Source: Earliella scabrosa
Taxonomy: Eukaryota > Basidiomycota > Agaricomycetes > Polyporales > Polyporaceae
Assembly (NCBI GenBank): GCA_022605405.1
Contig: JABYQQ010000016.1
Location: forward strand, 1-64,000
Length of the DNA stretch: 64,000 bases
Direction of reading: 5' to 3'
The notes below the pieces were generated by a model, which did not search any database, had not been told where the DNA came from, and worked only from the letters and a program-made list of their open reading frames with translations. The position numbers and the translations under genes are program-made. Positions 1-64,000 of this stretch are shown piece after piece. The first letter of the stretch is position 1; every line of letters starts with the position of its first letter.

Positions 1-469
1 TCGTGCAGAGTGCCTCCGCGGTCGCTCTCGTCATCCCTATGGGTACTCGTCTGTCGGCCAGAAAAGACCCTGGTGCAACCGGCGCGTCATCTTGCCCAAC
101 GGCGTTGACAATGCGGACTGGAAGATGAGAGCGTCTCGACCATCCTGTGCAGACCGAAGAGTGAGCGCTAGTGAGCGTTCGGTGGCGGGATCAGTCTAAG
201 CTTGACAACGACTCACCGGCTCCGACTCTGAGTCGTGCATCCATTGGCAGCAATAGAGAGCATCGAGCAAGCCTGGGACGATGCCGATTACTTGGGCTCG
301 ATACACTAGAAGCGGTTGAGGTCGATGCAATCGCGAATGGCCGCATTTGAAGGCGTCAGGCATCCATAACAACGATCCAAGCAGTCACATCAAGATAGTC
401 AAGATAAAGCAACATATACATACAGCCATAGCACTTGCTGCAAGAGCCCCGTCATACGTATGTACTTCT
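1..469. other. Intergenic, no gene seen
   Basis: This 469-nt stretch lies downstream of the PMS1-like stop codon. Only short ORFs that overlap the PMS1 coding region on the other strand reach into it. I see no RNA gene or repeat. It probably holds the 3' UTR of the mismatch-repair gene. Confidence 0.5.
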
Positions 470-3400
470 TCACTCCTTAGACGCAGCAGTGGCGCGTGCA
501 AATGCCGTCCAGTCAATTTTGCGACCAGGCCGACTGTCGCGGTCCCACCCCATACCCGCGATATCCGACAGGTGACGCATGGTGGGCCGGCCATGAGGGC
601 AGTGCCATGGCTGGTCCATGGTCCCCATGTGCTGCACCACCTGTAAGAACAAGAATTAGCTCGAGCACAACGAATACCATCACCCGACAAGCGGAGTCCT
701 GCGGCAGGAGAGACGTACCGCCGTCATCTGCCGCTTGTTCAGCGGAGTCCCGATCATTATGCTCTTTCTGCACGCGCGCATGGCAAACATCGCGCGGGCC
801 TTGGAGCACCGCACCATCTGCCCAGCCGGACGGTCCTGAATCAGGTGGAGGAGCTCTTCGAGGTCTGCACATACTTCGTCAGCATTCCCAGAGAGGACAG
901 TCCAAGCAATTCAAGCTCGCCTTTTATGTCGAAGACCGTGCTCTTGCTCACCGGTTGCGCCGTGAGCTGCACGCGCTGACCCGGCGGACGCTCTTCAGAC
1001 ACGTCCAGCTCGAATCCGTTCTGCCTGAGCACGTCTATATTCTCGAGCGCGACGAGCTCGTCCGCGGCCGTGAGCTCCAACGTCTGTGGTCTGTCCTCGG
1101 TCGTCAGCTCAGATGACCATGAGATGAGAAAGACGAGATGTACGCACCGAAAGAGTTTTTGCGAGTCGATCTTGGTCGTCCGCTGCAGCGTCTCAAAATT
1201 GTACTTCTCGTCCGCGGCGTGCTGGTCGACGATGAAGAGATCGTCCATCGCGCCAACCGTCGCGTCGCCATCGTCGGTTGGAGGCTTGCGTCGGCGGACG
1301 ACGATGAAGCCGAGGTTGAATTGCCCGACGACCTCCATCTCCGCAAAGTCCGCCTTGTTGATAACGCGTGAGAGCGCCTCGACCGCCTCGTCGTCGTGCT
1401 CGGTGTTGCTGACGCCCGCCACGTCGTTCAGCTTCACCGAGCTGCGATCGAGCTCCTCCCGCTGTTGCCTGGCATCGGCGCGGCGACCGCGGAGCGTCCT
1501 CCATGATGCTGAGACTTGAGAGATGTCGAAGGACATGGTGATGGACGTTGTGTCGTCCGTGCGCACGACTTCATCGCTGGTGAATGACACCGACGAATGC
1601 ACTAGATCGCTCCGGGTGTCCGTACGGGACGAAGGCGCAGCCCCGCCGTCGTCTTGGGTGAGGTCGACAACCTCCTTTGATGGTGCTGCATCCTCGTCCA
1701 TAGGTTCGTGGGGAGGGGCATCCGCCCCTTCACCCGGCTCTGCATCAGGCGGCACAGGGTCTTCAATCTTCATATCAGCGTTGGATAGCTCCTCGTCTCC
1801 TTCTGACGGCGCAGGATGTCGAGCCTCGTCTCCTGCATCCTCCTCCATCGCTACTCCCATCCCCTCATCCTCTGCGCTCCCGGCTCCCTGCTCCCCCGCA
1901 TCATCGTCGACCTCCATCACTGCCTCCACCTCGACCGCGGCCACCTGGCTCCCAGGCCGCGCAAAGCTTTTCAAGATGTCCCTCATGCCCTTCTGCGCCT
2001 CCTTCCCCGTCCGCGTCGCCTCTACCTTGCTTCTCTTCTTCGGTCGGTCTGACTCGAGTTCCTCCGCGCGTCTGCGCAAGCTCCACGACGCACCTGCTGT
2101 GCTCAAGACCATCTGCTCGCCATTGCTCCTGCTCCCCACACCGGCCGGCGGCACCGCGCGCGCGAGTGGCCGAGTAGGGGGCCGCAACGATGGGATGGGC
2201 GGGTCTTCAGGCGTGACCGACCGTAAGCGAGAGCTGCTCGGGCGAGCGTCGGCGGTGTGCACGATTTCTGCGCTTGCATCTGCAGGCACGCGCGGGGGCG
2301 AGCGAGGTTCCGAGCGCTGCTTGACAATCTGGGTGACCGTCGGAGACCTGGGAGAGGGTTGGTCCTCGACGTCTGACTCACCGCCCGGTCGAGTGTGCGA
2401 AGTCGTGCTTTGTATCGTTCCAGCCCAGCGGCCCCTCGTTCGCGTGCTCGCCTGGTGGAGGGTCGAATCCTCTGCCAGGGAATTTCGTCGCGTCCTAGAT
2501 TGAACCACATCAGAGTCCTCTGCGACTTCTTCCGTGTCGCTGTCTTCTGCATCGCCGTCTAGACGGCGCTTTGATCCTCGCAGAGACAACGCCCCAGGGT
2601 CAGAGAGCAGAGCCGATGTCCCGAAGGTAAGATCGCCACCTTGCTCTTCGGCATGATCCACCGTCGACTCGTCAGCTGGATCTGCCCGCGTCTGCTCGCT
2701 CTCCTGCGAGACGGCCGACGGAGCCTCGTCCTCGGCGTCGTCTGGTAAGAATAGCGGAACGTCTTGAGATGTCGTTGGGGTGGAGATCTGCAGCCGCGCG
2801 TCGGGCGGAGTAGGGTCTGCTTGACGCGGAGCTTGGGACTTGGGACCATGGACGTCAAACGTTGATCGCGAGGGCGCATACTTCTCTTCCAGGGCTGTCT
2901 ACAACCGATCAGGACGACGTCAGCTCAGGTCAGCAGATGGTTTTGACGAAGATGGAGCTCACGCGAAGCGCCTGGATGAGGTTGTTCTCGCTGTGCAGCA
3001 GGATGGTCCGTTTGTCGGGGCTCACGTTGACGTCGCACGAGTCTGCGAGTGAGACATGAAGACGGAGCGCTATGGACGAGAATGGATACGTACTAGTTGG
3101 AAGGACAAAGTCAGCGATGACGAACGGCGATTGAGTAGCATTGAACGAGCGATACACTTCGTTGATGGCTTTCTGGACCTAAGGTACACGACGCAGGTTA
3201 GCCAGTGAATACGGGCCCTATACTTCTCGCACTCGCCTTCGAGGGAGCACAGGGCCGGCCATTGACGAAGAAGTACTGGCGATCCGTGCCGTTCCGGCCG
3301 CACCCAACAGCAAACTTGGAGATCAGCCCGTGCACCCCGACTTCGTTCGAGCTCCTGCGACGTACTCAGTGGGGCAAACAACGACGACACCTCGCACCGA

Positions 3401-4465
3401 CGTACTCTTCGTCCCGAGTCCTCCCAAGCCGTCTCAACACCGCCGCCTCAACCTCGACGACGAAGCGCAGGTCCAGGTCGACGAGATTGTCGAGAGCCTT
3501 AGGGCCCCATATGGCGGAGACGGACGCACGCGTGGACGGCGTGCCGTCTGTTCGGAGCTGCACCGTCTTCTGCTTCCTGCCTTCGGTGTTAGCGCGTTCG
3601 AGGTGCCAGCAACGAAACGCGACCATACCCGCCGGAGGGCTGATTTGTGACAGTCAAGCGTACGCCCCTGTTCTCGTTCGCACAGGGGACGAGCGCGTAC
3701 GCGTGGAGGAGAGTGAGCGCCTTGCCGAATTCGCGCTTCACATTTCGCTCGAGCTCCTTACGACGTACCGGGAGCGGCTTGAAGAGGCCAGAGACGGTGA
3801 CCGTCGTACCTCTCTGCGAGCGGTGTGTGAGCACATGAAGCCGGTGCTGAGGTAGCGAACGTACCTGCCGCGCGGCCTTGCCTTTCTTACTCTTGGCCTT
3901 GCCAGTTCTCTCGAACTCAATGATCGTTCCAACAGGTGCCTCTGCGGCCGTTGCGGTTGTTACCGAGACGGACTGAGCGAGGGCGCAGAGGGAAGAGAGG
4001 GCCTCCCCGCGGAAGCCAAAGGTAGCGACGCTCTCCAGGTCGGAGAAGGAGGACAGCTTCGATGTGTGGTGCTTCAGGGCTGGCGAACGGTCGGGGAGCT
4101 CAACGTCGGTGGGAGGGGATGGGAAAGGAGCAGGAAAGTATGATGAACTGACCAATAGATTCGTAGTCTTCGGGCGGTATTCCGCTCCCGTTGTCGATGA
4201 CCTCGAACGACTCGAGACCGTGGTCCTTGAATCGTACCTCTTGCCCAAGTCAAGCTCCGCGTACATAGAAAGCGGGGTCGCACACACCGATGTTGGTCGC
4301 TGCAGCGTCCAAGCTATTCTCCACGAGTTCCTTCACGGCCGTCTGCAGGTCAACGACCACCTGTCCCGAGGAGATCTTGTGAACGGAACTTGCGTCGAGA
4401 GCCTTGATGCCGCCGCCATCGTCGAGCTGCGAGCTGCCCACGGGCGGATCGGAGACCGACGCCAT
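470..4465 (-). CDS. PMS1: DNA mismatch repair protein, MutL family, PMS1/PMS2 type
   Basis: This is the endonuclease-bearing subunit of the MutL-alpha heterodimer (partner MLH1), which nicks the new strand during nuclear mismatch repair. Exons on the minus strand are 4465-4288, 4239-4153, 4079-3865, 3813-3629, 3576-3391, 3354-3237, 3178-3094, 3042-2963, 2898-1148, 1090-921, 864-719 and 640-470. Phases agree throughout and give 1123 residues. The GHKL ATPase N-terminus shows [14 protein letters not shown], a DNG box (VIDNGSG) and [10 protein letters not shown]. The MutL transducer region has VNGRPC and [11 protein letters not shown] long acidic, disordered linker follows. The C-terminus carries the PMS2 nuclease motif [12 protein letters not shown], then FAMRACRKS and [11 protein letters not shown], which are zinc-site elements. 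Introns 3236-3179 and 920-865 begin with GC instead of GT. Family identity is very secure; exact splice sites are by inspection. Confidence 0.96.
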
Positions 4466-5107
4466 TGTAGAGTGTGACTGCCAGCAGCCGAGTGGTAGAG
4501 TCCAGCTAGAATATCAGGCAAGCAGCAATTACAGCAAGCTAGAGTTGTCGCGTCGTCCCTGAGTACTGAGTACGAGACAAAGGTCGAAGGCAGGAGGATG
4601 AAGCCAAGGAGAGAGTCTTCGGGACGCGACTCGCCCAAGGCGCCCAGTGTGACCGACGCGCTCGTCACATCATCCTCACGCGTCCGTAACGCGTCGTACG
4701 GTCACTCGTCCGATGAGGGCGAGCTGCGTAGGCTGTTACGCCACTTGCGCACTAAGGAGGTTTCATATCAGGGTAACGACCTGAAAATTCCTCGCGTGCC
4801 CGTACGGAGACATACACAACGACAGTTTGCAGTGATTGAATTTCCGAGTCGGAAAGCTGTGGAGAGCTATACAAGAGTCCAAGCGTAAACAAGCATCACG
4901 ATCGGAGAGAGGAGGAGGGAGAGGGTTACGAAGAGCCAGAGTCCGGAACTATGACGGAGGTTGACTATTTATATAATTGTAACACACTTCGAGAACTGCT
5001 TCTGTACACTATTTCTTCTATGGTACACGGACTTGCATTGGACTTGACGACAAGCGATACGAGACGACACTAACGCGAAGGAGCCTGGATTGCCAGGTGC
5101 GAACCAT
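4466..5107. other. Intergenic region upstream of the PMS1-like gene
   Basis: These 642 nt separate the PMS1-like start codon from the stop codon of the decarboxylase gene, both on the minus strand. The segment should contain the PMS1 promoter and the decarboxylase 3' UTR. A 96-codon plus-strand ORF at 4598-4888 has no recognisable domain and I do not call it. An AT-rich run at about 4963-4985 could be part of the 3' end signals. Confidence 0.4.
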
Positions 5108-8100
5108 CTACTGTGCACCCTCAACGATCGGCTTGCGCACATTCCGCCCGAGGCCCATGCCGACCCGGACGAGGGTTTCCAAGCACGCCCGGCTGTTGAT
5201 GAGCAGATCCTCGTCCCACTCGACAACGCCCTTCTCGAACAGGACGACGATCGTGGAGCCGCCTGCAGGCCCAAGTACCCCAGCATGCACATTGCACGTC
5301 AGCGAGACAGTCGGACACGCACGAGAGACACGCACCGAACGCAAAGTATCCAAACTCGTCCCCGCGTTTCACCTGCTGGCCCTCCTGCACCGTCGTGTGG
5401 ATGCTCCCGACCATCATCGCGCCGATGCACACGCACATCACCCGCCCAAACTGCGGGCTATCGATCGGCACGATCTTGCGCACGTTCTCCCCGTACACGT
5501 CCAGCGCGGTGCGGATCGCTTGCGGCTGCGAAACGAAACGTACACATCAGTCAAGGCGAGACCACACTGAGGCGTGTGCGAGCGAAACGCGAAAACTCAC
5601 GTTGACGGTGTAGTACTCGCCAGTGATGTACGTCATGGGCCCGATCGTGCCATCGACGGGTACATGGAAGCGGTGGTAGTCCTGCGGCGCGAGCCGGAAG
5701 ATACAGAGCGCGCCGCCGATGTACTTATCCGCCTCTGCGCGGTACGTGTCCCCAAGGAGGCGTCCGACGGAGAAGTCGCGGCCCTTGATCCACAGCCGTG
5801 TCGCCTCGTGCACGGTCTCGAACACCATGAGACGGCAGTCTGCACCACTGACGAGTCGGTAGGGATCTTCGGGCGCTTCTACAGGGCGTGCGCCAGGCTT
5901 GAGTTTCCTGAGGGAGAAGACGTCAACATCACGCATGCCGCACATGCGTGCCGTCCTCACCTGTAGAAGAACTCATTGAATGATTCTGCCATGCAGGTTA
6001 GCACCGAGTATCTCAGCAAGGCGGTACGGGCAGCACGTACTGAACGAGTCGAGCGGATCGAGGATCTCGTCCACGTTGAGCTTGTGGAATGCGATGAACG
6101 CGGGGATGTCGTTTGCAGACTCGGGATCATCGTACTTGATCCCCTGCTTAATCGATAGCGACTTCAGCAATCGGCGCGCTGCGCGAGAGAAGGTCAGCGT
6201 GCAGCACCGCCGCCCGCAAAGCACACGCGCGTCGCACCTCGCGCGCCCTCCATGCGGCTCTTCCAGCCCTTGTACAACAGCCGGATGCCAAGCCGTACGT
6301 AGACCTGCATTTTCTCCTCCTCGAGCTGACCCGTCATGCGGTTCTGCACGATGATGTTCGCCGAGTTCTGCGCGGCCCGTCCATCAGCATCACCCACACC
6401 CAGAACACCCGACAAACACGCACCGCGCCAAGCTTGTAGTTGCCCGCAGACACCTTCGAAATCACCTTCGTGTACCACTTCCTCTGCGCCTGACTCGCCG
6501 TGACGTAGTTCCCCACCACGATCCTATCCACCCGTGCCCAGTCCTGACTCGCACACACCGCCAAGTGCGTCACAATATCCACCTCCGCCTTCGAGTTCAG
6601 CCGCGGCCGGTGGCACAGCGGGCAGTTCTTCACGTTGATCACGCGCTCGAACGATCCCTCGGGAGAGCCCCCGTTCGACGCGGACGAGTCCTCCGCGTCC
6701 GACGACGACGAGCTCGACTGGTTCCGCCCAAACGGCGTCCGCATCGACGTCTGCGTCGGGCTTCCCCCCGTGACGGCCGCCTCGCCCAACGGCTGCTGCA
6801 TCGGCTCCGTCGGCTGCGCAGGGGGCGCAGACGGCTGCTCGACGTTCGGCGCGGTGCCCATCGCGGCCGGGTTCGACGGCATGCCCGAGAAGTCGAGCTT
6901 GTCGAAGTTGACATGCTGCTGGGCCTCCATCCCACCAGTGATAGCGGGCGTGACGGGCGCGCTGGTGTCCATCACGCTGTCGTCGGGGTCGATCCGCTTC
7001 TTCTCGCTCGCGGGCCGGCACAGCTCCGTCTCGAGACATTGGACCGCCTCGTCGAACGTGAGCGCGTCCTCTTGGTGGCGCTTGTTGAACCGCGTCCAGA
7101 ACGAGTTGACCGTGTCGTGCGAGAGCGTTGAGCCGAGGGAGTCGAGCATGGACGTCAGCTCGAGGTGCGAGATCGTACCGGTGTCGTCAGTGTCGTACTG
7201 CTTGAGATACACGCGCCAGAACTTCTGGCGGAGCGCGTCATAAGGCTGATATTTCGCCCTAGATGCAGCGTGCTATCAGCACGCACGACAGAGAAATAGG
7301 CGAAATGAGCACTCACCTAAATGTGATGGTCGGATTGTGCTTCGACTCCCAGGGCATCTCCTTGCCGGTCTGCAATGGGAGCTCAAAGTCAGTCATCCCC
7401 CTCTTCCCGTCCTCCTCCTCGGGATACAAGCCCGTCTTCTCGTCCTTCTTCGGCGCGTCCGCCATGAGCTTCGCGACGTCAAACGAAGCGTCGCCAACAT
7501 GGTCGTTGGACGACAGCTTGTCCCAGTCGAGCACCGTCAGCTGCACCTTGAACGACGTCTCGTACCGGCGGACGTGGAAGAGCATCTTCTCGTCCCACTG
7601 CGGGTTGAGCGAGTGCCGGATGACGCGCGTCCGGAAGACCTTCTTCCCAAACGAGACGACCACGAACGGGTCCATGTCCCAGCCCATGCGCGTCACTGCA
7701 ACGAGTCGTAAGCGAGTCAATCCTCACACACAACACGCATCGGGCATCGGGCGCAAGCGAACAGAAGAACGGAGATACGTACTGTTCTTGAGCTTCGGCA
7801 GGTCCTTGGCGCCCTGGATCTCGAGCATGACGATGCCCAAAATGTCGTTCGCGGCATTGAAGTTGTAGTCCTTACCCTTCGCGCCCCACGACTTCCTGAA
7901 CTTCGACTTCTGGTGCTGCGTCGGCGGCGGCCGCGTCGGGGGACCGGCGGGCGTACCAGGCGGGATCACGGGCGTCGTCGTACCCGAAGTCGACGTTGGC
8001 GCGGTCGGCGCCCCGAGGCTGCTGCTCACAGCCGTAGACGACACGGTCGCAGACGGTGAGCGTGAAGACGACGGCGATGGCGAGGCGCCCCCGGACAGGG

Positions 8101-9742
8101 TCGGAACAGAGTCGACGGACAGCGAGCGCGACGTGCTCGCGCGTTTCGGGAACATCGCTGGCATCCGGAACCCGGGCGAGAGCGGCTTGACGGCTTGAGG
8201 CGTCTTCGCGACCATCGCAGGCGTCGGCGTCGCGGGGGTCTCGGTGGACGACGCTGTGTGCTCGGTGCTGCCCGGCTCTGCAGTGTAGTGCGGTGAGGCT
8301 GCGGGAGGGATGTATAGGTTGGCGAGGCGGCTGCCGTGCTGGGGCTCCTCATCTTCGTCTTCGCTGTTCGTCTCGCCCTCGTCGGAGCTCAGGCCGTCGT
8401 CCTGATATGCCGCGCCTGCCTGGTTGGAGCGAATGGTGCCGATGCCCTCGGTCTGTCAGGCAGTCGCGTCATGTCGCGGAAATGCGGACACGAGGGCGCG
8501 GACATGAGTGTTCTGTTACGTATGCGCGCGCACAGATGGCAAGGAGATATGAACGCACCGGGGGCGCGGACACGAGACTGGGTCGGGTCCTCTTCACGAG
8601 CTCGGAGTAGATCTCGGCATAGTCCATGAGCGCGGCCGTGTTCGGAGGCGGCACGAAGCCGAGCTTGACCTGGATGTTGCCCGTGGCCTGGGTTGAGTTG
8701 CGAGTGGAGACGAGGTTCGTCGAGAACAACTGTGAAAGAAGTCATACGGTCAGTCATCACACTCGTAAGGGCGAGGCTCGAGACAGTGGAAACTAAGGCG
8801 CGTCGCATCCCCGTATGGATATTCGCGCGCCCGCTCTTCTAACGCAGCGCATAGCGCGAGACGAAGCGGGGCGATGGACGAACATCGGCCTCAAGCCGTT
8901 AGGCACACCGCATTCGTAGAGGTCGAGCGCGATGTGCGCTTCGGTCCACAGAACGCCGCTCGCGACCAACAACGAGACGCATTTGTCTCCCATCTCCCCG
9001 CCACGCGTCCCACTCTTTCGATTCGCTTCTCCCCCTCCGCGCCTCCGCGCCCCCAAGCACAAACCCACTGCGCCGCTCACCTTGTTATCCGGATCCTCGA
9101 ACGCAAACGCGTTCCCGCCCCTGAACCAATCCTCAAGCGGGATCCACGCCTCGCCCAAATAATCCTTCTTGAGCATATCCTTGTCCCACACTACGAGCTC
9201 TACGACGCCGAGCTTGTCCGCGAGCGAGAGGTGGATGGGAAAGTCGAAGGTCGCGTCCTTGCGGCTGTAGGTCGGATTCACTGTCCGCTTCGCAACGGGG
9301 GTCTGGTGCTTGTTCCCTAGCAGGGAGACGACAACGAAGCTGAGGGAGCGCACGGAGGGACGCGAGCGTTAGCATCGCTCGCTGTGCATCGTGTCCGGAC
9401 TCGAATGAATAGATCGGCGTGCGCCGTGAATTGGAAGAGGGGGAGGCAGAACCGATAGCGCGATCGCCTGGAGAGGAAGGGAAGGAGAAGAGAGAGAAGG
9501 TAGAGGCGGGGAAGAGAGAGAAGGACGGGAAAGACTCATAACACTCACGGATCGCTCGAGCCGTTGCGGTCCTTTGCGAGGAGGTTCGCGCAGCTGAGGA
9601 CCTGCACCCTGAGCATGACAATCGGGTGCTCCCCAGGCAAGGGCGCGAACCCGCGCCCGCCCCGCCCGCCCGACACACGCGCGGGGAGCCGCTTGAGGGC
9701 GCGGCCGATCCTCAGTGCTTTCTTCTTGGGAGCCGGGGCCAT
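5108..9742 (-). CDS. PSD2: Phosphatidylserine decarboxylase, PSD2 type, with C2 domains and EF-hand
   Basis: The enzyme converts phosphatidylserine to phosphatidylethanolamine; PSD2-type enzymes act in the endosome/Golgi system, unlike mitochondrial PSD1. Exons on the minus strand are 9742-9549, 9339-9081, 8729-8574, 8452-7783, 7695-7317, 7258-6424, 6367-6238, 6178-6041, 5985-5961, 5907-5601, 5525-5336 and 5262-5108. All phases agree, giving 1145 residues, close to the yeast Psd2 length. In order: a first C2 domain (ending near the PDNK sequence), an acidic Ser/Pro-rich linker, a second C2 domain ([15 protein letters not shown]), an EF-hand loop ([12 protein letters not shown]), then the catalytic domain with [26 protein letters not shown] and GEYYTVNP. 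The self-cleaving serine lies in FGGST near the C-terminus, which would yield the pyruvoyl alpha subunit. The GGST codons are completed across the last intron. The 25-nt micro-exon at 5985-5961 is supported by the NEFFYRKLK match. Confidence 0.95.
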
Positions 9743-10390
9743 TTCCTAGGGATTGTTCGTTCGACTCTCGAGGCGGGCGAGTCGGTGCGCAAGTAGCGTT
9801 CTACGTCACGGTATGCACCGCTGGCAGGTGTGTGTGTTGAGATGAGACGAGTCGAGAGTCGTGAGCGTGCAAGTTCGTCAGATCTAAGCGAGTCCGTCGC
9901 AATAGTAGAAGCGGTGAAAGGGGCCGATGCTTTGTAGGGGGACGAGGACGACGTGCGGACGGAGGTGGATGGTGGTGGATTGAGGAGGAGGTGCGGGAGC
10001 GGCTCTGGACGGACGGACGCCGGGAGTGACGGTGATGAGCTCCATCTCACCCACTCCAGTCGCCGAGCAGCCTCCAGCCTCCGCTGCCGTCGCCATCTCC
10101 GGCCTTCTCATTTCCCCATGTTCCTCTGAATCTTCATCACGGATGCAGACCGGCCCACATGGCCCCTTGCATCGCCCGCGCTGCGCTCTCAGAATCTGTT
10201 ACTTATTGCAACAGCGTTCGTCCTCTCGTACATCGCCGCCCTCGATCGCAATTTCGACCACACAGCCTACGACGACGGCCCCCTACGTTACCTTATTGAG
10301 GCACGCATTATGCCAGCCACCGCCGTCAACCCGTCATCCCCGGGGGAAGCACACACGATAAGAGAGAGCGCGCGAAAAATGGTATTAAGG
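9743..10390. other. Intergenic region 5' of the PSD2-like gene
   Basis: This holds the probable promoter of the decarboxylase gene and leads up to the left target duplication of the MITE at 10391. ORFs here are short, lack domains and overlap on both strands. No gene is called. Confidence 0.4.
10382..10390. repeat. Left 9-bp target-site duplication of MITE
   Basis: The sequence gtattaagg is repeated exactly at 10949-10957, on the other side of the element. The match is perfect, so the insertion is probably fairly young. Confidence 0.85.
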
Positions 10391-10948
10391 TAATCTCGTC
10401 ACCAGACGGTATCGGCCTCGTCTCCGCCCCGTCCGGAAAAGGAAAGCGAGATGGACAGAGAACGGGGCAGAGACTCGGCCTATACCGTCTGGTGAGTTTC
10501 GTATAGACGGGTGGCGTATTCCCCTATGACGTCCTCGCTCTCTCTGTGAGCCTGCGCCCCGTAGCTCATGCCACATGAATGTGCATATATGCGCGTCCTA
10601 TCACATCGACGAGTCGCACTGGCAGCCATCTATGTAAGACGAGCGGGTATGCGCATATAGCCATGTCATTTTCTGAGAACCCAGCGCGGGCGCGAGATGC
10701 AAGGAGCACGGACAGCCTACGAGCCGCCGACCCGCGCGTAAGTATGGCATCGGCAGGCTGGCGTTGTCTCCCCAGCTGCGGCTTGCAGGCGACGACGGCC
10801 ACGGTCGTGGTTTGGGAGGGGAGGGGAATACCCCACCCGTCTATACGAAATTCACCAGACGGTTAGGGTCTGTCTCGTTCTCGGTTCTCTGTCCATCCCC
10901 GTTTCCTTTTCTGGACGAGACACCCCGAACCGTCTGGTGACGAGATTA
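10391..10948. mobile_element. Non-autonomous Mutator-like MITE, 558 bp
   Basis: The element begins TAATCTCGTCACCAGACGG and ends with its exact 19-bp complement. It is flanked on both sides by the 9-bp direct repeat gtattaagg (10382-10390 and 10949-10957), the target-site length typical of Mutator-like elements. The inverted repeats continue imperfectly over about 130 bp (10391-10525 and 10822-10948), and each arm has its own smaller inverted repeat built on ACCAGACGG. The interior has no transposase-like ORF, so mobility would need a transposase supplied elsewhere. Superfamily assignment rests on duplication length and long ends, not on a database match. Confidence 0.85.
10822..10948 (-). repeat. 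Right long terminal inverted repeat of MITE
   Basis: Read on the minus strand this matches 10391-10525 with a perfect outer 19 bp and then scattered mismatches and indels. Both arms end in a stretch related to GTATAGACGGGTGG followed by GTATTCCCC. Confidence 0.8.
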
Positions 10949-10957
10949 GTATTAAGG
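10949..10957. repeat. Right 9-bp target-site duplication of MITE
   Basis: This is the exact copy of gtattaagg at 10382-10390 and directly follows the terminal inverted repeat. Confidence 0.85.
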
Positions 10958-11231
10958 CTGAGCAACGGGTATGTGCTCAGGCGTAATGGCCGGGAGCGTG
11001 CGCGAGAACGTAATAGAGGTCCGAACTACAGTTCGAGTAGGTAGTTTGCGGCCGTGATGCTAGTAGGCGTACGTACGAGTTTGCCGAGTCAGAGTGCTAA
11101 GAGTAATCAGATCCGTGCTGCAGTACTAATGAAAGCCGAATCCCGTCAAAATGGGTCACCACCGCAACCACAAGGTCCATTGTCCTCTCACGTACGCTCA
11201 TGAAGGTCGTGAACGAGAGCGAGAAGGGACA
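10958..11231. other. Intergenic, no gene seen
   Basis: A short spacer between the MITE and the stop codon of the glycoprotein gene. It probably contains that gene's 3' UTR. Confidence 0.4.
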
Positions 11232-12531
11232 TTACACGAGCAACGCAAACGCGGCAACAGCGCCTGCGACGGCAGCAACCATCGAGATGCGTGTCGACGC
11301 AGCGCCGTTCTCGTCCTCCGACGCACCGCCAGTCGCGCCGGGGGTAGTTCCCGAACCGGTGCGCGTGGGCGCGCTACCCGCACCAGTGCCAGCGCCAGTG
11401 CCCGTCGGTGCCGGGCCAGCACCAGAGCCAGTGCCAGACGAGGCGCCAGGAGCACCCGTCGCAGCAGGCAGATCAGCGAAAAGCTGGTTCGACTGGAACG
11501 GAACGCAGTTGGACGACGCGGGGATGCGGGGCTCGTAGGGGATGGTCGAGATCGGACCGAGCGACTCAGCGGGCTGAGTGTAGGTCATGACCTGGCCGTT
11601 CTCGGTGTAGATGCCAGGGGGGTCCTGGTTCTCACCCTCGCAGGCCTCGAACACGCCGTTCGTCGCCCGATGGGGGCAGTTGTAGAGAACACCGACACGG
11701 TCGTAGATGTGCTCGCACAGACGAGGCGCCTGGGGGTCGGCGGGGTCGCAAACCTTCATGCAGAACTGGTTGCTACCCATGAAGCTGCGCACCGACGACC
11801 ATGAATACACCGCAACGAGACATTGAACAAGTAGTCACTCACTTGTGCCACTCGACAGCCTGGACGAAGGTGTCGTTGTTCGTGTTGCTCCCGAAGCCGT
11901 TCGAGAAGACGATCCCACCGAGGGGGTTACCACGCTATTCGCCTGTGAGCGGATATGCGGGCGAGCCATCAAGACGAACGCAAACTCACGAGGTCAGCAC
12001 CGTGGGGGTCCATCTCTCCTCCGGTGTCGCCATCAGCGATGTTGATCTTGGTCTGGTCGATGAAACCGACGACCTGGATGTAACCGGGGGTCTTGATGTA
12101 TTGGAGACCGGTGATGGCGCCCGCAGGAATGATGCGGGTTCCACGGCCCGGCTTCGTGCACCAGGCGACGGCCTCACCCTCGGTGTCACCGATGAGGGAG
12201 TTGGGCTCGGGGGGACCCCAGACACACCAGTCGTCGGCGTGGTTGACGAAGGCGGTCTGGCAGAGGGACTCGGGGCCCTCAGTGGTCGAGTTGCACAGGT
12301 TGTAGCCGAACTGGGTACCACGGAGGCCGTTGTCGGTGTCGACCTTGAAGGGCTGCGGACACAGGGAGAATGAGGGAGTGCTCAGAGCTAGCGATGGAGA
12401 GTGGTACGTACGACATCAGGGTAGTTGAAGCGCTTCTCCGCGAGGGGTTGGAAGCCCTCCGGGCCCTGAGCGAGGGCGGAGGAGGTGGCGGCGGCGAGGG
12501 CCAAAAGGGTTGAAAGAGCGACGGGGGACAT
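11232..12531 (-). CDS. Secreted GPI-anchored glycoprotein, 'macrofage activating glycoprotein' type
   Basis: Exons on the minus strand are 12531-12412, 12352-11990, 11934-11843 and 11784-11232, giving 375 residues with consistent phases. The first about 21 residues (MSPVALSTLLALAAATSSAL) form a signal peptide. The mature part starts QGPEGFQPLAEKRFNYPDV and is Cys-rich, with conserved stretches such as MDPHGADL and GSNQFCMKVCDP. The last about 80 residues are rich in Gly, Thr, Ser, Pro and Ala, then end in a hydrophobic tail (VAAVAGAVAAFALLV) after small residues, the layout of a GPI-anchor signal. The protein should therefore sit at the cell surface or wall. I recognise the family from basidiomycete annotation, where the name is historical; the biochemical role is unknown. 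Codon use is strongly biased toward C-ending codons, as in highly expressed genes. Confidence 0.85.
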
Positions 12532-12641
12532 GTTTAGTGCTGGAGCCAAGGGGGCGGTCGAAGGAGAGAACCGCGAGCGGCGAAGGGAAGGCGGGGAGGA
12601 GGGAGAAAGAGTCGATGGCCAGCACTCGCACGGGCACGGCC

Positions 12642-12649
12642 CATATATA
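12642..12649 (-). promoter_or_regulatory. Probable TATA box of the glycoprotein gene
   Basis: The minus strand reads TATATATG about 110 bp upstream of the start codon at 12531. It lies in a GC-rich background and is the only TATA-like element in the 318-nt space between this gene and the HOP2 stop codon at 12850. Confidence 0.5.
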
Positions 12650-12849
12650 CTCCCCGCCTCGGGTTCGCACTCCGCAAACAGCCGGGCCCCTCACGACCGC
12701 CGTATTTTTCCCGTTTTTGGCGGGACGCACGGACCACTCTTCACGTGTAGCCTGCCGAGGCCGCTAAGCTCTCTCCGCCACCCCTCGCGCAGCTGTTCGA
12801 TTCCGCCCAAGCACGAAACCACAGCTCTCGATCAACACGCACGGCCACA

Positions 12850-14096
12850 TCACCTCCGTCGTTTTCCCAACACACTCCCGCTCGCACACAACGTCCCCCG
12901 CTCGAGCACGACGTGCTCCTGCGTGTCCAGCTCGACGCCCAGGTCCTCGCCCAGTTCCGTCGCCTGTTGAGGCGTCAGCGCATCCGTCGCGAGCGACCAG
13001 AACCTGCCCAAATCACGTCGTCAATCAGCCCAACCGACGCCAGAACGCAGCACGGAAAACAGAGACGTTACAGACGTGTTAAATATCTTCCGTCGCCGCA
13101 CCCACTCCGCCCGCCAACGCGTCCACTCCCCGTCCAGCTGCGCCGTTTCTTCTGCGGATATGAGGCGAGTGCCTGCCCGCAACGGCTCGAGGTGCGCCTG
13201 CGCCTTTCTGATCTGCGAGGCGCCGTCAGCAACCGGAGGCCCGCGCCTATATCCTCGGCAAACGATCGCCGCGCGTACGGAGAGCACAAGTCTCTCGAGC
13301 GTGCTCGTCCATCGCGCCCACCGCCTTTCTTTCTTGGATACCATATCGAGCACAACACCACTGTACATACAACGTACCGAAGTGGAGACTCTGTCGATCT
13401 CTGCTACGAGTTCGCTGTCGGTGGGCGTGTTCTTCAATTTCGCCAGTTCTGGGCCACAATATCCCAATGCTATTATTAGCTCACCCCGGCTATTCCGCCC
13501 TTGATAGGACGAGGTACGCGCACAGATGGCGCTGGCCGCAACTCACCTGCCCCGAGCGACTTGACCTCTGCAGCCAGCAACTTGTTCGCCTCGTCCGTCT
13601 CCTTGTACTCGGCCTCGAGTGCACCCAGCTTCTCCGCCGGCATGTCTTCCAGGTTCGCCTGATTCGCCACGAAGAACGTCGTCTTGCCTGCGTCCTCGTG
13701 TCAGCCTGCGGACCTCGTCGAGGTGGATGTATGCGCACCGCACGTCTTCTGGACAAGCTCTCCCTTCTCCGCAAGCGCGACGAGGATCTTCTGTGCGGCC
13801 GTCTTCGGAACTGCGCCCTTGAGGTTCGCGGCGACATCGACGGCGCCGAACGGTCGGTTCATCTGCGAGGCGGCGAGTATATGCGTCTGTAATGCGACCA
13901 GGCGGGATGTATACGTCTGCTACATACTCGTTTCATATATTCGAGCACCTTGTCTTCCGCTGGAGGAGTGCCCGGAACGTGTATGTGAGTATATGCGCGA
14001 GCGGAGAAGGACAGGTACGTCGAGGAAGCGGTACTGACCTTCCTTGCCTTTCAGCACTGCTGCTTTGGCTTCCGTCGTCTTCGCTTTTGTCGCCAT
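12850..14096 (-). CDS. HOP2: Homologous-pairing protein 2 (HOP2/TBPIP family)
   Basis: HOP2 works with MND1 in meiotic prophase to help Dmc1/Rad51 invade the homologous chromosome. Exons on the minus strand are 14096-14039, 13953-13928, 13862-13739, 13687-13547, 13448-13378, 13332-13279, 13212-13076 and 13003-12850; phases agree and give 254 residues. The N-terminal winged helix reads EDKVLEYMKR then MNRPFGAVDVAANLKGAVPK, followed by a coiled-coil region (EYKETDEANKLLAAEVKSL) and a C-terminal WTRWRAEWVRRRKIFNTFW segment typical of the family. The strand GKTTFFVANQ matches the conserved sheet edge of the winged helix. The exon around 13332-13279 has the least certain boundaries, since its upstream intron is only 45 nt. 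It shares a 198-bp spacer with the divergent model starting at 14295. Confidence 0.9.
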
Positions 14097-14294
14097 CGCG
14101 GAATCACAGTCTGCACGTTGCAGGCAAGCAGATGGCGGCGGAGGAAGGAGCGAAGTGACCACCGTCCAGACGCGCTCTGCAAGGGTCGCGTCTGTCACGT
14201 GCCTCGTTTTCGGCAACTTGCGTGGAGCCAGGGTTAGGGTCCATTCCACGCTGGCTCCCAGTGAATCCAGTCCGGAGTCTTGCAATTGGCTCAG

Positions 14295-14825
14295 ATGGAC
14301 GCGAAAGTCGCGGACGACTGCATCCTGGCCTACGTCAACGTGTCGCATTTGACACAAAGTTGGAGACCTCATCGATCGAGGAGGTGAGTACCCCCCCGAA
14401 TCTCCCGCGCGCCATCGTCTTCATCTCACGCCGGCGTCCTTAACCCTGACAGGTCTGCTGCGAGTCGTAGCTGTGCTCCTCGCTCTTCCGACCCACTCCG
14501 TTCTAGGTTCACCTTGGTCTCGCGTGTGACACCTCCTCCTCCTCTGATGGCCCCAATCTCACACAGGAGGTATGTCTTGGCACCGTCTCAGCACCGTCCC
14601 CGGTCTCACAGCCCCTCAGGCGTCCGCGTCAAGTCTCGCGTTCCATTCGGCGACATGCACTTTGCATCCCGCATCGGTTGCGTACCGGTGACATTGCCCT
14701 CGACGGTTCTAGAGTTCACAGGCGCGGTGGATAGGACACATGTCGTACGCATGCTCGCCTATACTCACCCCTCTCTGCCAAACCTGACGCGTACGGCGCC
14801 CCAGGCTGGCTGCTGCGTGTCTTAG
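14295..14825 (+). CDS. Hypothetical protein, two-exon model
   Basis: Exons 14295-14383 and 14453-14825 join in phase 2 to give 153 residues beginning MDAKVADDCILAYVNVSHL. The intron has a good GTGAGT donor and a CTGACAG acceptor. The product is rich in Ser, Pro and Arg and I recognise no domain. It starts 198 bp from the divergent HOP2 start, so the two may share a promoter. A further short intron inside exon 2 (near 14570) and further exons downstream are possible, since open stretches continue to about 15.2 kb. Evidence is limited to splice consistency and open frame; this could still be chance. Confidence 0.35.
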
Positions 14826-15978
14826 CCACTTACCGGGTTAATGACACAGACTCGTGGTCATCACTTCACCGCCTGTTGAGATGAACTCCACGACGTACAT
14901 CAGCCACATCAGCCGCATCCACCCACGAGATGAATCGATACAACCCTTGTCATACGAAGGATCTAAATGGACGCCTCGTCTCGGACTACGGTCTCTTGCC
15001 TGTAGTCCGTCCTCCACCCCGACTAGCCCTCAGGACTTCGACCGATCTGCGGTCGTCCGGACCTGGTCTCGCCTTCGACACCACGACTCGGATGGATCAG
15101 GAACTACACGTGGTCTATACGCACAGCCCGGCCGCAGTGAGCACGCGTTCCCTCCCTCCTCTCGTGCTTGTTTAACTCTCCTCCACAGTGTAGCCCCTTC
15201 TGCATCGTGATAGCCTCAGGGCGCGCTCGCGCTGCGTAATACAGACACAGACAACGACGACTCAAATGCCCACAGCAAACCCTCTTCGGTCTACGGTCTA
15301 CGCTCGAGATCTCTCCATGCTCCCTCCACGTTCGGTCGGGTCACCCGTGTCGAAATTAAGGTGGCAGGTGAGACACGCTACTACGTGTACTACGCGCCAC
15401 ACCTGTCCGTTGGAACTTACCGGCATACGCAGGCCAACGACGCGCTGTCCATTGGGTGGCGTATTGCAACGTGCGACTCCGATCGTGCTTCGCGCTGCAG
15501 CTGCGATCCTGGTCGAACGTCGTCAGGACAGCTGGTTGTGGAACCGCGTGCGTGCGCACTGCGAGAATGAAATGGAGCAGCACGCAAGACGGCAACCAAC
15601 CTAGATGACTTCGCTCCGCATCGCCCATAGCGTGCCGCTACTCCAATACCTTGTCGCCTGCCGTCGACGCTGTCAGGCGCGGGATTCTAACGGGCGTTGC
15701 GCGTGCGCCATCCGAGAAGCACCTCGAGCCGTGGTATTGGCAGATCTCCGAGGTAGGAAGACCCTCCCGGTCTACATGAGCACCGTCCTTGGCGCTGACA
15801 CTCAGTACACCAGGATACACGAACAGAAGGTAGCAAGTAGTATGCCGGTTGAGGAACGTACTGGAAGAAGAACAGGGATACGGCGGTGAAGTTCTCGAGA
15901 ACACTACCATGGCTACGGGCGTGGAACCTGCTGCTCCGCACGATACTCCTCACGATACTAGACGACGGAGTATGTACC
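14826..15978. other. Stretch without a supported gene
   Basis: About 1.15 kb between the hypothetical model and the F-box/WD40 stop codon. Overlapping plus-strand ORFs at 14854-15210 and 14930-15175 and others on the minus strand give no recognisable domain. They may be further exons of the 14295 model or decayed sequence. No repeat or RNA gene was seen. Confidence 0.3.
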
Positions 15979-18440
15979 CTATACCCTGTCCATCTGCATG
16001 AGGTCCGCAACGCGATGGACGTAGACCGAGCCGGCACGCGTTCCAGCTACGAGGTTCCGCCCGTTCGGAGTGAACGCGATATGGGTAGGGGCACCTCGTC
16101 CGCACTCGAACGTGGCGAGACATTCGCCGGTGCTCGTCCGCCACAGGCGCACGCAGCGATCGTCTCCGGCTGTTGCGACGTAGCCGCTGCAGGGGGAGAA
16201 GCATGCGTTGAGCACGAAGAGGTGGTCGTGGTGTATAAGCGAGACAGATAGGGCGCCGCTTGCGGTGTCGAAGATGTGTACGTGGGTTGCGTCCTTGGGG
16301 ACCCATAGCAGCTTCGTCCCATCGGGGGATAGTGCGGTCAAGATGGACTCTTTTAGGTCTTGTCTTCCCGAGATAGGCCGGAGCAGGATATGTCCCGCAT
16401 GGGGATTTGCCTTCGTCGACATGAAATTCCAGACAGTGAGCTCGCCACTGGACCACACGACAGTCAACCAGTAGTGGTTGTCATCAACGGAGAAGGCTGC
16501 TGTTAGTGCTTTCCCCAAAAGCGGCCGAGGGGAATGCAACACGGCCAACCTCTGGAAAGTGCTGCAGTCATCTACGACCACCTCGGATACATTTCCAGTG
16601 GCGATGTACCATCCATCGGGGGAGAAGATGGAGCATGTGGGCTCTCTGAAGCCAGTCACCGAATCCATGAGCAGTAATTTCTCATAGGTTTGTGCATCAC
16701 GTAGATTGATGCCCTCTTCTCCGCTGTGGTAGGCAAGCAGGCGGCGATCTGGAGACCACACGGTACTGAGTGAGGGGCTCATCATCATTTGGCCAACGCT
16801 CCATCTTGCGAGACGGACACCGCGAACCACGTCCCAAACCTTCACGTTGCCGTACCAGCCGTTGGAGGAAAGACGCAGGCTGTCTGGAGCGAATTGGAGA
16901 TGGTCTATGATGTCCGATTGAGCTCGCCAGTCGCGAACAGCCCGGATGGTGTCGTCCATATTACACCACAGTATGACGCAGCCATCCTTTGCGCCACTAG
17001 CTATCCACCGATTATCAGGGGAGACCGCAAGAGCTGATACAGGAAGATCATGGCCATATTCTAACTCGACTTCATCATCTACACAAGCGAGATTTATGAA
17101 ATCACTGCGGGGCCTGGGTACTAGTCTCAAGTCGACGTACCAGCGGTGCAGTGGACAGCCATCCTGTTCCCTTTGCGGAGGGCCGGAAACAATTCGTCGA
17201 GTGTGTTTTTCCAGAATATATCCCGTCTCCGTTGTCCGCCGCGGACCGAAAACAAGATGTATTCCAGCGGAGTCGAGAGGATGAACTGTTCAAGCCGGCT
17301 GCATGCCTTTGCAACGCTTGCCTTGTTATAAACGACATGAGAGCTGAACCGGTAGAAATCCGCGTAGTGCAGCTGGATAGTGAGCTTTTTGAACGAGCTC
17401 TGACTTTCTAGAATGTCCGTCGTTCGTTGGATCGCGTTCGCAAAGAAGCCTGTAAGCCCTCTCCGAGGACGCCGGTATATAAAGCGTACGGAAATCGTCA
17501 ATGAGTGTAGAGACTTTGACTTGGCGAGCCATTTGCATGTGGTCTTTACCAGTAGGAGGGAAGTTAGCTCAAGGGCTTGGGCGATGAAGGAGTTTGCACG
17601 GACCATTCACAGATGCAGTGTCTATAGTGAGGTCAACCAATCGAGCGAGGTTGAACATCCGTAAGAAGATATTCATAACATCGATCACCACTCCCTCCAT
17701 CTTCCTTATGCATCAGCTCATTCAAGTTGTAACAGCCCAACGAGGACACTTACGGATAGACAAACAATGTTGTTGTGGGACAGACGGTCAAAGGCGTGAT
17801 GCGTCAAGCGTGCATGGAGACCGTCGAGCTTGGTGAAGTAGACATCAACACAGCCTAAGCGGCGTATTGCGGGGAATGAGCAGACCAACATCGCGCAGTC
17901 TTTAGGGCTTGGAAAGGTGACCCGGCGACCTAGACGCAACTCTTGCACCATCTCTGCGTGCATCCGCATGCATTTCAAGGCTCGAGCATTCCATAGGAGC
18001 AGTGGAGCACTGCTACGCATCTCGTCTTCTTCGTTGACACGTTTTTGAGTATCGACCTCGCGCTCATCTACTCCCTCGGCCGTCTGCGTATCTGGCAGCG
18101 GTGGACCACGGATAACCCAACGTCTGAGCCGAGGGAGCCGGGACAAGAGCGGCACGGGTACCATCTCAGCGAGATGCTGCGAGCTCCGCTCGTGTACCTG
18201 AGGCTCGATTGCAATGGATTGTACCAGGGCAGGGAGTCCGAGGTGTTCTTCATGTTCCACGGCATGATACAGCGCGTACAACTCGTCCTTGGTGCGGATG
18301 CGGATCGCCGAAAAGAGATGATACCGGCTCCGGGGCAGCCATCGACGGCACGTCAGGGAACAAGAGCGCAAGGCAGAGAAGTTGTCGCTGAGTTGATCTA
18401 TGACCTGCTCCTCGAGCTCGAGATGGAGAGGGGAATTCAT
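15979..18440 (-). CDS. F-box/LRR-like protein joined to WD40 repeats
   Basis: Exon 1 (18440-17754) starts MNSPLHLELEEQVIDQLSDN and carries an F-box (ALRSCSLTCRRWLPRSRYH), the Skp1-binding element of SCF ubiquitin ligases. Exon 2 starts at 17700 (MEGVVIDVMNIFL). Exon 3 ends at 17141 with the usual fungal F-box C-terminus (ELFPALRKGNRMAVHCT). A 62-nt GTACGT...TGTGTAG intron (17140-17079) then leads in phase 1 into exon 4 (17078-15979), which encodes about six or seven WD40 blades such as ALAVSPDNRWIASGAKDG and TAGDDRCVRLWRTSTGECL. The WD40 frame has no ATG of its own near its start, which supports one gene of about 772 residues. Between exons 2 and 3 the frame must shift near 17603: either a 28-nt intron, shorter than expected, or a 1-nt indel. 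Two separate genes remain possible. Confidence 0.65.
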
Positions 18441-20542
18441 GGAGCGGTGATATGGCGGTCGATAGAGAGACGTGCGAACAGGATTCGAGAAGAGCATCGG
18501 CACTTATGAGCGCCACGAACATATCACGCAGCTTCTTGGGCGCGGCCACACGTGGTATGGTATATTCAGTGCATATACATGGCACCGGAAGATGGAGGTA
18601 TATGTAGGCCCAGCACGAGGCAAGGACACGGATACCTGGTTCGCGTATTGAGACTGCAGTGCCTGCCCCCGTGCCCACTCAAGGCTCCTGCCGGGCGTCG
18701 TCACCTCTTCCGGCCTGGACATCGGGGAGCCTATTTGTCATGACATGATTCCAGACCTTCGGTAGGGGTGGCCATGGCGTCTCTGACGTGCTTGAGGCAC
18801 ATCCGCGTACCTCAGGATACAGTAGGGATGCTAACTTTTTGCGAAAGTCGGACTTGCGCGATGAAGTCTTCCCTAGTCGCTGTCGGTGGCTAGTCGCTGT
18901 GCCCGGGATCGTCCTCGTAGATGTGTTGAGACGTGGACTTATACGTGGCGTACATATGTGCGGTGCTCGTGCTGCTATATCCTACGCGCTGCTGACTCAG
19001 CCTCGCCTACTCCAGCGAGTGGACAGAAGAGGGCGGACGGCCAGCTCGCGCCGGGACCGACGTCCAGAGTCAGTGTAGAAAGCAACGTGAAAGATGTATT
19101 GCAGCAAGAACCATATGCACGTTGGGTCAAGGAAGAACAATTACGAGAGCGCGGGGCTACAAACGACCGTGCTTGTTCTCGAGGAGGCAGACGATGTAGA
19201 AGGCAACACATGATAAGTACGCACCATAGTGTATCCGAGCAAACATGCCGCGATGTGCTTCGTCGAGGCAGGTGCCCAGATTGACGATATCTAGATAGTG
19301 TAGGGTTGACAAATGTCAGCATTGCTGATAGGGAAAACGACACCGCGGTGCATGAAGAGGCTCGCAAGCGACGGATGATGCCCCTTATACCCTATGACAT
19401 TGCAGCAAGAGACGAGACTGCGCATGGCGGCGCAGAACACAGGCGACCATATGTCGTCTGCACAGCGACAGTCGATTTCGGCTGGTGGTGCGTGCGGCTG
19501 CACGACGGGTTGTGGGAGTTCGATAGGGACTCCAAAGCGCAGCAACGATTGTCGTTGCCGCGAACGTCTGCTCTTAAGCATAGGATCAGACGTGGAACGT
19601 CCTGCTGCAACATGCAGCAGGTTCGAATTCGGAGTCGTTTCAAGCAATCTGTCCGTCGTCGACGCGACGCTCAGGAGAGCATAGACCCCGTGGATGTATT
19701 TCGATGCCGCTATCGCAGGAGACGGCCAACACTCCCGCTCGTAAAACCATGAATGGCACTCGCGATAGGACGATAGGGCAGATCCAGCAGCTCACTCGTC
19801 GGGCACCATATGGGAACACATAGATGGACTCACCCAGATCATCGATGCTTTGAGTGCATGGTGGTACCCCGGGCACGGTAGGGGCGTGTCACATACTCGA
19901 GCAGTGAACTCGGTCGTGCCCAATCGTGGGGGGATGCAGAGATCTGTGGTGAGGTACGAAGAGGTAGAGATGACCACATACGAATGATGGAGGACAGGAG
20001 GATGTGGTGGAGGCAGGATATCCAGAACGATGCTGGACATGGCCGTCTCCGACTGGCGACGTCGAGCACGCGGCATGCCCTGCCTGTCTTTTGTGAGAAA
20101 GCCGTCTTCGTTGTTGGTGATGCAGCCAAGAACCTGGGCATGCGTTTTCTGGAGCAAGCTGTGGAGGATGTCTCACCGAAATTGGTCCTCCAGGCGGAGC
20201 TTGAGCGGAGCTCAAAATCATCGCGTTTGAGCTCAAGCGCTCAAGCTCTGGGCTACACCAGTCTTCTTTAGTTGTCCCCAAAAGCTTGACCAACGTTGAA
20301 CTTGCATGCCATCGTCGGGCCAAACCCACGCAGCAACTACTCATACCTGAACCTGGGACGCGCCCGCATGCACCAAGCTGCACACTCGTCGTCATACACT
20401 CCCCACTCCTCGCGTGCCAGTGCTCGCCCATCGCAGAAGACGTCGAGATTGATAACAGGGTCGAGAGGTGCGTTTACTTACTCCTTCGCTACGCGTTGGG
20501 ATCAGTTGCGGGAGGGGCAGACTCCTTGGACGTGCGTCGAAG
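18441..20542. other. Stretch with only ambiguous ORFs
   Basis: About 2.1 kb. The minus strand has a long open segment at about 19291-19785 (contains WFYERECWPSP and SKYIHGVYALLSVAS) that could be exons of an unrecognised gene, and another at 19792-20157. I could not join them with convincing splice sites or find a start. The plus strand at 20186-20270 has a local inverted repeat built from gagctcaa and ttgagctc units. No known domain, RNA gene or transposon end was seen. Confidence 0.3.
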
Positions 20543-22425
20543 ATGGACACGCTCACCTTGAAGAACGGAGGGGCCGATGTTGAGCAGACACTCGTCTGTG
20601 AGTCCGAATTCCAGCACCCCGCTCCTTCCTTCTCACCAGCCGTCAGAGTGTGGACACGTCTAGCTCCTGCGCGCGGGACAGAGGCATCATCGCAGTCGCA
20701 GTTTTCGCCGTCTCGTCGTTCCTCCGTGTGGTTCAAGAGGATCTTCGCCGTGATGGCTGGGAGGACAGAGCTTCATCTCCACAGCATTCATGTGCGTCTC
20801 GTTCTCTTGCCTCGTCTGGTGTCGTCTTGTGTGCTGAGTCTTCGCTCGGTGTAGTCGCACGCCGCCGTCGAAGAAGGAGATCCAGACGATTCAGGCGTTC
20901 GGGGAGACTTCGAGGGGTATCCGCGTCATCAACGCGTGCCGCCTCCTTCTCCCCGCAGGTGCCAGCAGTGCACCAAGTGCTATATATACGCTATGGTGCG
21001 TCTGGACATCTCAGTGCTGCAGATGCAGCTGACGCTGTTTGCTCAGTAACGTTAGCTGCTCAAATATCGAAATATTGAGACACGGATCCTTTTCATCCCG
21101 CGCCTCATGTTGTATCTCGCGTCGCACTGGACCGCCCATGAACAATGCCGTCCCTCTACTGACCGCAGCGACTCGGTCCTCGAGACGCTCACTTCGGCAG
21201 TGGGCACATCAGTTGATTTGGAGACTTCGAGCCGGTAAGCCTTCCTCCTTGCCCTGGAACAAGTCGGCAAGTCGTTTGCTTACGGATGGAAATATAGATG
21301 CAGAAGTGCCCAAGATCCCTGGCCGGCCGCTGCCGGAGAGCGAGAAGGGCGTTGCCCTCACGCCGTCCGCGGGGCATCTCAAGCCGTGGTATTCTGAGAG
21401 GGATTCGCAACCGAGCATGGCGACGGACGAGGTGCGTGCATCCATGCATCAACTCAGCATACTCGTGCTTGCCCCCGAATCCCCGACCTCGCGCGAAGGT
21501 CAGCTCACGCCCCGCTCACGTCCATCAACTCGCAGCGCAGCCCCCCTTCGTTCAGCAGTAGCACCCAGCGTCGCGATCCCGGTCTCGCGCTGAACGTGTC
21601 CCTTCCGTGTCCGCGCTGACGAGCGCGACCGTCAGCACCGTCCCAAATGCGTGTGCGCAGGGCTGGAACTCCTCCGACCGAGGAATGCGGAGCGCGAGAT
21701 GGAGGGAAGCGAGACGCCAGCCAGCATGCACGGCGGGCCCCTCGAGTATGGTTGCGTGGAGATGCTTTCAACTAGAAGGACGGAGATCGCGGAGGTTCAG
21801 AGGGCGCGCGGAGGAGGGGCAGGGAGCGCGAAATTTTGGGTTGATATCCAGGCTGCGGCTTGTGCTGGCTATGGGCAGGAGCGAACGCGGTGGTGAGTGC
21901 TGGATTTGTTGTACTGCTGTGCGAGTGTTCATCTGTGCGTCAGGGTGTAAGGCGGTAGCTTCCGTGAATGCCGCGCGCAAGCTCGAGACTGCGTGTAATG
22001 ATCGCTCCCGCAACCATCACTACCCTGCGTATTCAGCCGCCGTCCGGCGGTACACATCACTGTAAAGGGCGACGAGAACGCTGCCGAACTGCTCAAAGCA
22101 ACCAACACAATACTGGCAAGCCGAAGACACGAGGTACAGTGCTGTATTGGTGGCACTCACCCTCCACTCTACTGATGCTCTTTCAGGTCGGCTCGAGAAT
22201 CTCGTAAGAGCATGTTTCCGCGCCGTACTTGCTCACCTCGACACCGTCGCCGAACGCGACGCCGTCCTCCGCACCAGGTCGACTCGGATCACATGGTCAT
22301 CGTCATGTGGGCGCTTCGCTATCCAACCCAAGCGATCCCCGTCCGGATCCACCGCTACATACATCTTGTGCTCTTACTTTCCTGCGTGCGTCCCCGCCTT
22401 GTCTTCTGCTCTTCTTATTTCTTGA
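20543..22425 (+). CDS. Hypothetical multi-exon protein
   Basis: A ten-exon model with every junction in phase: 20543-20597, 20664-20791, 20855-20916, 20959-20995, 21056-21234, 21272-21431, 21536-21595, 21636-21892, 21982-22133 and 22187-22425, giving 442 residues. It starts MDTLTLKNGGADVEQTLV. Recognisable only in composition: an acidic patch (AAVEEGDPDDSG), a small cysteine cluster (EGCQQCTKCY) completed across an intron, and a leucine-rich helix-like stretch (RLENLVRACFRAVLAHLD). I know no family for it. The donor sites at 20598, 20792 and 21893 are strong; the 37-nt intron at 21235-21271 is suspiciously short and the 3' exons are the least secure. The gene could extend beyond 22425, because open plus-strand segments continue to 23426. 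Confidence 0.4.
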
Positions 22426-24284
22426 CCCTCGACACGTTCATTCCTACTGATCCACGCGCCGCTACAAGACGTCCGACGGTTATGTGCTAGTCACCTCGCA
22501 TCCACCGTCCTGTACACCCATCCACAGTGACAGTCCTCCCTCCGGGCAGAGCATTCACGATCCCCCGGCCCATGCGCGCCAAGCTCAGCGTCCTGGACGT
22601 GGTCTGGCCCAAACGCTGGCTGATCAATCGATTACCTCTAGAGAACTCAGCCTCGCCCTTTAAAACATGGCGCTCTCCTCAGAGCGCTCCCCCAGAGCTT
22701 GAGCACTGTCGAGACCGTGATTTGCGCTCAACTCCGTTTCTACCGTCGCTGTCATCCTCTTCAACTTCACGTTCCAGCCGCTTCTGTGCGCTCCCTGGGA
22801 CACGCGCGCGACCGCACCCCCGGCCGGGTGCTCTCCCATGACGAGCGGGTCTGAACCCGAGCCCGTCCACTTTGTTGGAAAAAGTGATCGACTGGACGCC
22901 CCACGATCTTCGGCCATCGACCATGGTCCCAACACATGTGCCCGATGCGGGGGAAAGTCTCCTGCCATGCGCTCTAAGTGCGCTTTCAAGTCGCTGGCAG
23001 TGCCGACGTCCTGTTCGGCTACTTGCCGCTACGATACTCCCCCTTCTCGCTAGATGTTGGATGCCCAAACCGACATTAAGCAAGGATCCTCGCCCACACT
23101 TGATCCATACGATCCGTCGGATGAGCTCATCCTCCGGCACTCGTGACGTCTGTTTCGGCCTCAGCGTCATTCGTAGTGCTGGTTCGACGTCTCATCGCTG
23201 CGACGTCTTGGCCGACCCAACTGTCATCCACCGGGGAATTCGCGCAACGCTCGCTGCCTTCGTGGTCCCAATCTGGGGCTGGTCTTGCGAAGATGTTATC
23301 CTAATTGACTGCCTCTCGCACGCCGGACGCTCAACGTCACTCGACGCACTCTGTCCTTTCCTCGCTGGCATAACTGTGGATCATCGTTGTATCGTCATCG
23401 TCGGTCATACACAAGTGCTATCCTGATCCCAGCGAGATCGTCCATCAGCGCGGCGGGCATGCAGGGAGCAATTTCCAGCTCGTCACGAGGGCGGAGCGAT
23501 GGAAACGGAATGCGATTGTGAGAGGAGAAGGAAGGCGAGAGGACAGGAGGGAAGTGAGGAGAGTTGTCCATGTTCTACTCGCAGTGTGACGCTACGAGTG
23601 TATCACAAGGGATTGGCGACATCATGATTCGGATTCGGAGCGTATACTGAGGAATAGCGACAGGGAACTCGACGAGTTAATCATGAAAGTATCATGAGAC
23701 GGGCTTGAAGATAGCGACCGAAATGTGTGTGTGTAGGGGGGGTGTTTACGTTGTTGGGGTTCCGGACTGTTGGTGAACTTGGGGTGGTAGTGATGAATGA
23801 GGATGGCTCTCCCTAAGAAAGCTGGCAAAGCCGTGGCCGAAGCGAGGACATGGATGTGACATAATCAGCGACGGCAACCTTCGTTGAGCAGAGTTTCACG
23901 GTCGTGAGGGACTCAGTCAACTTGGCCGCGCTGATCCCGTCGAATGAGTCGGAATGACGGAACACCCTATGCGACTTCCCGAGAGCCATGATTCCGGAGG
24001 AGGTGTGGACGTGATAGGAACGCCCGGACCCAGATTTGACAGTAAGTATAACTTGAAAGATGATGAGAATGACCAGAGCCTTGACGAAGTGGGAGTCATG
24101 ATACATTTTAAGGCAGGTTGTGAATTTGATCTTGGGCGAGACTGAAGAATTACGAAAGCTAGCGAGGGCCTCCGATAAGACATGTACTGGTGTCTGGTGG
24201 ACTTGCCGCGTTGTCAGAGGAGGACAGGATATGATGTAATATTTGACGCACCACCGGTACTACTATGTCTCTTTGCTATGACAA
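22426..24284. other. Stretch with unassigned open frames
   Basis: About 1.86 kb. Plus-strand open segments at 22527-22841 and 22872-23426 (184 codons, no ATG at the start) and minus-strand segments at 22679-23170 overlap each other, so strand cannot be decided by eye. They may be distal exons of the 20543 model. From about 23430 to 24284 I see only short ORFs, probably 3' sequence of the F-box-like gene. Confidence 0.3.
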
Positions 24285-26041
24285 TCACCATGTCGCATGC
24301 CAGTCATCAGCATATTCTTCTCCTGGCATGTCGTACCACATCGGATCCCGGTCGCGATTTACACCAACCACGCGCACCATCCGGTAGGACTCGGGAAAGG
24401 AGCACCGTGCCCAGGATATCTCCATCCGTCGTAGAGTAGGGATGGAGTCCATGACGTCTTGCATGTACGTGACCATATCCAGGGAAAGAAGGGCATTCTC
24501 CGTGCAGCAATAATTTGAAATCCGATGCCAGAACTGGATCCAACAGATGCCCTCGCCAATGTTGGCTTCGCTGACGAAGCAGCTAATTTCCAGCCGGAAT
24601 GATGATACCTTGACACACCGCAGAACCTGTGCAATGTCTTCCTAGAGGATTGAGATCTTCATGTAAGTCAATCTCGTTAAGACGCAATACATAAGCTCTG
24701 CGGCGACTCACGAGGAACTGTATCATGTTGAAAGCGGGCTTTTGAACATTGAGATGTAACTCTAGCGCCTCTATAGAACGAAACCCTGGTCCCGGATGTT
24801 TCATGAGGTGTCGTATGATTACGACGTCCCCGATAAAAAACGAAAGGCGCAAGCAGCAAGGTCGGGTGTCATTCAGGACGGACCGGATAGTGGCTATCGT
24901 TTTCGAAGGTCGTACATCACCGTGCACCAGCAGGTGCAATCTTCTCACATGGCAAGTGAGTCCGAGCGTGTATGCAACAAGTGAGTTTGTGATCAAGGTG
25001 TCAAGCCCCGCCCAAGTGCCATAGAGAAGCTGGTCCTTCCGATTTCTCTCGCGGTACTCGTTCCAGAGGGACCCATTCTCCTCGGTGTTGCTCCAGATGT
25101 CCGAACTTGCTGTGCTTAGTTCGAAAAGTCCAAGATCTGGGAAAGGCCGCGTGACAAATCTGAAGATTGACAAGTTTGGAAACGACGCAATATATGGACG
25201 AATAAGCGGCTGCCCGACCCTGGTGTGGCAAAGCTTGACGTGAGGATATATATGTGTGCTTCCGATGTGGAGCCGACCGTCCCATGAGAATACTTGTAGT
25301 GTCGTGGAGAGATTTGCGAAGAGCCATATTGGATCAGCTTCACGCCGATAGCCACTAAGTACGCCGTGGTCGACATAGGGCAAACATAGCCCGACGGAGA
25401 CAAGGGGGGAGCGGATTGATCTCATCATTGTCGCCAATTGAGGATGGGAATCATATACGTCGACAGCGCCAACCGCGAGATCCTGGAGGGATGGGAGGGA
25501 GGCTAAGGCAGAGCAAAGCTCAATGCCGGCACCGAGGATGGGCTCCAATACAGTGATGTGAAGCCTGGTAAGGTTCTCGCAGCGCCTTATGACGTTGATA
25601 AAGGGTGTAAGAACAGGTTCCTGGACTGGTGCCATGTCTGGATTCCCGAGCAGGTTCAGATTTATGTGGAGCCAATTGCGGAAGGACGAAAATCGAACGG
25701 CGGGGTCAGCTAGCATGAAATGGCAGAACGAGGTGATGTTATCCATGCTGCCTAGATATACCCGTTCTTCTAGCAGCAGCTTCGACCCTTCATGGTATAG
25801 TGCACGGCAGGTACGAGCCATCTTTGATACAACTCCCAAACGCCATTCTTCAGCTGCCATGCGCATGACATGAACGTGGATATCGTGGTTCAAGTTGAAT
25901 TGATGGCGATCTTTGCAAAAGAGTCATACTCAGCTTCGGCAGACCCTATCAACTCTGAGTTCAGGGTCACACACCGCTCGCAATCGCTGCGTTCATTGCA
26001 ACTGCAGAACCTCTCTCCTCTTCTTCACCTCGCCGAGACAT
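24285..26041 (-). CDS. F-box-like / LRR-like protein
   Basis: Exons on the minus strand are 26041-25975, 25910-24712 and 24641-24285; phases agree and give 540 residues. The start MSRRGEEEERGSAVAMNAAI precedes an F-box-like motif (HVMRMAAEEWRLGVVSKMARTCRALYHE), where repeated small helices end in the CRALY/Cys-Arg element common in agaricomycete F-box proteins. The rest is made of loose leucine-rich segments (NLTRLHITVLEP, SLQDLAVGAVDV, HVRRLHLLVHGD) that would form a substrate-binding surface. The likely role is substrate choice in an SCF ubiquitin ligase. Such genes are numerous and fast-evolving in this fungal group, so no substrate can be inferred. The intron at 24711-24642 has a GTGAGT donor and CTCTAG acceptor, and lets the frame run on to the stop at 24285. 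Confidence 0.75.
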
Positions 26042-26522
26042 TGCAAACTATGTGTAAGTCAATAGATCAGCACAAGCCGGTGAATGTTATTGGCAGTGGC
26101 TTACTCTGAACCGCAGTGGCCGGGCAACCCTCCTCTTCACGCAGGGCCATTTAAAACCCAGATCAACTTTGGAGCGATAGGGAAAGTCGGCTGCATGCAT
26201 CCCAAGTCCGTGAAGTGGAAGTACCAGGTACAACGAGGAGGACGTAGTCGTGGAAGATCGCTGCGATAATTGAGAGGGGCTGGGCAGCCATTACGTGAGA
26301 CACGCGTCTTACCGGCTTCAATGCCGATTGGTTACTGACTCGGCACTGTACCACTACTGCTTACTCGGAACGAGGGTCACTTTCTCGACGACGCGTTCGA
26401 CGAGCTTCTTCGAGGGGCCTAGTATAACTTGACAATGCGCAAGGGCTTAATCTCCTGGGGCTCGTGACACGTGATTGGTCTCTTCGCTAGTCCATGGTGG
26501 TCGTCAGAGACTTAGCACGTCC
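26042..26522. other. Intergenic region, promoter of F-box-like gene
   Basis: These 481 nt lie between the F-box-like start codon and the MITE. A TTTAAA element around 26149 on the minus strand, about 110 bp upstream of the start, could serve as the TATA element. No gene is seen. Confidence 0.35.
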
Positions 26523-26809
26523 CACAGGGGGCATCTTTCTATATTTCCGGAGACAACATCGAGATAACATTGCAGTAAACTGAAAAAATGTTGATACAGT
26601 ATTGCAGAGGAAAACATGGAGGAAACATGCTGAGAACATCGGGGATGATGCATGTTTCCTGCATGTTTCCTCAATGTTATCTCTTTTTCCCAATGTTCTC
26701 TCAATGTTCTTTCAATGTTGTAACATGAACAATGACGAGAACATTGTTTTCTGTTATCACAGTGTTTCCAAAATATTATCCGAGGAAACATTGGATTATG
26801 CCCCCTGTG
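26523..26809. mobile_element. CACTA-like MITE, 287 bp
   Basis: The ends are perfect 12-bp inverted repeats: CACAGGGGGCAT at 26523-26534 and its complement ATGCCCCCTGTG at 26798-26809. Both sides are flanked by the trinucleotide TCC (26520-26522 and 26810-26812), fitting the 3-bp duplication and CACxG ends of the CMC/CACTA superfamily. The interior is much more AT-rich than its surroundings and is packed with aacatg/catgtt and aatgtt/aacatt units in both orientations, so a single strand could fold on itself. There is no transposase ORF. A 3-bp duplication alone is weak; the perfect ends and odd composition carry the call. Confidence 0.7.
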
Positions 26810-29800
26810 TCCTGCGGGGCTCAGTGACTCGGCTATGCACCAACCGTTGAGGGTCGCAATGGAAGTAGGTCGCAAAAGGTTCGCAGTGAATACTAAGAGT
26901 GGTCGCATGTCAGAAAGAGAGGGGAACGAAGACCGAGCGTAGTCCATATAACGAGTTAACGGAAAATACGGGCTATGTAGTAGTTGTGAACTCAAGGCAC
27001 TCTTCAAGCGCGTCTGTCATTCTTGGGTTACAGCCAGCTATCTGCAAGGTGATCTGCGGATGTGGTGCAGCTTTGTTCCTCAATTTCTGTGAAACGCCAG
27101 ACTGTCAATCATTCAGATCATTTTGTGCGGTTTGAGATAGCTCACCGAAATTGCCCGTCCTAGCGGACTGTTCTCGATGGCCTGCTTGTGCTTGCGCAGG
27201 AGTTGTCCCACTAACCGTCACAGGCTAAGCCTTTAGGAGCTCGGATCACCCAGACTCGGACTCGACTCACTTGCCACTGCATCGCTGGGGGGCTGAGATA
27301 GACCCGAATCTACTACTAGACGGACCCTTTCAGGCTTGTAGTTGTCGAGGCAATGCGCGAATGCTGACACGGATAGGCGGGCAGATTTGTCATTGACTGG
27401 AGAGTAGGGTTCATCTGTAAAAAGTGGCGGGACGCGTATCACCAATACCCCTGTAGACAAGCACTCAGCCTCGCTGCGGAGACGAAGTGGAGACGGGAAC
27501 CGCAACAGTTGAATCGTCCTATGTAGCGATAGGCGCGGTCAGTCGACGAGGACCCGACAGATATTAGTAATTCGTGGCTTATGACCGCCGCATGAGAACG
27601 TCCCTTTCAGATGCATTGCCGGCGACTGCGTCCTCGGTGTTTGAATCGCGCAGGAGTGGAGAGCAAGGGGAAAGGCTGGCAAGGTGTGTGGACACTGGAG
27701 ATATCGTAAGTTGCGGTCCGACACTTGAGGCCATCCATGAGGTGTTCGAATCGAGGTCTTGGCTCCGTTCCTCAGCATCTGAAAGTCCTTCTTCGCCGTC
27801 GTCTGATTCATCGACAGAAATTTCATTGCAGCTTCCCATCACGCTGAAGTCCGTGTAAGCAAGAAGAGAGCATGAAGATGACGATGCGGCGCACTTGAAT
27901 GATATGCCTTGGGGTATGCTTCGACGGAAAACAAATCGCGGGTACCAAGTTGTGTCATTTCTTGCCGTCGTCGCCGTTTAAGTACGGTTCCTCGTTCGTG
28001 TTGTCTCTTGTTCCGTCCTCCCCTAGCTGCGAAAGAATAGGAAGGGACATATTTTGTGTTACAGATCTATGGAAACCACGAGGCAGATAATTATTGTGGA
28101 CGGGGGAGAAACGGACCTTCGGTAAGCCACACTCCATACTGGCTGCCAAGGGACGGAAGGACGTCGCGACGCGCTCATGGCCTTGTGGTTGCAACGGTGG
28201 CGAGCACTCCATGACTGTCTATTGTCGTGACCGCTGGGGCGAAAGTTTGAGCAGCATACTCGTTCCTCGAAGAGAGATAACCGCACCTAGCACGATGCTG
28301 ACTTCTCAGGCCGATGCCCCTCGGACGTCCGTCTCCTACTGCGCAGGCATGATTTGGGTTGCATCCTGTCGTGGCATATCAAGGTTGAGCTGCACTGCAA
28401 GTCTCTGAGCAAAGGGCATGACGCTACTCTGCGCGAAACGAGTCGCTAGGTCGGACATCACCTCACGAACTGCATCGGGCCGGGGGAGAAGGCTACCACT
28501 GCGGACCCCTGCCCACGGTGGCGCACGACGGTCAAGACACCGTCTGTAAATTAGGAATAATGGAATCACAAGCCAGTGGCTGACCGATGGGTCTATGAAG
28601 AGAGTTCGTCAGCGTTGTGTGCTCGTGCGCATGGACGGCGAACGTACCCAGCGGTAGCAGACTACTTAAGTAGCTTTGTGGCACCTACCAGATCGAGACG
28701 GTTTCGAGGACTGGACGCGTCAAGTATCACAAGCATACGCAATCAAGGCAGCAATCCGGCGGGCTACCTGTTGAGGAAGTCGACGTGCCTACGCATTCGA
28801 CTTGTAGTGTTCGTGTGCGGCTGCACGCCGCCGGGACCACCGCGTCGTATTGTCCACAGGTTCTTGCGCAGAACATTCGTGCGCGCGACAAGCTTAAAGC
28901 GTTGGTGAGAGTAAGTTACGTGGCTCCTGCCGAAACTAGACCACTGTCACTGCTACTAGTGAGACTTGAGTGCACGAACTTCTCGAGTCTCCCCAACCCG
29001 TGACTCGGCGGTGGGGCCGCCCCACTCGAATTGCCTAGGCTTTCCGTGTCAAGCCCACTGCACGCATCTTGAGAGCTAGTGAGACGCACCAAGGGTTCAC
29101 GTTCAAGATCCAAATCTATAGCACTTGCATAGCATAGCACAAGGACATGAGTCCAAGTCGAACTTGCCAAACTTGGAGTCGAGCTCGGACAAGACGAAGC
29201 GAGACGAACACCGGCAAATGCCGATACAGGCAGCGGTCGCAGCGCCACTGCAACCCTCCCTGGTTCCTCCTCTACGCTTGCATACCTCACGGTCTTTGAG
29301 CACATCCGCCGCTGCCAGCTGTCACCTCGTTTACGATTCTTCTCAATGCGATCCCAGTGCTTCCGCTACAACCTTGGTCGTCTCGTACGTGACTCCAGGT
29401 ATGCAGATGCTAGTTCTGTGCCCGCTCGTCAAGCGACACAGTGGTAAGTAACTTAAACCAGATCGACACTAAATACAAACGTCCGAGGTCATGAACCCTC
29501 TAGAACTAGTGGTCCCTTTCAACGGGGGACCCACGCACAGCCGTCGCAAGGGTGGAGAGTCAAGAGTAAGCAAGCGTTCACCGCCGGAGACACAATGCAC
29601 CTTGTACTACGCCGTAGAGCCGACACGGAGTTTTCTGTCGCGTGTGGACACATTGGAGGTCGAGAGTAACAACGGTGCGTTCTCTTCCACGCTCGTAATC
29701 ATGACGTTGCGCAGTCTTCTCGTAGATGTATCCTATGAGTCGCCGTAGCTGGTCCCCCCACCCAGGTATATCTACTTGAGTACCCTGGCCTTGGGAGTAT

Positions 29801-29871
29801 TCGTCAAGACTACGCTATTCCTCAATCGCCCATACCGCTATCCTCTTCGCGCCCAGACAGCTTCTCCGGAG
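26810..29871. other. Gene-poor stretch with short open segments
   Basis: About 3 kb. Open segments without recognisable domain occur on the minus strand (27233-27505, 27579-27842, 27955-28212, 28336-28569, 28916-29305) and the plus strand (28576-28908, 29125-29451, 29491-29748). Several read like protein rather than noise in composition, for example an acidic Ser/Asp-rich block at 27842-27760 on the minus strand. I could not connect them into a gene on either strand, so none is called. No transposon end or RNA gene was seen. Confidence 0.3.
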
Positions 29872-30579
29872 ATGTCGAATATGCCGGCTCCTCTAGAGCC
29901 AGCGCGAACCCATCCTGCCCATACGCGCCATCCTGGTCCGGTCGATCCAGTTATCGCCCTCCCCCGCAACGCCTCAACCAAGCCCATGACGGTTGGGTAT
30001 ATAGCGCCGGCCCCTACAACGCTGCTATCCCGATTGTCCCTTCGTCTATTGCGGCTCACGACAACTCGGCAAGTCGTCTACATCACCGTTCTCGACGCAA
30101 GTATCACCGTGTCCTCGGCACTCGCACTACCGCTTCCCGCTGCATTGATCCTCAACGTGCGACGCCCCGCGGACACCAGCGCGGCCCACTCCCCTATCCT
30201 TACCTCCGCATTCTACCGAGGGGTCGCGTTGGGGAGCGTGTTCGCGCTCATCATCGCGGCGCTGGCGATCGCGTTCCTTTGGGTCGCGTCTCGTCTCCGG
30301 CTGCCGCAGCTGACGTTGAGCGATCAGCCACGGATGCCGGTCGTGCTGTTTGGAGGGATGGTGGTGTCGGTGGCGGCAGGATGGGTTGCGTCGGCGATGG
30401 GGATGCTGCTCGAATACGAGGCGCTGCGGGCGGCGGGCATGGACTTGGAGTTGCAATCCGATTTGCTTCGCGTCGAGGCCGTGGTGGTGTTCGTCTGTTG
30501 TGCGATGGTCACCGCGGTTCTATGCTTCAGTTGCAAGCGTCCGGCGGGGTTGCGAAACCTCAGGCAGAGTCAGAGCTGA
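29872..30579 (+). CDS. Array membrane protein A (four TM helices)
   Basis: First member of the membrane-protein array; 235 residues, no intron. The reading frame is open upstream, but the first ATG (MSNMPAPLEPARTHP) is at 29872. The N-terminus (residues 1-65) is Pro/Ala/Thr-rich and probably disordered and cytosolic. Predicted membrane segments are about 68-94, 117-140, 155-179 and 200-221, with a short Arg-containing loop after segment 2. It lacks clear versions of the two motifs seen in the central members, so membership rests on size, helix spacing and position. Function unknown; the neighbour at 31245 is the nearest copy. Confidence 0.75.
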   Translation: MSNMPAPLEPARTHPAHTRHPGPVDPVIALPRNASTKPMTVGYIAPAPTTLLSRLSLRLLRLTTTRQVVYITVLDASITVSSALALPLPAALILNVRRPADTSAAHSPILTSAFYRGVALGSVFALIIAALAIAFLWVASRLRLPQLTLSDQPRMPVVLFGGMVVSVAAGWVASAMGMLLEYEALRAAGMDLELQSDLLRVEAVVVFVCCAMVTAVLCFSCKRPAGLRNLRQSQS

Positions 30580-31244
30580 GTACTCTCAGGCAGCTCTGTA
30601 GGCTACCAACGATTTCGACTGGGGCGCTTGTAATGTTGTACGGATATGTCTGTCAGAACTTGTCATCATAGATACTGCATGGAAATGGCAGGAGGAGGAT
30701 CACAAGTATTGCGCACGCCCAGCGCACGCGTCCTGTCCAATCGAGGCGGGCGCTTCCCCATGGCCTACTCTAGAGAACCAACTCTGAACTCAGCCTACTG
30801 CAGAGCTGGTCGCACCTCGCCCATCACCACCCGCCAACTGATCCATCCTCCTCTCCGTCGGCCTTGCTCCATGCATAACCCTCCGTCCTCTCGCCCCTTC
30901 TTCTCGCCTTTCCATCCTCAACATGATCGTCCAGGCTCATTCCCAAAAGCGTCCGACGAGCTTTCCTTCTAGTCACCTCGCGTCCACGGTCATGGGCACT
31001 GTCTCACCCGCTATCACAACACGCGCATTGCGCATGGAGAACGGGAACGGAGAGGATGTTGTCATGGTCCGTCTAACCCTGTTCTACATCTGCCCACCGA
31101 CGTCACGCTCAGTATCACTTTCCATCCTTTCCGCCCAGTCCCAACCCCAACCTTCCGCCAGTCTGTCTCCTTCGCCCGCTCGTAGTCAGCCTTTGACTGG
31201 AATTCTGCTCCTATACGCTCTCGTACATCGCTGGATTGGGTCCG

Positions 31245-31762
31245 ATGCAGCCTGAGGATGTCGCGCTCGTCGTGCAAGGCCGGAGCACTCCAAGTCCTTC
31301 CCCAGTCCCCACCGCGTCGAGCCATGTCCGCACTCATCCATCTCATACCCTCTCCCTGCTATCTTCCATCGCCGTCCATATCGTCTCCGCTATCCTCTTC
31401 GCCATCATCTACGGCGGCATCGCTCTCTTCGGCCTCGGCCTCTTCCTCCTGCAAAAACGAGAGCCCTACCACCGCGTCACCGGGCGCATCGCAACGCCTC
31501 CAGTGGCCATTGGAGGAATCCTCGTCGGCTCCTTCTGCGCGATAGCCTCCCCGTGCTCCTCACCGGCATAATCAGCTTCTTCGTCGGACCTGTCGGATGT
31601 GCTGTGGCGCAGCTCGCTCCGGAGAACCTCAAGATCGGAGACAGCGTCGTGAGCTTGGACTTCAATGCCGTCCATGCGCTGGTCGCGAGCGCGGTGGGGC
31701 TCGCTGCGTGGGCGATCGTATGGGCGATCTCTTGCGTCCATGCACTCGTATGGTTCGTGTAG
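31245..31762 (+). pseudogene. Array membrane protein B, frameshifted copy
   Basis: The frame from ATG 31245 (MQPEDVALVVQGRSTPSPS) encodes helix 1 (SIAVHIVSAILFAIIYGG) and helix 2 (PPVAIGGILVGSFCAIAS). It then stops soon after, while a second frame opening at about 31553 encodes the expected helix 3 (GIISFFVGPVGCAVAQ), the DFNAVHALVASAVG linker equivalent to the family's ALKAG motif, and helix 4, ending at 31762. Going from one frame to the other needs one extra base, and the join falls in the run of C at 31549-31552. It is either a young pseudogene or a consensus error in the assembly. The basic loop between helices 2 and 3 is also missing, so some internal deletion may exist. Confidence 0.6.
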
Positions 31763-31860
31763 AGTCTTCAGGTGGGACAGGAGGCTAGGGAGGACGGGAA
31801 CTGAGTATCCCATATGGCCAATGATCACGGTACGAGTGCTGTCAATATTGCCAGTCGTAT

Positions 31861-32470
31861 GTGACTGATGCCGGCTATCTGCTCCCCAGGATCACTACTC
31901 GTCGAGACGCGTCACGGCAGTGCAAGTGCATCGACGCGCCACGTCTCGATCTTGTGAAGACGAAAGTACAGAAAGCGACTCGAGGGCCTGCGTGGCGTCA
32001 CGGAACGCTATGTCATCTCGCCGAATGGCTGTTGGTGCTACCCTCCTCCCTCGCCTCGTCCTTCTGGCTTGCCCAATCGTTTCGTGTCCTCGCATGGGCC
32101 ATCTCGGTCTTCAATGGGCGCATCACGCGAGGTCCTCGATCGAGTACTCGCTTTCACGCGACCTAACGAACGGTCTTGACCCGCAACTTGATACCGAACT
32201 CCAATCCCATGAGACAACCCCAACCGACATCGGCATGCCGCAGGACATCGTCCGCGAGTCATCGAGATAGGCACAGCTCTCATTTCCTCGGCCCGTTCCA
32301 ATCTGTGGTGGCGACTCCTCACCCTATTTCCACTGAGTTCGTCCTCGCCTGGACGTTCGTCGCCGTTGCATCCGGTTTCGTCACCTTCGCGTCGGTATAC
32401 GTGCTCTCCGCTGAACTCCTCGGCCGCGATATGTGGCGCCACGATCGTGACTGTAGTCATGGCATCGCTG
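31861..32470 (+). pseudogene. Possible decayed array copy C
   Basis: Membrane-helix-like segments appear in three plus-strand frames: around 32030-32100 (WLLVLPSSLASSFWLA), an alternative reading of the same bases (ATLLPRLVLLACPIVS), and around 32340-32415 (AWTFVAVASGFVTFASVYVL). No single frame links them and stops intervene. It lies between copies B and D at the array's usual spacing. This could be a degraded member or chance hydrophobic reading of GC-rich sequence. Confidence 0.3.
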
Positions 32471-32680
32471 TTTACTGTCGCGCGGGGTTGCAAACATCAG
32501 CACAATTGGCTCTACCCCGCTCGAGGCATAACATAACAACCGTTTTTGTCATGGTGTACCCGAGACTGCCTTATACATAGGTCCCACTGCGTCATTCGAA
32601 TCATCGAATACCAGTAGCAAGCAGCACCACCCATCTCCGCCTCGGCCACGCGACACTCTTCTCTCAGTCAATCTCGTGCG

Positions 32681-33544
32681 ATGTCCCACATGGCCGGTCC
32701 ACTCCCTAATGCAGCCGATGTCGCTCCGTGGCAAGCCGCGTCCCCACCTCCACTACCACACGAATCGTACCCAACTCATCCTAGTCAGCGCCACGAATTG
32801 CAGATGCATTCGACCATCACGGAGCCGCCACCTGTCCAGCATCACCCCCTCTCCAGTCCGCTCCCGTCACCTCCCGCCCACGCCGAGCCCTACTCGTCAC
32901 GACGTGCCTCCCGTGCCGGTCCTTCAAGTTCGCGCCCGCGCAAGCTCGTCAAACTCGTCGCCCGGGTGGCGTCCAGCTCGCCCCCCATCCGGATCGCGTT
33001 CTGGACCGTCGCATGCCTCGCGATCCCCTCCCTCGCCGCGCTCTTCCTCGCGCTCCTCGGCGGCCGCCTCGCGCGCCTCGCATCGCGCTACAGCGACATC
33101 GGACTGGGCAAGCTCGCCAGCCTCGCGTTCCTCATGGGTCTCCTCCTCGGCGTCCCCGCCGCCCTCGCTGCAGCTTGTCGCGCGTACTTAACGAGGACGC
33201 GTGTGATCGTGCGTCCCTCGGGTCAGGACGTGAAGCGCGTCCTCTCGAGGCTCCCATTCTCTCCCGACAAGGAGGTGCAGAGCACCGCACACAGGGAGGG
33301 GGAACTGCGGAGGAGGAGCTGGGGACGCACCCTGCTTCTGGGGTACGTCGGGCTCGCGGGCGTCGTCGCGGTCCCGGCGAGCGCGGCTGCGTTCCGGCCG
33401 TCTGGGTTGCGCGGGACGGACGGGCTGGTGGTCGTGTTGGCGGCGTTTGGGGCGGTCGGGATGGTTTGTTGCATGCTGGTAGCTGTTTGGACGTCCTTGA
33501 CTGACGAGAGGAGGGTGAAGGTGCGGGAATTCGTTGGGGTGTGA
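32681..33544 (+). CDS. Array membrane protein D (four TM helices)
   Basis: 287 residues from ATG 32681 (MSHMAGPLPNAADVAP), no intron. Residues 1-100 are very rich in Pro, Ser and His and look disordered. Predicted membrane segments are about 105-127, 144-166, 217-238 and 249-272. The loop between helices 2 and 3 (about 168-215) is long and basic, which by the positive-inside rule places it, and so the N-terminus, in the cytosol. The spacing GLRGTDGLVVVLAAFGAVG between helices 3 and 4 corresponds to the GYxALxALKAG motif of other copies. Function unknown. Confidence 0.8.
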   Translation: MSHMAGPLPNAADVAPWQAASPPPLPHESYPTHPSQRHELQMHSTITEPPPVQHHPLSSPLPSPPAHAEPYSSRRASRAGPSSSRPRKLVKLVARVASSSPPIRIAFWTVACLAIPSLAALFLALLGGRLARLASRYSDIGLGKLASLAFLMGLLLGVPAALAAACRAYLTRTRVIVRPSGQDVKRVLSRLPFSPDKEVQSTAHREGELRRRSWGRTLLLGYVGLAGVVAVPASAAAFRPSGLRGTDGLVVVLAAFGAVGMVCCMLVAVWTSLTDERRVKVREFVGV

Positions 33545-34237
33545 GCTGCGAGGGCCGCGTGATGCTTGTTCGAGCGGTCGAGTGGTGTGGCATGAGAGCA
33601 GGGTATCACGAATGTTACGATCACTAGTCGTAGTAGGAGACTCGGAGTGTTGGCGTTCAATCGATACCTGAGTTCGTCGCCGAATGGGTGGCGTCGGAAC
33701 GAGAGGGAGAGAGGTGTGTGGCGACACCCGTGTCGTGATGTCACAGTTTCTATCGACTCGTACTCGCCCTGTTGGCGGCTACGATAGTAGTAGCCCGCAA
33801 CACGTCCGTAAGCTCGTCTGAGAGCTCGACACCGTGACGAGAGACGGTCACTGACGATACTATCTCGAATATCCTCTTCATTCATAGTTCTAGACGAGCG
33901 ACACTACAAGAGACTGGGCCGCGGTGGCGGTTACTATTGTCAGGTCTAACAAGGCTACTCGACCCCATGGCTACCATGAAGTAGCCATACGCTGACCTAC
34001 TCATGATCCATGGATCTATTGCTAGCGTAACCGTCCAATTGTACGAGTTCCAGTACGATTCGGACGTTGGCTTGTGCAGGGGTTAAGAGGAGCAACGATT
34101 TCGTCCGAATGTTACAACTGAGCAAACAATAGTCCTCCTTCCACAAAACCCCACCTGGCGAGCTACGAATCCGTCACACACCTCCCTCAGTCTCATACGG
34201 CTCCGGCACTCTTTCTACACGTACCACTGGACTAGAC
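33545..34237. other. Spacer between array copies D and E
   Basis: About 690 nt. Only ORFs that run antisense through copy D extend into it. It probably holds the D terminator and E promoter. No RNA gene or repeat was seen. Confidence 0.35.
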
Positions 34238-35491
34238 ATGTGGCGGACATTACACGAGCCTCCGCACACGAACCCGCAGGACCCGGGACATATGCCAGGA
34301 GGCTTTACCGATACCGCTTCAGCCTCGTCCTCGTCACGGTCCCCAAGTCTCGCCACCACATCCCCGACGAGTTCACTGTACACCCCGAATCATGATCGCC
34401 CTTCTTCCGTCTACTCGAACGACACAATCCGCGGACATGTAGGCTCCGGATATAGCACCCGCGACATGTCTGCGTACGGAGTCCACCAAGGGTACTGGCA
34501 AAGGGATGACGGTAGCTCGGGCTTCTCAATCGGAGACGACGAGGACGATGAGGACGACGGGTCGCCCATCCGCGAAGACAGTCCCACGGGCCTGGGAGGA
34601 GTACGGAGGAGAGATCGCTCTCTTGAAATCCAGATAAAACATGTGGGCAACGCTCATACTCCCATCGTGACCGAACCCTCCGATGTGAATACACCCGCGC
34701 AAAGCGAGGCTGGCGAACATTACCCACAGTCGGACATGACTGAGATCCCATTGGGCATCCATGACCAGGGGCCGTCTGGAACGGGCCCCGATCGCAGGGA
34801 TGCTCTTCGGCCCAACCGTGGCACTCCGAGTCCACCTATCGTCGTCGACAATGACATACCATTCGGTACCCGTGACCAGGGGCCGTCTGGAACGGGTCCT
34901 AATCCCAGGGAGGTTCTTCAGACCAACCATCGCACTCCACCTATCGTCGTCGACAATTATTTGACGCACCGAGATCGTACGACGCAATCCTGCCTCCCCA
35001 CAAAGCGTCGCGGCCTCGTGCTCGTGGTCCTCCTCGTGGCCTGGTTCATCTTCCCTCCCTCTCTCAGTCTGCTCCTCCTCGCCGTCGGTTTCTCTCTCAG
35101 CGGCGTATATGCAAGGCATGTCCCCTTCTGGGACTCCGCGCGTGTCGCGCTGCCCACCGCATTCCTGTTCGCATTCATCGCATGTGTGCTGTGGTGCCTG
35201 AGCATCACGCTTCTCACGAGGTGTGGTGGACGGCGTCTTGGAGAAGAAGAAAAGAGGCCGTTCTGGAGAGCGCTGCGGGACACCATGCTGCGCCGAAGGA
35301 GTGCGATGGTCGTGGTGTCCTTGTGCATACTGTCGGCAATTGCGGGCCTTCCAGCAGGATTAGCCATGTTCCGCCGGCAGCCTAGCCTTGAGCCGCTCGA
35401 TGGGTTGGTGATTAACGTCGCGGGTGTGGGTCTCCTGGCGCCCTTTGCGGTCCTGGGCGTGTGCGTGGCGGGGATGGCGCGGAAGGATTGA
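34238..35491 (+). CDS. Array membrane protein E, long N-terminus with internal repeat
   Basis: 417 residues from ATG 34238, no intron; the longest member. The first about 255 residues are Ser/Pro/Asp-rich, include an acidic run at about 100-107 (DDEDDEDD), and contain two tandem copies of a 35-37 residue unit (about 170-206 and 207-241), each with DQGPSGTGP and PPIVVDN. Predicted membrane segments are about 259-289, 303-327, 355-377 and 389-413, with a basic loop (about 328-354) after helix 2. The helix 3-4 linker (QPSLEPLDGLVINVAGVG) fits the family position. The variable N-terminus is probably cytosolic; function unknown. Confidence 0.8.
   Translation: MWRTLHEPPHTNPQDPGHMPGGFTDTASASSSSRSPSLATTSPTSSLYTPNHDRPSSVYSNDTIRGHVGSGYSTRDMSAYGVHQGYWQRDDGSSGFSIGDDEDDEDDGSPIREDSPTGLGGVRRRDRSLEIQIKHVGNAHTPIVTEPSDVNTPAQSEAGEHYPQSDMTEIPLGIHDQGPSGTGPDRRDALRPNRGTPSPPIVVDNDIPFGTRDQGPSGTGPNPREVLQTNHRTPPIVVDNYLTHRDRTTQSCLPTKRRGLVLVVLLVAWFIFPPSLSLLLLAVGFSLSGVYARHVPFWDSARVALPTAFLFAFIACVLWCLSITLLTRCGGRRLGEEEKRPFWRALRDTMLRRRSAMVVVSLCILSAIAGLPAGLAMFRRQPSLEPLDGLVINVAGVGLLAPFAVLGVCVAGMARKD
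34745..34960 (+). repeat. In-frame tandem duplication inside array gene E
   Basis: Two copies, 34745-34855 (111 nt) and 34856-34960 (105 nt), share the run gaccaggggccgtctggaac and a common ending around cctatcgtcgtcgacaat. Lengths are multiples of three, so the duplication keeps the frame. High identity suggests it arose recently. Confidence 0.85.
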
Positions 35492-36368
35492 GGGCGGCGG
35501 TGCTCGGATATCCCAGAGATAAGGATCGTAGGAAGCAGGATGACGCAACGACGGGCGTGTGCTGGCACAATTTGGATACGTTGAACCCCGTTTCGCAGCA
35601 ATTGGCTGACGAGAGCATGACTTCTCATAGTCCACGTGCAGGCGTTCGATCATCCGAGCTGTTGGCGTGGCATGCTTCGTCTAGCGATGACGGCGAGAGG
35701 GCTGGGTCTGCGCCTTCAAGGCTTTGAATCCAGTCGACCATTGCCCCATTGACGAAAGCAGGAAGTTAGTCAAACAGACCATATGGCTGTAGAGGAACGA
35801 TGAACGCGACTGCTCCGTGGGCGAGGGACAGAAGAGGACGTTCGAGGGATCGCGACGGCCTCTTGACGACGCAACATGAGACCATGCGGTCGAGTCTGAT
35901 TCTGCACCACAAAGTGCATGAGAAGAGCTCCATTACGGCAAAGCGAAGACAGACCGGTGATCTACTTCAAATTTCCCGAGCAATGTGTCACCGCGTCTGA
36001 GCTTATCAGTGTAATGCCGGTCGAAGATTGAAGTTGAAGACTCACGGGCCTCATTTGCACTATTGAACCCGGATGTTCTACCTGACTCGTGTAGCCAGCT
36101 TCCATATCAGCGTTGTTCTGCCACGCCGAGACCTCTCTGGTGACTCGTCTTCACTTTGGCTTGTCCGAAGTTCATAGGGAAGCCACAGGCTCGAGGCCCA
36201 GCCGTGACCTGTGCTGGCTTTCTGCCGATGCCAAATAGAGCACGACGCCGATCAGCCAAACGCTGGAGACCTGCGGTATAAGAACGTCACCTCGTCACTT
36301 CTCGGAAGCAGGCTCACGCGTACTCGCACCTCCTCTTACATCCTCGTCACGGTCTTCAACAGCGCATC
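35492..36368. other. Spacer between array copies E and F
   Basis: About 880 nt with no ORF of recognisable content. It should contain the 3' end of E and the promoter of F. Nothing else was seen. Confidence 0.35.
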
Positions 36369-37055
36369 ATGTCGTCCCCAAACCCTGTCGCACACCCAAC
36401 GACGCCTGTCCCCGACGCGCCGTTAGACACCGACAGCACATCGCATACGGTCATCAGCGAAGTCGACCGCCCGAAAGACGTAGAGAAAGCGAATGCCGAC
36501 GTTTCAACAGAGCCCGTACCGGAGCCGGCCTCCGGGTGTACACGGATCGCTTCGCGCTTCATCCACTACGCGAGCCACCCCGTCACACGGCGCGTTATCT
36601 GCGTTGTCCTCCTCTTCGCAGCAAGCGAGCTGTATCCGTTCCTCGGCTCGTCTATCCACCACCGCCCGGGGATATTCGGCCAGGCGAGGGACGTCACCGC
36701 CGCTGCCGCGATCGGTGCCTCCATTGTGGCGGGCCTATACCTCTTGGCCGCCGTGGCTGTCAGGTTCGCAGCGCCGGCGTGCGTGGCCAATCAGCCGCGG
36801 CTTGTCATGCTGGCCGTGGAGACGGCGGTGTGTCTTGTCGTCGGCTGCTTTGTGCCTTCGCTCGGAGTCGCCGTGCGCGTGGGGGAGTTGGACGAAACTC
36901 GGAGCACGGACGGGGAGCACACGTTAGGTGTGGAGGTTCTCGTAGCCAGCGTGATTGGGATGTTTGTCACTATCCTCGTTCCGATAGTACTCCTCCCGTT
37001 GGCTGGGGTTGCGGTCGCGCTGGCAACATCGGAAGGAAAGTCAGCGGATGGGTAG
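36369..37055 (+). CDS. Array membrane protein F (four TM helices)
   Basis: 228 residues from ATG 36369 (MSSPNPVAHPTTPVPDAPLD), no intron. The N-terminal 70 residues are Pro/Thr/acidic and likely disordered. Predicted membrane segments are about 74-96, 109-134, 145-170 and 187-218. Unlike D, E, H and I it has a very short loop between helices 2 and 3. The region after helix 3 (VGELDETRSTDGEHTLGVEV) is longer and acidic. It sits just before the tRNase Z gene on the same strand, 638 nt away. Function unknown. Confidence 0.75.
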   Translation: MSSPNPVAHPTTPVPDAPLDTDSTSHTVISEVDRPKDVEKANADVSTEPVPEPASGCTRIASRFIHYASHPVTRRVICVVLLFAASELYPFLGSSIHHRPGIFGQARDVTAAAAIGASIVAGLYLLAAVAVRFAAPACVANQPRLVMLAVETAVCLVVGCFVPSLGVAVRVGELDETRSTDGEHTLGVEVLVASVIGMFVTILVPIVLLPLAGVAVALATSEGKSADG

Positions 37056-37693
37056 AGCTAAGAGCGTATACCGATTATGATGTTACGACACTCACGATAG
37101 ATGTACCATGACCGTGAAACCGCATAGATACACACAGCTCGCGGCCCAGCCTCGAAATTGGAAGGTCGACAACTTTGAACTGTACAGAATTTTGTTGTTT
37201 CGTATCGTATGCACGCCCCACGCTCAGGAAACCTGACCGTTGTACTTGTAGCGTTACATGCTAAATTACTCACCAAATGAAGCAGTCCTATAACGCCCCT
37301 GCTCTGCCTTAGGAGCTCAACTTTCGGGTGAACTTGAAGTGGGCTGACGAACGGAACCCTGGGCGCTTGCGCGGGTTGATACTAATTTGCGTGACACGAC
37401 GGGTCACGCGGACCGATACGGCTCCCCGGGCCGGAGCAGACGCACCACATCAATCTTACCGAGTCATACTAGCCACCCTGTCTCTTACATCCGCTCCAAT
37501 AAGTCTAGCTTATCACGCACTGTTCTCGGACACTTAGGTTCACCCCCCAGAATTGTCTTCGCCGTGAAAGGTCTCGGGATCCACAAAAATAGTGCTTTGG
37601 AGGCTACCGCAGCACTGCCAGCTTGAACTTGAATAACAAGCCCGCTAGCAGCAGCACCGCAGTGACCCGGGCCCGTACCGTTCATCGTTGGAT
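37056..37693. other. Spacer between array copy F and the tRNase Z gene
   Basis: About 640 nt without a supported gene; it should contain the tRNase Z promoter. Nothing else was seen. Confidence 0.35.
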
Positions 37694-39759
37694 ATGTCCC
37701 ACGAGATCACCGTGACCTTCATCGGTACCACAAGCGGCGGAGGTCCCACGGAGACTCGCAACTGCTCAAGCTTAGTCGTCGATGCCCTAGGAAACGGCTC
37801 ACTATGGAGTACGTACTACGACGCGCCTACTTTTAGTTCGTGCCTGCTATGACGTGCCCTTGCGCTGATTATTTTGCGCGAACGTTTTGATTGACAGTGG
37901 TCGACTGCGCCGAGGGGACTGTCCGGCAGATCATCAGTCAACCTACGCGTCAAGGGCAACCCCGGGTACGCTTGAGTCGAGTCTCGAAGATTTTCATTAC
38001 ACACATGCATGGTAAGTGATATTACCCTTGAGACACCGTCCTTTGTGTTACGCTATTCTGTGGGCCACTCTTGGAAGGTGATGTGCCATTTGAGCTTTGT
38101 TACTGTTGTCGCATCTGCGCGTGTGCATACTTCCCAAATTATCTTGCCCGAACGCGAGACCACGATTCAAGCTACCTCTGTTATCCGAGATGACTTTTTT
38201 CCTTTGTACTGTATGTCACTGGTCGAGTCCAGATGCGTTGTTGTCAGGGCTACGCGGAAGTCTGTCGAGCGTGCTGACACCGATGTTGCTATAGCGGACC
38301 ATACCATGGGTACTCTCACGTTCCTACGTAACGTTCTTGGCTCTGGACCCCCTACGTCCACCGCATCAAGTCATCCTCCACCTAATCGCCGTGGGCCACA
38401 AGTAGAAATATATGGCCCGCGAGGCATACGCCGCATGATTCGAACGCTCTGGCACACTACACACACTCATAGCGAGCACTCCTTCGCCGTACACGAGTTG
38501 CTGTTTCCAGGGGAACAGCCGTCTGTAGCGGCAGACGTGCAAGAGCAGGATAGCGCGCACGAGGCCGACGTCCGTCGAGAGAGTGAATGCGTTGGCCGGG
38601 ACTTTCATTGTGGCGACGACGGATTCTGGCGAAGCATCTTCTGCCTACCTCCCAAGCACAGCCATGTCGGTATCACCGTTGACGCTGGTCCCATCTTGCA
38701 TCGAGGTGCGCTCCTGTACCACCCTTTCGAGCTCATGACCCGCTCACCCGCTCTGATAGACCCCTGCATTGGCTACATCATCCGCGAAGTCCCACCTATG
38801 CCCGTCAATCAGTACTTCCCTCTTCCCCGCAAACTCGTCATCCTCGGTGACACAAACGATCCGTCGCCCATCATCCCACTCATCCACGACGATCCGGTGT
38901 ACGCGTCCTCGCTTCCGGCAACCGATTCGCTCAACACCGGCCATTCCGTTCGCATCCCCGTCACTCTCCTCGTACACGAAGCGACCGACGCATTCATTCC
39001 AGCAGGGATAGACCCAGACCGCCGCACGGGCAAGAACCGCACTAAAGCAAGTGTTGAAGCCAAGGCGATCGAGCGCGGACATAGCACGCCTGCCATGGCT
39101 GGTGCATTCGCGCGGAGGATCGGCGCAGAGAGGTTGATCATGAATCATATCGGTGCTAGGTGCGTTCCTCTCCGGCTTCCACTGCGTGATCACACTGAGA
39201 TACGTCGCTCCGTGCCTGCTGTTTCGTCAATTGGTCGACCAGATTCCAAGCTGCGAACCCAAATCACCGCGGGCCGCAGGCGAAGTTCCGCTCCGCATGC
39301 ATCCGCGAGATCGAGCGTCAAGCTGCGGAGGCTTGGAACCCGGGCGGACAGACCCGACCGCAGGTAGCATGGGACTACCTCTCCGTCGTTCTGCGCCCGA
39401 ACCCTGTGCGAGGTCCCCAGGAGAGTAACGCCAGAGGTCTAACTCCGCTTGTGGGAGGCCACATCGTCGTGGCGGACGTCGAGGCACCAAGCGGAGATCC
39501 AGACGGTGATAGCGATTCGGACGTACAGGAAGTCGAGTCCCTGCCTCACGATAGTGCGCATGGTGGGCGCGGGCGTGCCACCGGCAATCGCGCTCGAGGA
39601 TCTGCAGGCGTTCGCGGTCGTGGCGCTCACGTACCTGCAGCGCGTGCTGGCCCGAGCAATCGTCCTAGTGACACCCAGAGCGAGTTGAGTTCTGTACGGA
39701 CACGCCCGAAGAGGAACAGCCATGGTGGTACAAGTGTGGATGCTCCGCTTCATCCCTGA
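37694..39759 (+). CDS. tRNase Z, 3' tRNA-processing endoribonuclease (metallo-beta-lactamase fold)
   Basis: The enzyme removes the 3' trailer from precursor tRNAs. Exons 37694-37808, 37898-38011, 38295-39159 and 39243-39759 join in phase to 536 residues. Exon 1 gives the family start TFIGTTSGGGPTETRNCSS. The zinc motif HMHADH is completed across the 283-nt intron 2 (38012-38294). Later motifs are VILGDTNDPSP (metal-binding Asp), LVHEATDA and RGHST, then the final metal-binding His in NHIGAR. The single-domain size matches the short, ELAC1-like form, apart from an inserted loop and a C-terminal tail of about 120 residues rich in Gly, Arg and Ser, which is probably disordered. The tail frame is the least certain part. 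The gene is conserved and unrelated to the array around it. Confidence 0.92.
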
Positions 39760-40687
39760 ACTCGACTCCCCCGAATGTCAATCCTATTGTGGCGACGAGG
39801 AAGTGAAAGTAAGTCCTGAAGTTCGCTAACCGACGCTTCGCTGCTCATCTGGCCGTTAGAGCAGGATGTACCGTGCTGTAATGTATCGGTTTTGTTTCAT
39901 ATAGATTGTATACTCCGATCAACATCGTGAGTGTAGCTCTGCCACTATTACCGACTCTCAAGATAGAACCGACTTCGCCATACGCAGCTAGCATACCGTG
40001 ACATCCTCCACCGTCTGTCGTGTCCTCCCCTCTTCATTATTTTCTAGAATGTCCGCGCGTTGATTCTTATCCCGCAACTGATCGCTTTGCCTTCACGCCA
40101 TTAGGTCGATCACAGCAAGACTCGCCTATGTACTAGTAGAACTATACACCGCCAACTACTGCCACTGGCATCGCCACGCCAGAACATGTGCACGCGCCCT
40201 ATTATGTCGCACGACATGAGCTCTCACCGCTCTCCCTATATGGTATGTTTGCTTTCCTTGATCGATAGCCCTCGTATTGTTGAAGTTGGGATAGGAACCT
40301 TGGCTTGGGCGCCCAGGTTGTTATCCGAGTCCGGAGTATTGTCTCGAGGTTGTCGTGCACACACAGCACGTATCGAAAGTTGTGTCCCATTTCGGCGCTC
40401 GCGACGGGGCACGATCTTGGCAGATACGCATCCTGACAAGCGTACCTCACCTCAGACTATACCTCGGCAAAATCCACATGTTGGCATAATGCTGTACCCA
40501 TGTTCTCAGATCGGGGCTGTGGCGTCTCGCATATGCGCGCGGTGTCCCCAACGGACAATATTCTGGTGCCTCAACTGCCTGTCCCAGAGTATGGTCCTCC
40601 GTGCATATATAAGACGCGCATTTGCGCTGAATGCAACCCAGGGTCGCTCATCCTTCACCCTCTCACCAGCATCTACTGCACAGCCTC
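39760..40687. other. Spacer between tRNase Z and array copy G
   Basis: About 930 nt. A plus-strand ORF beginning at 40186 runs into the G region in another frame and has no domain; I treat it as chance. The TATA box of copy G is at 40606. Otherwise nothing is seen. Confidence 0.35.
40606..40613 (+). promoter_or_regulatory. Probable TATA box of array gene G
   Basis: TATATAAG lies 75 bp upstream of the start codon at 40688. Its distance and the pyrimidine-rich sequence that follows (cttcaccctctcacc) fit a core promoter. Confidence 0.55.
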
Positions 40688-41299
40688 ATGGCCGACAACG
40701 CACAACTTGTATCTTCGAAGCGTCCCAACCACTCGGAGTTCAAGGCAGGAAGCGGAGGCGATTATGGATTGTCCGAGAAAGAGTCGTCCTCGACCTACTT
40801 AGGCAAGACTTCCCATGAGCTCGCTGCCGACATCGCTGTTGGCATCATCTCGACCGTCGGCTACGGCGCGGGTGGAGTCGCCATCGTCCTGTTCTCCTCG
40901 ACCATCGTCGTTTCAGACGAAACCAAGAAGGCGAACAGGGCTGCAGTTCTGCTATGCGCCATTGGCGGCATCGTCGTCGGCATCTTCGCCGTCCTCGCAA
41001 CGCGCCACACTCGCGGTGACCAACGCAATGGCCCGCTTCGAAAGGACCTCATCCCTTGGAGCGCTCTCGCTCTCCCTGTTGGAGTGGCGATCGCGCCTCA
41101 ATACACCCCATTCGGAGTGATCGGTGCTGTACTGAGGGGCGCCCTGGGTGCTGCTGTAGTCAACACACTGGAGAATGGTGGGGGGCTGTTGGACGATTGG
41201 CGCCATTCCGGTACATCAGGCGTTGTCTGCGAGAAATCAGCGGTGGCGGATCGCGTATGGTGCGTCACTCCTGTCCTGATCTTATTTCGCTCACACTGA
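40688..41299 (+). CDS. Array membrane protein G (divergent, C-terminus uncertain)
   Basis: 203 residues from ATG 40688 (MADNAQLVSSKRPNHSEF), no intron. The N-terminus is short (about 45 residues, Ser/Lys/Gly-rich). Predicted membrane segments are about 46-76, 85-106 and 121-136, with a weak fourth at about 141-159. The end of helix 1 (GYGAGGVAIVLFSS) resembles the family motif loosely. The C-terminal about 40 residues are polar and unlike other members, so the true end may lie in another frame or the copy may be losing its last helix. Confidence 0.65.
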   Translation: MADNAQLVSSKRPNHSEFKAGSGGDYGLSEKESSSTYLGKTSHELAADIAVGIISTVGYGAGGVAIVLFSSTIVVSDETKKANRAAVLLCAIGGIVVGIFAVLATRHTRGDQRNGPLRKDLIPWSALALPVGVAIAPQYTPFGVIGAVLRGALGAAVVNTLENGGGLLDDWRHSGTSGVVCEKSAVADRVWCVTPVLILFRSH

Positions 41300-41695
41300 G
41301 ACCGTATGCAGATGCGTAGAACCTCAGAACCTCGATGAGCCCACACGGCTCTTGCTGCCTCTCGACAAGTGTTCCCTGTAGTGTGCACATGAGGTTACAG
41401 TGTAGACAGTTCTTACGTGTCGAACGCGTCCGTTGACAATGTAGCATTCTTGACCAAATGTTACGTGGATGTGGATCAGCGCCGAGTCTGCATTCTGAGA
41501 CCTCCCGAGGCAGTCATCATTTTGTTGCGTCTCGAGTCGTGCCACAAACTGACCGAGTATGCCATATCATGTTGCACATGGAGTTCCAGTCCGTGCTACA
41601 CATCCCATTATCTTGCACATACCACGCACGATCCACTATCGCCGTGAGTCCAGACAAGCTGGTCGTTGTAGTAGTAGAGGCTAAAAACAACCGAC

Positions 41696-42457
41696 ATGAA
41701 GCAGATGCCGCAGCGGATGCCGATCTCTGCGCACATCAACACATCGAACACAGGTAGAAGCATCCATGGAAAGCCCACAGCAGATTATCTGCTCTCCCCG
41801 ATAGCCCTCCCTGGGGTAGTCACGCTCCCGTGCTACGAGTTTCCCGACGAGGGAAGATTGATGCGCGAAGCGGGGTCGCAGAACCATAAAGAGAGCAGAC
41901 CGCGCTGGCCCCCTGTCTCCTCCCTCATCATCTTCCTCGTCACGCTGCTCGCTACAAACCTCGTCTATTTATGCATCGGACTGTCCATCCTCGCCTCCCG
42001 CCGCTTTGAACCGTACGCCACCGCCCTGAAGTCGAGGCGGAACGCTGTGACCATCAAGACGGCGCTGGTCGGGTTTGGCGTCTTCACCCTCACCTTCACC
42101 TTCCTCTATTTTGCCGTTCTGCTTGCCCTGCGCTGTCGGGATAGGCGTCAGAAAAGTAGGAAAGAAGAGGTGGGGACCGCGTCCCAGGAGCCAAACTCTA
42201 CGAAGGGAGAACTCGGAGGCATGATGACATACGCACGGCCGATGGTGTGGGGTGTGTTGGGCGGATGCTTCATCCCTGCACTTGGGATCGTACTGCGGTC
42301 AGACCCCCACGCGCCACAGCTGCATGGATTTGAAGGCGGGCACGCACTTGCAGCGAGCATGTTGGGGTTCGCAGTCACGATGTGTGGCGGAGCAGTGATC
42401 GGGGTGGCCTGCTTCGTTTTGGCGAGAAGGGATGGACCGCGTCCACAGCGGAGGTGA
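41696..42457 (+). CDS. Array membrane protein H (four TM helices)
   Basis: 253 residues from ATG 41696, no intron. Residues 1-70 are polar. Predicted membrane segments are about 75-101, 121-146, 180-201 and 216-243. The end of helix 1 reads VYLCIGLSIL, matching the family pattern (V/L)-Y-x-x-x-G-x-x-I-L, followed by FEPYATALKSRR. A basic loop (CRDRRQKSRKEE) follows helix 2 and places it in the cytosol by the positive-inside rule. The helix 3-4 linker GFEGGHALAASMLG matches the family G-x-x-A-L position. A good central member; function unknown. Confidence 0.8.
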   Translation: MKQMPQRMPISAHINTSNTGRSIHGKPTADYLLSPIALPGVVTLPCYEFPDEGRLMREAGSQNHKESRPRWPPVSSLIIFLVTLLATNLVYLCIGLSILASRRFEPYATALKSRRNAVTIKTALVGFGVFTLTFTFLYFAVLLALRCRDRRQKSRKEEVGTASQEPNSTKGELGGMMTYARPMVWGVLGGCFIPALGIVLRSDPHAPQLHGFEGGHALAASMLGFAVTMCGGAVIGVACFVLARRDGPRPQRR

Positions 42458-43475
42458 CAGCATGGGCCGCTAGTCACAGTCCTTGCACTGTCTTCCGACT
42501 TCCGACTTGAAGTTCTTTGTATCCGAGTCTCGCGGCCTATGGCAGTACTGGAGATAGTACCATGTGCCCGGCACCTATCTATTCGGTTGAGTCTTCCACG
42601 TCCTGACAAGTGTCAGCCCCCAGCTGCATACATATTGGACAAGAAGGGTAAGAGACGAACCAAATACTCCGGCGCTGTCGTATACAAGACTTGCCTTCCC
42701 AGGCGCTCTTCTCGCCACCGCCACCGTAGCCTCGTGTTGGCGTACTAGGCCAACGCGTCCTTCGCGTGTCCCGCCTCTTCTCCTTCGCGTATCGCCTCGT
42801 CTGCTTGATCTTCTACACTGCTGGTTCGAGATAACGATCAGGAATTCAGCAACCCACGTCCGAGCTCACCATCGTGCCAATTCGCGAACGGCCGTGCGCG
42901 ATGTGCGAGGCTCGACGACGGATTTCGCTATTGTCCCCACGCCACTCCGAGGAGGCGACAGAAGCACGGGTCTGAGCGCGTGAACGGTCGTCGCTCACTC
43001 GTCTACGAGGGCAGACGAGAGCACAATAGGCCTTGGCTTTGCCAGCACCGTCTCCTCACGCCTCCGGGCGTGAACAAGACTGCAGCAAGCAGACTAGAAC
43101 CACACCCATATCGATTCGAATGTCACGGCTTACAGCCTCATGGTATGTGCCCTCTGCTTCTCTCGCCGGTAACCATGGCCTGACATGTGCTGTCGAACGC
43201 TGGTGTCGCCCGCTTTGGTCTGAAGCCTGCACCGGAATACGCGTCACCGCCAAATCGGCACAATCGCATCTCTTGCTTTGTCTTGGTCCTGGTTGCTACC
43301 GCAAGGGCTGTGCATAGTCCTCAGCGAACGGTATAAAAGATATCCTCGCGCGCATGAAGCGGACGGGACCGCACCACGCGACTTACTTACCTCTTCTCCA
43401 GCACCTGCTCTTCGATCTCCGCATCGCTCTCGCCTCCTACCCTTACCACCCACCTAACACCTAATCACCATCAAC
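42458..43475. other. Spacer between array copies H and I
   Basis: About 1 kb. Short ORFs only, none with helix-like content resembling the array. It contains the probable TATA box of copy I at 43332. No RNA gene was seen. Confidence 0.35.
43332..43339 (+). promoter_or_regulatory. Probable TATA box of array gene I
   Basis: TATAAAAG occurs 137 bp upstream of the start codon at 43476. A CT-rich tract (ttacctcttctcc and further) lies between them, as often seen around fungal transcription starts. Confidence 0.5.
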
Positions 43476-44522
43476 ATGAACGCATCCCAGCCCAAGGCCA
43501 CGCTGCTGATGACCCAGCTCAAGAGGACGGACTCGCAAGAGACCCTTCTCCCGCTAGTCGCCAGCGACGCTGAAGGCAAGGACGTCAGCGACGATCGCGA
43601 GATCCACACAGACGAAGAGAAGCCGAGCCGCACCTGCACCGTCTGGCTCCCGAGCTCGTTCCCGCTCCCCTCCTTCATCACCCAGCGTCAGATCGCAGCC
43701 GAGTACGAGCAGCTCGCGGTCGAGTACGCCGCGCGCCACCCCGCAGAAGCCGGCGAGTTCGCCGCGACCTCAACCCCGACTCCCGGGAGACTCGAGGCAG
43801 GCGTCGGACGCTGCCCGTCATGCACACGCTCCAGCCTCTCCCTGACCTCAAACATGGCCTTCTCCTTCCTCGACGCACTCCTCGGCCTCATCTGGTACCT
43901 CCGCATGACCCTCCTCCTCATCCTCGCGAGCACCTTTGCAACGCTCGCGAGCGCCTTCTTCGGCTGGCTCCTCGGCACCTTCGCCATCCTCGGTTTCCTC
44001 GAGCCCTTCACCGTCCTCACCTTCCACGCCGCCGTCACCGCGCTCGGACTGGGCTCGCTCGTGCTCGGGCCCAGCATCGGCGGGCTCTGTGCGCTGAAGC
44101 TGATGTTCCGGAGAGCACGCATGAGCCGCGAGGAGAAGCGCGCGCTGGACGAGGTCGTCAAGGACGAGTACGGCTGGATCAAGAGCGGGCCCGGATCGGG
44201 GTGTCTGGGCGGGAACGAGGAGCCCCAGGAGCTCATGTACGCGCTCCCGGTCTCGCTCGTCGCTGGGGCGTTCGCGCTCGCCGTTGGATTTGCGGTGCGC
44301 CCGAGTCTGCTCGCGGAGGTGAACGCGCTTCCGGAGGAGGCGGTCGAGGCTGGGAAGGAGGTCGTCGCGTTTGGCGTGAAGCATGCGCTCGCGCTGGGGG
44401 TGTGGGGATTCAGTGTGCCGTTTGTGCCTTTCGCGGTCGGTGCGTTCGTCGGCACGCTGTGGAATTGCGCGCCGGCGGAGGGCGCGGAGTGCGTGGCGGA
44501 ATGTTGTTGCTCTGCCCGCTGA
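43476..44522 (+). CDS. Array membrane protein I (four TM helices, long)
   Basis: 348 residues from ATG 43476 (MNASQPKATLLMTQLKR), no intron. The N-terminal 140 residues are polar with several acidic stretches. Predicted membrane segments are about 144-176, 179-210, 253-275 and 303-329. The loop between helices 2 and 3 (FRRARMSREEKRALDEVVKDEYGW) is charged and starts basic. Helix 3 (VAGAFALAVGFAVRPSLLAE) closely matches that of copies J, K and L in pattern. The C-terminus ends in a Cys/Glu-rich tail (ECVAECCCSAR). Codon use is strongly C/G-ending, more so than in its neighbours, which may mean higher expression. Confidence 0.8.
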   Translation: MNASQPKATLLMTQLKRTDSQETLLPLVASDAEGKDVSDDREIHTDEEKPSRTCTVWLPSSFPLPSFITQRQIAAEYEQLAVEYAARHPAEAGEFAATSTPTPGRLEAGVGRCPSCTRSSLSLTSNMAFSFLDALLGLIWYLRMTLLLILASTFATLASAFFGWLLGTFAILGFLEPFTVLTFHAAVTALGLGSLVLGPSIGGLCALKLMFRRARMSREEKRALDEVVKDEYGWIKSGPGSGCLGGNEEPQELMYALPVSLVAGAFALAVGFAVRPSLLAEVNALPEEAVEAGKEVVAFGVKHALALGVWGFSVPFVPFAVGAFVGTLWNCAPAEGAECVAECCCSAR

Positions 44523-45575
44523 TGAGTCGAGCAACACATCAGTGGACTGCGTCTGTATGGAGCGCGTGCCAGGTCCCCGCACTCCAATCCTCCTGTTGCG
44601 TCCTTCTCTATCATGTTCACGCGATGTTTCGTACCGCTGTGCCCACGCTCCCTAGCTGTCTCGTATGGACTTGATCGTGCTGTCTTCGCTGTTGTAAATG
44701 GACTGTCGTAGTATGATTAATGCTGCTGTTGTTGTTAGCTGTGAGCTGTGAATGCATATAAGTTGATGTGAGACGTGCCTGTGTACTCGCCCCATGACTG
44801 GAGCGACGCTAGCAAGCAAGTGCCCACTACCTACAAGGACTTGAGTTAGATCGCGGGCGCGTCGATCACAACCTTGCGCTCACCTTGTGTTTTAGCTGGT
44901 CCATGGCTGTTGTTGAACAGCCAACGAACTCTTCAGACGCACCTGTCGCGGTCAGCGCTCCAGGTCCGGCCCCGGGTGTCTATGAGCCGAACAACATCGC
45001 CCGGCCATGACGATCACGATTTACCAACTTCCATGTCACCGATAGCCAAGAGAGCACAGCACGCGGCAGGAGGGCGCTCGTATGCCTCGGAGCTGTCATT
45101 TGCAGTGGTCGTTGCCATCCTTCCGTATGTCAGTTGTCGTCGCATACTTCTCTGATGCAATCGGGGAAAGGATGGGATATGAGGAGCGTGGTTGCAGTGG
45201 GAAGCTCGCCTTGGACGCCCAGGCCCCAGGGACCTGTTGCTCAGTGATCTGGCAGACATACTGGCGATATGATTGTGCCATTGTGCCGAGGTAGACGAAG
45301 ACACTGCAGCTAAGGTTCCCCATCAGCGCTCAGCCTCCGACGTCCATCGGGTGGCACCGCACAGCGCGCAAAATGCACTCCCGACGTTCTATGCGACTCG
45401 CGATCGCTCCGGGGGTACAAGTCATGCATAATGCAGAGCTAGTATCTAGGCCTTGCGCATGAGTACAAGAGAGCGAGTATGGTCGTCAGAGACTCACCAG
45501 ACACTCGACCGCGACACGATAACTCCCCGAGCATCCGCATTGACTCGGAACGCCGACACCCGAATTTCGAAGGTC
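44523..45575. other. Spacer between array copies I and J
   Basis: About 1.05 kb without a supported gene. Small ORFs at 44874-45155 and 45014-45304 (minus) lack domains. In-frame ATG 45459 upstream of copy J's chosen start lies here and is the alternative start for J. Confidence 0.35.
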
Positions 45576-46346
45576 ATGGCATACCCACCCATCCCTCAAT
45601 CCTCGCTCTCCGAGCTAGAGAAAGGATCCGACTCCGCTCCTTCCGGGTCCCTTGCTGGACCAGGCTATTCTGAAGAAAGCTCAGTGACCGCATCGGATAC
45701 CCACGGCCTCCTCACCGACTCCCCAAACGCCACCCGCCAGCACACCCCTACAGCGAAAGGGCCGCGCGGCGCACGAGACCGCATCATCGATGCCCTGAAG
45801 CTCGTCGGGCTCTTCATCTGCTCCGCGATGCTCACCTACACCGCGAGCTTCTTGTACATCGCGCTGGGCGGGCACATACTCAAGTACCCCTCGCTCATCT
45901 CCTCCAAGCCGCGTCGCTCCCCCACCCACGCGTACACGCCCGCCGAAATCGCCGCGCTCACAGATCCCAACAGGGCCGAGGGCCCGTCGACAGTCGGGTA
46001 CTTCGCTGCCGCGGGAGTCGGAACGGGCGTGCTTAGCCTGCTGATCTGCATCGCTGCGGCAGTGGAGACATGGAGGCGGAGAAGGGCGGGGAGGCAAGGC
46101 ACGGGTAGGCTATGGTTCCTCGTGTTGACGGGTGGGAGCACAATCGCGGGGTTCTTCGCGCTCGCGGTGGGCGACCTGCTCGTACCTGATAGCTTGGAGG
46201 CGGACGGATATGGGTTCGTGAACGCGCTGAAGGCAGGAGGGGTTGGCGGGGCAATCTTGGCGATTCCGACGTTCATCTTCTTCGCACTTGTTGTGTTCTC
46301 AAGAGGCCTGGTTTTCAGCGCGTTTTTGTGGTGGACGGTATGGTGA
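45576..46346 (+). CDS. Array membrane protein J (four TM helices, core member)
   Basis: 256 residues from ATG 45576 (MAYPPIPQSSLSELEKGSD), chosen because the sequence upstream in frame (from ATG 45459) is unlike other members. No intron. Predicted membrane segments are about 73-98, 140-164, 179-203 and 219-243. Helix 1 ends LYIALGGHILKYPS, almost the same as in copies K and L. A basic loop (WRRRRAGRQGTGR) follows helix 2. Helix 3 and its linker read AGFFALAVGDLLVP then GYGFVNALKAGG, the clearest family signature. Function unknown; plausibly a plasma-membrane or endomembrane protein with both termini in the cytosol. Confidence 0.85.
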   Translation: MAYPPIPQSSLSELEKGSDSAPSGSLAGPGYSEESSVTASDTHGLLTDSPNATRQHTPTAKGPRGARDRIIDALKLVGLFICSAMLTYTASFLYIALGGHILKYPSLISSKPRRSPTHAYTPAEIAALTDPNRAEGPSTVGYFAAAGVGTGVLSLLICIAAAVETWRRRRAGRQGTGRLWFLVLTGGSTIAGFFALAVGDLLVPDSLEADGYGFVNALKAGGVGGAILAIPTFIFFALVVFSRGLVFSAFLWWTVW

Positions 46347-47250
46347 TATGTGTATTCACGTTGGACTGAAGCAGCCGGTGCGATGTATGAAAGACGTACC
46401 ATAGCGTAGATCAACTGGGTGCACATGCCATGCTCAGAACGTTGGAGTCGATGTATAGACAGTCGATGCTGTAAGCTCAGACTCCGATGCACAGTGCGTT
46501 GATCTTGTACTAGATGAGCGACGAGCGTTGGGTGAGCGACGAGCGTTGGATGAGCGTCGAGGTGGCCAGAGTCAAGAAGGGCGTGTTTCCGATTCCACCT
46601 GGAATCGGTTATCATCTTGGGAATGCTGGCGTACGTCACGTGGTTTTTGGCCTACGCGAACTCCTTCCCGTTTTGGATCACTCGGCTTGATGCTTCAAGT
46701 TCAAGTTCTACGCTCGGCCTCTACTCTTTTCCTTCTCATTCCAAGACGGTGGCACCACTTGCCATCTGCCGTGTCCGCAACATGCAGATTGCATCGCAGG
46801 ATCCTGCTATCATCAACTAGAACGTAGTACTTAATACTTATATGTACCAGTCTATCCAAGAGCACTTCGCGCGGGTTGTGACGGGCACGCGTGCGGTGTA
46901 TACCTCCAGCGCGTGTTGACTAGCTAGTGTTTTGAGAGCTAGGAAAGCCGGTGCAAGCACCAGGATTGCAACTTGCGGGGGAATCGGGCTGGGCGGGCGG
47001 AGCAGCGCCTTTTTCCACAAGTTGATTCGGCGCGACGCGAGTCACGCGACGCGTGGCAACTGTCGTGGAGGCCACGTGCGCGCGTTCGCTCTCTCTCTCG
47101 CCCGGCGCTGCTCTCTGAGTCTTCCGTCCTTGTTTCTGTCTGCACGCACCGTCCTGCGCACGACTTCCAACACACGCTGTCTGACCATGCTCTCACTTGC
47201 TTGCTCTTCCTGGAGGATATTGATGAACTAGATGAACTACCGTCTCTCGA
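46347..47250. other. Spacer between array copy J and the mitochondrial carrier gene
   Basis: About 900 nt without a supported gene. It contains a short 18-bp tandem repeat near 46515. The carrier promoter should be in its right half; no clear TATA element was seen. Confidence 0.35.
46515..46562. repeat. 18-bp tandem repeat, about 2.6 copies
   Basis: tgagcgacgagcgttgg plus one variable base is repeated at 46515-46532 and 46533-46550, then a shorter diverged copy starts at 46551. It is a minisatellite-like tract in the J to carrier spacer. Confidence 0.8.
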
Positions 47251-48477
47251 ATGTCCGCCGATAGCACTTCGACCGTGAAGGACACGCAGAGCCTATCCTA
47301 CATTGTCCGCTCAGGTGCTGCAGGAGGGATTGCGGGATGTGTAGTGCGTACTATCTCAACATTTTACTCTTGCGCATGCTGAGTCTTTACACGCGCAGGC
47401 GAAGACCGTCGTCGCGCCATTGGACAGAGTCAAGATCCTCTTCCAGGCATCCAACCCTGACTTCCACAAGTACGCAGGTACGCCCTCATGACTACATGTA
47501 CCCTCCAGAAAACCGTGCAAATAGGACCTTTTAGGAACATGGAGCGGCGCGCTGCGCGCAACCGCACAGATCTATTCCGAGAACGGTGTCCGCGGTCTCC
47601 TCCAGGGCCATTCTGCCACCCTTCTCCGCATCTTCCCGTACGCAGCCATTAACTACATGGCTTATGACCAGTTCGAAGCCGTGCGTTTTTGATCCTATAC
47701 CTCGTCATCATGATGTGTTTCGAACTCGCTCTCAGTTGCTCATGCCCACTCGTGAGACGCAAACCAATGCGCGACGTTTCATCGCAGGCGCGGCCTCGGG
47801 TACGCCCTGCTTTCACGCGTCCGCGTCCGTCCGTCTCAACTCACCACGGCTATCACATGCCGACAGGCGTGTTATCAGTCTTCCTCACCTACCCACTCGA
47901 TCTCATCCGGGTTCGCATGGCATACAGCACCCGCCATACCTCCGACCCGACCCACCGCCCGTCCTTCCTCTCAGCTGTGCGCACCATCTACACTGAAGGG
48001 CTCTCATCCTCCTCCTCTACGGCTCCAGGAAGTACCTCGCACCAGCTCTTCGCCCGCTTCCCCATACTCAAGTTCTACCGCGGCTTCACCGTCAGCGTTG
48101 CAGGCATGATTCCCTACGCCGGCACGTCCTTCCTCGTCTGGGGCTTCCTCCACTCCAAAGTCCTCCCGCCCAAGTCCTCGTCCTCCGCACCGCGTCAGCG
48201 CAAGCCGCTCCTGGACCTCGGGTTCGGCGCGGTCGCTGGCCTGCTCGCCCAGACGGTCTCGTACCCCTTCGAGGTCGTCCGCCGCCGGATGCAAGTCGGC
48301 GGGCTCACGAGTCCCGACCGCTGGCTCCGGTGGTCGGACACCGTGCGCGTCGTATGGGAGACGCGCGGCTGGAGGGGGTTCTATGTCGGGCTGACCATCG
48401 GGTATTTGAAGGTGGTCCCGATGAAGTCCGTGAGCTTTGCGGTGTGGCAGGCATTAAGGCCCGTGATGGGTACATGA
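47251..48477 (+). CDS. Mitochondrial carrier protein, LEU5/SLC25A16-like
   Basis: Exons 47251-47343, 47399-47477, 47535-47680, 47736-47799 and 47867-48477 join in phase to 330 residues, a normal carrier length. Three carrier repeats are present, each with the Px[DE]xx[KR] signature: [11 protein letters not shown] (repeat 1), [10 protein letters not shown] (repeat 2) and [10 protein letters not shown] (repeat 3). The start is [14 protein letters not shown]. The sequence [20 protein letters not shown] and the repeat-2 signature suggest the subgroup of yeast Leu5 and human SLC25A16/SLC25A42, linked to coenzyme A or related nucleotide transport into mitochondria. Substrate assignment is by resemblance only. 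The protein acts in the inner membrane. It sits where the array changes from mainly plus to mainly minus strand. Confidence 0.92.
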
Positions 48478-48736
48478 TCTGAGTGGACACAGTAAGATCC
48501 ACATTGTATCCCTAGCGTCACACTACTATCTTAGAACGTTAACGAGCCGCATCGTGCGAGCCGTTGCTAGTTGATGACAGGCATGGGATATGTAAATGCT
48601 GATCGACGTTCGTACGACCTCTCGCGACTCGCTGCTACCACGACACAGCAGCGGCGCATCGCCCCGATCGCTAGTGAGTGCACAGTTGTAGCCCGCATGC
48701 CACAGTACTCTAATGCTACACTCTAGGGCGAAGAGG

Positions 48737-49369
48737 CTACTTCCCAAGACAAACCCACAAGGCAGCCGACCCCGCAAGCCCGACAGGCCCTACGATCGCC
48801 GCCCCGAGCCCTCCTGCCTTCAACGCTCTCAACGCGTCGTAGCCCTCCAGTCCACCATGACTCGGCCGCACGACCAGCCCCGTCGACAGCGCGAACACTC
48901 CCGAGATCATGCCCACCACACCTGCACCTTTCAGTGTCAGCGCCCATCCGAACACCGGATCCCATAGCTCACGACCCGCCTCCGCACGCGTTCTCCGCCA
49001 CACCTGCAATACCAGCACAGTTCCCACCGCCACCATCCCAATCCCAATCCATATCGCGAGGCTGCACAGTGCGCTCCCGGCCGCCGCAACCTTGGAGAAC
49101 GCGTTCGCCACGATGTGCTTGTCGGTTCCCCACGGATCCTGCTTCGCACGGACAAAGATCGAGGGGTAGTGCAGGATGGCGCCGCCGATGACCGTGTAGA
49201 CTATGCTTGCGGCGAGGCTCCACACCAACGAGAGGCCGTAGGAGACGATGACGATGAAAAGGATCCAACTCCATGGGAGAGTTAGCCCAGCTTCCGCGGG
49301 TGGCGAGGCGTCTCGACAGGGTACTCGTTGGAGTGGAGCCCCATTGCCGTCAGAGATTGAGCTGGGCAT
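48737..49369 (-). CDS. Array membrane protein K (four TM helices, core member)
   Basis: 210 residues from ATG 49369 (MPSSISDGNGAPLQRVP). An upstream in-frame ATG at 49510 would add 47 residues; I prefer 49369 because the extension has no counterpart in L. No intron. Predicted membrane segments are about 35-66, 95-122, 146-168 and 184-208. Helix 1 ends VYTVIGGAILHYPS. The loop after helix 2 is basic (VWRRTRAEAGREL). Helix 3 and linker read GMISGVFALSTGLVVRP then GYDALRALKAGGLG. With J and L it defines the family consensus. Confidence 0.85.
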   Translation of the reverse strand: MPSSISDGNGAPLQRVPCRDASPPAEAGLTLPWSWILFIVIVSYGLSLVWSLAASIVYTVIGGAILHYPSIFVRAKQDPWGTDKHIVANAFSKVAAAGSALCSLAIWIGIGMVAVGTVLVLQVWRRTRAEAGRELWDPVFGWALTLKGAGVVGMISGVFALSTGLVVRPSHGGLEGYDALRALKAGGLGAAIVGPVGLAGSAALWVCLGK

Positions 49370-49776
49370 GGTTGTATCGTTCGGTTCGAGTGGGTAAGGC
49401 TCTTGCGTTTGTAGTGGCGGCTTGGACCGGGTGTCTGGTGCGATGGAGGATTTGGAGATGGTGAGTAGAGCGTTGAATCTGCGCGTCTTATCGTGCTCGA
49501 TACTCATCATCTTTGCAGGTACTACAGGCAGATAGGGTGACGCGTCTCTCCGCGCCCTTAGCTGTGTCCATCCTACGGAGCAACGGAACACCTTGCACAA
49601 AGCCGAGAATACGTCAATTCGCCTCCTCCCACGCTGCTTCAAGTTCGAAGTTCGGGGTGCTATCGCTGGACGCTCGAGAGACGTTAGCCCGTCCAGTTCA
49701 GAAGGTTCGCCGATGTGTTATACGAGAACACAGCTAGGGTGTCGTTGTGTGTCCATACTGGTCATACAGCGGGTGA

Positions 49777-50424
49777 TCAACATATCGACAGCACTACTAA
49801 TATCGAGAAAATCAATACCAACAGCCCACCAACGATGACCGCCAAACCAGCCAATCCCACCTTCAGCGCATCCAATGCGCTATATCCCGCAGGGCCGACG
49901 TTCTCTGGCAGCACCAAGATTCCCAGCGCGAGCGCGAGCGCTCCACCTACAACCCCAGCCACCGCCGCTCCTATCCAGAACAACGTCCAGCGGGACTCTC
50001 TCTCCCCGTTCTCCCTGCATCTCCCCCACATCCACACTCCCAACGCCACTAGTAGTACGGTCACCGGACTGGAGATAGCGCTCCCGCATACTGCGGCCTT
50101 CATAAACGGTGGCGTAGGGCTGTAGGTTGCCGCAGACCACGGGTACCTCCTGTACGTGTGGGTGATGGACGGGTAGTGGAGGATGGCCGCGCCGGTACAT
50201 GTATAAACGAAGCTGATGAACGCCGTGAATGTTATCACAGCGCACGCTAGCAGGAGGCCCAACAACGCCCTGAGGCAGACCAGCACCCATTTGTAGAGCT
50301 GATCCTGTTCGTCATTGTCCGACGGCTCTTCAATTGGATCCCTGCGCGTTGACTGGAATGACGGAGCAGTAAGTCTGCCAATCTTTGGAGTGTAGGCACT
50401 GTCACTGAAGCTTGGACTGACCAT
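49777..50424 (-). CDS. Array membrane protein L (four TM helices, core member)
   Basis: 215 residues from ATG 50424 (MVSPSFSDSAYTPKIGR), no intron. Predicted membrane segments are about 53-80, 112-135, 147-173 and 189-214. Helix 1 ends VYTCTGAAILHYPS, followed by ITHTYRRYPWS. Helix 3 and linker read GVVGGALALALGILVLP then GYSALDALKVGLAG. A TTTAAA element about 75 bp upstream on the minus strand (near 50495) may be the TATA box. The close match to K, 407 bp away on the same strand, points to a local tandem duplication. Function unknown. Confidence 0.85.
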   Translation of the reverse strand: MVSPSFSDSAYTPKIGRLTAPSFQSTRRDPIEEPSDNDEQDQLYKWVLVCLRALLGLLLACAVITFTAFISFVYTCTGAAILHYPSITHTYRRYPWSAATYSPTPPFMKAAVCGSAISSPVTVLLVALGVWMWGRCRENGERESRWTLFWIGAAVAGVVGGALALALGILVLPENVGPAGYSALDALKVGLAGLAVIVGGLLVLIFSILVVLSIC

Positions 50425-50834
50425 GCTCGCACTGTGTAGGTGAGATTGAGAGGTGAGGTCGGCGATGATGGAGCCCGCAGGTTCGTGTATCCCTTTAAAT
50501 GCACCGCTGCGTGCTCATGATTGTTCTAGTCATCATAGTGCCGCGATCATGACGATGACAAATCGGTAGCTCGACGCGCCCTCAGGTGGGCTCCATTCCA
50601 CCGTGTCCCAAGCGGCTCATGAATCCCATGCCGCATGGGTTCACGAAGTCAGACATCGTACACACCAGCAATCCCATCCGTTGGGATGGACAGTCCGCGA
50701 CCCGGGTAATTCTGTTGGAAATACTATACGGGACAATCGTGTTCAACAGCTGAGTTGCTCTCCGACGTAGTACACAGGATCCTCTACAGCAGCACAGCCG
50801 CGCATTGCGGCGCTTGAGCTCGCGCTCTTGTCCG

Positions 50835-51482
50835 TCAACGAAACATGTACATGTACCACATCCAGAGCAACCCCGCCACGCTCGACACGACCGCTAGCAA
50901 CACCAGCCCTTCGATGAGGATGATCATCCGCGACGAAACGAGGTCCAGAGTGGCCATGAATGTGATGTCTAACATCGTCATCCCTAGGAGTATGATCACC
51001 GGAACTCCCCACTCAACCATCCCTCTGGGCGTGGGCAGCCCTGCGCCGAGGATGTAGGCGACGGATGCCGCCCCCACACAGACGGTGAGTGTGCAGATTG
51101 CCATGAACGCCATCCGTCCGAAGTAGATGGAACCGTATTCGCGGATCGCATCGTATGCGTCTACTGGTGCGAAGTATGCGTAGATTGGGAGGGCGAAGAG
51201 GACCGTGGAGGAGGGCGCAACAACGAAGGTGATGCTGAGCACCACGAACAGACGAAGGGATGCGAAGCCGTGATAACGATAGATGTGGCGTTGCGATTCC
51301 ACCGCACCATCTATCTGAGGCGGGGTGTGTACAAAGAGATTTCCTGGGACCACCTCCATGGTGTCGGCCGCGGATCCATCATGCTCCAGACGAGATTCGC
51401 AAGAAGTGCGCTTACGGAGCCGCCCCACGGGGGACAGCGTTGCGCGTTCTGTCTCTTCGTTGCGTGGAATCGGCTTGGACAT
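50835..51482 (-). CDS. Array membrane protein M (four TM helices)
   Basis: 215 residues from ATG 51482 (MSKPIPRNEETERATLSP), no intron. The N-terminus is charged (RLRKRTSCESRLEHD). Predicted membrane segments are about 76-105, 121-147, 157-179 and 184-212. There is only a short loop between helices 2 and 3 and the helix 3-4 linker is brief (LVSSRM). Motif conservation is weak, so membership rests on size, topology and position between L and N. A TATATAAG box lies 67 bp upstream. Confidence 0.75.
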   Translation of the reverse strand: MSKPIPRNEETERATLSPVGRLRKRTSCESRLEHDGSAADTMEVVPGNLFVHTPPQIDGAVESQRHIYRYHGFASLRLFVVLSITFVVAPSSTVLFALPIYAYFAPVDAYDAIREYGSIYFGRMAFMAICTLTVCVGAASVAYILGAGLPTPRGMVEWGVPVIILLGMTMLDITFMATLDLVSSRMIILIEGLVLLAVVSSVAGLLWMWYMYMFR

Positions 51483-51548
51483 CTGAGGTAGTCAAGATGG
51501 GAGTATGACAGCTGGGGCGCACAACAAGCTCGATCGCTGAGGGAGGGT

Positions 51549-51556
51549 CTTATATA
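51549..51556 (-). promoter_or_regulatory. Probable TATA box of array gene M
   Basis: The minus strand reads TATATAAG, 67 bp upstream of the start codon at 51482. The octamer is the same as the one upstream of copy G, at a similar distance. Confidence 0.55.
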
Positions 51557-51909
51557 GGTTCCTCGCATCGCTTCATTTCATTAGACAAATACATCGTTAC
51601 GCTGGAAACGAAACAATTGTTTTCGATAGCCGTGCCTCGCGTCTCGTGAGCATGGTACGATTGGAGAACCTTCTGCCAGTAGAATGTTACCTACCGCACG
51701 CACCTACAGTACTAGGGAGAAACGGAGGGACATGGAAAGTGAAACTGGCTCTTTTGTTCCTCGAAGAAGTTAATCGCCACACTGAACAGATGCAGAGGAC
51801 TCAAAGATAGTTCGGAGGTGCATACTCAGCACACACGACGTACATCGTACATGCATGGCAGACCACATAGACACTCGACAATCCTCCCCTGTTCCGACTA
51901 CATATGATC

Positions 51910-52627
51910 TCACATGGTGCGATCCGGAGTCTTGTCGACACGCACCCTCCGCGCGAGCTTGAGAGCTCGGTAAAAGGCGAACGCAAAGACGATGAACACT
52001 ATGCCTCCAGCGAACCCAATTGTGAGTGCATCTGTGGCCGTGACTCCTTTCGGCGAGAGGACGAGGGTACCCACAGCCGGAGCAACGGCGGCGCCAAGGA
52101 CAGCCACATTGCTCGCCGGCTGGTTCGCCTCCATGATGTGCGGTTGAGGGGAGGAAACTTGGTCCGGCTTCAACGTCCACCAAGCCTTGACCGTGAAGGC
52201 GGCGAAGGACATGACTGAGATGACGATCCCGGTGATGACGGAGCCCAACAACGTTGCTCCGAAGCCCGCGGGCCGCTCGCAAGCACATCGTAGCGTAGGG
52301 GAAGGTAGTCCACGCGAGGATGAGCACGATGATTCCGGTGAGGAGGTACATGATGCTGAGTACGGTGGTGGCGATGATGAGCCACAGCGCGAGTGAGACG
52401 ATGTTGAGCGGATCGGGGAGGCAATCACGGAACCCATACACGCGATCGTGGTGGTAGGTGCGAATCTTGGGTGGATCTAGTTTGCGCCCGCGCTCGGTAT
52501 CCTCGGAGAAGACGAGGGTACGATCCGCTAATGCGCTTGTACTGGATCGGGGGGAAGTCATGAGACGCGCGTACTCTTCCTCCGCATCGCGGGAGAGGCG
52601 GTAGGCAGATGTGGGCGTGAGGGTCAT
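51910..52627 (-). pseudogene. Array membrane protein N, frameshifted copy
   Basis: From ATG 52627 (MTLTPTSAYRLSRDAEEEY) the frame encodes a polar N-terminus and helix 1 ending MYLLTGIIVLI then FPYATM, which resembles the EPYATA that follows helix 1 in copy H. It then reads Arg/His-rich sequence unlike a protein of this family. The frame one base further on encodes the expected rest: helix 2 (ATLLGSVITGIVISVMSFAA), helix 3 (NVAVLGAAVAPAVGTLVL) with linker GVTATDALTIGFAG, and helix 4, ending RVDKTPDRTM at 51910. One base must be skipped, at about 52256-52300, where short runs of G and C occur. Either a recent mutation or an assembly error. Confidence 0.6.
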
Positions 52628-53640
52628 GCAGTGTGAAGAGCAGTGGAGTGGTCCGATATGTGAGTCGCGCTATCATACCAATTCACATTCAGACGTTTTA
52701 CACCGGGTTTTGTGTGCGCCCTGATCAGCACGTTGTGTGCGTGTGGCCTGTGCGCGAGTACATCTGGAACGACATGTAAGGGTAGTGTGCACGCACCTAT
52801 ACAACGCGTTGGCCTATCGATTACCAGGGATCAGAGGTCGAGAAGTGTATCCCAGCCTCGGCAACGTGGCTACATGTAGGTGCAAGGCCGGGCGATGCAT
52901 TGCTTCCGATGTGCTTGGTTCGTGCACCTCAAAGCCTTCGAAGTGACCACATCTATGTTCAGCTACACAGAGAGTCGGTATTCCCAGAATGGTGGAGCAT
53001 GCGCGGAACGAGACTTACCCATGAACTGGCTGCATACAGGTACATAGGCGACGAAAGTGAAAGTCGGAAGATCATTGTTAGCGCCCAATGCAACATTAGT
53101 CATCTAACCATACTGTAGTAAGTTCGCGGTGGGTTATATGAACGAATTTGTCGACATGGATGTCACTCGCAGCTACTAACAACACTATACTTAGGAAAGG
53201 GCTGGTGTGACGGTCTTGAGCCCTGCAAAGGCGCGTAGACTATCAGACGCCTGCCCAGAGTCTCTGCACGGATACGCAAGATTGCGAACCGGCTCCTTCT
53301 GGCACGTCTCGGAATGCCTTGCCTGAACTGTGCGCCCCTATGCGCATGCTCTTTGGGCAGTACAGGAACCCGCACATATAACCAAGTAGTGGATCCACCA
53401 CCAGAACACCAGGAACAGCTTGCGAGTCAGCTTCACTTCCGATAGCCGTTTCTGCCTTTCTCTTCCGGGTCTCCCAAGCAGTATGGACGCCCGTCACGAG
53501 GTGTTGTAGTTTTGGACAGGTCTTCTACTCGTGACGCGGGTACCGACAATATACATAAATGATACAGAAGGGCTAGGAAAGAGCTAAACGAACGTGATCC
53601 ATGATACGAAACCCTGCGGACCAAACACCACCATTCGACC
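52628..53640. other. Spacer between array copies N and O
   Basis: About 1 kb without a supported gene; short ORFs on both strands lack domains. It should hold the promoter of N and the 3' end of O. Confidence 0.35.
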
Positions 53641-54402
53641 TCATCCTCGACAACAACAGAAGGCGCAAGGCATCAAGACAACAGCGAACACCACCCCATA
53701 GATGAGCGATCCCATACACCCATCAATCATCGCATTCTTCGCATCCACCCCAGGCAAGCCGTCGAACTCGCCGTACACCGCGATGCCCACCGCGATGACG
53801 AATACGCCCGACACGGCAGCGGCGACCGCGGTAATGAGGATGAATGCCTTCGCGCCGTTCCTACGCGTGTTGAGACATCGGAACAGCCTATTGACAAGTT
53901 GCGCTAGGAGCAGGACGCCGCTGACATACAACGCTTCTCCGATGAACAACGGGTGGACCGTCGGCTCGCGTGGTACACCGAGTCCGACAACGTCCGGAGG
54001 TGGTTTGGCGGATGTGAGGGCAGGAGCGGCCTCGGGTGAAGGGGACGAGTGGGTCGAACCGCGGGATAGGATGTGTTCCCCGAGGATGGGCGCGGTGGAT
54101 GCGACGAGCGTGACGATGAAGAAGACCAGCACGTAGACATAGTAGAACGTGTATCCAGAACGACGATCGGCTTCGTCCTCGGGCCCCAACATGTTCGATA
54201 GGATGCGACGAGGGAGGCTCTTTCGGGTCCGGCCACTTCGCCCGGTCTCTGCATCGCGCTGTGAGGTGAGGGTAACCTCGTCGTCGTCGAATGTAGCGCG
54301 TGGTGAGAATCGGGGGAGTTGCGATGGTTGGTATCGAGTCGCGGCGACGCTCGATGGGTGATAGGAGGAGCTGAGCGTTTGCATCTTGACAGAGGAAGTC
54401 AT
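53641..54402 (-). CDS. Array membrane protein O (four TM helices)
   Basis: 253 residues from ATG 54402 (MTSSVKMQTLSSSYHPSS); the open frame extends further upstream, but the extra sequence is Cys-rich and unlike the family. No intron. Predicted membrane segments are about 84-111, 152-175, 184-210 and 226-252. Helix 1 ends STAPILGEHILSRGS, a weak form of the G-x-x-I-L motif. Helix 3 (AAVAAAVSGVFVIAVGIAVY) fits the consensus seen in J-L. The C-terminus is CCCRG, a Cys cluster that could be palmitoylated. Function unknown. Confidence 0.8.
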   Translation of the reverse strand: MTSSVKMQTLSSSYHPSSVAATRYQPSQLPRFSPRATFDDDEVTLTSQRDAETGRSGRTRKSLPRRILSNMLGPEDEADRRSGYTFYYVYVLVFFIVTLVASTAPILGEHILSRGSTHSSPSPEAAPALTSAKPPPDVVGLGVPREPTVHPLFIGEALYVSGVLLLAQLVNRLFRCLNTRRNGAKAFILITAVAAAVSGVFVIAVGIAVYGEFDGLPGVDAKNAMIDGCMGSLIYGVVFAVVLMPCAFCCCRG

Positions 54403-54897
54403 GGTGGCCGTGGAGAGGTTGGACTGGTGATGACGGAGAGCTAAAACAAGTTGAAAAGCATGTGGATCCAGCGAAGGTGAGTTCTGACCATTCTTTTGAA
54501 GGGTGTGCGCCAAACAAGTACAAACAGTTCGGGCCACCATGCATAAGCGCGACATCCTCTGCAAATGCCAAAGGGCTTTGATAACAGCTTTTGAGGACAG
54601 ACGTGCACAAACTTCTCGCTTACAGCTATCTCTAGATGTGTTCTTGCGTGGAATGGGGATGCCTACGAAAGTAGCCGTACATGCGCCTACGTGATGGATC
54701 ATGCATGAGCTCGCCAGACTGGATGTCAACGGTACGCGCAAAGACTCACTATGTGCAAGCAGGATTGAAGGAAAGCCTCAATGCTTCTGAAGTGTGATGA
54801 CGGTTGCGCTCGAGGGCTCGACAGCTGCCAGGAATATAGGCACGGACTCGGATATCTAGAAAGTCTACGATACATATCAGCAAGACAGAGTTACACG

Positions 54898-55556
54898 TCA
54901 AACCGGTACCTGCTGCCTACGACAGAACAGTACATAGATGAAAGCGATCACCAAGACGAGCGAAACGGACACCACCACCATGCCCAAGAGACCTGCTTTC
55001 AACGCCTGAGCCGCCGTGAACACATCCGACTCGAGTAGGTGCGGCCAGACAGCGACGCCGGTAATTGGAACAAACGCTCCCGCGACGACAGTCCCAACAA
55101 CTTCTAGTGACCAGAACACGACCGTCCTGGAAGCCCCGCACTTCCCGGCATACCACGCCGCGACACCGGCGAGGAGGAACGCGAAGGCATCGAGTATTGC
55201 GCACGCGCCTAGGAGGGCCGGTGCGAGTACAACCATACTTCCTGAATCAGTGCGCCGTCCCCCAGGATCCGAGCCCCGGCAGACATGAATGTCACGGCAA
55301 GCCCGAACGTTACGAGCATGCTGCATGGAACAACGAGTGTCATGTAGAAGATGACAAGGGACGACGGGCCACCGTAGGCGGACCTGCGCGCGTCGTGAGC
55401 TCCGTGGTGGACCTCGTCGGGAGGAGAGTGCTGCGGGGGATGGTCGACTGGGAGTGAGCTTGCAAAGTCATCGACCTCGAGCTGCGTCTCCCCAGAGAGA
55501 TGCTCGTGGAACGCGGACTTCTCGCGGTATCGGGACGCGTCGGGAGAAGGGTTCAT
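54898..55556 (-). pseudogene. Array membrane protein P, frameshifted copy
   Basis: From ATG 55556 (MNPSPDASRYREKSAFHEH) the frame gives a polar N-terminus and helix 1 (SLVIFYMTLVVPCSMLVTF) ending SAGARILGDG, then soon stops. Another frame continues with helix 2 (VLAPALLGACAILDAFAFLL), helix 3 (VVGTVVAGAFVPITGVAVWP), the family linker FTAAQALKAGLLG and helix 4, ending RRQQVPV at 54898. The change of frame needs one extra base and fits the run of five C at 55259-55263 (five G in the coding strand). Apart from this the copy looks well preserved, so either a very recent inactivation or a homopolymer error. Confidence 0.65.
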
Positions 55557-56376
55557 CGACGTGCCAGCAAAGAAGACACGAGAGGACGTAGTGGCAAGGG
55601 TATGAGAAGAGGGCAAGACTGGACGACGGCTCTTCTCGCAGCACGACGCAGCCGTTATAGTCTCCACAAAAATGTGTCATTCTCGCCTCCCCACCAACGA
55701 GGCAGGACGGCGCGCTGCTGGGGGTAGCCTTGACTGGATAACTACTCACTGGGAATACCAGAAGTCGTATGATCTGACTCCAAGGCCTGCTTGACGAGGG
55801 CCAACATGATATCATCCTGCACTTACAGTTCCTCTCATCTTCGGGCTGTAACTGTTGGGCGTGGGGAGGACCCACATGACGCGAGCGGACCGTCACGTAT
55901 ACGAATGAAGCGAGAGTATCGAGCAAGTATGCGCAAGGCGACCGGGGCCAAAGAGGTACTGTTCCAAGAGAGAGGGACGTTGGAACCCTCACGCAAGACA
56001 TCGCCACGTGGGCCTGGGCCTAGGTATCTGTTTCTGGTATCCTTGACGCCCGAGAAGCCGTTTCCAACTCGCTAACTTGCCGATCTTCGCTGATGTCCTC
56101 CAAACTCAGCCTCGGACCTGAAAATATGCAGCCTGAGGCCCTCAGGAGCTCTGGCAGAGCGCAAGTACCCTGCATGCAGCGCTCGCTTACTTACTAAGTG
56201 GAGAGACGACGCTAGAGCCAACGATGCAAGCGATGTATCTCTGCCATATTGTGCTCACAAACAAAAGGTCTCCATGTATCTATGTCCATGAGCAGGGCTT
56301 CTTATACTCCCAAGCGCAACGTGTAAGATACTGCATCTGCTAATTCCCCTCCTTTACCTCGCACAGCACCGAAATC
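55557..56376. other. Divergent spacer between array copies P and Q
   Basis: About 820 nt between start codons of two divergently oriented copies, so it should contain both promoters. A minus-strand ORF at 55468-56007 overlaps it but has no helix pattern or domain and I reject it. Confidence 0.4.
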
Positions 56377-57135
56377 ATGCTCACCAGTCTCCCGAACGAA
56401 GAACATACCCCACTCTGTCCCAAGCAGCAGGGCTCTCCTGCGAGGATCTCTCTCGACTTGCAGTCGCGGTGCTCTTCTCCGCCGCCGTCCTACACCTCTA
56501 TTCCTCCTCGCCACTCGCGAGCCAAAGTGCGACTCTCGCGCCCGACGCCAGCCCATGCTCAGACAAGGGAGCTACACGAGCTTGAAGCGCAACGGGCCTC
56601 TGCGCCCGGCTCCCCCGCGCAAGCTACCAGCGTCGAGCCAGTGGCGAGCTCAATCATGTCCAAGCTAAACGATCTCCTGATCGTCTTGCTCGTTCTTCCC
56701 ATCCCAATCTGCGCCTCCGCAGTCTACAGCTTTCTCACAAGCGCGCTTGCGCGTTTCCTCTTCCTCCGAGGCACCGAACCCTTCGCCTCCATTTCCGCCA
56801 CCGCCCTCATCCCACCCACCTTCCTCGGTGCAATCATCATAACGACCGCATTCTGTCCGCTCTACGTCCTATATGAGCCCTTCCGTACCGTCATGCTCAA
56901 GTGGGACCTGACAGACGACACGCGTCGTCAATGGGCCATCCGCATCGGGGCTATATCTGCCTGGGTGTTCCTGCCCTTCACTGTCGGAGTCGCAGTGTGC
57001 CCGACGTGGGTACCGGAGGGCTTTGCGGTGGTGCATGCGTTGCACCTGACGCTCTGGGGCATGTTCCCCATCGCCGTCGTTATGGCCGTCCTTGGTCTTC
57101 CTGGCTGCATATTCATCTCCCATGGGGATTGGTAG
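56377..57135 (+). CDS. Array membrane protein Q (four TM helices)
   Basis: 252 residues from ATG 56377 (MLTSLPNEEHTPLCPKQQG), no intron. Residues 1-95 are Ser/Pro/Arg-rich and probably disordered. Predicted membrane segments are about 98-128, 142-166, 187-208 and 219-247. The linker PEGFAVVHALHLTLWG between helices 3 and 4 fits the family's G-x-x-x-x-x-A-L position, and helix 3 reads FLPFTVGVAVCPTW. It is the only clear plus-strand copy right of the carrier gene. Confidence 0.8.
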   Translation: MLTSLPNEEHTPLCPKQQGSPARISLDLQSRCSSPPPSYTSIPPRHSRAKVRLSRPTPAHAQTRELHELEAQRASAPGSPAQATSVEPVASSIMSKLNDLLIVLLVLPIPICASAVYSFLTSALARFLFLRGTEPFASISATALIPPTFLGAIIITTAFCPLYVLYEPFRTVMLKWDLTDDTRRQWAIRIGAISAWVFLPFTVGVAVCPTWVPEGFAVVHALHLTLWGMFPIAVVMAVLGLPGCIFISHGDW

Positions 57136-57348
57136 ACCGTCCTGTGATGTACACACTACTTTACCTCCAGAACTGTCGCCTTCGATGTCTCGGATAGATA
57201 GGTTCCGTACGGGCCCGACCGTGGTGAGCGTACAGAGGATACTTACACGGTCGACAACACACTATGCTTGATACAACAAAACTCCGTACACATCCAGACA
57301 TAGCGTACATAGTCCCTGATCATCCATGGCAGTATTCATCCCCGTCAT

Positions 57349-58031
57349 CTACCGATTGAACACCTTCACGACCAGTCCGAACGCGCGCGAGAGCGGAGAC
57401 GGTGCCGAAGGTGTGGTCGGAGTGGGCGCAGGGGTGCCTAGGTCCCCGCCCTGTAACGCAGCGCTCGAGAGCGGTGGCGGGACGTGGCGGCCGCCCCGAG
57501 TCTTCATCATACTCTGCGCGGTGGGGGTGTCAGGCGGTGACGAGGGCTCCTGCTTGGTGGGAAGCAGCGCCGACGTCTGGGCGTCGGCTTCGTCCATCGT
57601 CCCTCGTCGCGAGGGAACGGGGCTTTCCACGACTACCCCGCCCAAGATTGTGGGGGTCGAGAACTGGAACTGGGTCGCTAGATGGGCGCGCAGGCAATGA
57701 GCAGGCGGTGACGCAGAGGGATGATGCGATCATGAGACATACGGGTGACAGGGTACCCATCGTCAGACGATGGTGGCGAACATGTATCGCTTTGCTCTTC
57801 ATCCTCTGGGACGCTGTCCAGCGCGTCGCTGTCGCGCGATCCCGCGCGAGTGGAGATCGTGCCGGTCTCGAAGATCACCAAGCCCGCGCTGCCGTACTTG
57901 GCTGGCTTGCGCGCGTTGCGCTTGTCCTCTGTTGTGTGCATGCTCAGTTCAGAAGCCGTCGACAGATCAAAGCACGACGTACCCTTCTGGGGCTGCAGGG
58001 GATCGCAGGTCGAGAGGCTGTACTGGCTCAT
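57349..58031 (-). CDS. Hypothetical disordered protein
   Basis: Exons 58031-57743 and 57677-57349 on the minus strand join in phase 1 through a GTATGT...ATCTAG intron to 205 residues starting MSQYSLSTCDPLQPQKG. The product is rich in Ser, Pro, Thr and acidic residues (DALDSVPEDEEQSD) and has no predicted membrane segment or known domain. It may be the 3' part of a larger gene, since an open minus-strand segment at 58028-58432 lies just upstream in another frame. It interrupts the membrane-protein array and does not resemble it, except that its composition is like the members' N-termini, so a copy that lost its membrane part is conceivable. Confidence 0.5.
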
Positions 58032-59149
58032 CGTCGGTTGCGGGAGTCGAGGGTAGCTGGGATGTGCGAGGAGATGCAAGGAGGCGAATGGCGCCGCACA
58101 AGGGTCACTGGCACGACAAGGCAGCGTTTATAGTCTGCGCCCACGACCGCGAAGACCTTAAGCTTGTGGTGCCAAGTCCAGGTATCACGGCCCATTGCCA
58201 ATGTCGTCAGCCCGTTGTTGTGCAGCGTTCTCATGTAGGTCCCTGCGCGCGGAATCCGCGTCCTCTGGCTTCTCGATGGGACGCGCACAAAAGCAGATGC
58301 AGGAACCACTGACGGAAGTGGTAGGGAACGTGGTTCCGGCGTTGGCATGAGCGTTGATGGACTAGGAGAAGAAGTCGTGTCTGTGGGAAAACTTCGCCCT
58401 CGAGGAGAACAATACAGTATCAACAGTCGCAAGTCGAGGGGACGTGTACGCTCCTACCTCCTTCCCTCACAGGTTTTTGCGATCACGAGTATACATGATG
58501 AGTTGGGATGTGGGACTGTACCTCGAGAGCACTAGAGTAAGTACTAGCACTTCGTCAAGGACCAACAGAGTCAGTGACTCGTACCGATCGCACCTTGTAG
58601 ATCTCGTATGAGTCGGTGCGACCAATCAATAGAGCTTAGAGGTGCTGCATGCTAACTCACCGTTTGAAAGGTTATTCATATCCTTGAGCTTATTGAAGTT
58701 GCAAGTTGTCTTCAAGAAGTTGAATGCGTGGTACTTGGCGCCTATGTTGCGGGTGGTCTAGCCCAAGGCGCGGAGATTGCCGGAGAGCTCACTTACCATC
58801 CACATTGAGCGCTCAGCGCTCAGCATCCGCTTTGCATCAGCTCTGCTCCGACTCGAGGCTCGTCCTGGGCTCGTCCAAGACGTTCCAGCAGCCAGCAAGC
58901 AGGAACTTGAAGGCGACCCAAGCGACAGGACCTCGTCTATCTTAGTCACTCTCGAACTCCAACAACCGTCTACGGTATGCCAGCCCGCACTGTGATAGGG
59001 GTCTCTCGACAATGCTGATGGAGTCGACTGTAGTTCCGCAACGAGTCCTTTCTGTAGTTGCACGTATCCCAAAATGTGAGTAAACATGTTCGCTCAGCAT
59101 CCATGGGTTCAAGTTCTCAATTCTGCTGAGACCAGTATTCGTTCACGCG
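58032..59149. other. Stretch without a supported gene
   Basis: About 1.1 kb. The minus-strand open segment 58028-58432 (contains GRDTWTWHHKLKVFAVVGAD) might be an upstream exon of the 57349 gene. A minus-strand ORF at 58758-59087 has no domain. The right end should hold the promoter of the F-box gene at 59150. Confidence 0.3.
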
Positions 59150-61111
59150 ATGAGCATCGATTCGGACCATTCCTCGAACCCGCTCTCGAAGCTACCCGCG
59201 GACGATCGGGAGCATATCAAGGGACTCTCTATCGATCAGCTCCTCGAATTCACGGCCGCGCGAGCAGAAGAGTATCGCGTGCGGGCGAGCGCACTCCTCG
59301 AAATCCGCAATTCGCATCTGCTCATCTCTGCCGTCCCTGCCGAAGTCCTCGCAGGCATTTTCACTTTCGCATGGCGCCGCAGGGAGAGCTTCACCCTCGC
59401 GCACGTCTGTCGCAGATGGCGCGCGATCATCTTTTCCACGCCGGCGTTCTGGGCAAGAGCCATCGCTGGAGACTCTTTTGACCCCGCTATACGCAGCCAG
59501 CATTATATCACCACCGCAGTTGCGCTCTCGGGTGGACACACAATCTCCCATCTTCGAATTCTACACTTGAATGGTAGATATACCAGTATCATGGAGTCTC
59601 TTCATTTGAGGATACGCTCGATGCACCTGGATGTCACCGACGACTCTCAACTCTCCTGCCTCCTCCGGACCCTGCGCTCGAAAGCATCATGGCCACAATT
59701 GAATGCCTTGCGTATCGATTGCAGACCCAGTAGTAGGCGACAGCATTGGAAGTCTGACATGTCTACCATCAGGCTCCCCTCACTCCGTCGTCTTCAGCTC
59801 CCTGCATTCCTGTTTGAGGTCTTCGCTGTCCCCTCTCTGGTAGACGTCTCAATAGGGTGGCCTGGCGTGGATCACGACCTCATCCCGCACAACGTCCAGC
59901 GAAAGATCACGTCGATCATTAAAATCCTGCAGCGGTGCACCGACCTGGAGCGCCTGCAACTCAACGAGTGGCTCCAAGGCGCGGCATTCAAGACTGCCGA
60001 TGAAGGAGACCAGCCTCCGGTTGCGCATCTCCCGTCCCTCCGCGACCTCGACATCGGGGAATCTGTTGTAGGCGCCCTCCAGATGATTTCTCATCTCGAC
60101 GCACCGCCGTCCTCGCATCTCCGGACTCACCTGCACATCGGGGGTTTACCCCGTTATTTACAATCTCCGACCACGAGGATCCCTATTTTCTACAATACAG
60201 CGGCGCTGTGTACAATGTTGACCATCGGCGTCGACGGGGCCTCCACCCGGGCCTCCACCGGGTCCGAAACAGTCATCCGGTGTCTTTCTCCCACCGGTGC
60301 TGAAATGCTCCGCATCGAGGTCGATCAATTTCGTCTCGACACAGTGACCGACTCGCAATATCTCGCGGAGAGTCTCCGCCCAACCACCATCACGCACCTC
60401 ATCCTTGCCCAGTCCATTGTAGTACACGCGCTGACATACCGCAATGAGAAGGATCCCCCAGAGTACTCAGCACTCGTGCATGCGCTCCCAAATCTGCAGG
60501 CGCTGGAGATATGTGGCGAATCGGCTTCTGGCATCGTCCGCGCGCTCGCGCTGGGCCCCAATGCAGATGCCGACTACAGGCAGGACAACAACCCCGAGGC
60601 ACGGTTGCTCCCTGATGGGACAGGCGGCGTCCCCTGGCCCTGCCCGTGCCCCTCCCTCCGGAACGTCTCCATCGGCTGGATGATCAAGTGCGATATCGCG
60701 CCATACCTTCACGCGTCCGAAGACGACCTACGTCGCGGCGGATGCAGTCACCCTGCAGAGGTTCCCGCGTATCTGAGCAGGCGGCTTGAGAGCTACCACG
60801 TCCAGCTGGAACGGACGCTTGCTTTGCGCGCCGTGCTTGGGGCTCGACCGGTGGAGACACTCGACTTGTACCATGTCGCGTTGTGCGCGCATGATCCGTA
60901 TCACGACAGCTGGCCTGAGAAGGGCGAGCTTGGGGAAGGCGCACAGAAGGTACTGGAAAGGCTGGTGCGTCCGCTTCGGGCCCATGTGGACGGGCAGGTA
61001 ACGTACAAAGGCGCCATCCACGTTGGGGAGAGCTACGTATCGAAGCACAGCGAGTGGCGGCCTATAGGGTGGGATTGGAACCTAGAGGGCACAACAACGC
61101 CTGATGAATGA
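59150..61111 (+). CDS. F-box domain protein with LRR-like repeats
   Basis: A single-exon gene of 653 residues from ATG 59150 (MSIDSDHSSNPLSKLPAD). A helical N-terminal segment (LLEFTAARAEEYRVRASALLEIRN) precedes a clear F-box at about 63-103 (AVPAEVLAGIFTFAW, AHVCRRWRAIIFSTPAFWARA). The remainder alternates leucine-rich strands such as LPSLRRLQLPAFLFE, CTDLERLQLNEWLQ and LPNLQALEICGES, a substrate-recognition layout of SCF ubiquitin ligases. It acts in protein turnover in cytosol or nucleus; the substrate cannot be told. Absence of introns sets it apart from the two other F-box genes in the window. Its place inside the array seems incidental. Confidence 0.9.
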   Translation: MSIDSDHSSNPLSKLPADDREHIKGLSIDQLLEFTAARAEEYRVRASALLEIRNSHLLISAVPAEVLAGIFTFAWRRRESFTLAHVCRRWRAIIFSTPAFWARAIAGDSFDPAIRSQHYITTAVALSGGHTISHLRILHLNGRYTSIMESLHLRIRSMHLDVTDDSQLSCLLRTLRSKASWPQLNALRIDCRPSSRRQHWKSDMSTIRLPSLRRLQLPAFLFEVFAVPSLVDVSIGWPGVDHDLIPHNVQRKITSIIKILQRCTDLERLQLNEWLQGAAFKTADEGDQPPVAHLPSLRDLDIGESVVGALQMISHLDAPPSSHLRTHLHIGGLPRYLQSPTTRIPIFYNTAALCTMLTIGVDGASTRASTGSETVIRCLSPTGAEMLRIEVDQFRLDTVTDSQYLAESLRPTTITHLILAQSIVVHALTYRNEKDPPEYSALVHALPNLQALEICGESASGIVRALALGPNADADYRQDNNPEARLLPDGTGGVPWPCPCPSLRNVSIGWMIKCDIAPYLHASEDDLRRGGCSHPAEVPAYLSRRLESYHVQLERTLALRAVLGARPVETLDLYHVALCAHDPYHDSWPEKGELGEGAQKVLERLVRPLRAHVDGQVTYKGAIHVGESYVSKHSEWRPIGWDWNLEGTTTPDE

Positions 61112-61240
61112 ATCCACATCGGATCATTCTACTGTATTGCATAGCATGTGTGGTCGCTCGTCGACATCATAGCTACCGGGTCTGACAATAAGTAGTCTAC
61201 GTAGTCTCGTTACGTACTAAGTCATCATGTCCGAACAATG

Positions 61241-62145
61241 CTACACGACCGTAACATCTCCTCTCCTGTCCACGCGTCCTCGAGGTGCCACCTCCCCCAC
61301 TGTCGCAGCGCGGTGACCATCACGAAGCACTCGCCGCGAAAACCATACGACTGCACGGCGCGGCACATAGAGAACGGCCCAGCCCACCAGTGTCGTGATC
61401 ATCCCATTCTTCGCGCTCATGGATCCCGGCGCAGTGCCCTTCACCATTCGAGCGCCGAGTGCACCAGCTGCGGCAGAGCACCCTATGGTGAACGTTAGGC
61501 AGACGATGCTGATCTCACACTTCTCCCGGAAAGATAGCCTGGGCGGGGAAGTTGCCCCGGTTTCGGTGGTGTTGTATCTCTCTTCAGAACGATTACAGAG
61601 GGATAAGAGAATGCAGACCGCGCAGACGACCATGGCATGCACTACGGCACCACCAAGCGCGCCGACGCGCATAGCTGCGACAACGTCTACAGCGAAAGCG
61701 GGATCGTGCGGACGCGCCGCACGAAGGATGGCGCAGCCGATGAGTGTGTAGAGCGACTTCTGGAGGACCTGCGTGGCCCCGAGCAACCAGAGGACACACG
61801 TTACGGTCACAGCGGCGGACTGAGCATGCACGAAGACCTTCCCCAGGCTGTGGCGATGTCTAGTGCGGGAGGACGGAAGGTCATCTACAAGCGTGACGCC
61901 CGATAAGAGTGAAGTTGTGGTGTGGACGCGCTTGAGGACGAAGTCGTCCAGGACGTCAAAGAGCTTGCTTGGATCCGAAGAGATTGCTGATACCGTCGCC
62001 TTCACGAATGCGCGGTCATAACTGGTGGCGACAGCTGAAAGGATTTCCCAGTCGGTTAATTACATTAGGCACAACTCAAACCTGCAATGCAGGTAGAATA
62101 CGCACCATTACCGGCGCGTGGTGGCTGAGGGATCGGACCAGCCAT
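61241..62145 (-). CDS. Array membrane protein S (four TM helices, one intron)
   Basis: Exons 62145-62106 and 62034-61241 on the minus strand join in phase 1 (GTGCGT donor, CTTTCAG acceptor) to 277 residues starting MAGPIPQPPRAGNAVATSYD. The second exon has no usable ATG before the first helix, so the intron is required. Predicted membrane segments are about 85-117, 134-160, 187-209 and 222-240. Helix 1 ends LYTLIGCAILRAAR, matching VYTVIGGAILHYPS of copy K. The linker GSMSAKNGMITTLVGW replaces the usual ALKAG region. It is the last recognisable member and the only one with an intron. Confidence 0.8.
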
Positions 62146-64000
62146 GGTAGGGCGAAGGTGTTGCGTGACTTGTGGAAGGAATGCGAGAGCCTTCACTGTT
62201 ATATGTCACAGACCTCTGTGATCCAGTCAAATGACGAAGAGCCCGTAACATCGTCGAACGTTCAGAATGATGAGGAGCGCAAGAATGGACTCTGAATCGC
62301 CACAGCTTCCGCGACCGAGTGCATGCGTCAGTTGGAGTTTCGCCCATGTCCCTCTCGCTAGTTGGTGCGCGCGCGGTCATGAGCCAAAGACATCTTCGGA
62401 GGCTGGTAGGAGAACTCACTAAGAGTGTAGCAGCTCCATTTGAGCGCGAACATCTCCCGTCAGAACGGACTGCCGCACGGTGTGGCGTACGATGTCCCTC
62501 TCCATCTTGCAGTCTCAATCTCAATGTACTTGCGGATATTCGTTTGAGTTCGGCTTCCGAAATTCGGAGCATTTCATAGTCGAAACTACTGCCATTGGCC
62601 ATTCGGATGGACTCGAGCAGCAAGGCTAGTAGCAGACGTGAGCGAACATGGCGATGGCGGACAGAACGGCAAGTTGCAGTCCCACGATCTCATTGGTGCG
62701 GATATCTCGGGCCGGTAACCCGCATCGTCTCGCCACTCTCGTGACTCGTCTCGCCGTACACGCTTACCGCTCGGCGCTCTGCCTCACCATCAAAAATGAG
62801 AACACACCATCTGTTGTAGACCCCGTAAGTGCAGACTTCGCCCGATGCTAATTGTAACATGACAACTACCCAAACTCTGGGGACCGCGACTCAAACATTC
62901 CATCGGGAACAGTGACAAACCTCGCATGACACGTGCCAGTGCAGGCGGAGCCTCGTACCATCCATGCCAAGAGGTGAGCGAACGGGTACACCATAACATA
63001 CTTAAATGATTTGTCTTTCAAGGACAAATTCCTATTATCAGACAGTACCACAACCGTACGAGTCTTGTCTCATGCTGGACTTCGAAAGGCATCAAGAGTC
63101 AAAGATTTGTGGACTGCATGATTGATGTTGAGCACTGGATGCCACTACATAACTTCGAATGCCTGTGCTCGCGCGCCCATTATTCAATTCGCATGACGAC
63201 CCAAGAATCCCGAACCACGGCGTGGACAAGGCTGGCAGCCACGACTCTTGCTGCTTGACGAGTCTCGGAGGTGGTGCCAGTTGAACGACATGCGCGCTCT
63301 TCGTATCAGCTCAAATTCCACGCTGGGATAACCCCCTGGAAGCTCAGACGATCAGAGATACTTGGTGATATCCTCCCCGTCTCATCCACTGCCACTGACG
63401 CTCTTGCTGGCTTCTAATTAACATCCCACGGGAAGCAGATAGCATTAGGTAAGTCCTCCCGATTCCTCCGTGCGCAACAATCCGCACCTGAGGTTTCAGG
63501 GATGTGTTAGGTACACAAGACATAGTCAATATCACATGGTGCAAGATAGTCTCACTAGTTCCTCAATAACGGGGTAGCGACCGTAGCGTCCGATGAACCC
63601 CGGCGGCACTTCCAATTCTGGCTCTCACGCCGTAAACGCGCATGACGCGGCGACCGACGAGCGACGAACCGCGTCGGCGCTGCCATGGATCAAGAAGCGC
63701 TTCATCTAACTTTAAAACTGAACCAGCGCGCCGGGACCTGTCTTAAATCGCGACGGCCTCCATCGACAAGGACACGTCAACGCCCACAAGTCGTCCTCAC
63801 CCCCTACTACCCATCCCACTCCGAGTTCCAGCCCTCACTGCGAACCGCGCGCTGTATGTTTGTTTACCCGACCCTGTAATTCGGCAGGGACTAGCTTCGC
63901 TTACTGTCTCTGTAGCCAACAGCGCCCTTCGGTCTGTAACGCCGCTCATTCAAGTTTATCTGCGCGTCAACCACCCTAACAGTACAGCAACTGCCCCTGT
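62146..64000. other. Terminal stretch without a supported gene
   Basis: About 1.85 kb to the window edge. Short ORFs on both strands, none with a recognised domain or a four-helix pattern. The sequence is less GC-rich than the array. A plus-strand ORF at 63685-63879 could be the start of a further gene but cannot be judged here. No RNA gene or transposon end was seen. Confidence 0.3.

Follow-up and report, generated by a model that had tools for sequence, protein, structure and literature searches.

A divergent tandem array of predicted four-helix membrane-protein genes, apparently of an unnamed family, in the polypore Earliella scabrosa

Lineage-limited, fast-diverging tandem arrays of membrane-protein genes are a known kind of locus in fungi. 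In Saccharomyces cerevisiae, the membrane proteins of the DUP240/COS family are encoded by lineage-limited tandem genes that vary in copy number and have left relics, the DUP240 proteins having two helices each. Pfam models exist both for DUP and for WTF. Four helices with both tails inside are typical of the tetraspan proteins (claudin/SUR7, tetraspanin and MARVEL); in tetraspanins, moreover, helices 3 and 4 are joined by a large loop rich in cysteines, and the claudin/SUR7-type proteins have a conserved cysteine pair and a Trp motif in the first outer loop. The wtf genes of Schizosaccharomyces encode multi-helix membrane proteins with cytosolic termini and are present in many divergent copies, some of them broken, that are limited to one lineage. 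The majority of wtf genes are split into five or six exons, the drivers use two start sites to produce a toxin and an antidote, and PY motifs are conserved in the N-terminal tail, a PY motif being present also in Spk-1 of Neurospora (PMC10721834, PMC6526906). In Agaricomycetes, Snowball (SNB1) represents the DUF6533 proteins, multi-helix membrane proteins of basidiomycetes whose molecular function is unclear.

The array described here is located in the first 64 kb of contig C16 of Earliella scabrosa (C16:1-64000, hereafter the window); the genome searched comprises 51.7 Mb in 48 contigs and may be that of strain CIRM-BRFM 1817, which is tabulated for the species in PMC8955403. Its best reading is that of an unnamed birth-and-death membrane family, i.e., a new instance of the known fungal tandem membrane-gene arrays. 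Between 29.9 and 62.1 kb, 18 loci were found (Table 1), comprising 14 open frames (A to K, M, O and P), three frameshifted loci (X, L and N) and a remnant at 32.2 kb. These counts reproduce the layout given in the initial annotation (14 intact genes, three frameshifted ones and one decayed copy in 29872..62145), although the label "intact" fits two of the 14 open frames less well, as that of P has no in-frame ATG before helix 1 and that of E encodes three clear hydrophobic segments, not four. Each unbroken core lies within one open frame. When ATG-started open reading frames (ORFs) of at least 100 residues were compared, 16 of 62 in the 29.8-62.2 kb segment contained at least three hydrophobic segments, versus 6 of 484 over the remainder of C16:1-304000 (p 5e-12, Fisher test), both denominators containing chance ORFs; two of the six outside the array are the copies Q1 and Q2 of a second cluster. 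The strand switch from plus (A-H) to minus (I-N) coincides with an ORF for a mitochondrial carrier (PF00153; window 47710-48477), and an F-box gene (PF12937; window 59150-61111) is also found inside the array, with a 66% identical DNA relative at C16:125,417-127,312.

Table 1. Loci of the array and of the second cluster; positions without a contig name are those of the window, and shuffle counts refer to the membership test described in the text
Locus	Position	Strand	Description
A	29872..30579	+	235 aa, 4 hydrophobic segments; possible member
X	31245..31759	+	frameshifted; helices 1-2 in one frame, 3-4 in another; 3' part 0/300 shuffles
remnant	32209..32580	+	decayed; helix-1-like and helix-2-like stretches in two frames
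B	32681..33544	+	287 aa four-helix ORF; plan alike, grouped by plan only
C	34238..35491	+	417 aa four-helix ORF, long tail; possible member
D	36369..37055	+	228 aa; member, 0/300 shuffles
E	40631..41299	+	222 aa; three clear hydrophobic segments; possible member
F	41696..42457	+	253 aa; LPCY in tail; member, 0/300 shuffles
G	43476..44522	+	348 aa; member, 0/300 shuffles
H	45459..46346	+	295 aa; member, 0/300 shuffles
I	48737..49510	-	257 aa; member, 0/300 shuffles
J	49777..50424	-	215 aa; member, 0/300 shuffles
K	50835..51482	-	215 aa four-helix ORF; plan alike, grouped by plan only
L	51910..52627	-	frameshifted; sister of open-framed Q2
M	53641..54402	-	member, 0/300 shuffles; ORF extends up to 54702
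N	54898..55390	-	frameshifted, helix 1 in other frame; upper end approximate; in-frame part 0/300 shuffles
O	56377..57135	+	252 aa; PPSY in tail; member, 0/300 shuffles
P	61241..62059	-	divergent member, 1/300 shuffles; four helix regions in open frame
Q1	C16:279,994-280,734		second cluster, ~220 kb downstream of array
Q2	C16:281,430-282,182		second cluster, ~220 kb downstream of array

Membership in the family was assessed in one run with leave-one-out HMMs, in which the best-domain score of each sequence was compared with those of 300 shuffles made within 10-residue windows, which preserve the hydropathy profile. D, F, G, H, I, J, M, N, O, X, Q1 and Q2 scored above all 300 of their shuffles, and P above all but one; in the remaining ORFs, the real score was attained by 17 (A), 30 (E), 39 (C), 192 (B) and 223 (K) shuffles. 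L is connected to the family via Q2, with which it shares 73.6% DNA identity over 1,043 columns. Thus, sequence comparison supports a common ancestry for 12 of the 18 window loci, 11 by the shuffle test and L via Q2. The initial annotation had assigned all copies to one family; that proposal stands for these 12 and may extend to A, C and E, which are possible members, but B and K share the four-helix plan only. A first HMM, built from H, I, J, M and F, retrieved four further window loci (N, D, G and L) as well as Q1 and Q2 of the second cluster; with a second-round profile built on nine sequences, X (E 4e-4), O (5e-4) and P (7e-4) were also recovered. The E-value of A rose from 0.095 in the second round to 1.5 in the third, where chance level lies at approximately E 0.1 (a chance ORF scored 0.11 and reversed J 0.13), and the remnant at 32.2 kb reached just 0.59 and 0.9. 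Aligning A, B, C, E and K singly with hhalign was not decisive, since a reversed control (P 0.0009) scored as well as A (P 0.0012). B and C match each other weakly (E 0.008). A four-helix ORF at 116 kb, considered as an extra copy, was ruled out, as 179 of 300 shuffles matched its score.

The core of the proteins is predicted to be a four-helix bundle with both tails in the cytosol. The model of the Q1 core consists of four long helices (mean pLDDT 85.9, pTM 0.74), and that of J is weaker (pLDDT 75.9, pTM 0.55). The initially proposed single family with a four-helix plan is supported by sequence for the 12 related loci. With loop borders placed by hand from the Q1 core model, the loop between helices 2 and 3 contains 20.7 K+R per 100 residues, which agrees with the basic loop that had been noted after helix 2, whereas the loop between helices 3 and 4 contains 4.2 K+R and 15.0 D+E per 100 residues. 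This charge pattern fits a predicted topology in which the tails and the basic loop between helices 2 and 3 are in the cytosol and the short acidic loop between helices 3 and 4 is outside. In 13 aligned cores, which include two close relatives, Q2 and the public protein P0007 discussed below, the helix 3-4 loop measures 8-26 residues and is free of cysteines, and the first outer loop contains 3 cysteines in 347 residues. Motifs common to the aligned cores are S..Y...G..IL where helix 1 ends, A..G.A where helix 2 begins, G.F..A.G..V.P where helix 3 ends and AL..G..G.AV where helix 4 begins. Three glycines, numbered G76, G133 and G158 in the Q1 core, are invariant among the 13 sequences; the first and the third belong to the beginnings of helices 2 and 4, and the second to the end of helix 3. 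An internal duplication of a two-helix hairpin looks plausible by eye, but when the two core halves were compared with hhalign, using 11 of the 13 rows (L and N were dropped), a probability of 9.6% and a P of 0.0034 were obtained over 22 columns, and the duplication is taken as no more than a hint. The tails are rich in Ser, Pro and Thr, which make up 26-39% of the 16 tails counted, i.e., those of the 14 window ORFs, Q1 and Q2. A Leu/Pro-Pro-X-Tyr motif is present in three of these 16 (F, O and Q1), against 0.64 expected by shuffling (P 0.025), the motif having been selected post hoc and the tail borders set by the analyst. The tail-coding part of C contains a direct repeat of ~112 bases, 80% identical (window 34741-34957).

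No copy reached a curated Pfam cut-off; the best weak matches were those of B to Bax1-I (E 0.0043) and of F to 7tm_1 (E 0.0098), at about half the respective cut-offs. When 13 members were searched at E up to 10, 23 families were listed, each matching one member only; as the HMMER filters drop most matches above E ~0.1, very distant kinship is beyond the reach of this listing. The best E-value in a sequence search of the PDB was 0.25, and Foldseek found nothing at E ≤0.001 in the PDB and BFVD. With Pfam, PDB sequences and Foldseek all below threshold, the earlier statement that no named family shows this pattern holds at the sensitivity used. A literature search of open-licence papers found no description of this four-helix family. 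The protein-database search, which reaches only relatives sharing several exact five-residue words, listed eight proteins: two are the window's own (P0001 and P0006), two are named E. scabrosa models (P0002 and P0008), and four are anonymous (P0003, P0004, P0005 and P0007). In this word-based search, J was the only copy for which a named public protein was retrieved with a profile of eight window copies, and a profile combining Q2 with G retrieved a named model for L alone. The family is apparently lineage-restricted, judging from these matches; absence from other species is suggested only, since the search was limited to fairly close relatives and, in two of its runs, to a capped list of scored candidates.

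The array resembles the wtf genes in its multi-helix plan, its predicted cytosolic N-terminal tail, its divergent and broken copies and its copy turnover. It differs from them in that the PY motif is not conserved, being confined to the three tails mentioned, in that each unbroken array core lies in a single open frame, and in that the WTF model is absent from the Pfam families listed for the 13 members at E up to 10. With DUP240/COS, the array shares the character of a lineage-limited tandem membrane family with turnover and relics, but the proteins have four helices instead of two, and the Pfam listing (E up to 10) likewise does not contain DUP. The DUF6533 proteins also are basidiomycete multi-helix membrane proteins, but SNB1 has seven helices and an outer N-terminus, as opposed to four and a predicted inner N-terminus here; neither DUF6533 nor DUF6534 is among the Pfam families listed. 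The likeness to tetraspan proteins resides in the four helices and the predicted inside position of both tails. In contrast to tetraspanins, however, the loop between helices 3 and 4 is short and cysteine-free, and in contrast to the claudin/SUR7 type, cysteines are few in the first loop and no claudin/SUR7-type family is in the Pfam listing. MARVEL is the only tetraspan family listed by Pfam, once, at E 9.7. The kind of locus is known, and the family itself appears to be new.

The copies have diverged widely. Pairwise identities between the cores are 12-34%, with the exception of Q2 and P0007, a variant of L (61%), and blastn at E 1e-3 found no matches between copies within the window. The low identity noted initially is borne out by these values, which also justify the description of the expansion as old or fast-evolving. 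The core tree is star-like with long end branches and mostly unresolved; Q1 groups weakly with J (80/41) and Q2 strongly with P0007 (100/100). Taken together, the array is shown to be an old tandem family that evolves by duplication, divergence and copy loss, with two more copies ~220 kb away. L and Q2 are the sole usable paralogue pair for an analysis of selection. Their dN/dS is 0.22 over 117 codons in the 5' piece and 0.39 over 119 codons in the 3' piece, with dS values of 0.51 and 0.59, respectively, and these ratios show purifying selection in a pair that includes the now-broken L. Q2 is open across the whole conserved stretch; L differs from it by 7 bases within this stretch and changes frame. 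For L against Q2, the frame change is not attributed to an intron, because the 7-base difference lies inside conserved coding DNA.

Variants of four copies are available as proteins from anonymous public contigs, some of them short, which may be another species' or paralogues: P0003 is 97.0% identical to M over 299 residues, P0004 is 97.8% identical to D over 228 residues, P0007 is 85% identical to L over 113 residues, and a J variant of 126 residues, possibly shortened by its contig or gene prediction, is 71% identical over 127. P0007, from a contig of 655 bases, is open where L is frameshifted, and its last residues after helix 4 are in another frame than those of L. L is, therefore, frameshifted in this genome and open at the same place in another source. 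Of the 46 residues before the putative start of M, three differ in P0003, as compared with 6 of 253 after it, and a start near 54402 is weakly favored over one at 54702. Among the named E. scabrosa models, P0002 (C8Q76DRAFT_140840, from nr) is 98.9% identical to J over 179 residues and covers residues 24-202 of J. Neither this model nor that for L (C8Q76DRAFT_747517) has the same starts and ends as the open frames of the respective copies, and the latter model seems to begin in the wrong frame.

Whole-genome single-sequence searches with 10 queries gave matches at E ≤0.001 on C16 only, a type of search in which distant copies may be missed. Below this threshold, C19:532447-532686, which matched Q2 (E 0.0017; 37% across 80 residues) and is interrupted by three stops, is possibly an old relic, and H matched a position at C18:973,843 (E 0.013).

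What the proteins do can be discussed only on the basis of these sequence features. Tentatively, the copies are viewed as four-helix membrane organizers or adaptors that assemble with themselves and with each other and are partly redundant, a reading that is quite possible though short of probable. The invariant glycines would let the helices pack closely, so that like and unlike cores could associate within the plasma membrane or an inner membrane, whilst the Ser/Pro-rich tail of each copy would present a different cytosolic docking site. Partial redundancy among the copies could then explain how single copies break or diverge while the bundle is kept. Common ancestry, the bundle prediction, the charges, the glycines, the constraint on L and Q2, the contrast between the broken L and its open variant from another source and the star-like tree are in line with such organizers. 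On the other hand, the glycines may serve packing within a single bundle only, which would count against assembly. The family may also be mostly dispensable, with old duplicates drifting and decaying under weak constraint and generating diversity without a special driver. The low identity among old duplicates and the breakage of 4 of the 18 loci are accommodated by such drift, and conflict is not needed; it is, however, considered unlikely, given that D, F, G, H, I, J, M and O keep open frames and at least four hydrophobic segments despite having lost blastn similarity, and given the purifying selection in L/Q2. A small channel, transporter or lipid-handling family, in which bundles would assemble to enclose a pore and substrate or regulation would vary from copy to copy, is a distinctly unlikely option.

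The initial annotation had tentatively suggested self/non-self recognition, stress or antagonism. A role in recognition or antagonism is possible but not favored; the copies would then be strain-variable membrane proteins that discriminate between own and foreign mycelium, or that affect cells which have fused or compete, and their divergence would reflect balancing or conflict selection. The clustering, strong divergence and partial breakage of the copies agree with such a role, and the unequal distances of the variants of M, D, L and J are compatible with it without being proof; these variants may stem from other species or paralogues, and that of J may be cut. However, selection in L/Q2 is purifying, not positive, and the usual domains of fungal incompatibility genes were not detected, as no Pfam match exceeded its cut-off. 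In a narrower form, the locus would be one of allelic conflict and an independent basidiomycete counterpart of wtf: its members, killers encoded by single genes or recognition proteins, would share a novel four-helix membrane scaffold and would be lost and replaced from one strain to the next; this seems improbable. Even less credible, and very improbable, are single-gene killer meiotic drivers in the manner of wtf itself, with toxin and antidote forms differing in the cytosolic N-terminal tail. The multi-helix plan, the variable cytosolic tail, the clustered, lineage-limited and partly broken copies and the Leu/Pro-Pro-X-Tyr motifs of F, O and Q1 recall such drivers. Nevertheless, the motif occurs in only three of the 16 tails, the WTF model is not among the listed Pfam families, and the single-frame cores contrast with the five or six exons reported for most wtf genes (PMC10721834, PMC6526906).

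The array extends the protein repertoire of wood-decay fungi by an unnamed membrane scaffold, whose fold is predicted with confidence and whose motifs are defined. Its public annotation looks thin, since word-based searching returned named models for J and L only. Together, the presence of two clusters, the broken L with its open sister Q2 and the uneven variants offer a testable case for discriminating conflict loci from drifting duplicates. Should the proteins be killers or recognition factors, they would provide a new scaffold for such a role in a mushroom-forming fungus; no such case is known to us.

STE3 and Peptidase_M3 families mark mating-type loci. Among the matches listed, those to mating-type-associated families did not include any on C16, STE3 matches being on C20 and C22 and Peptidase_M3 matches on C3 and C9, and the array was rejected as a mating-type locus. 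Several STE3 pheromone-receptor matches are clustered at C22:147978-165317, perhaps the B mating-type region. The left flank of the array (window 841-7687) contains ORFs with a MutL C-terminal domain, for a phosphatidylserine decarboxylase and with a C2 domain, and an inverted repeat with arms of ~130 bases, 82% identical, is located at window 10391-10948. At 2-6 kb beyond the second cluster, an indoleamine 2,3-dioxygenase ORF (L036:109-1299) and an HNH_2 endonuclease-like ORF (L036:3335-4015) are found.
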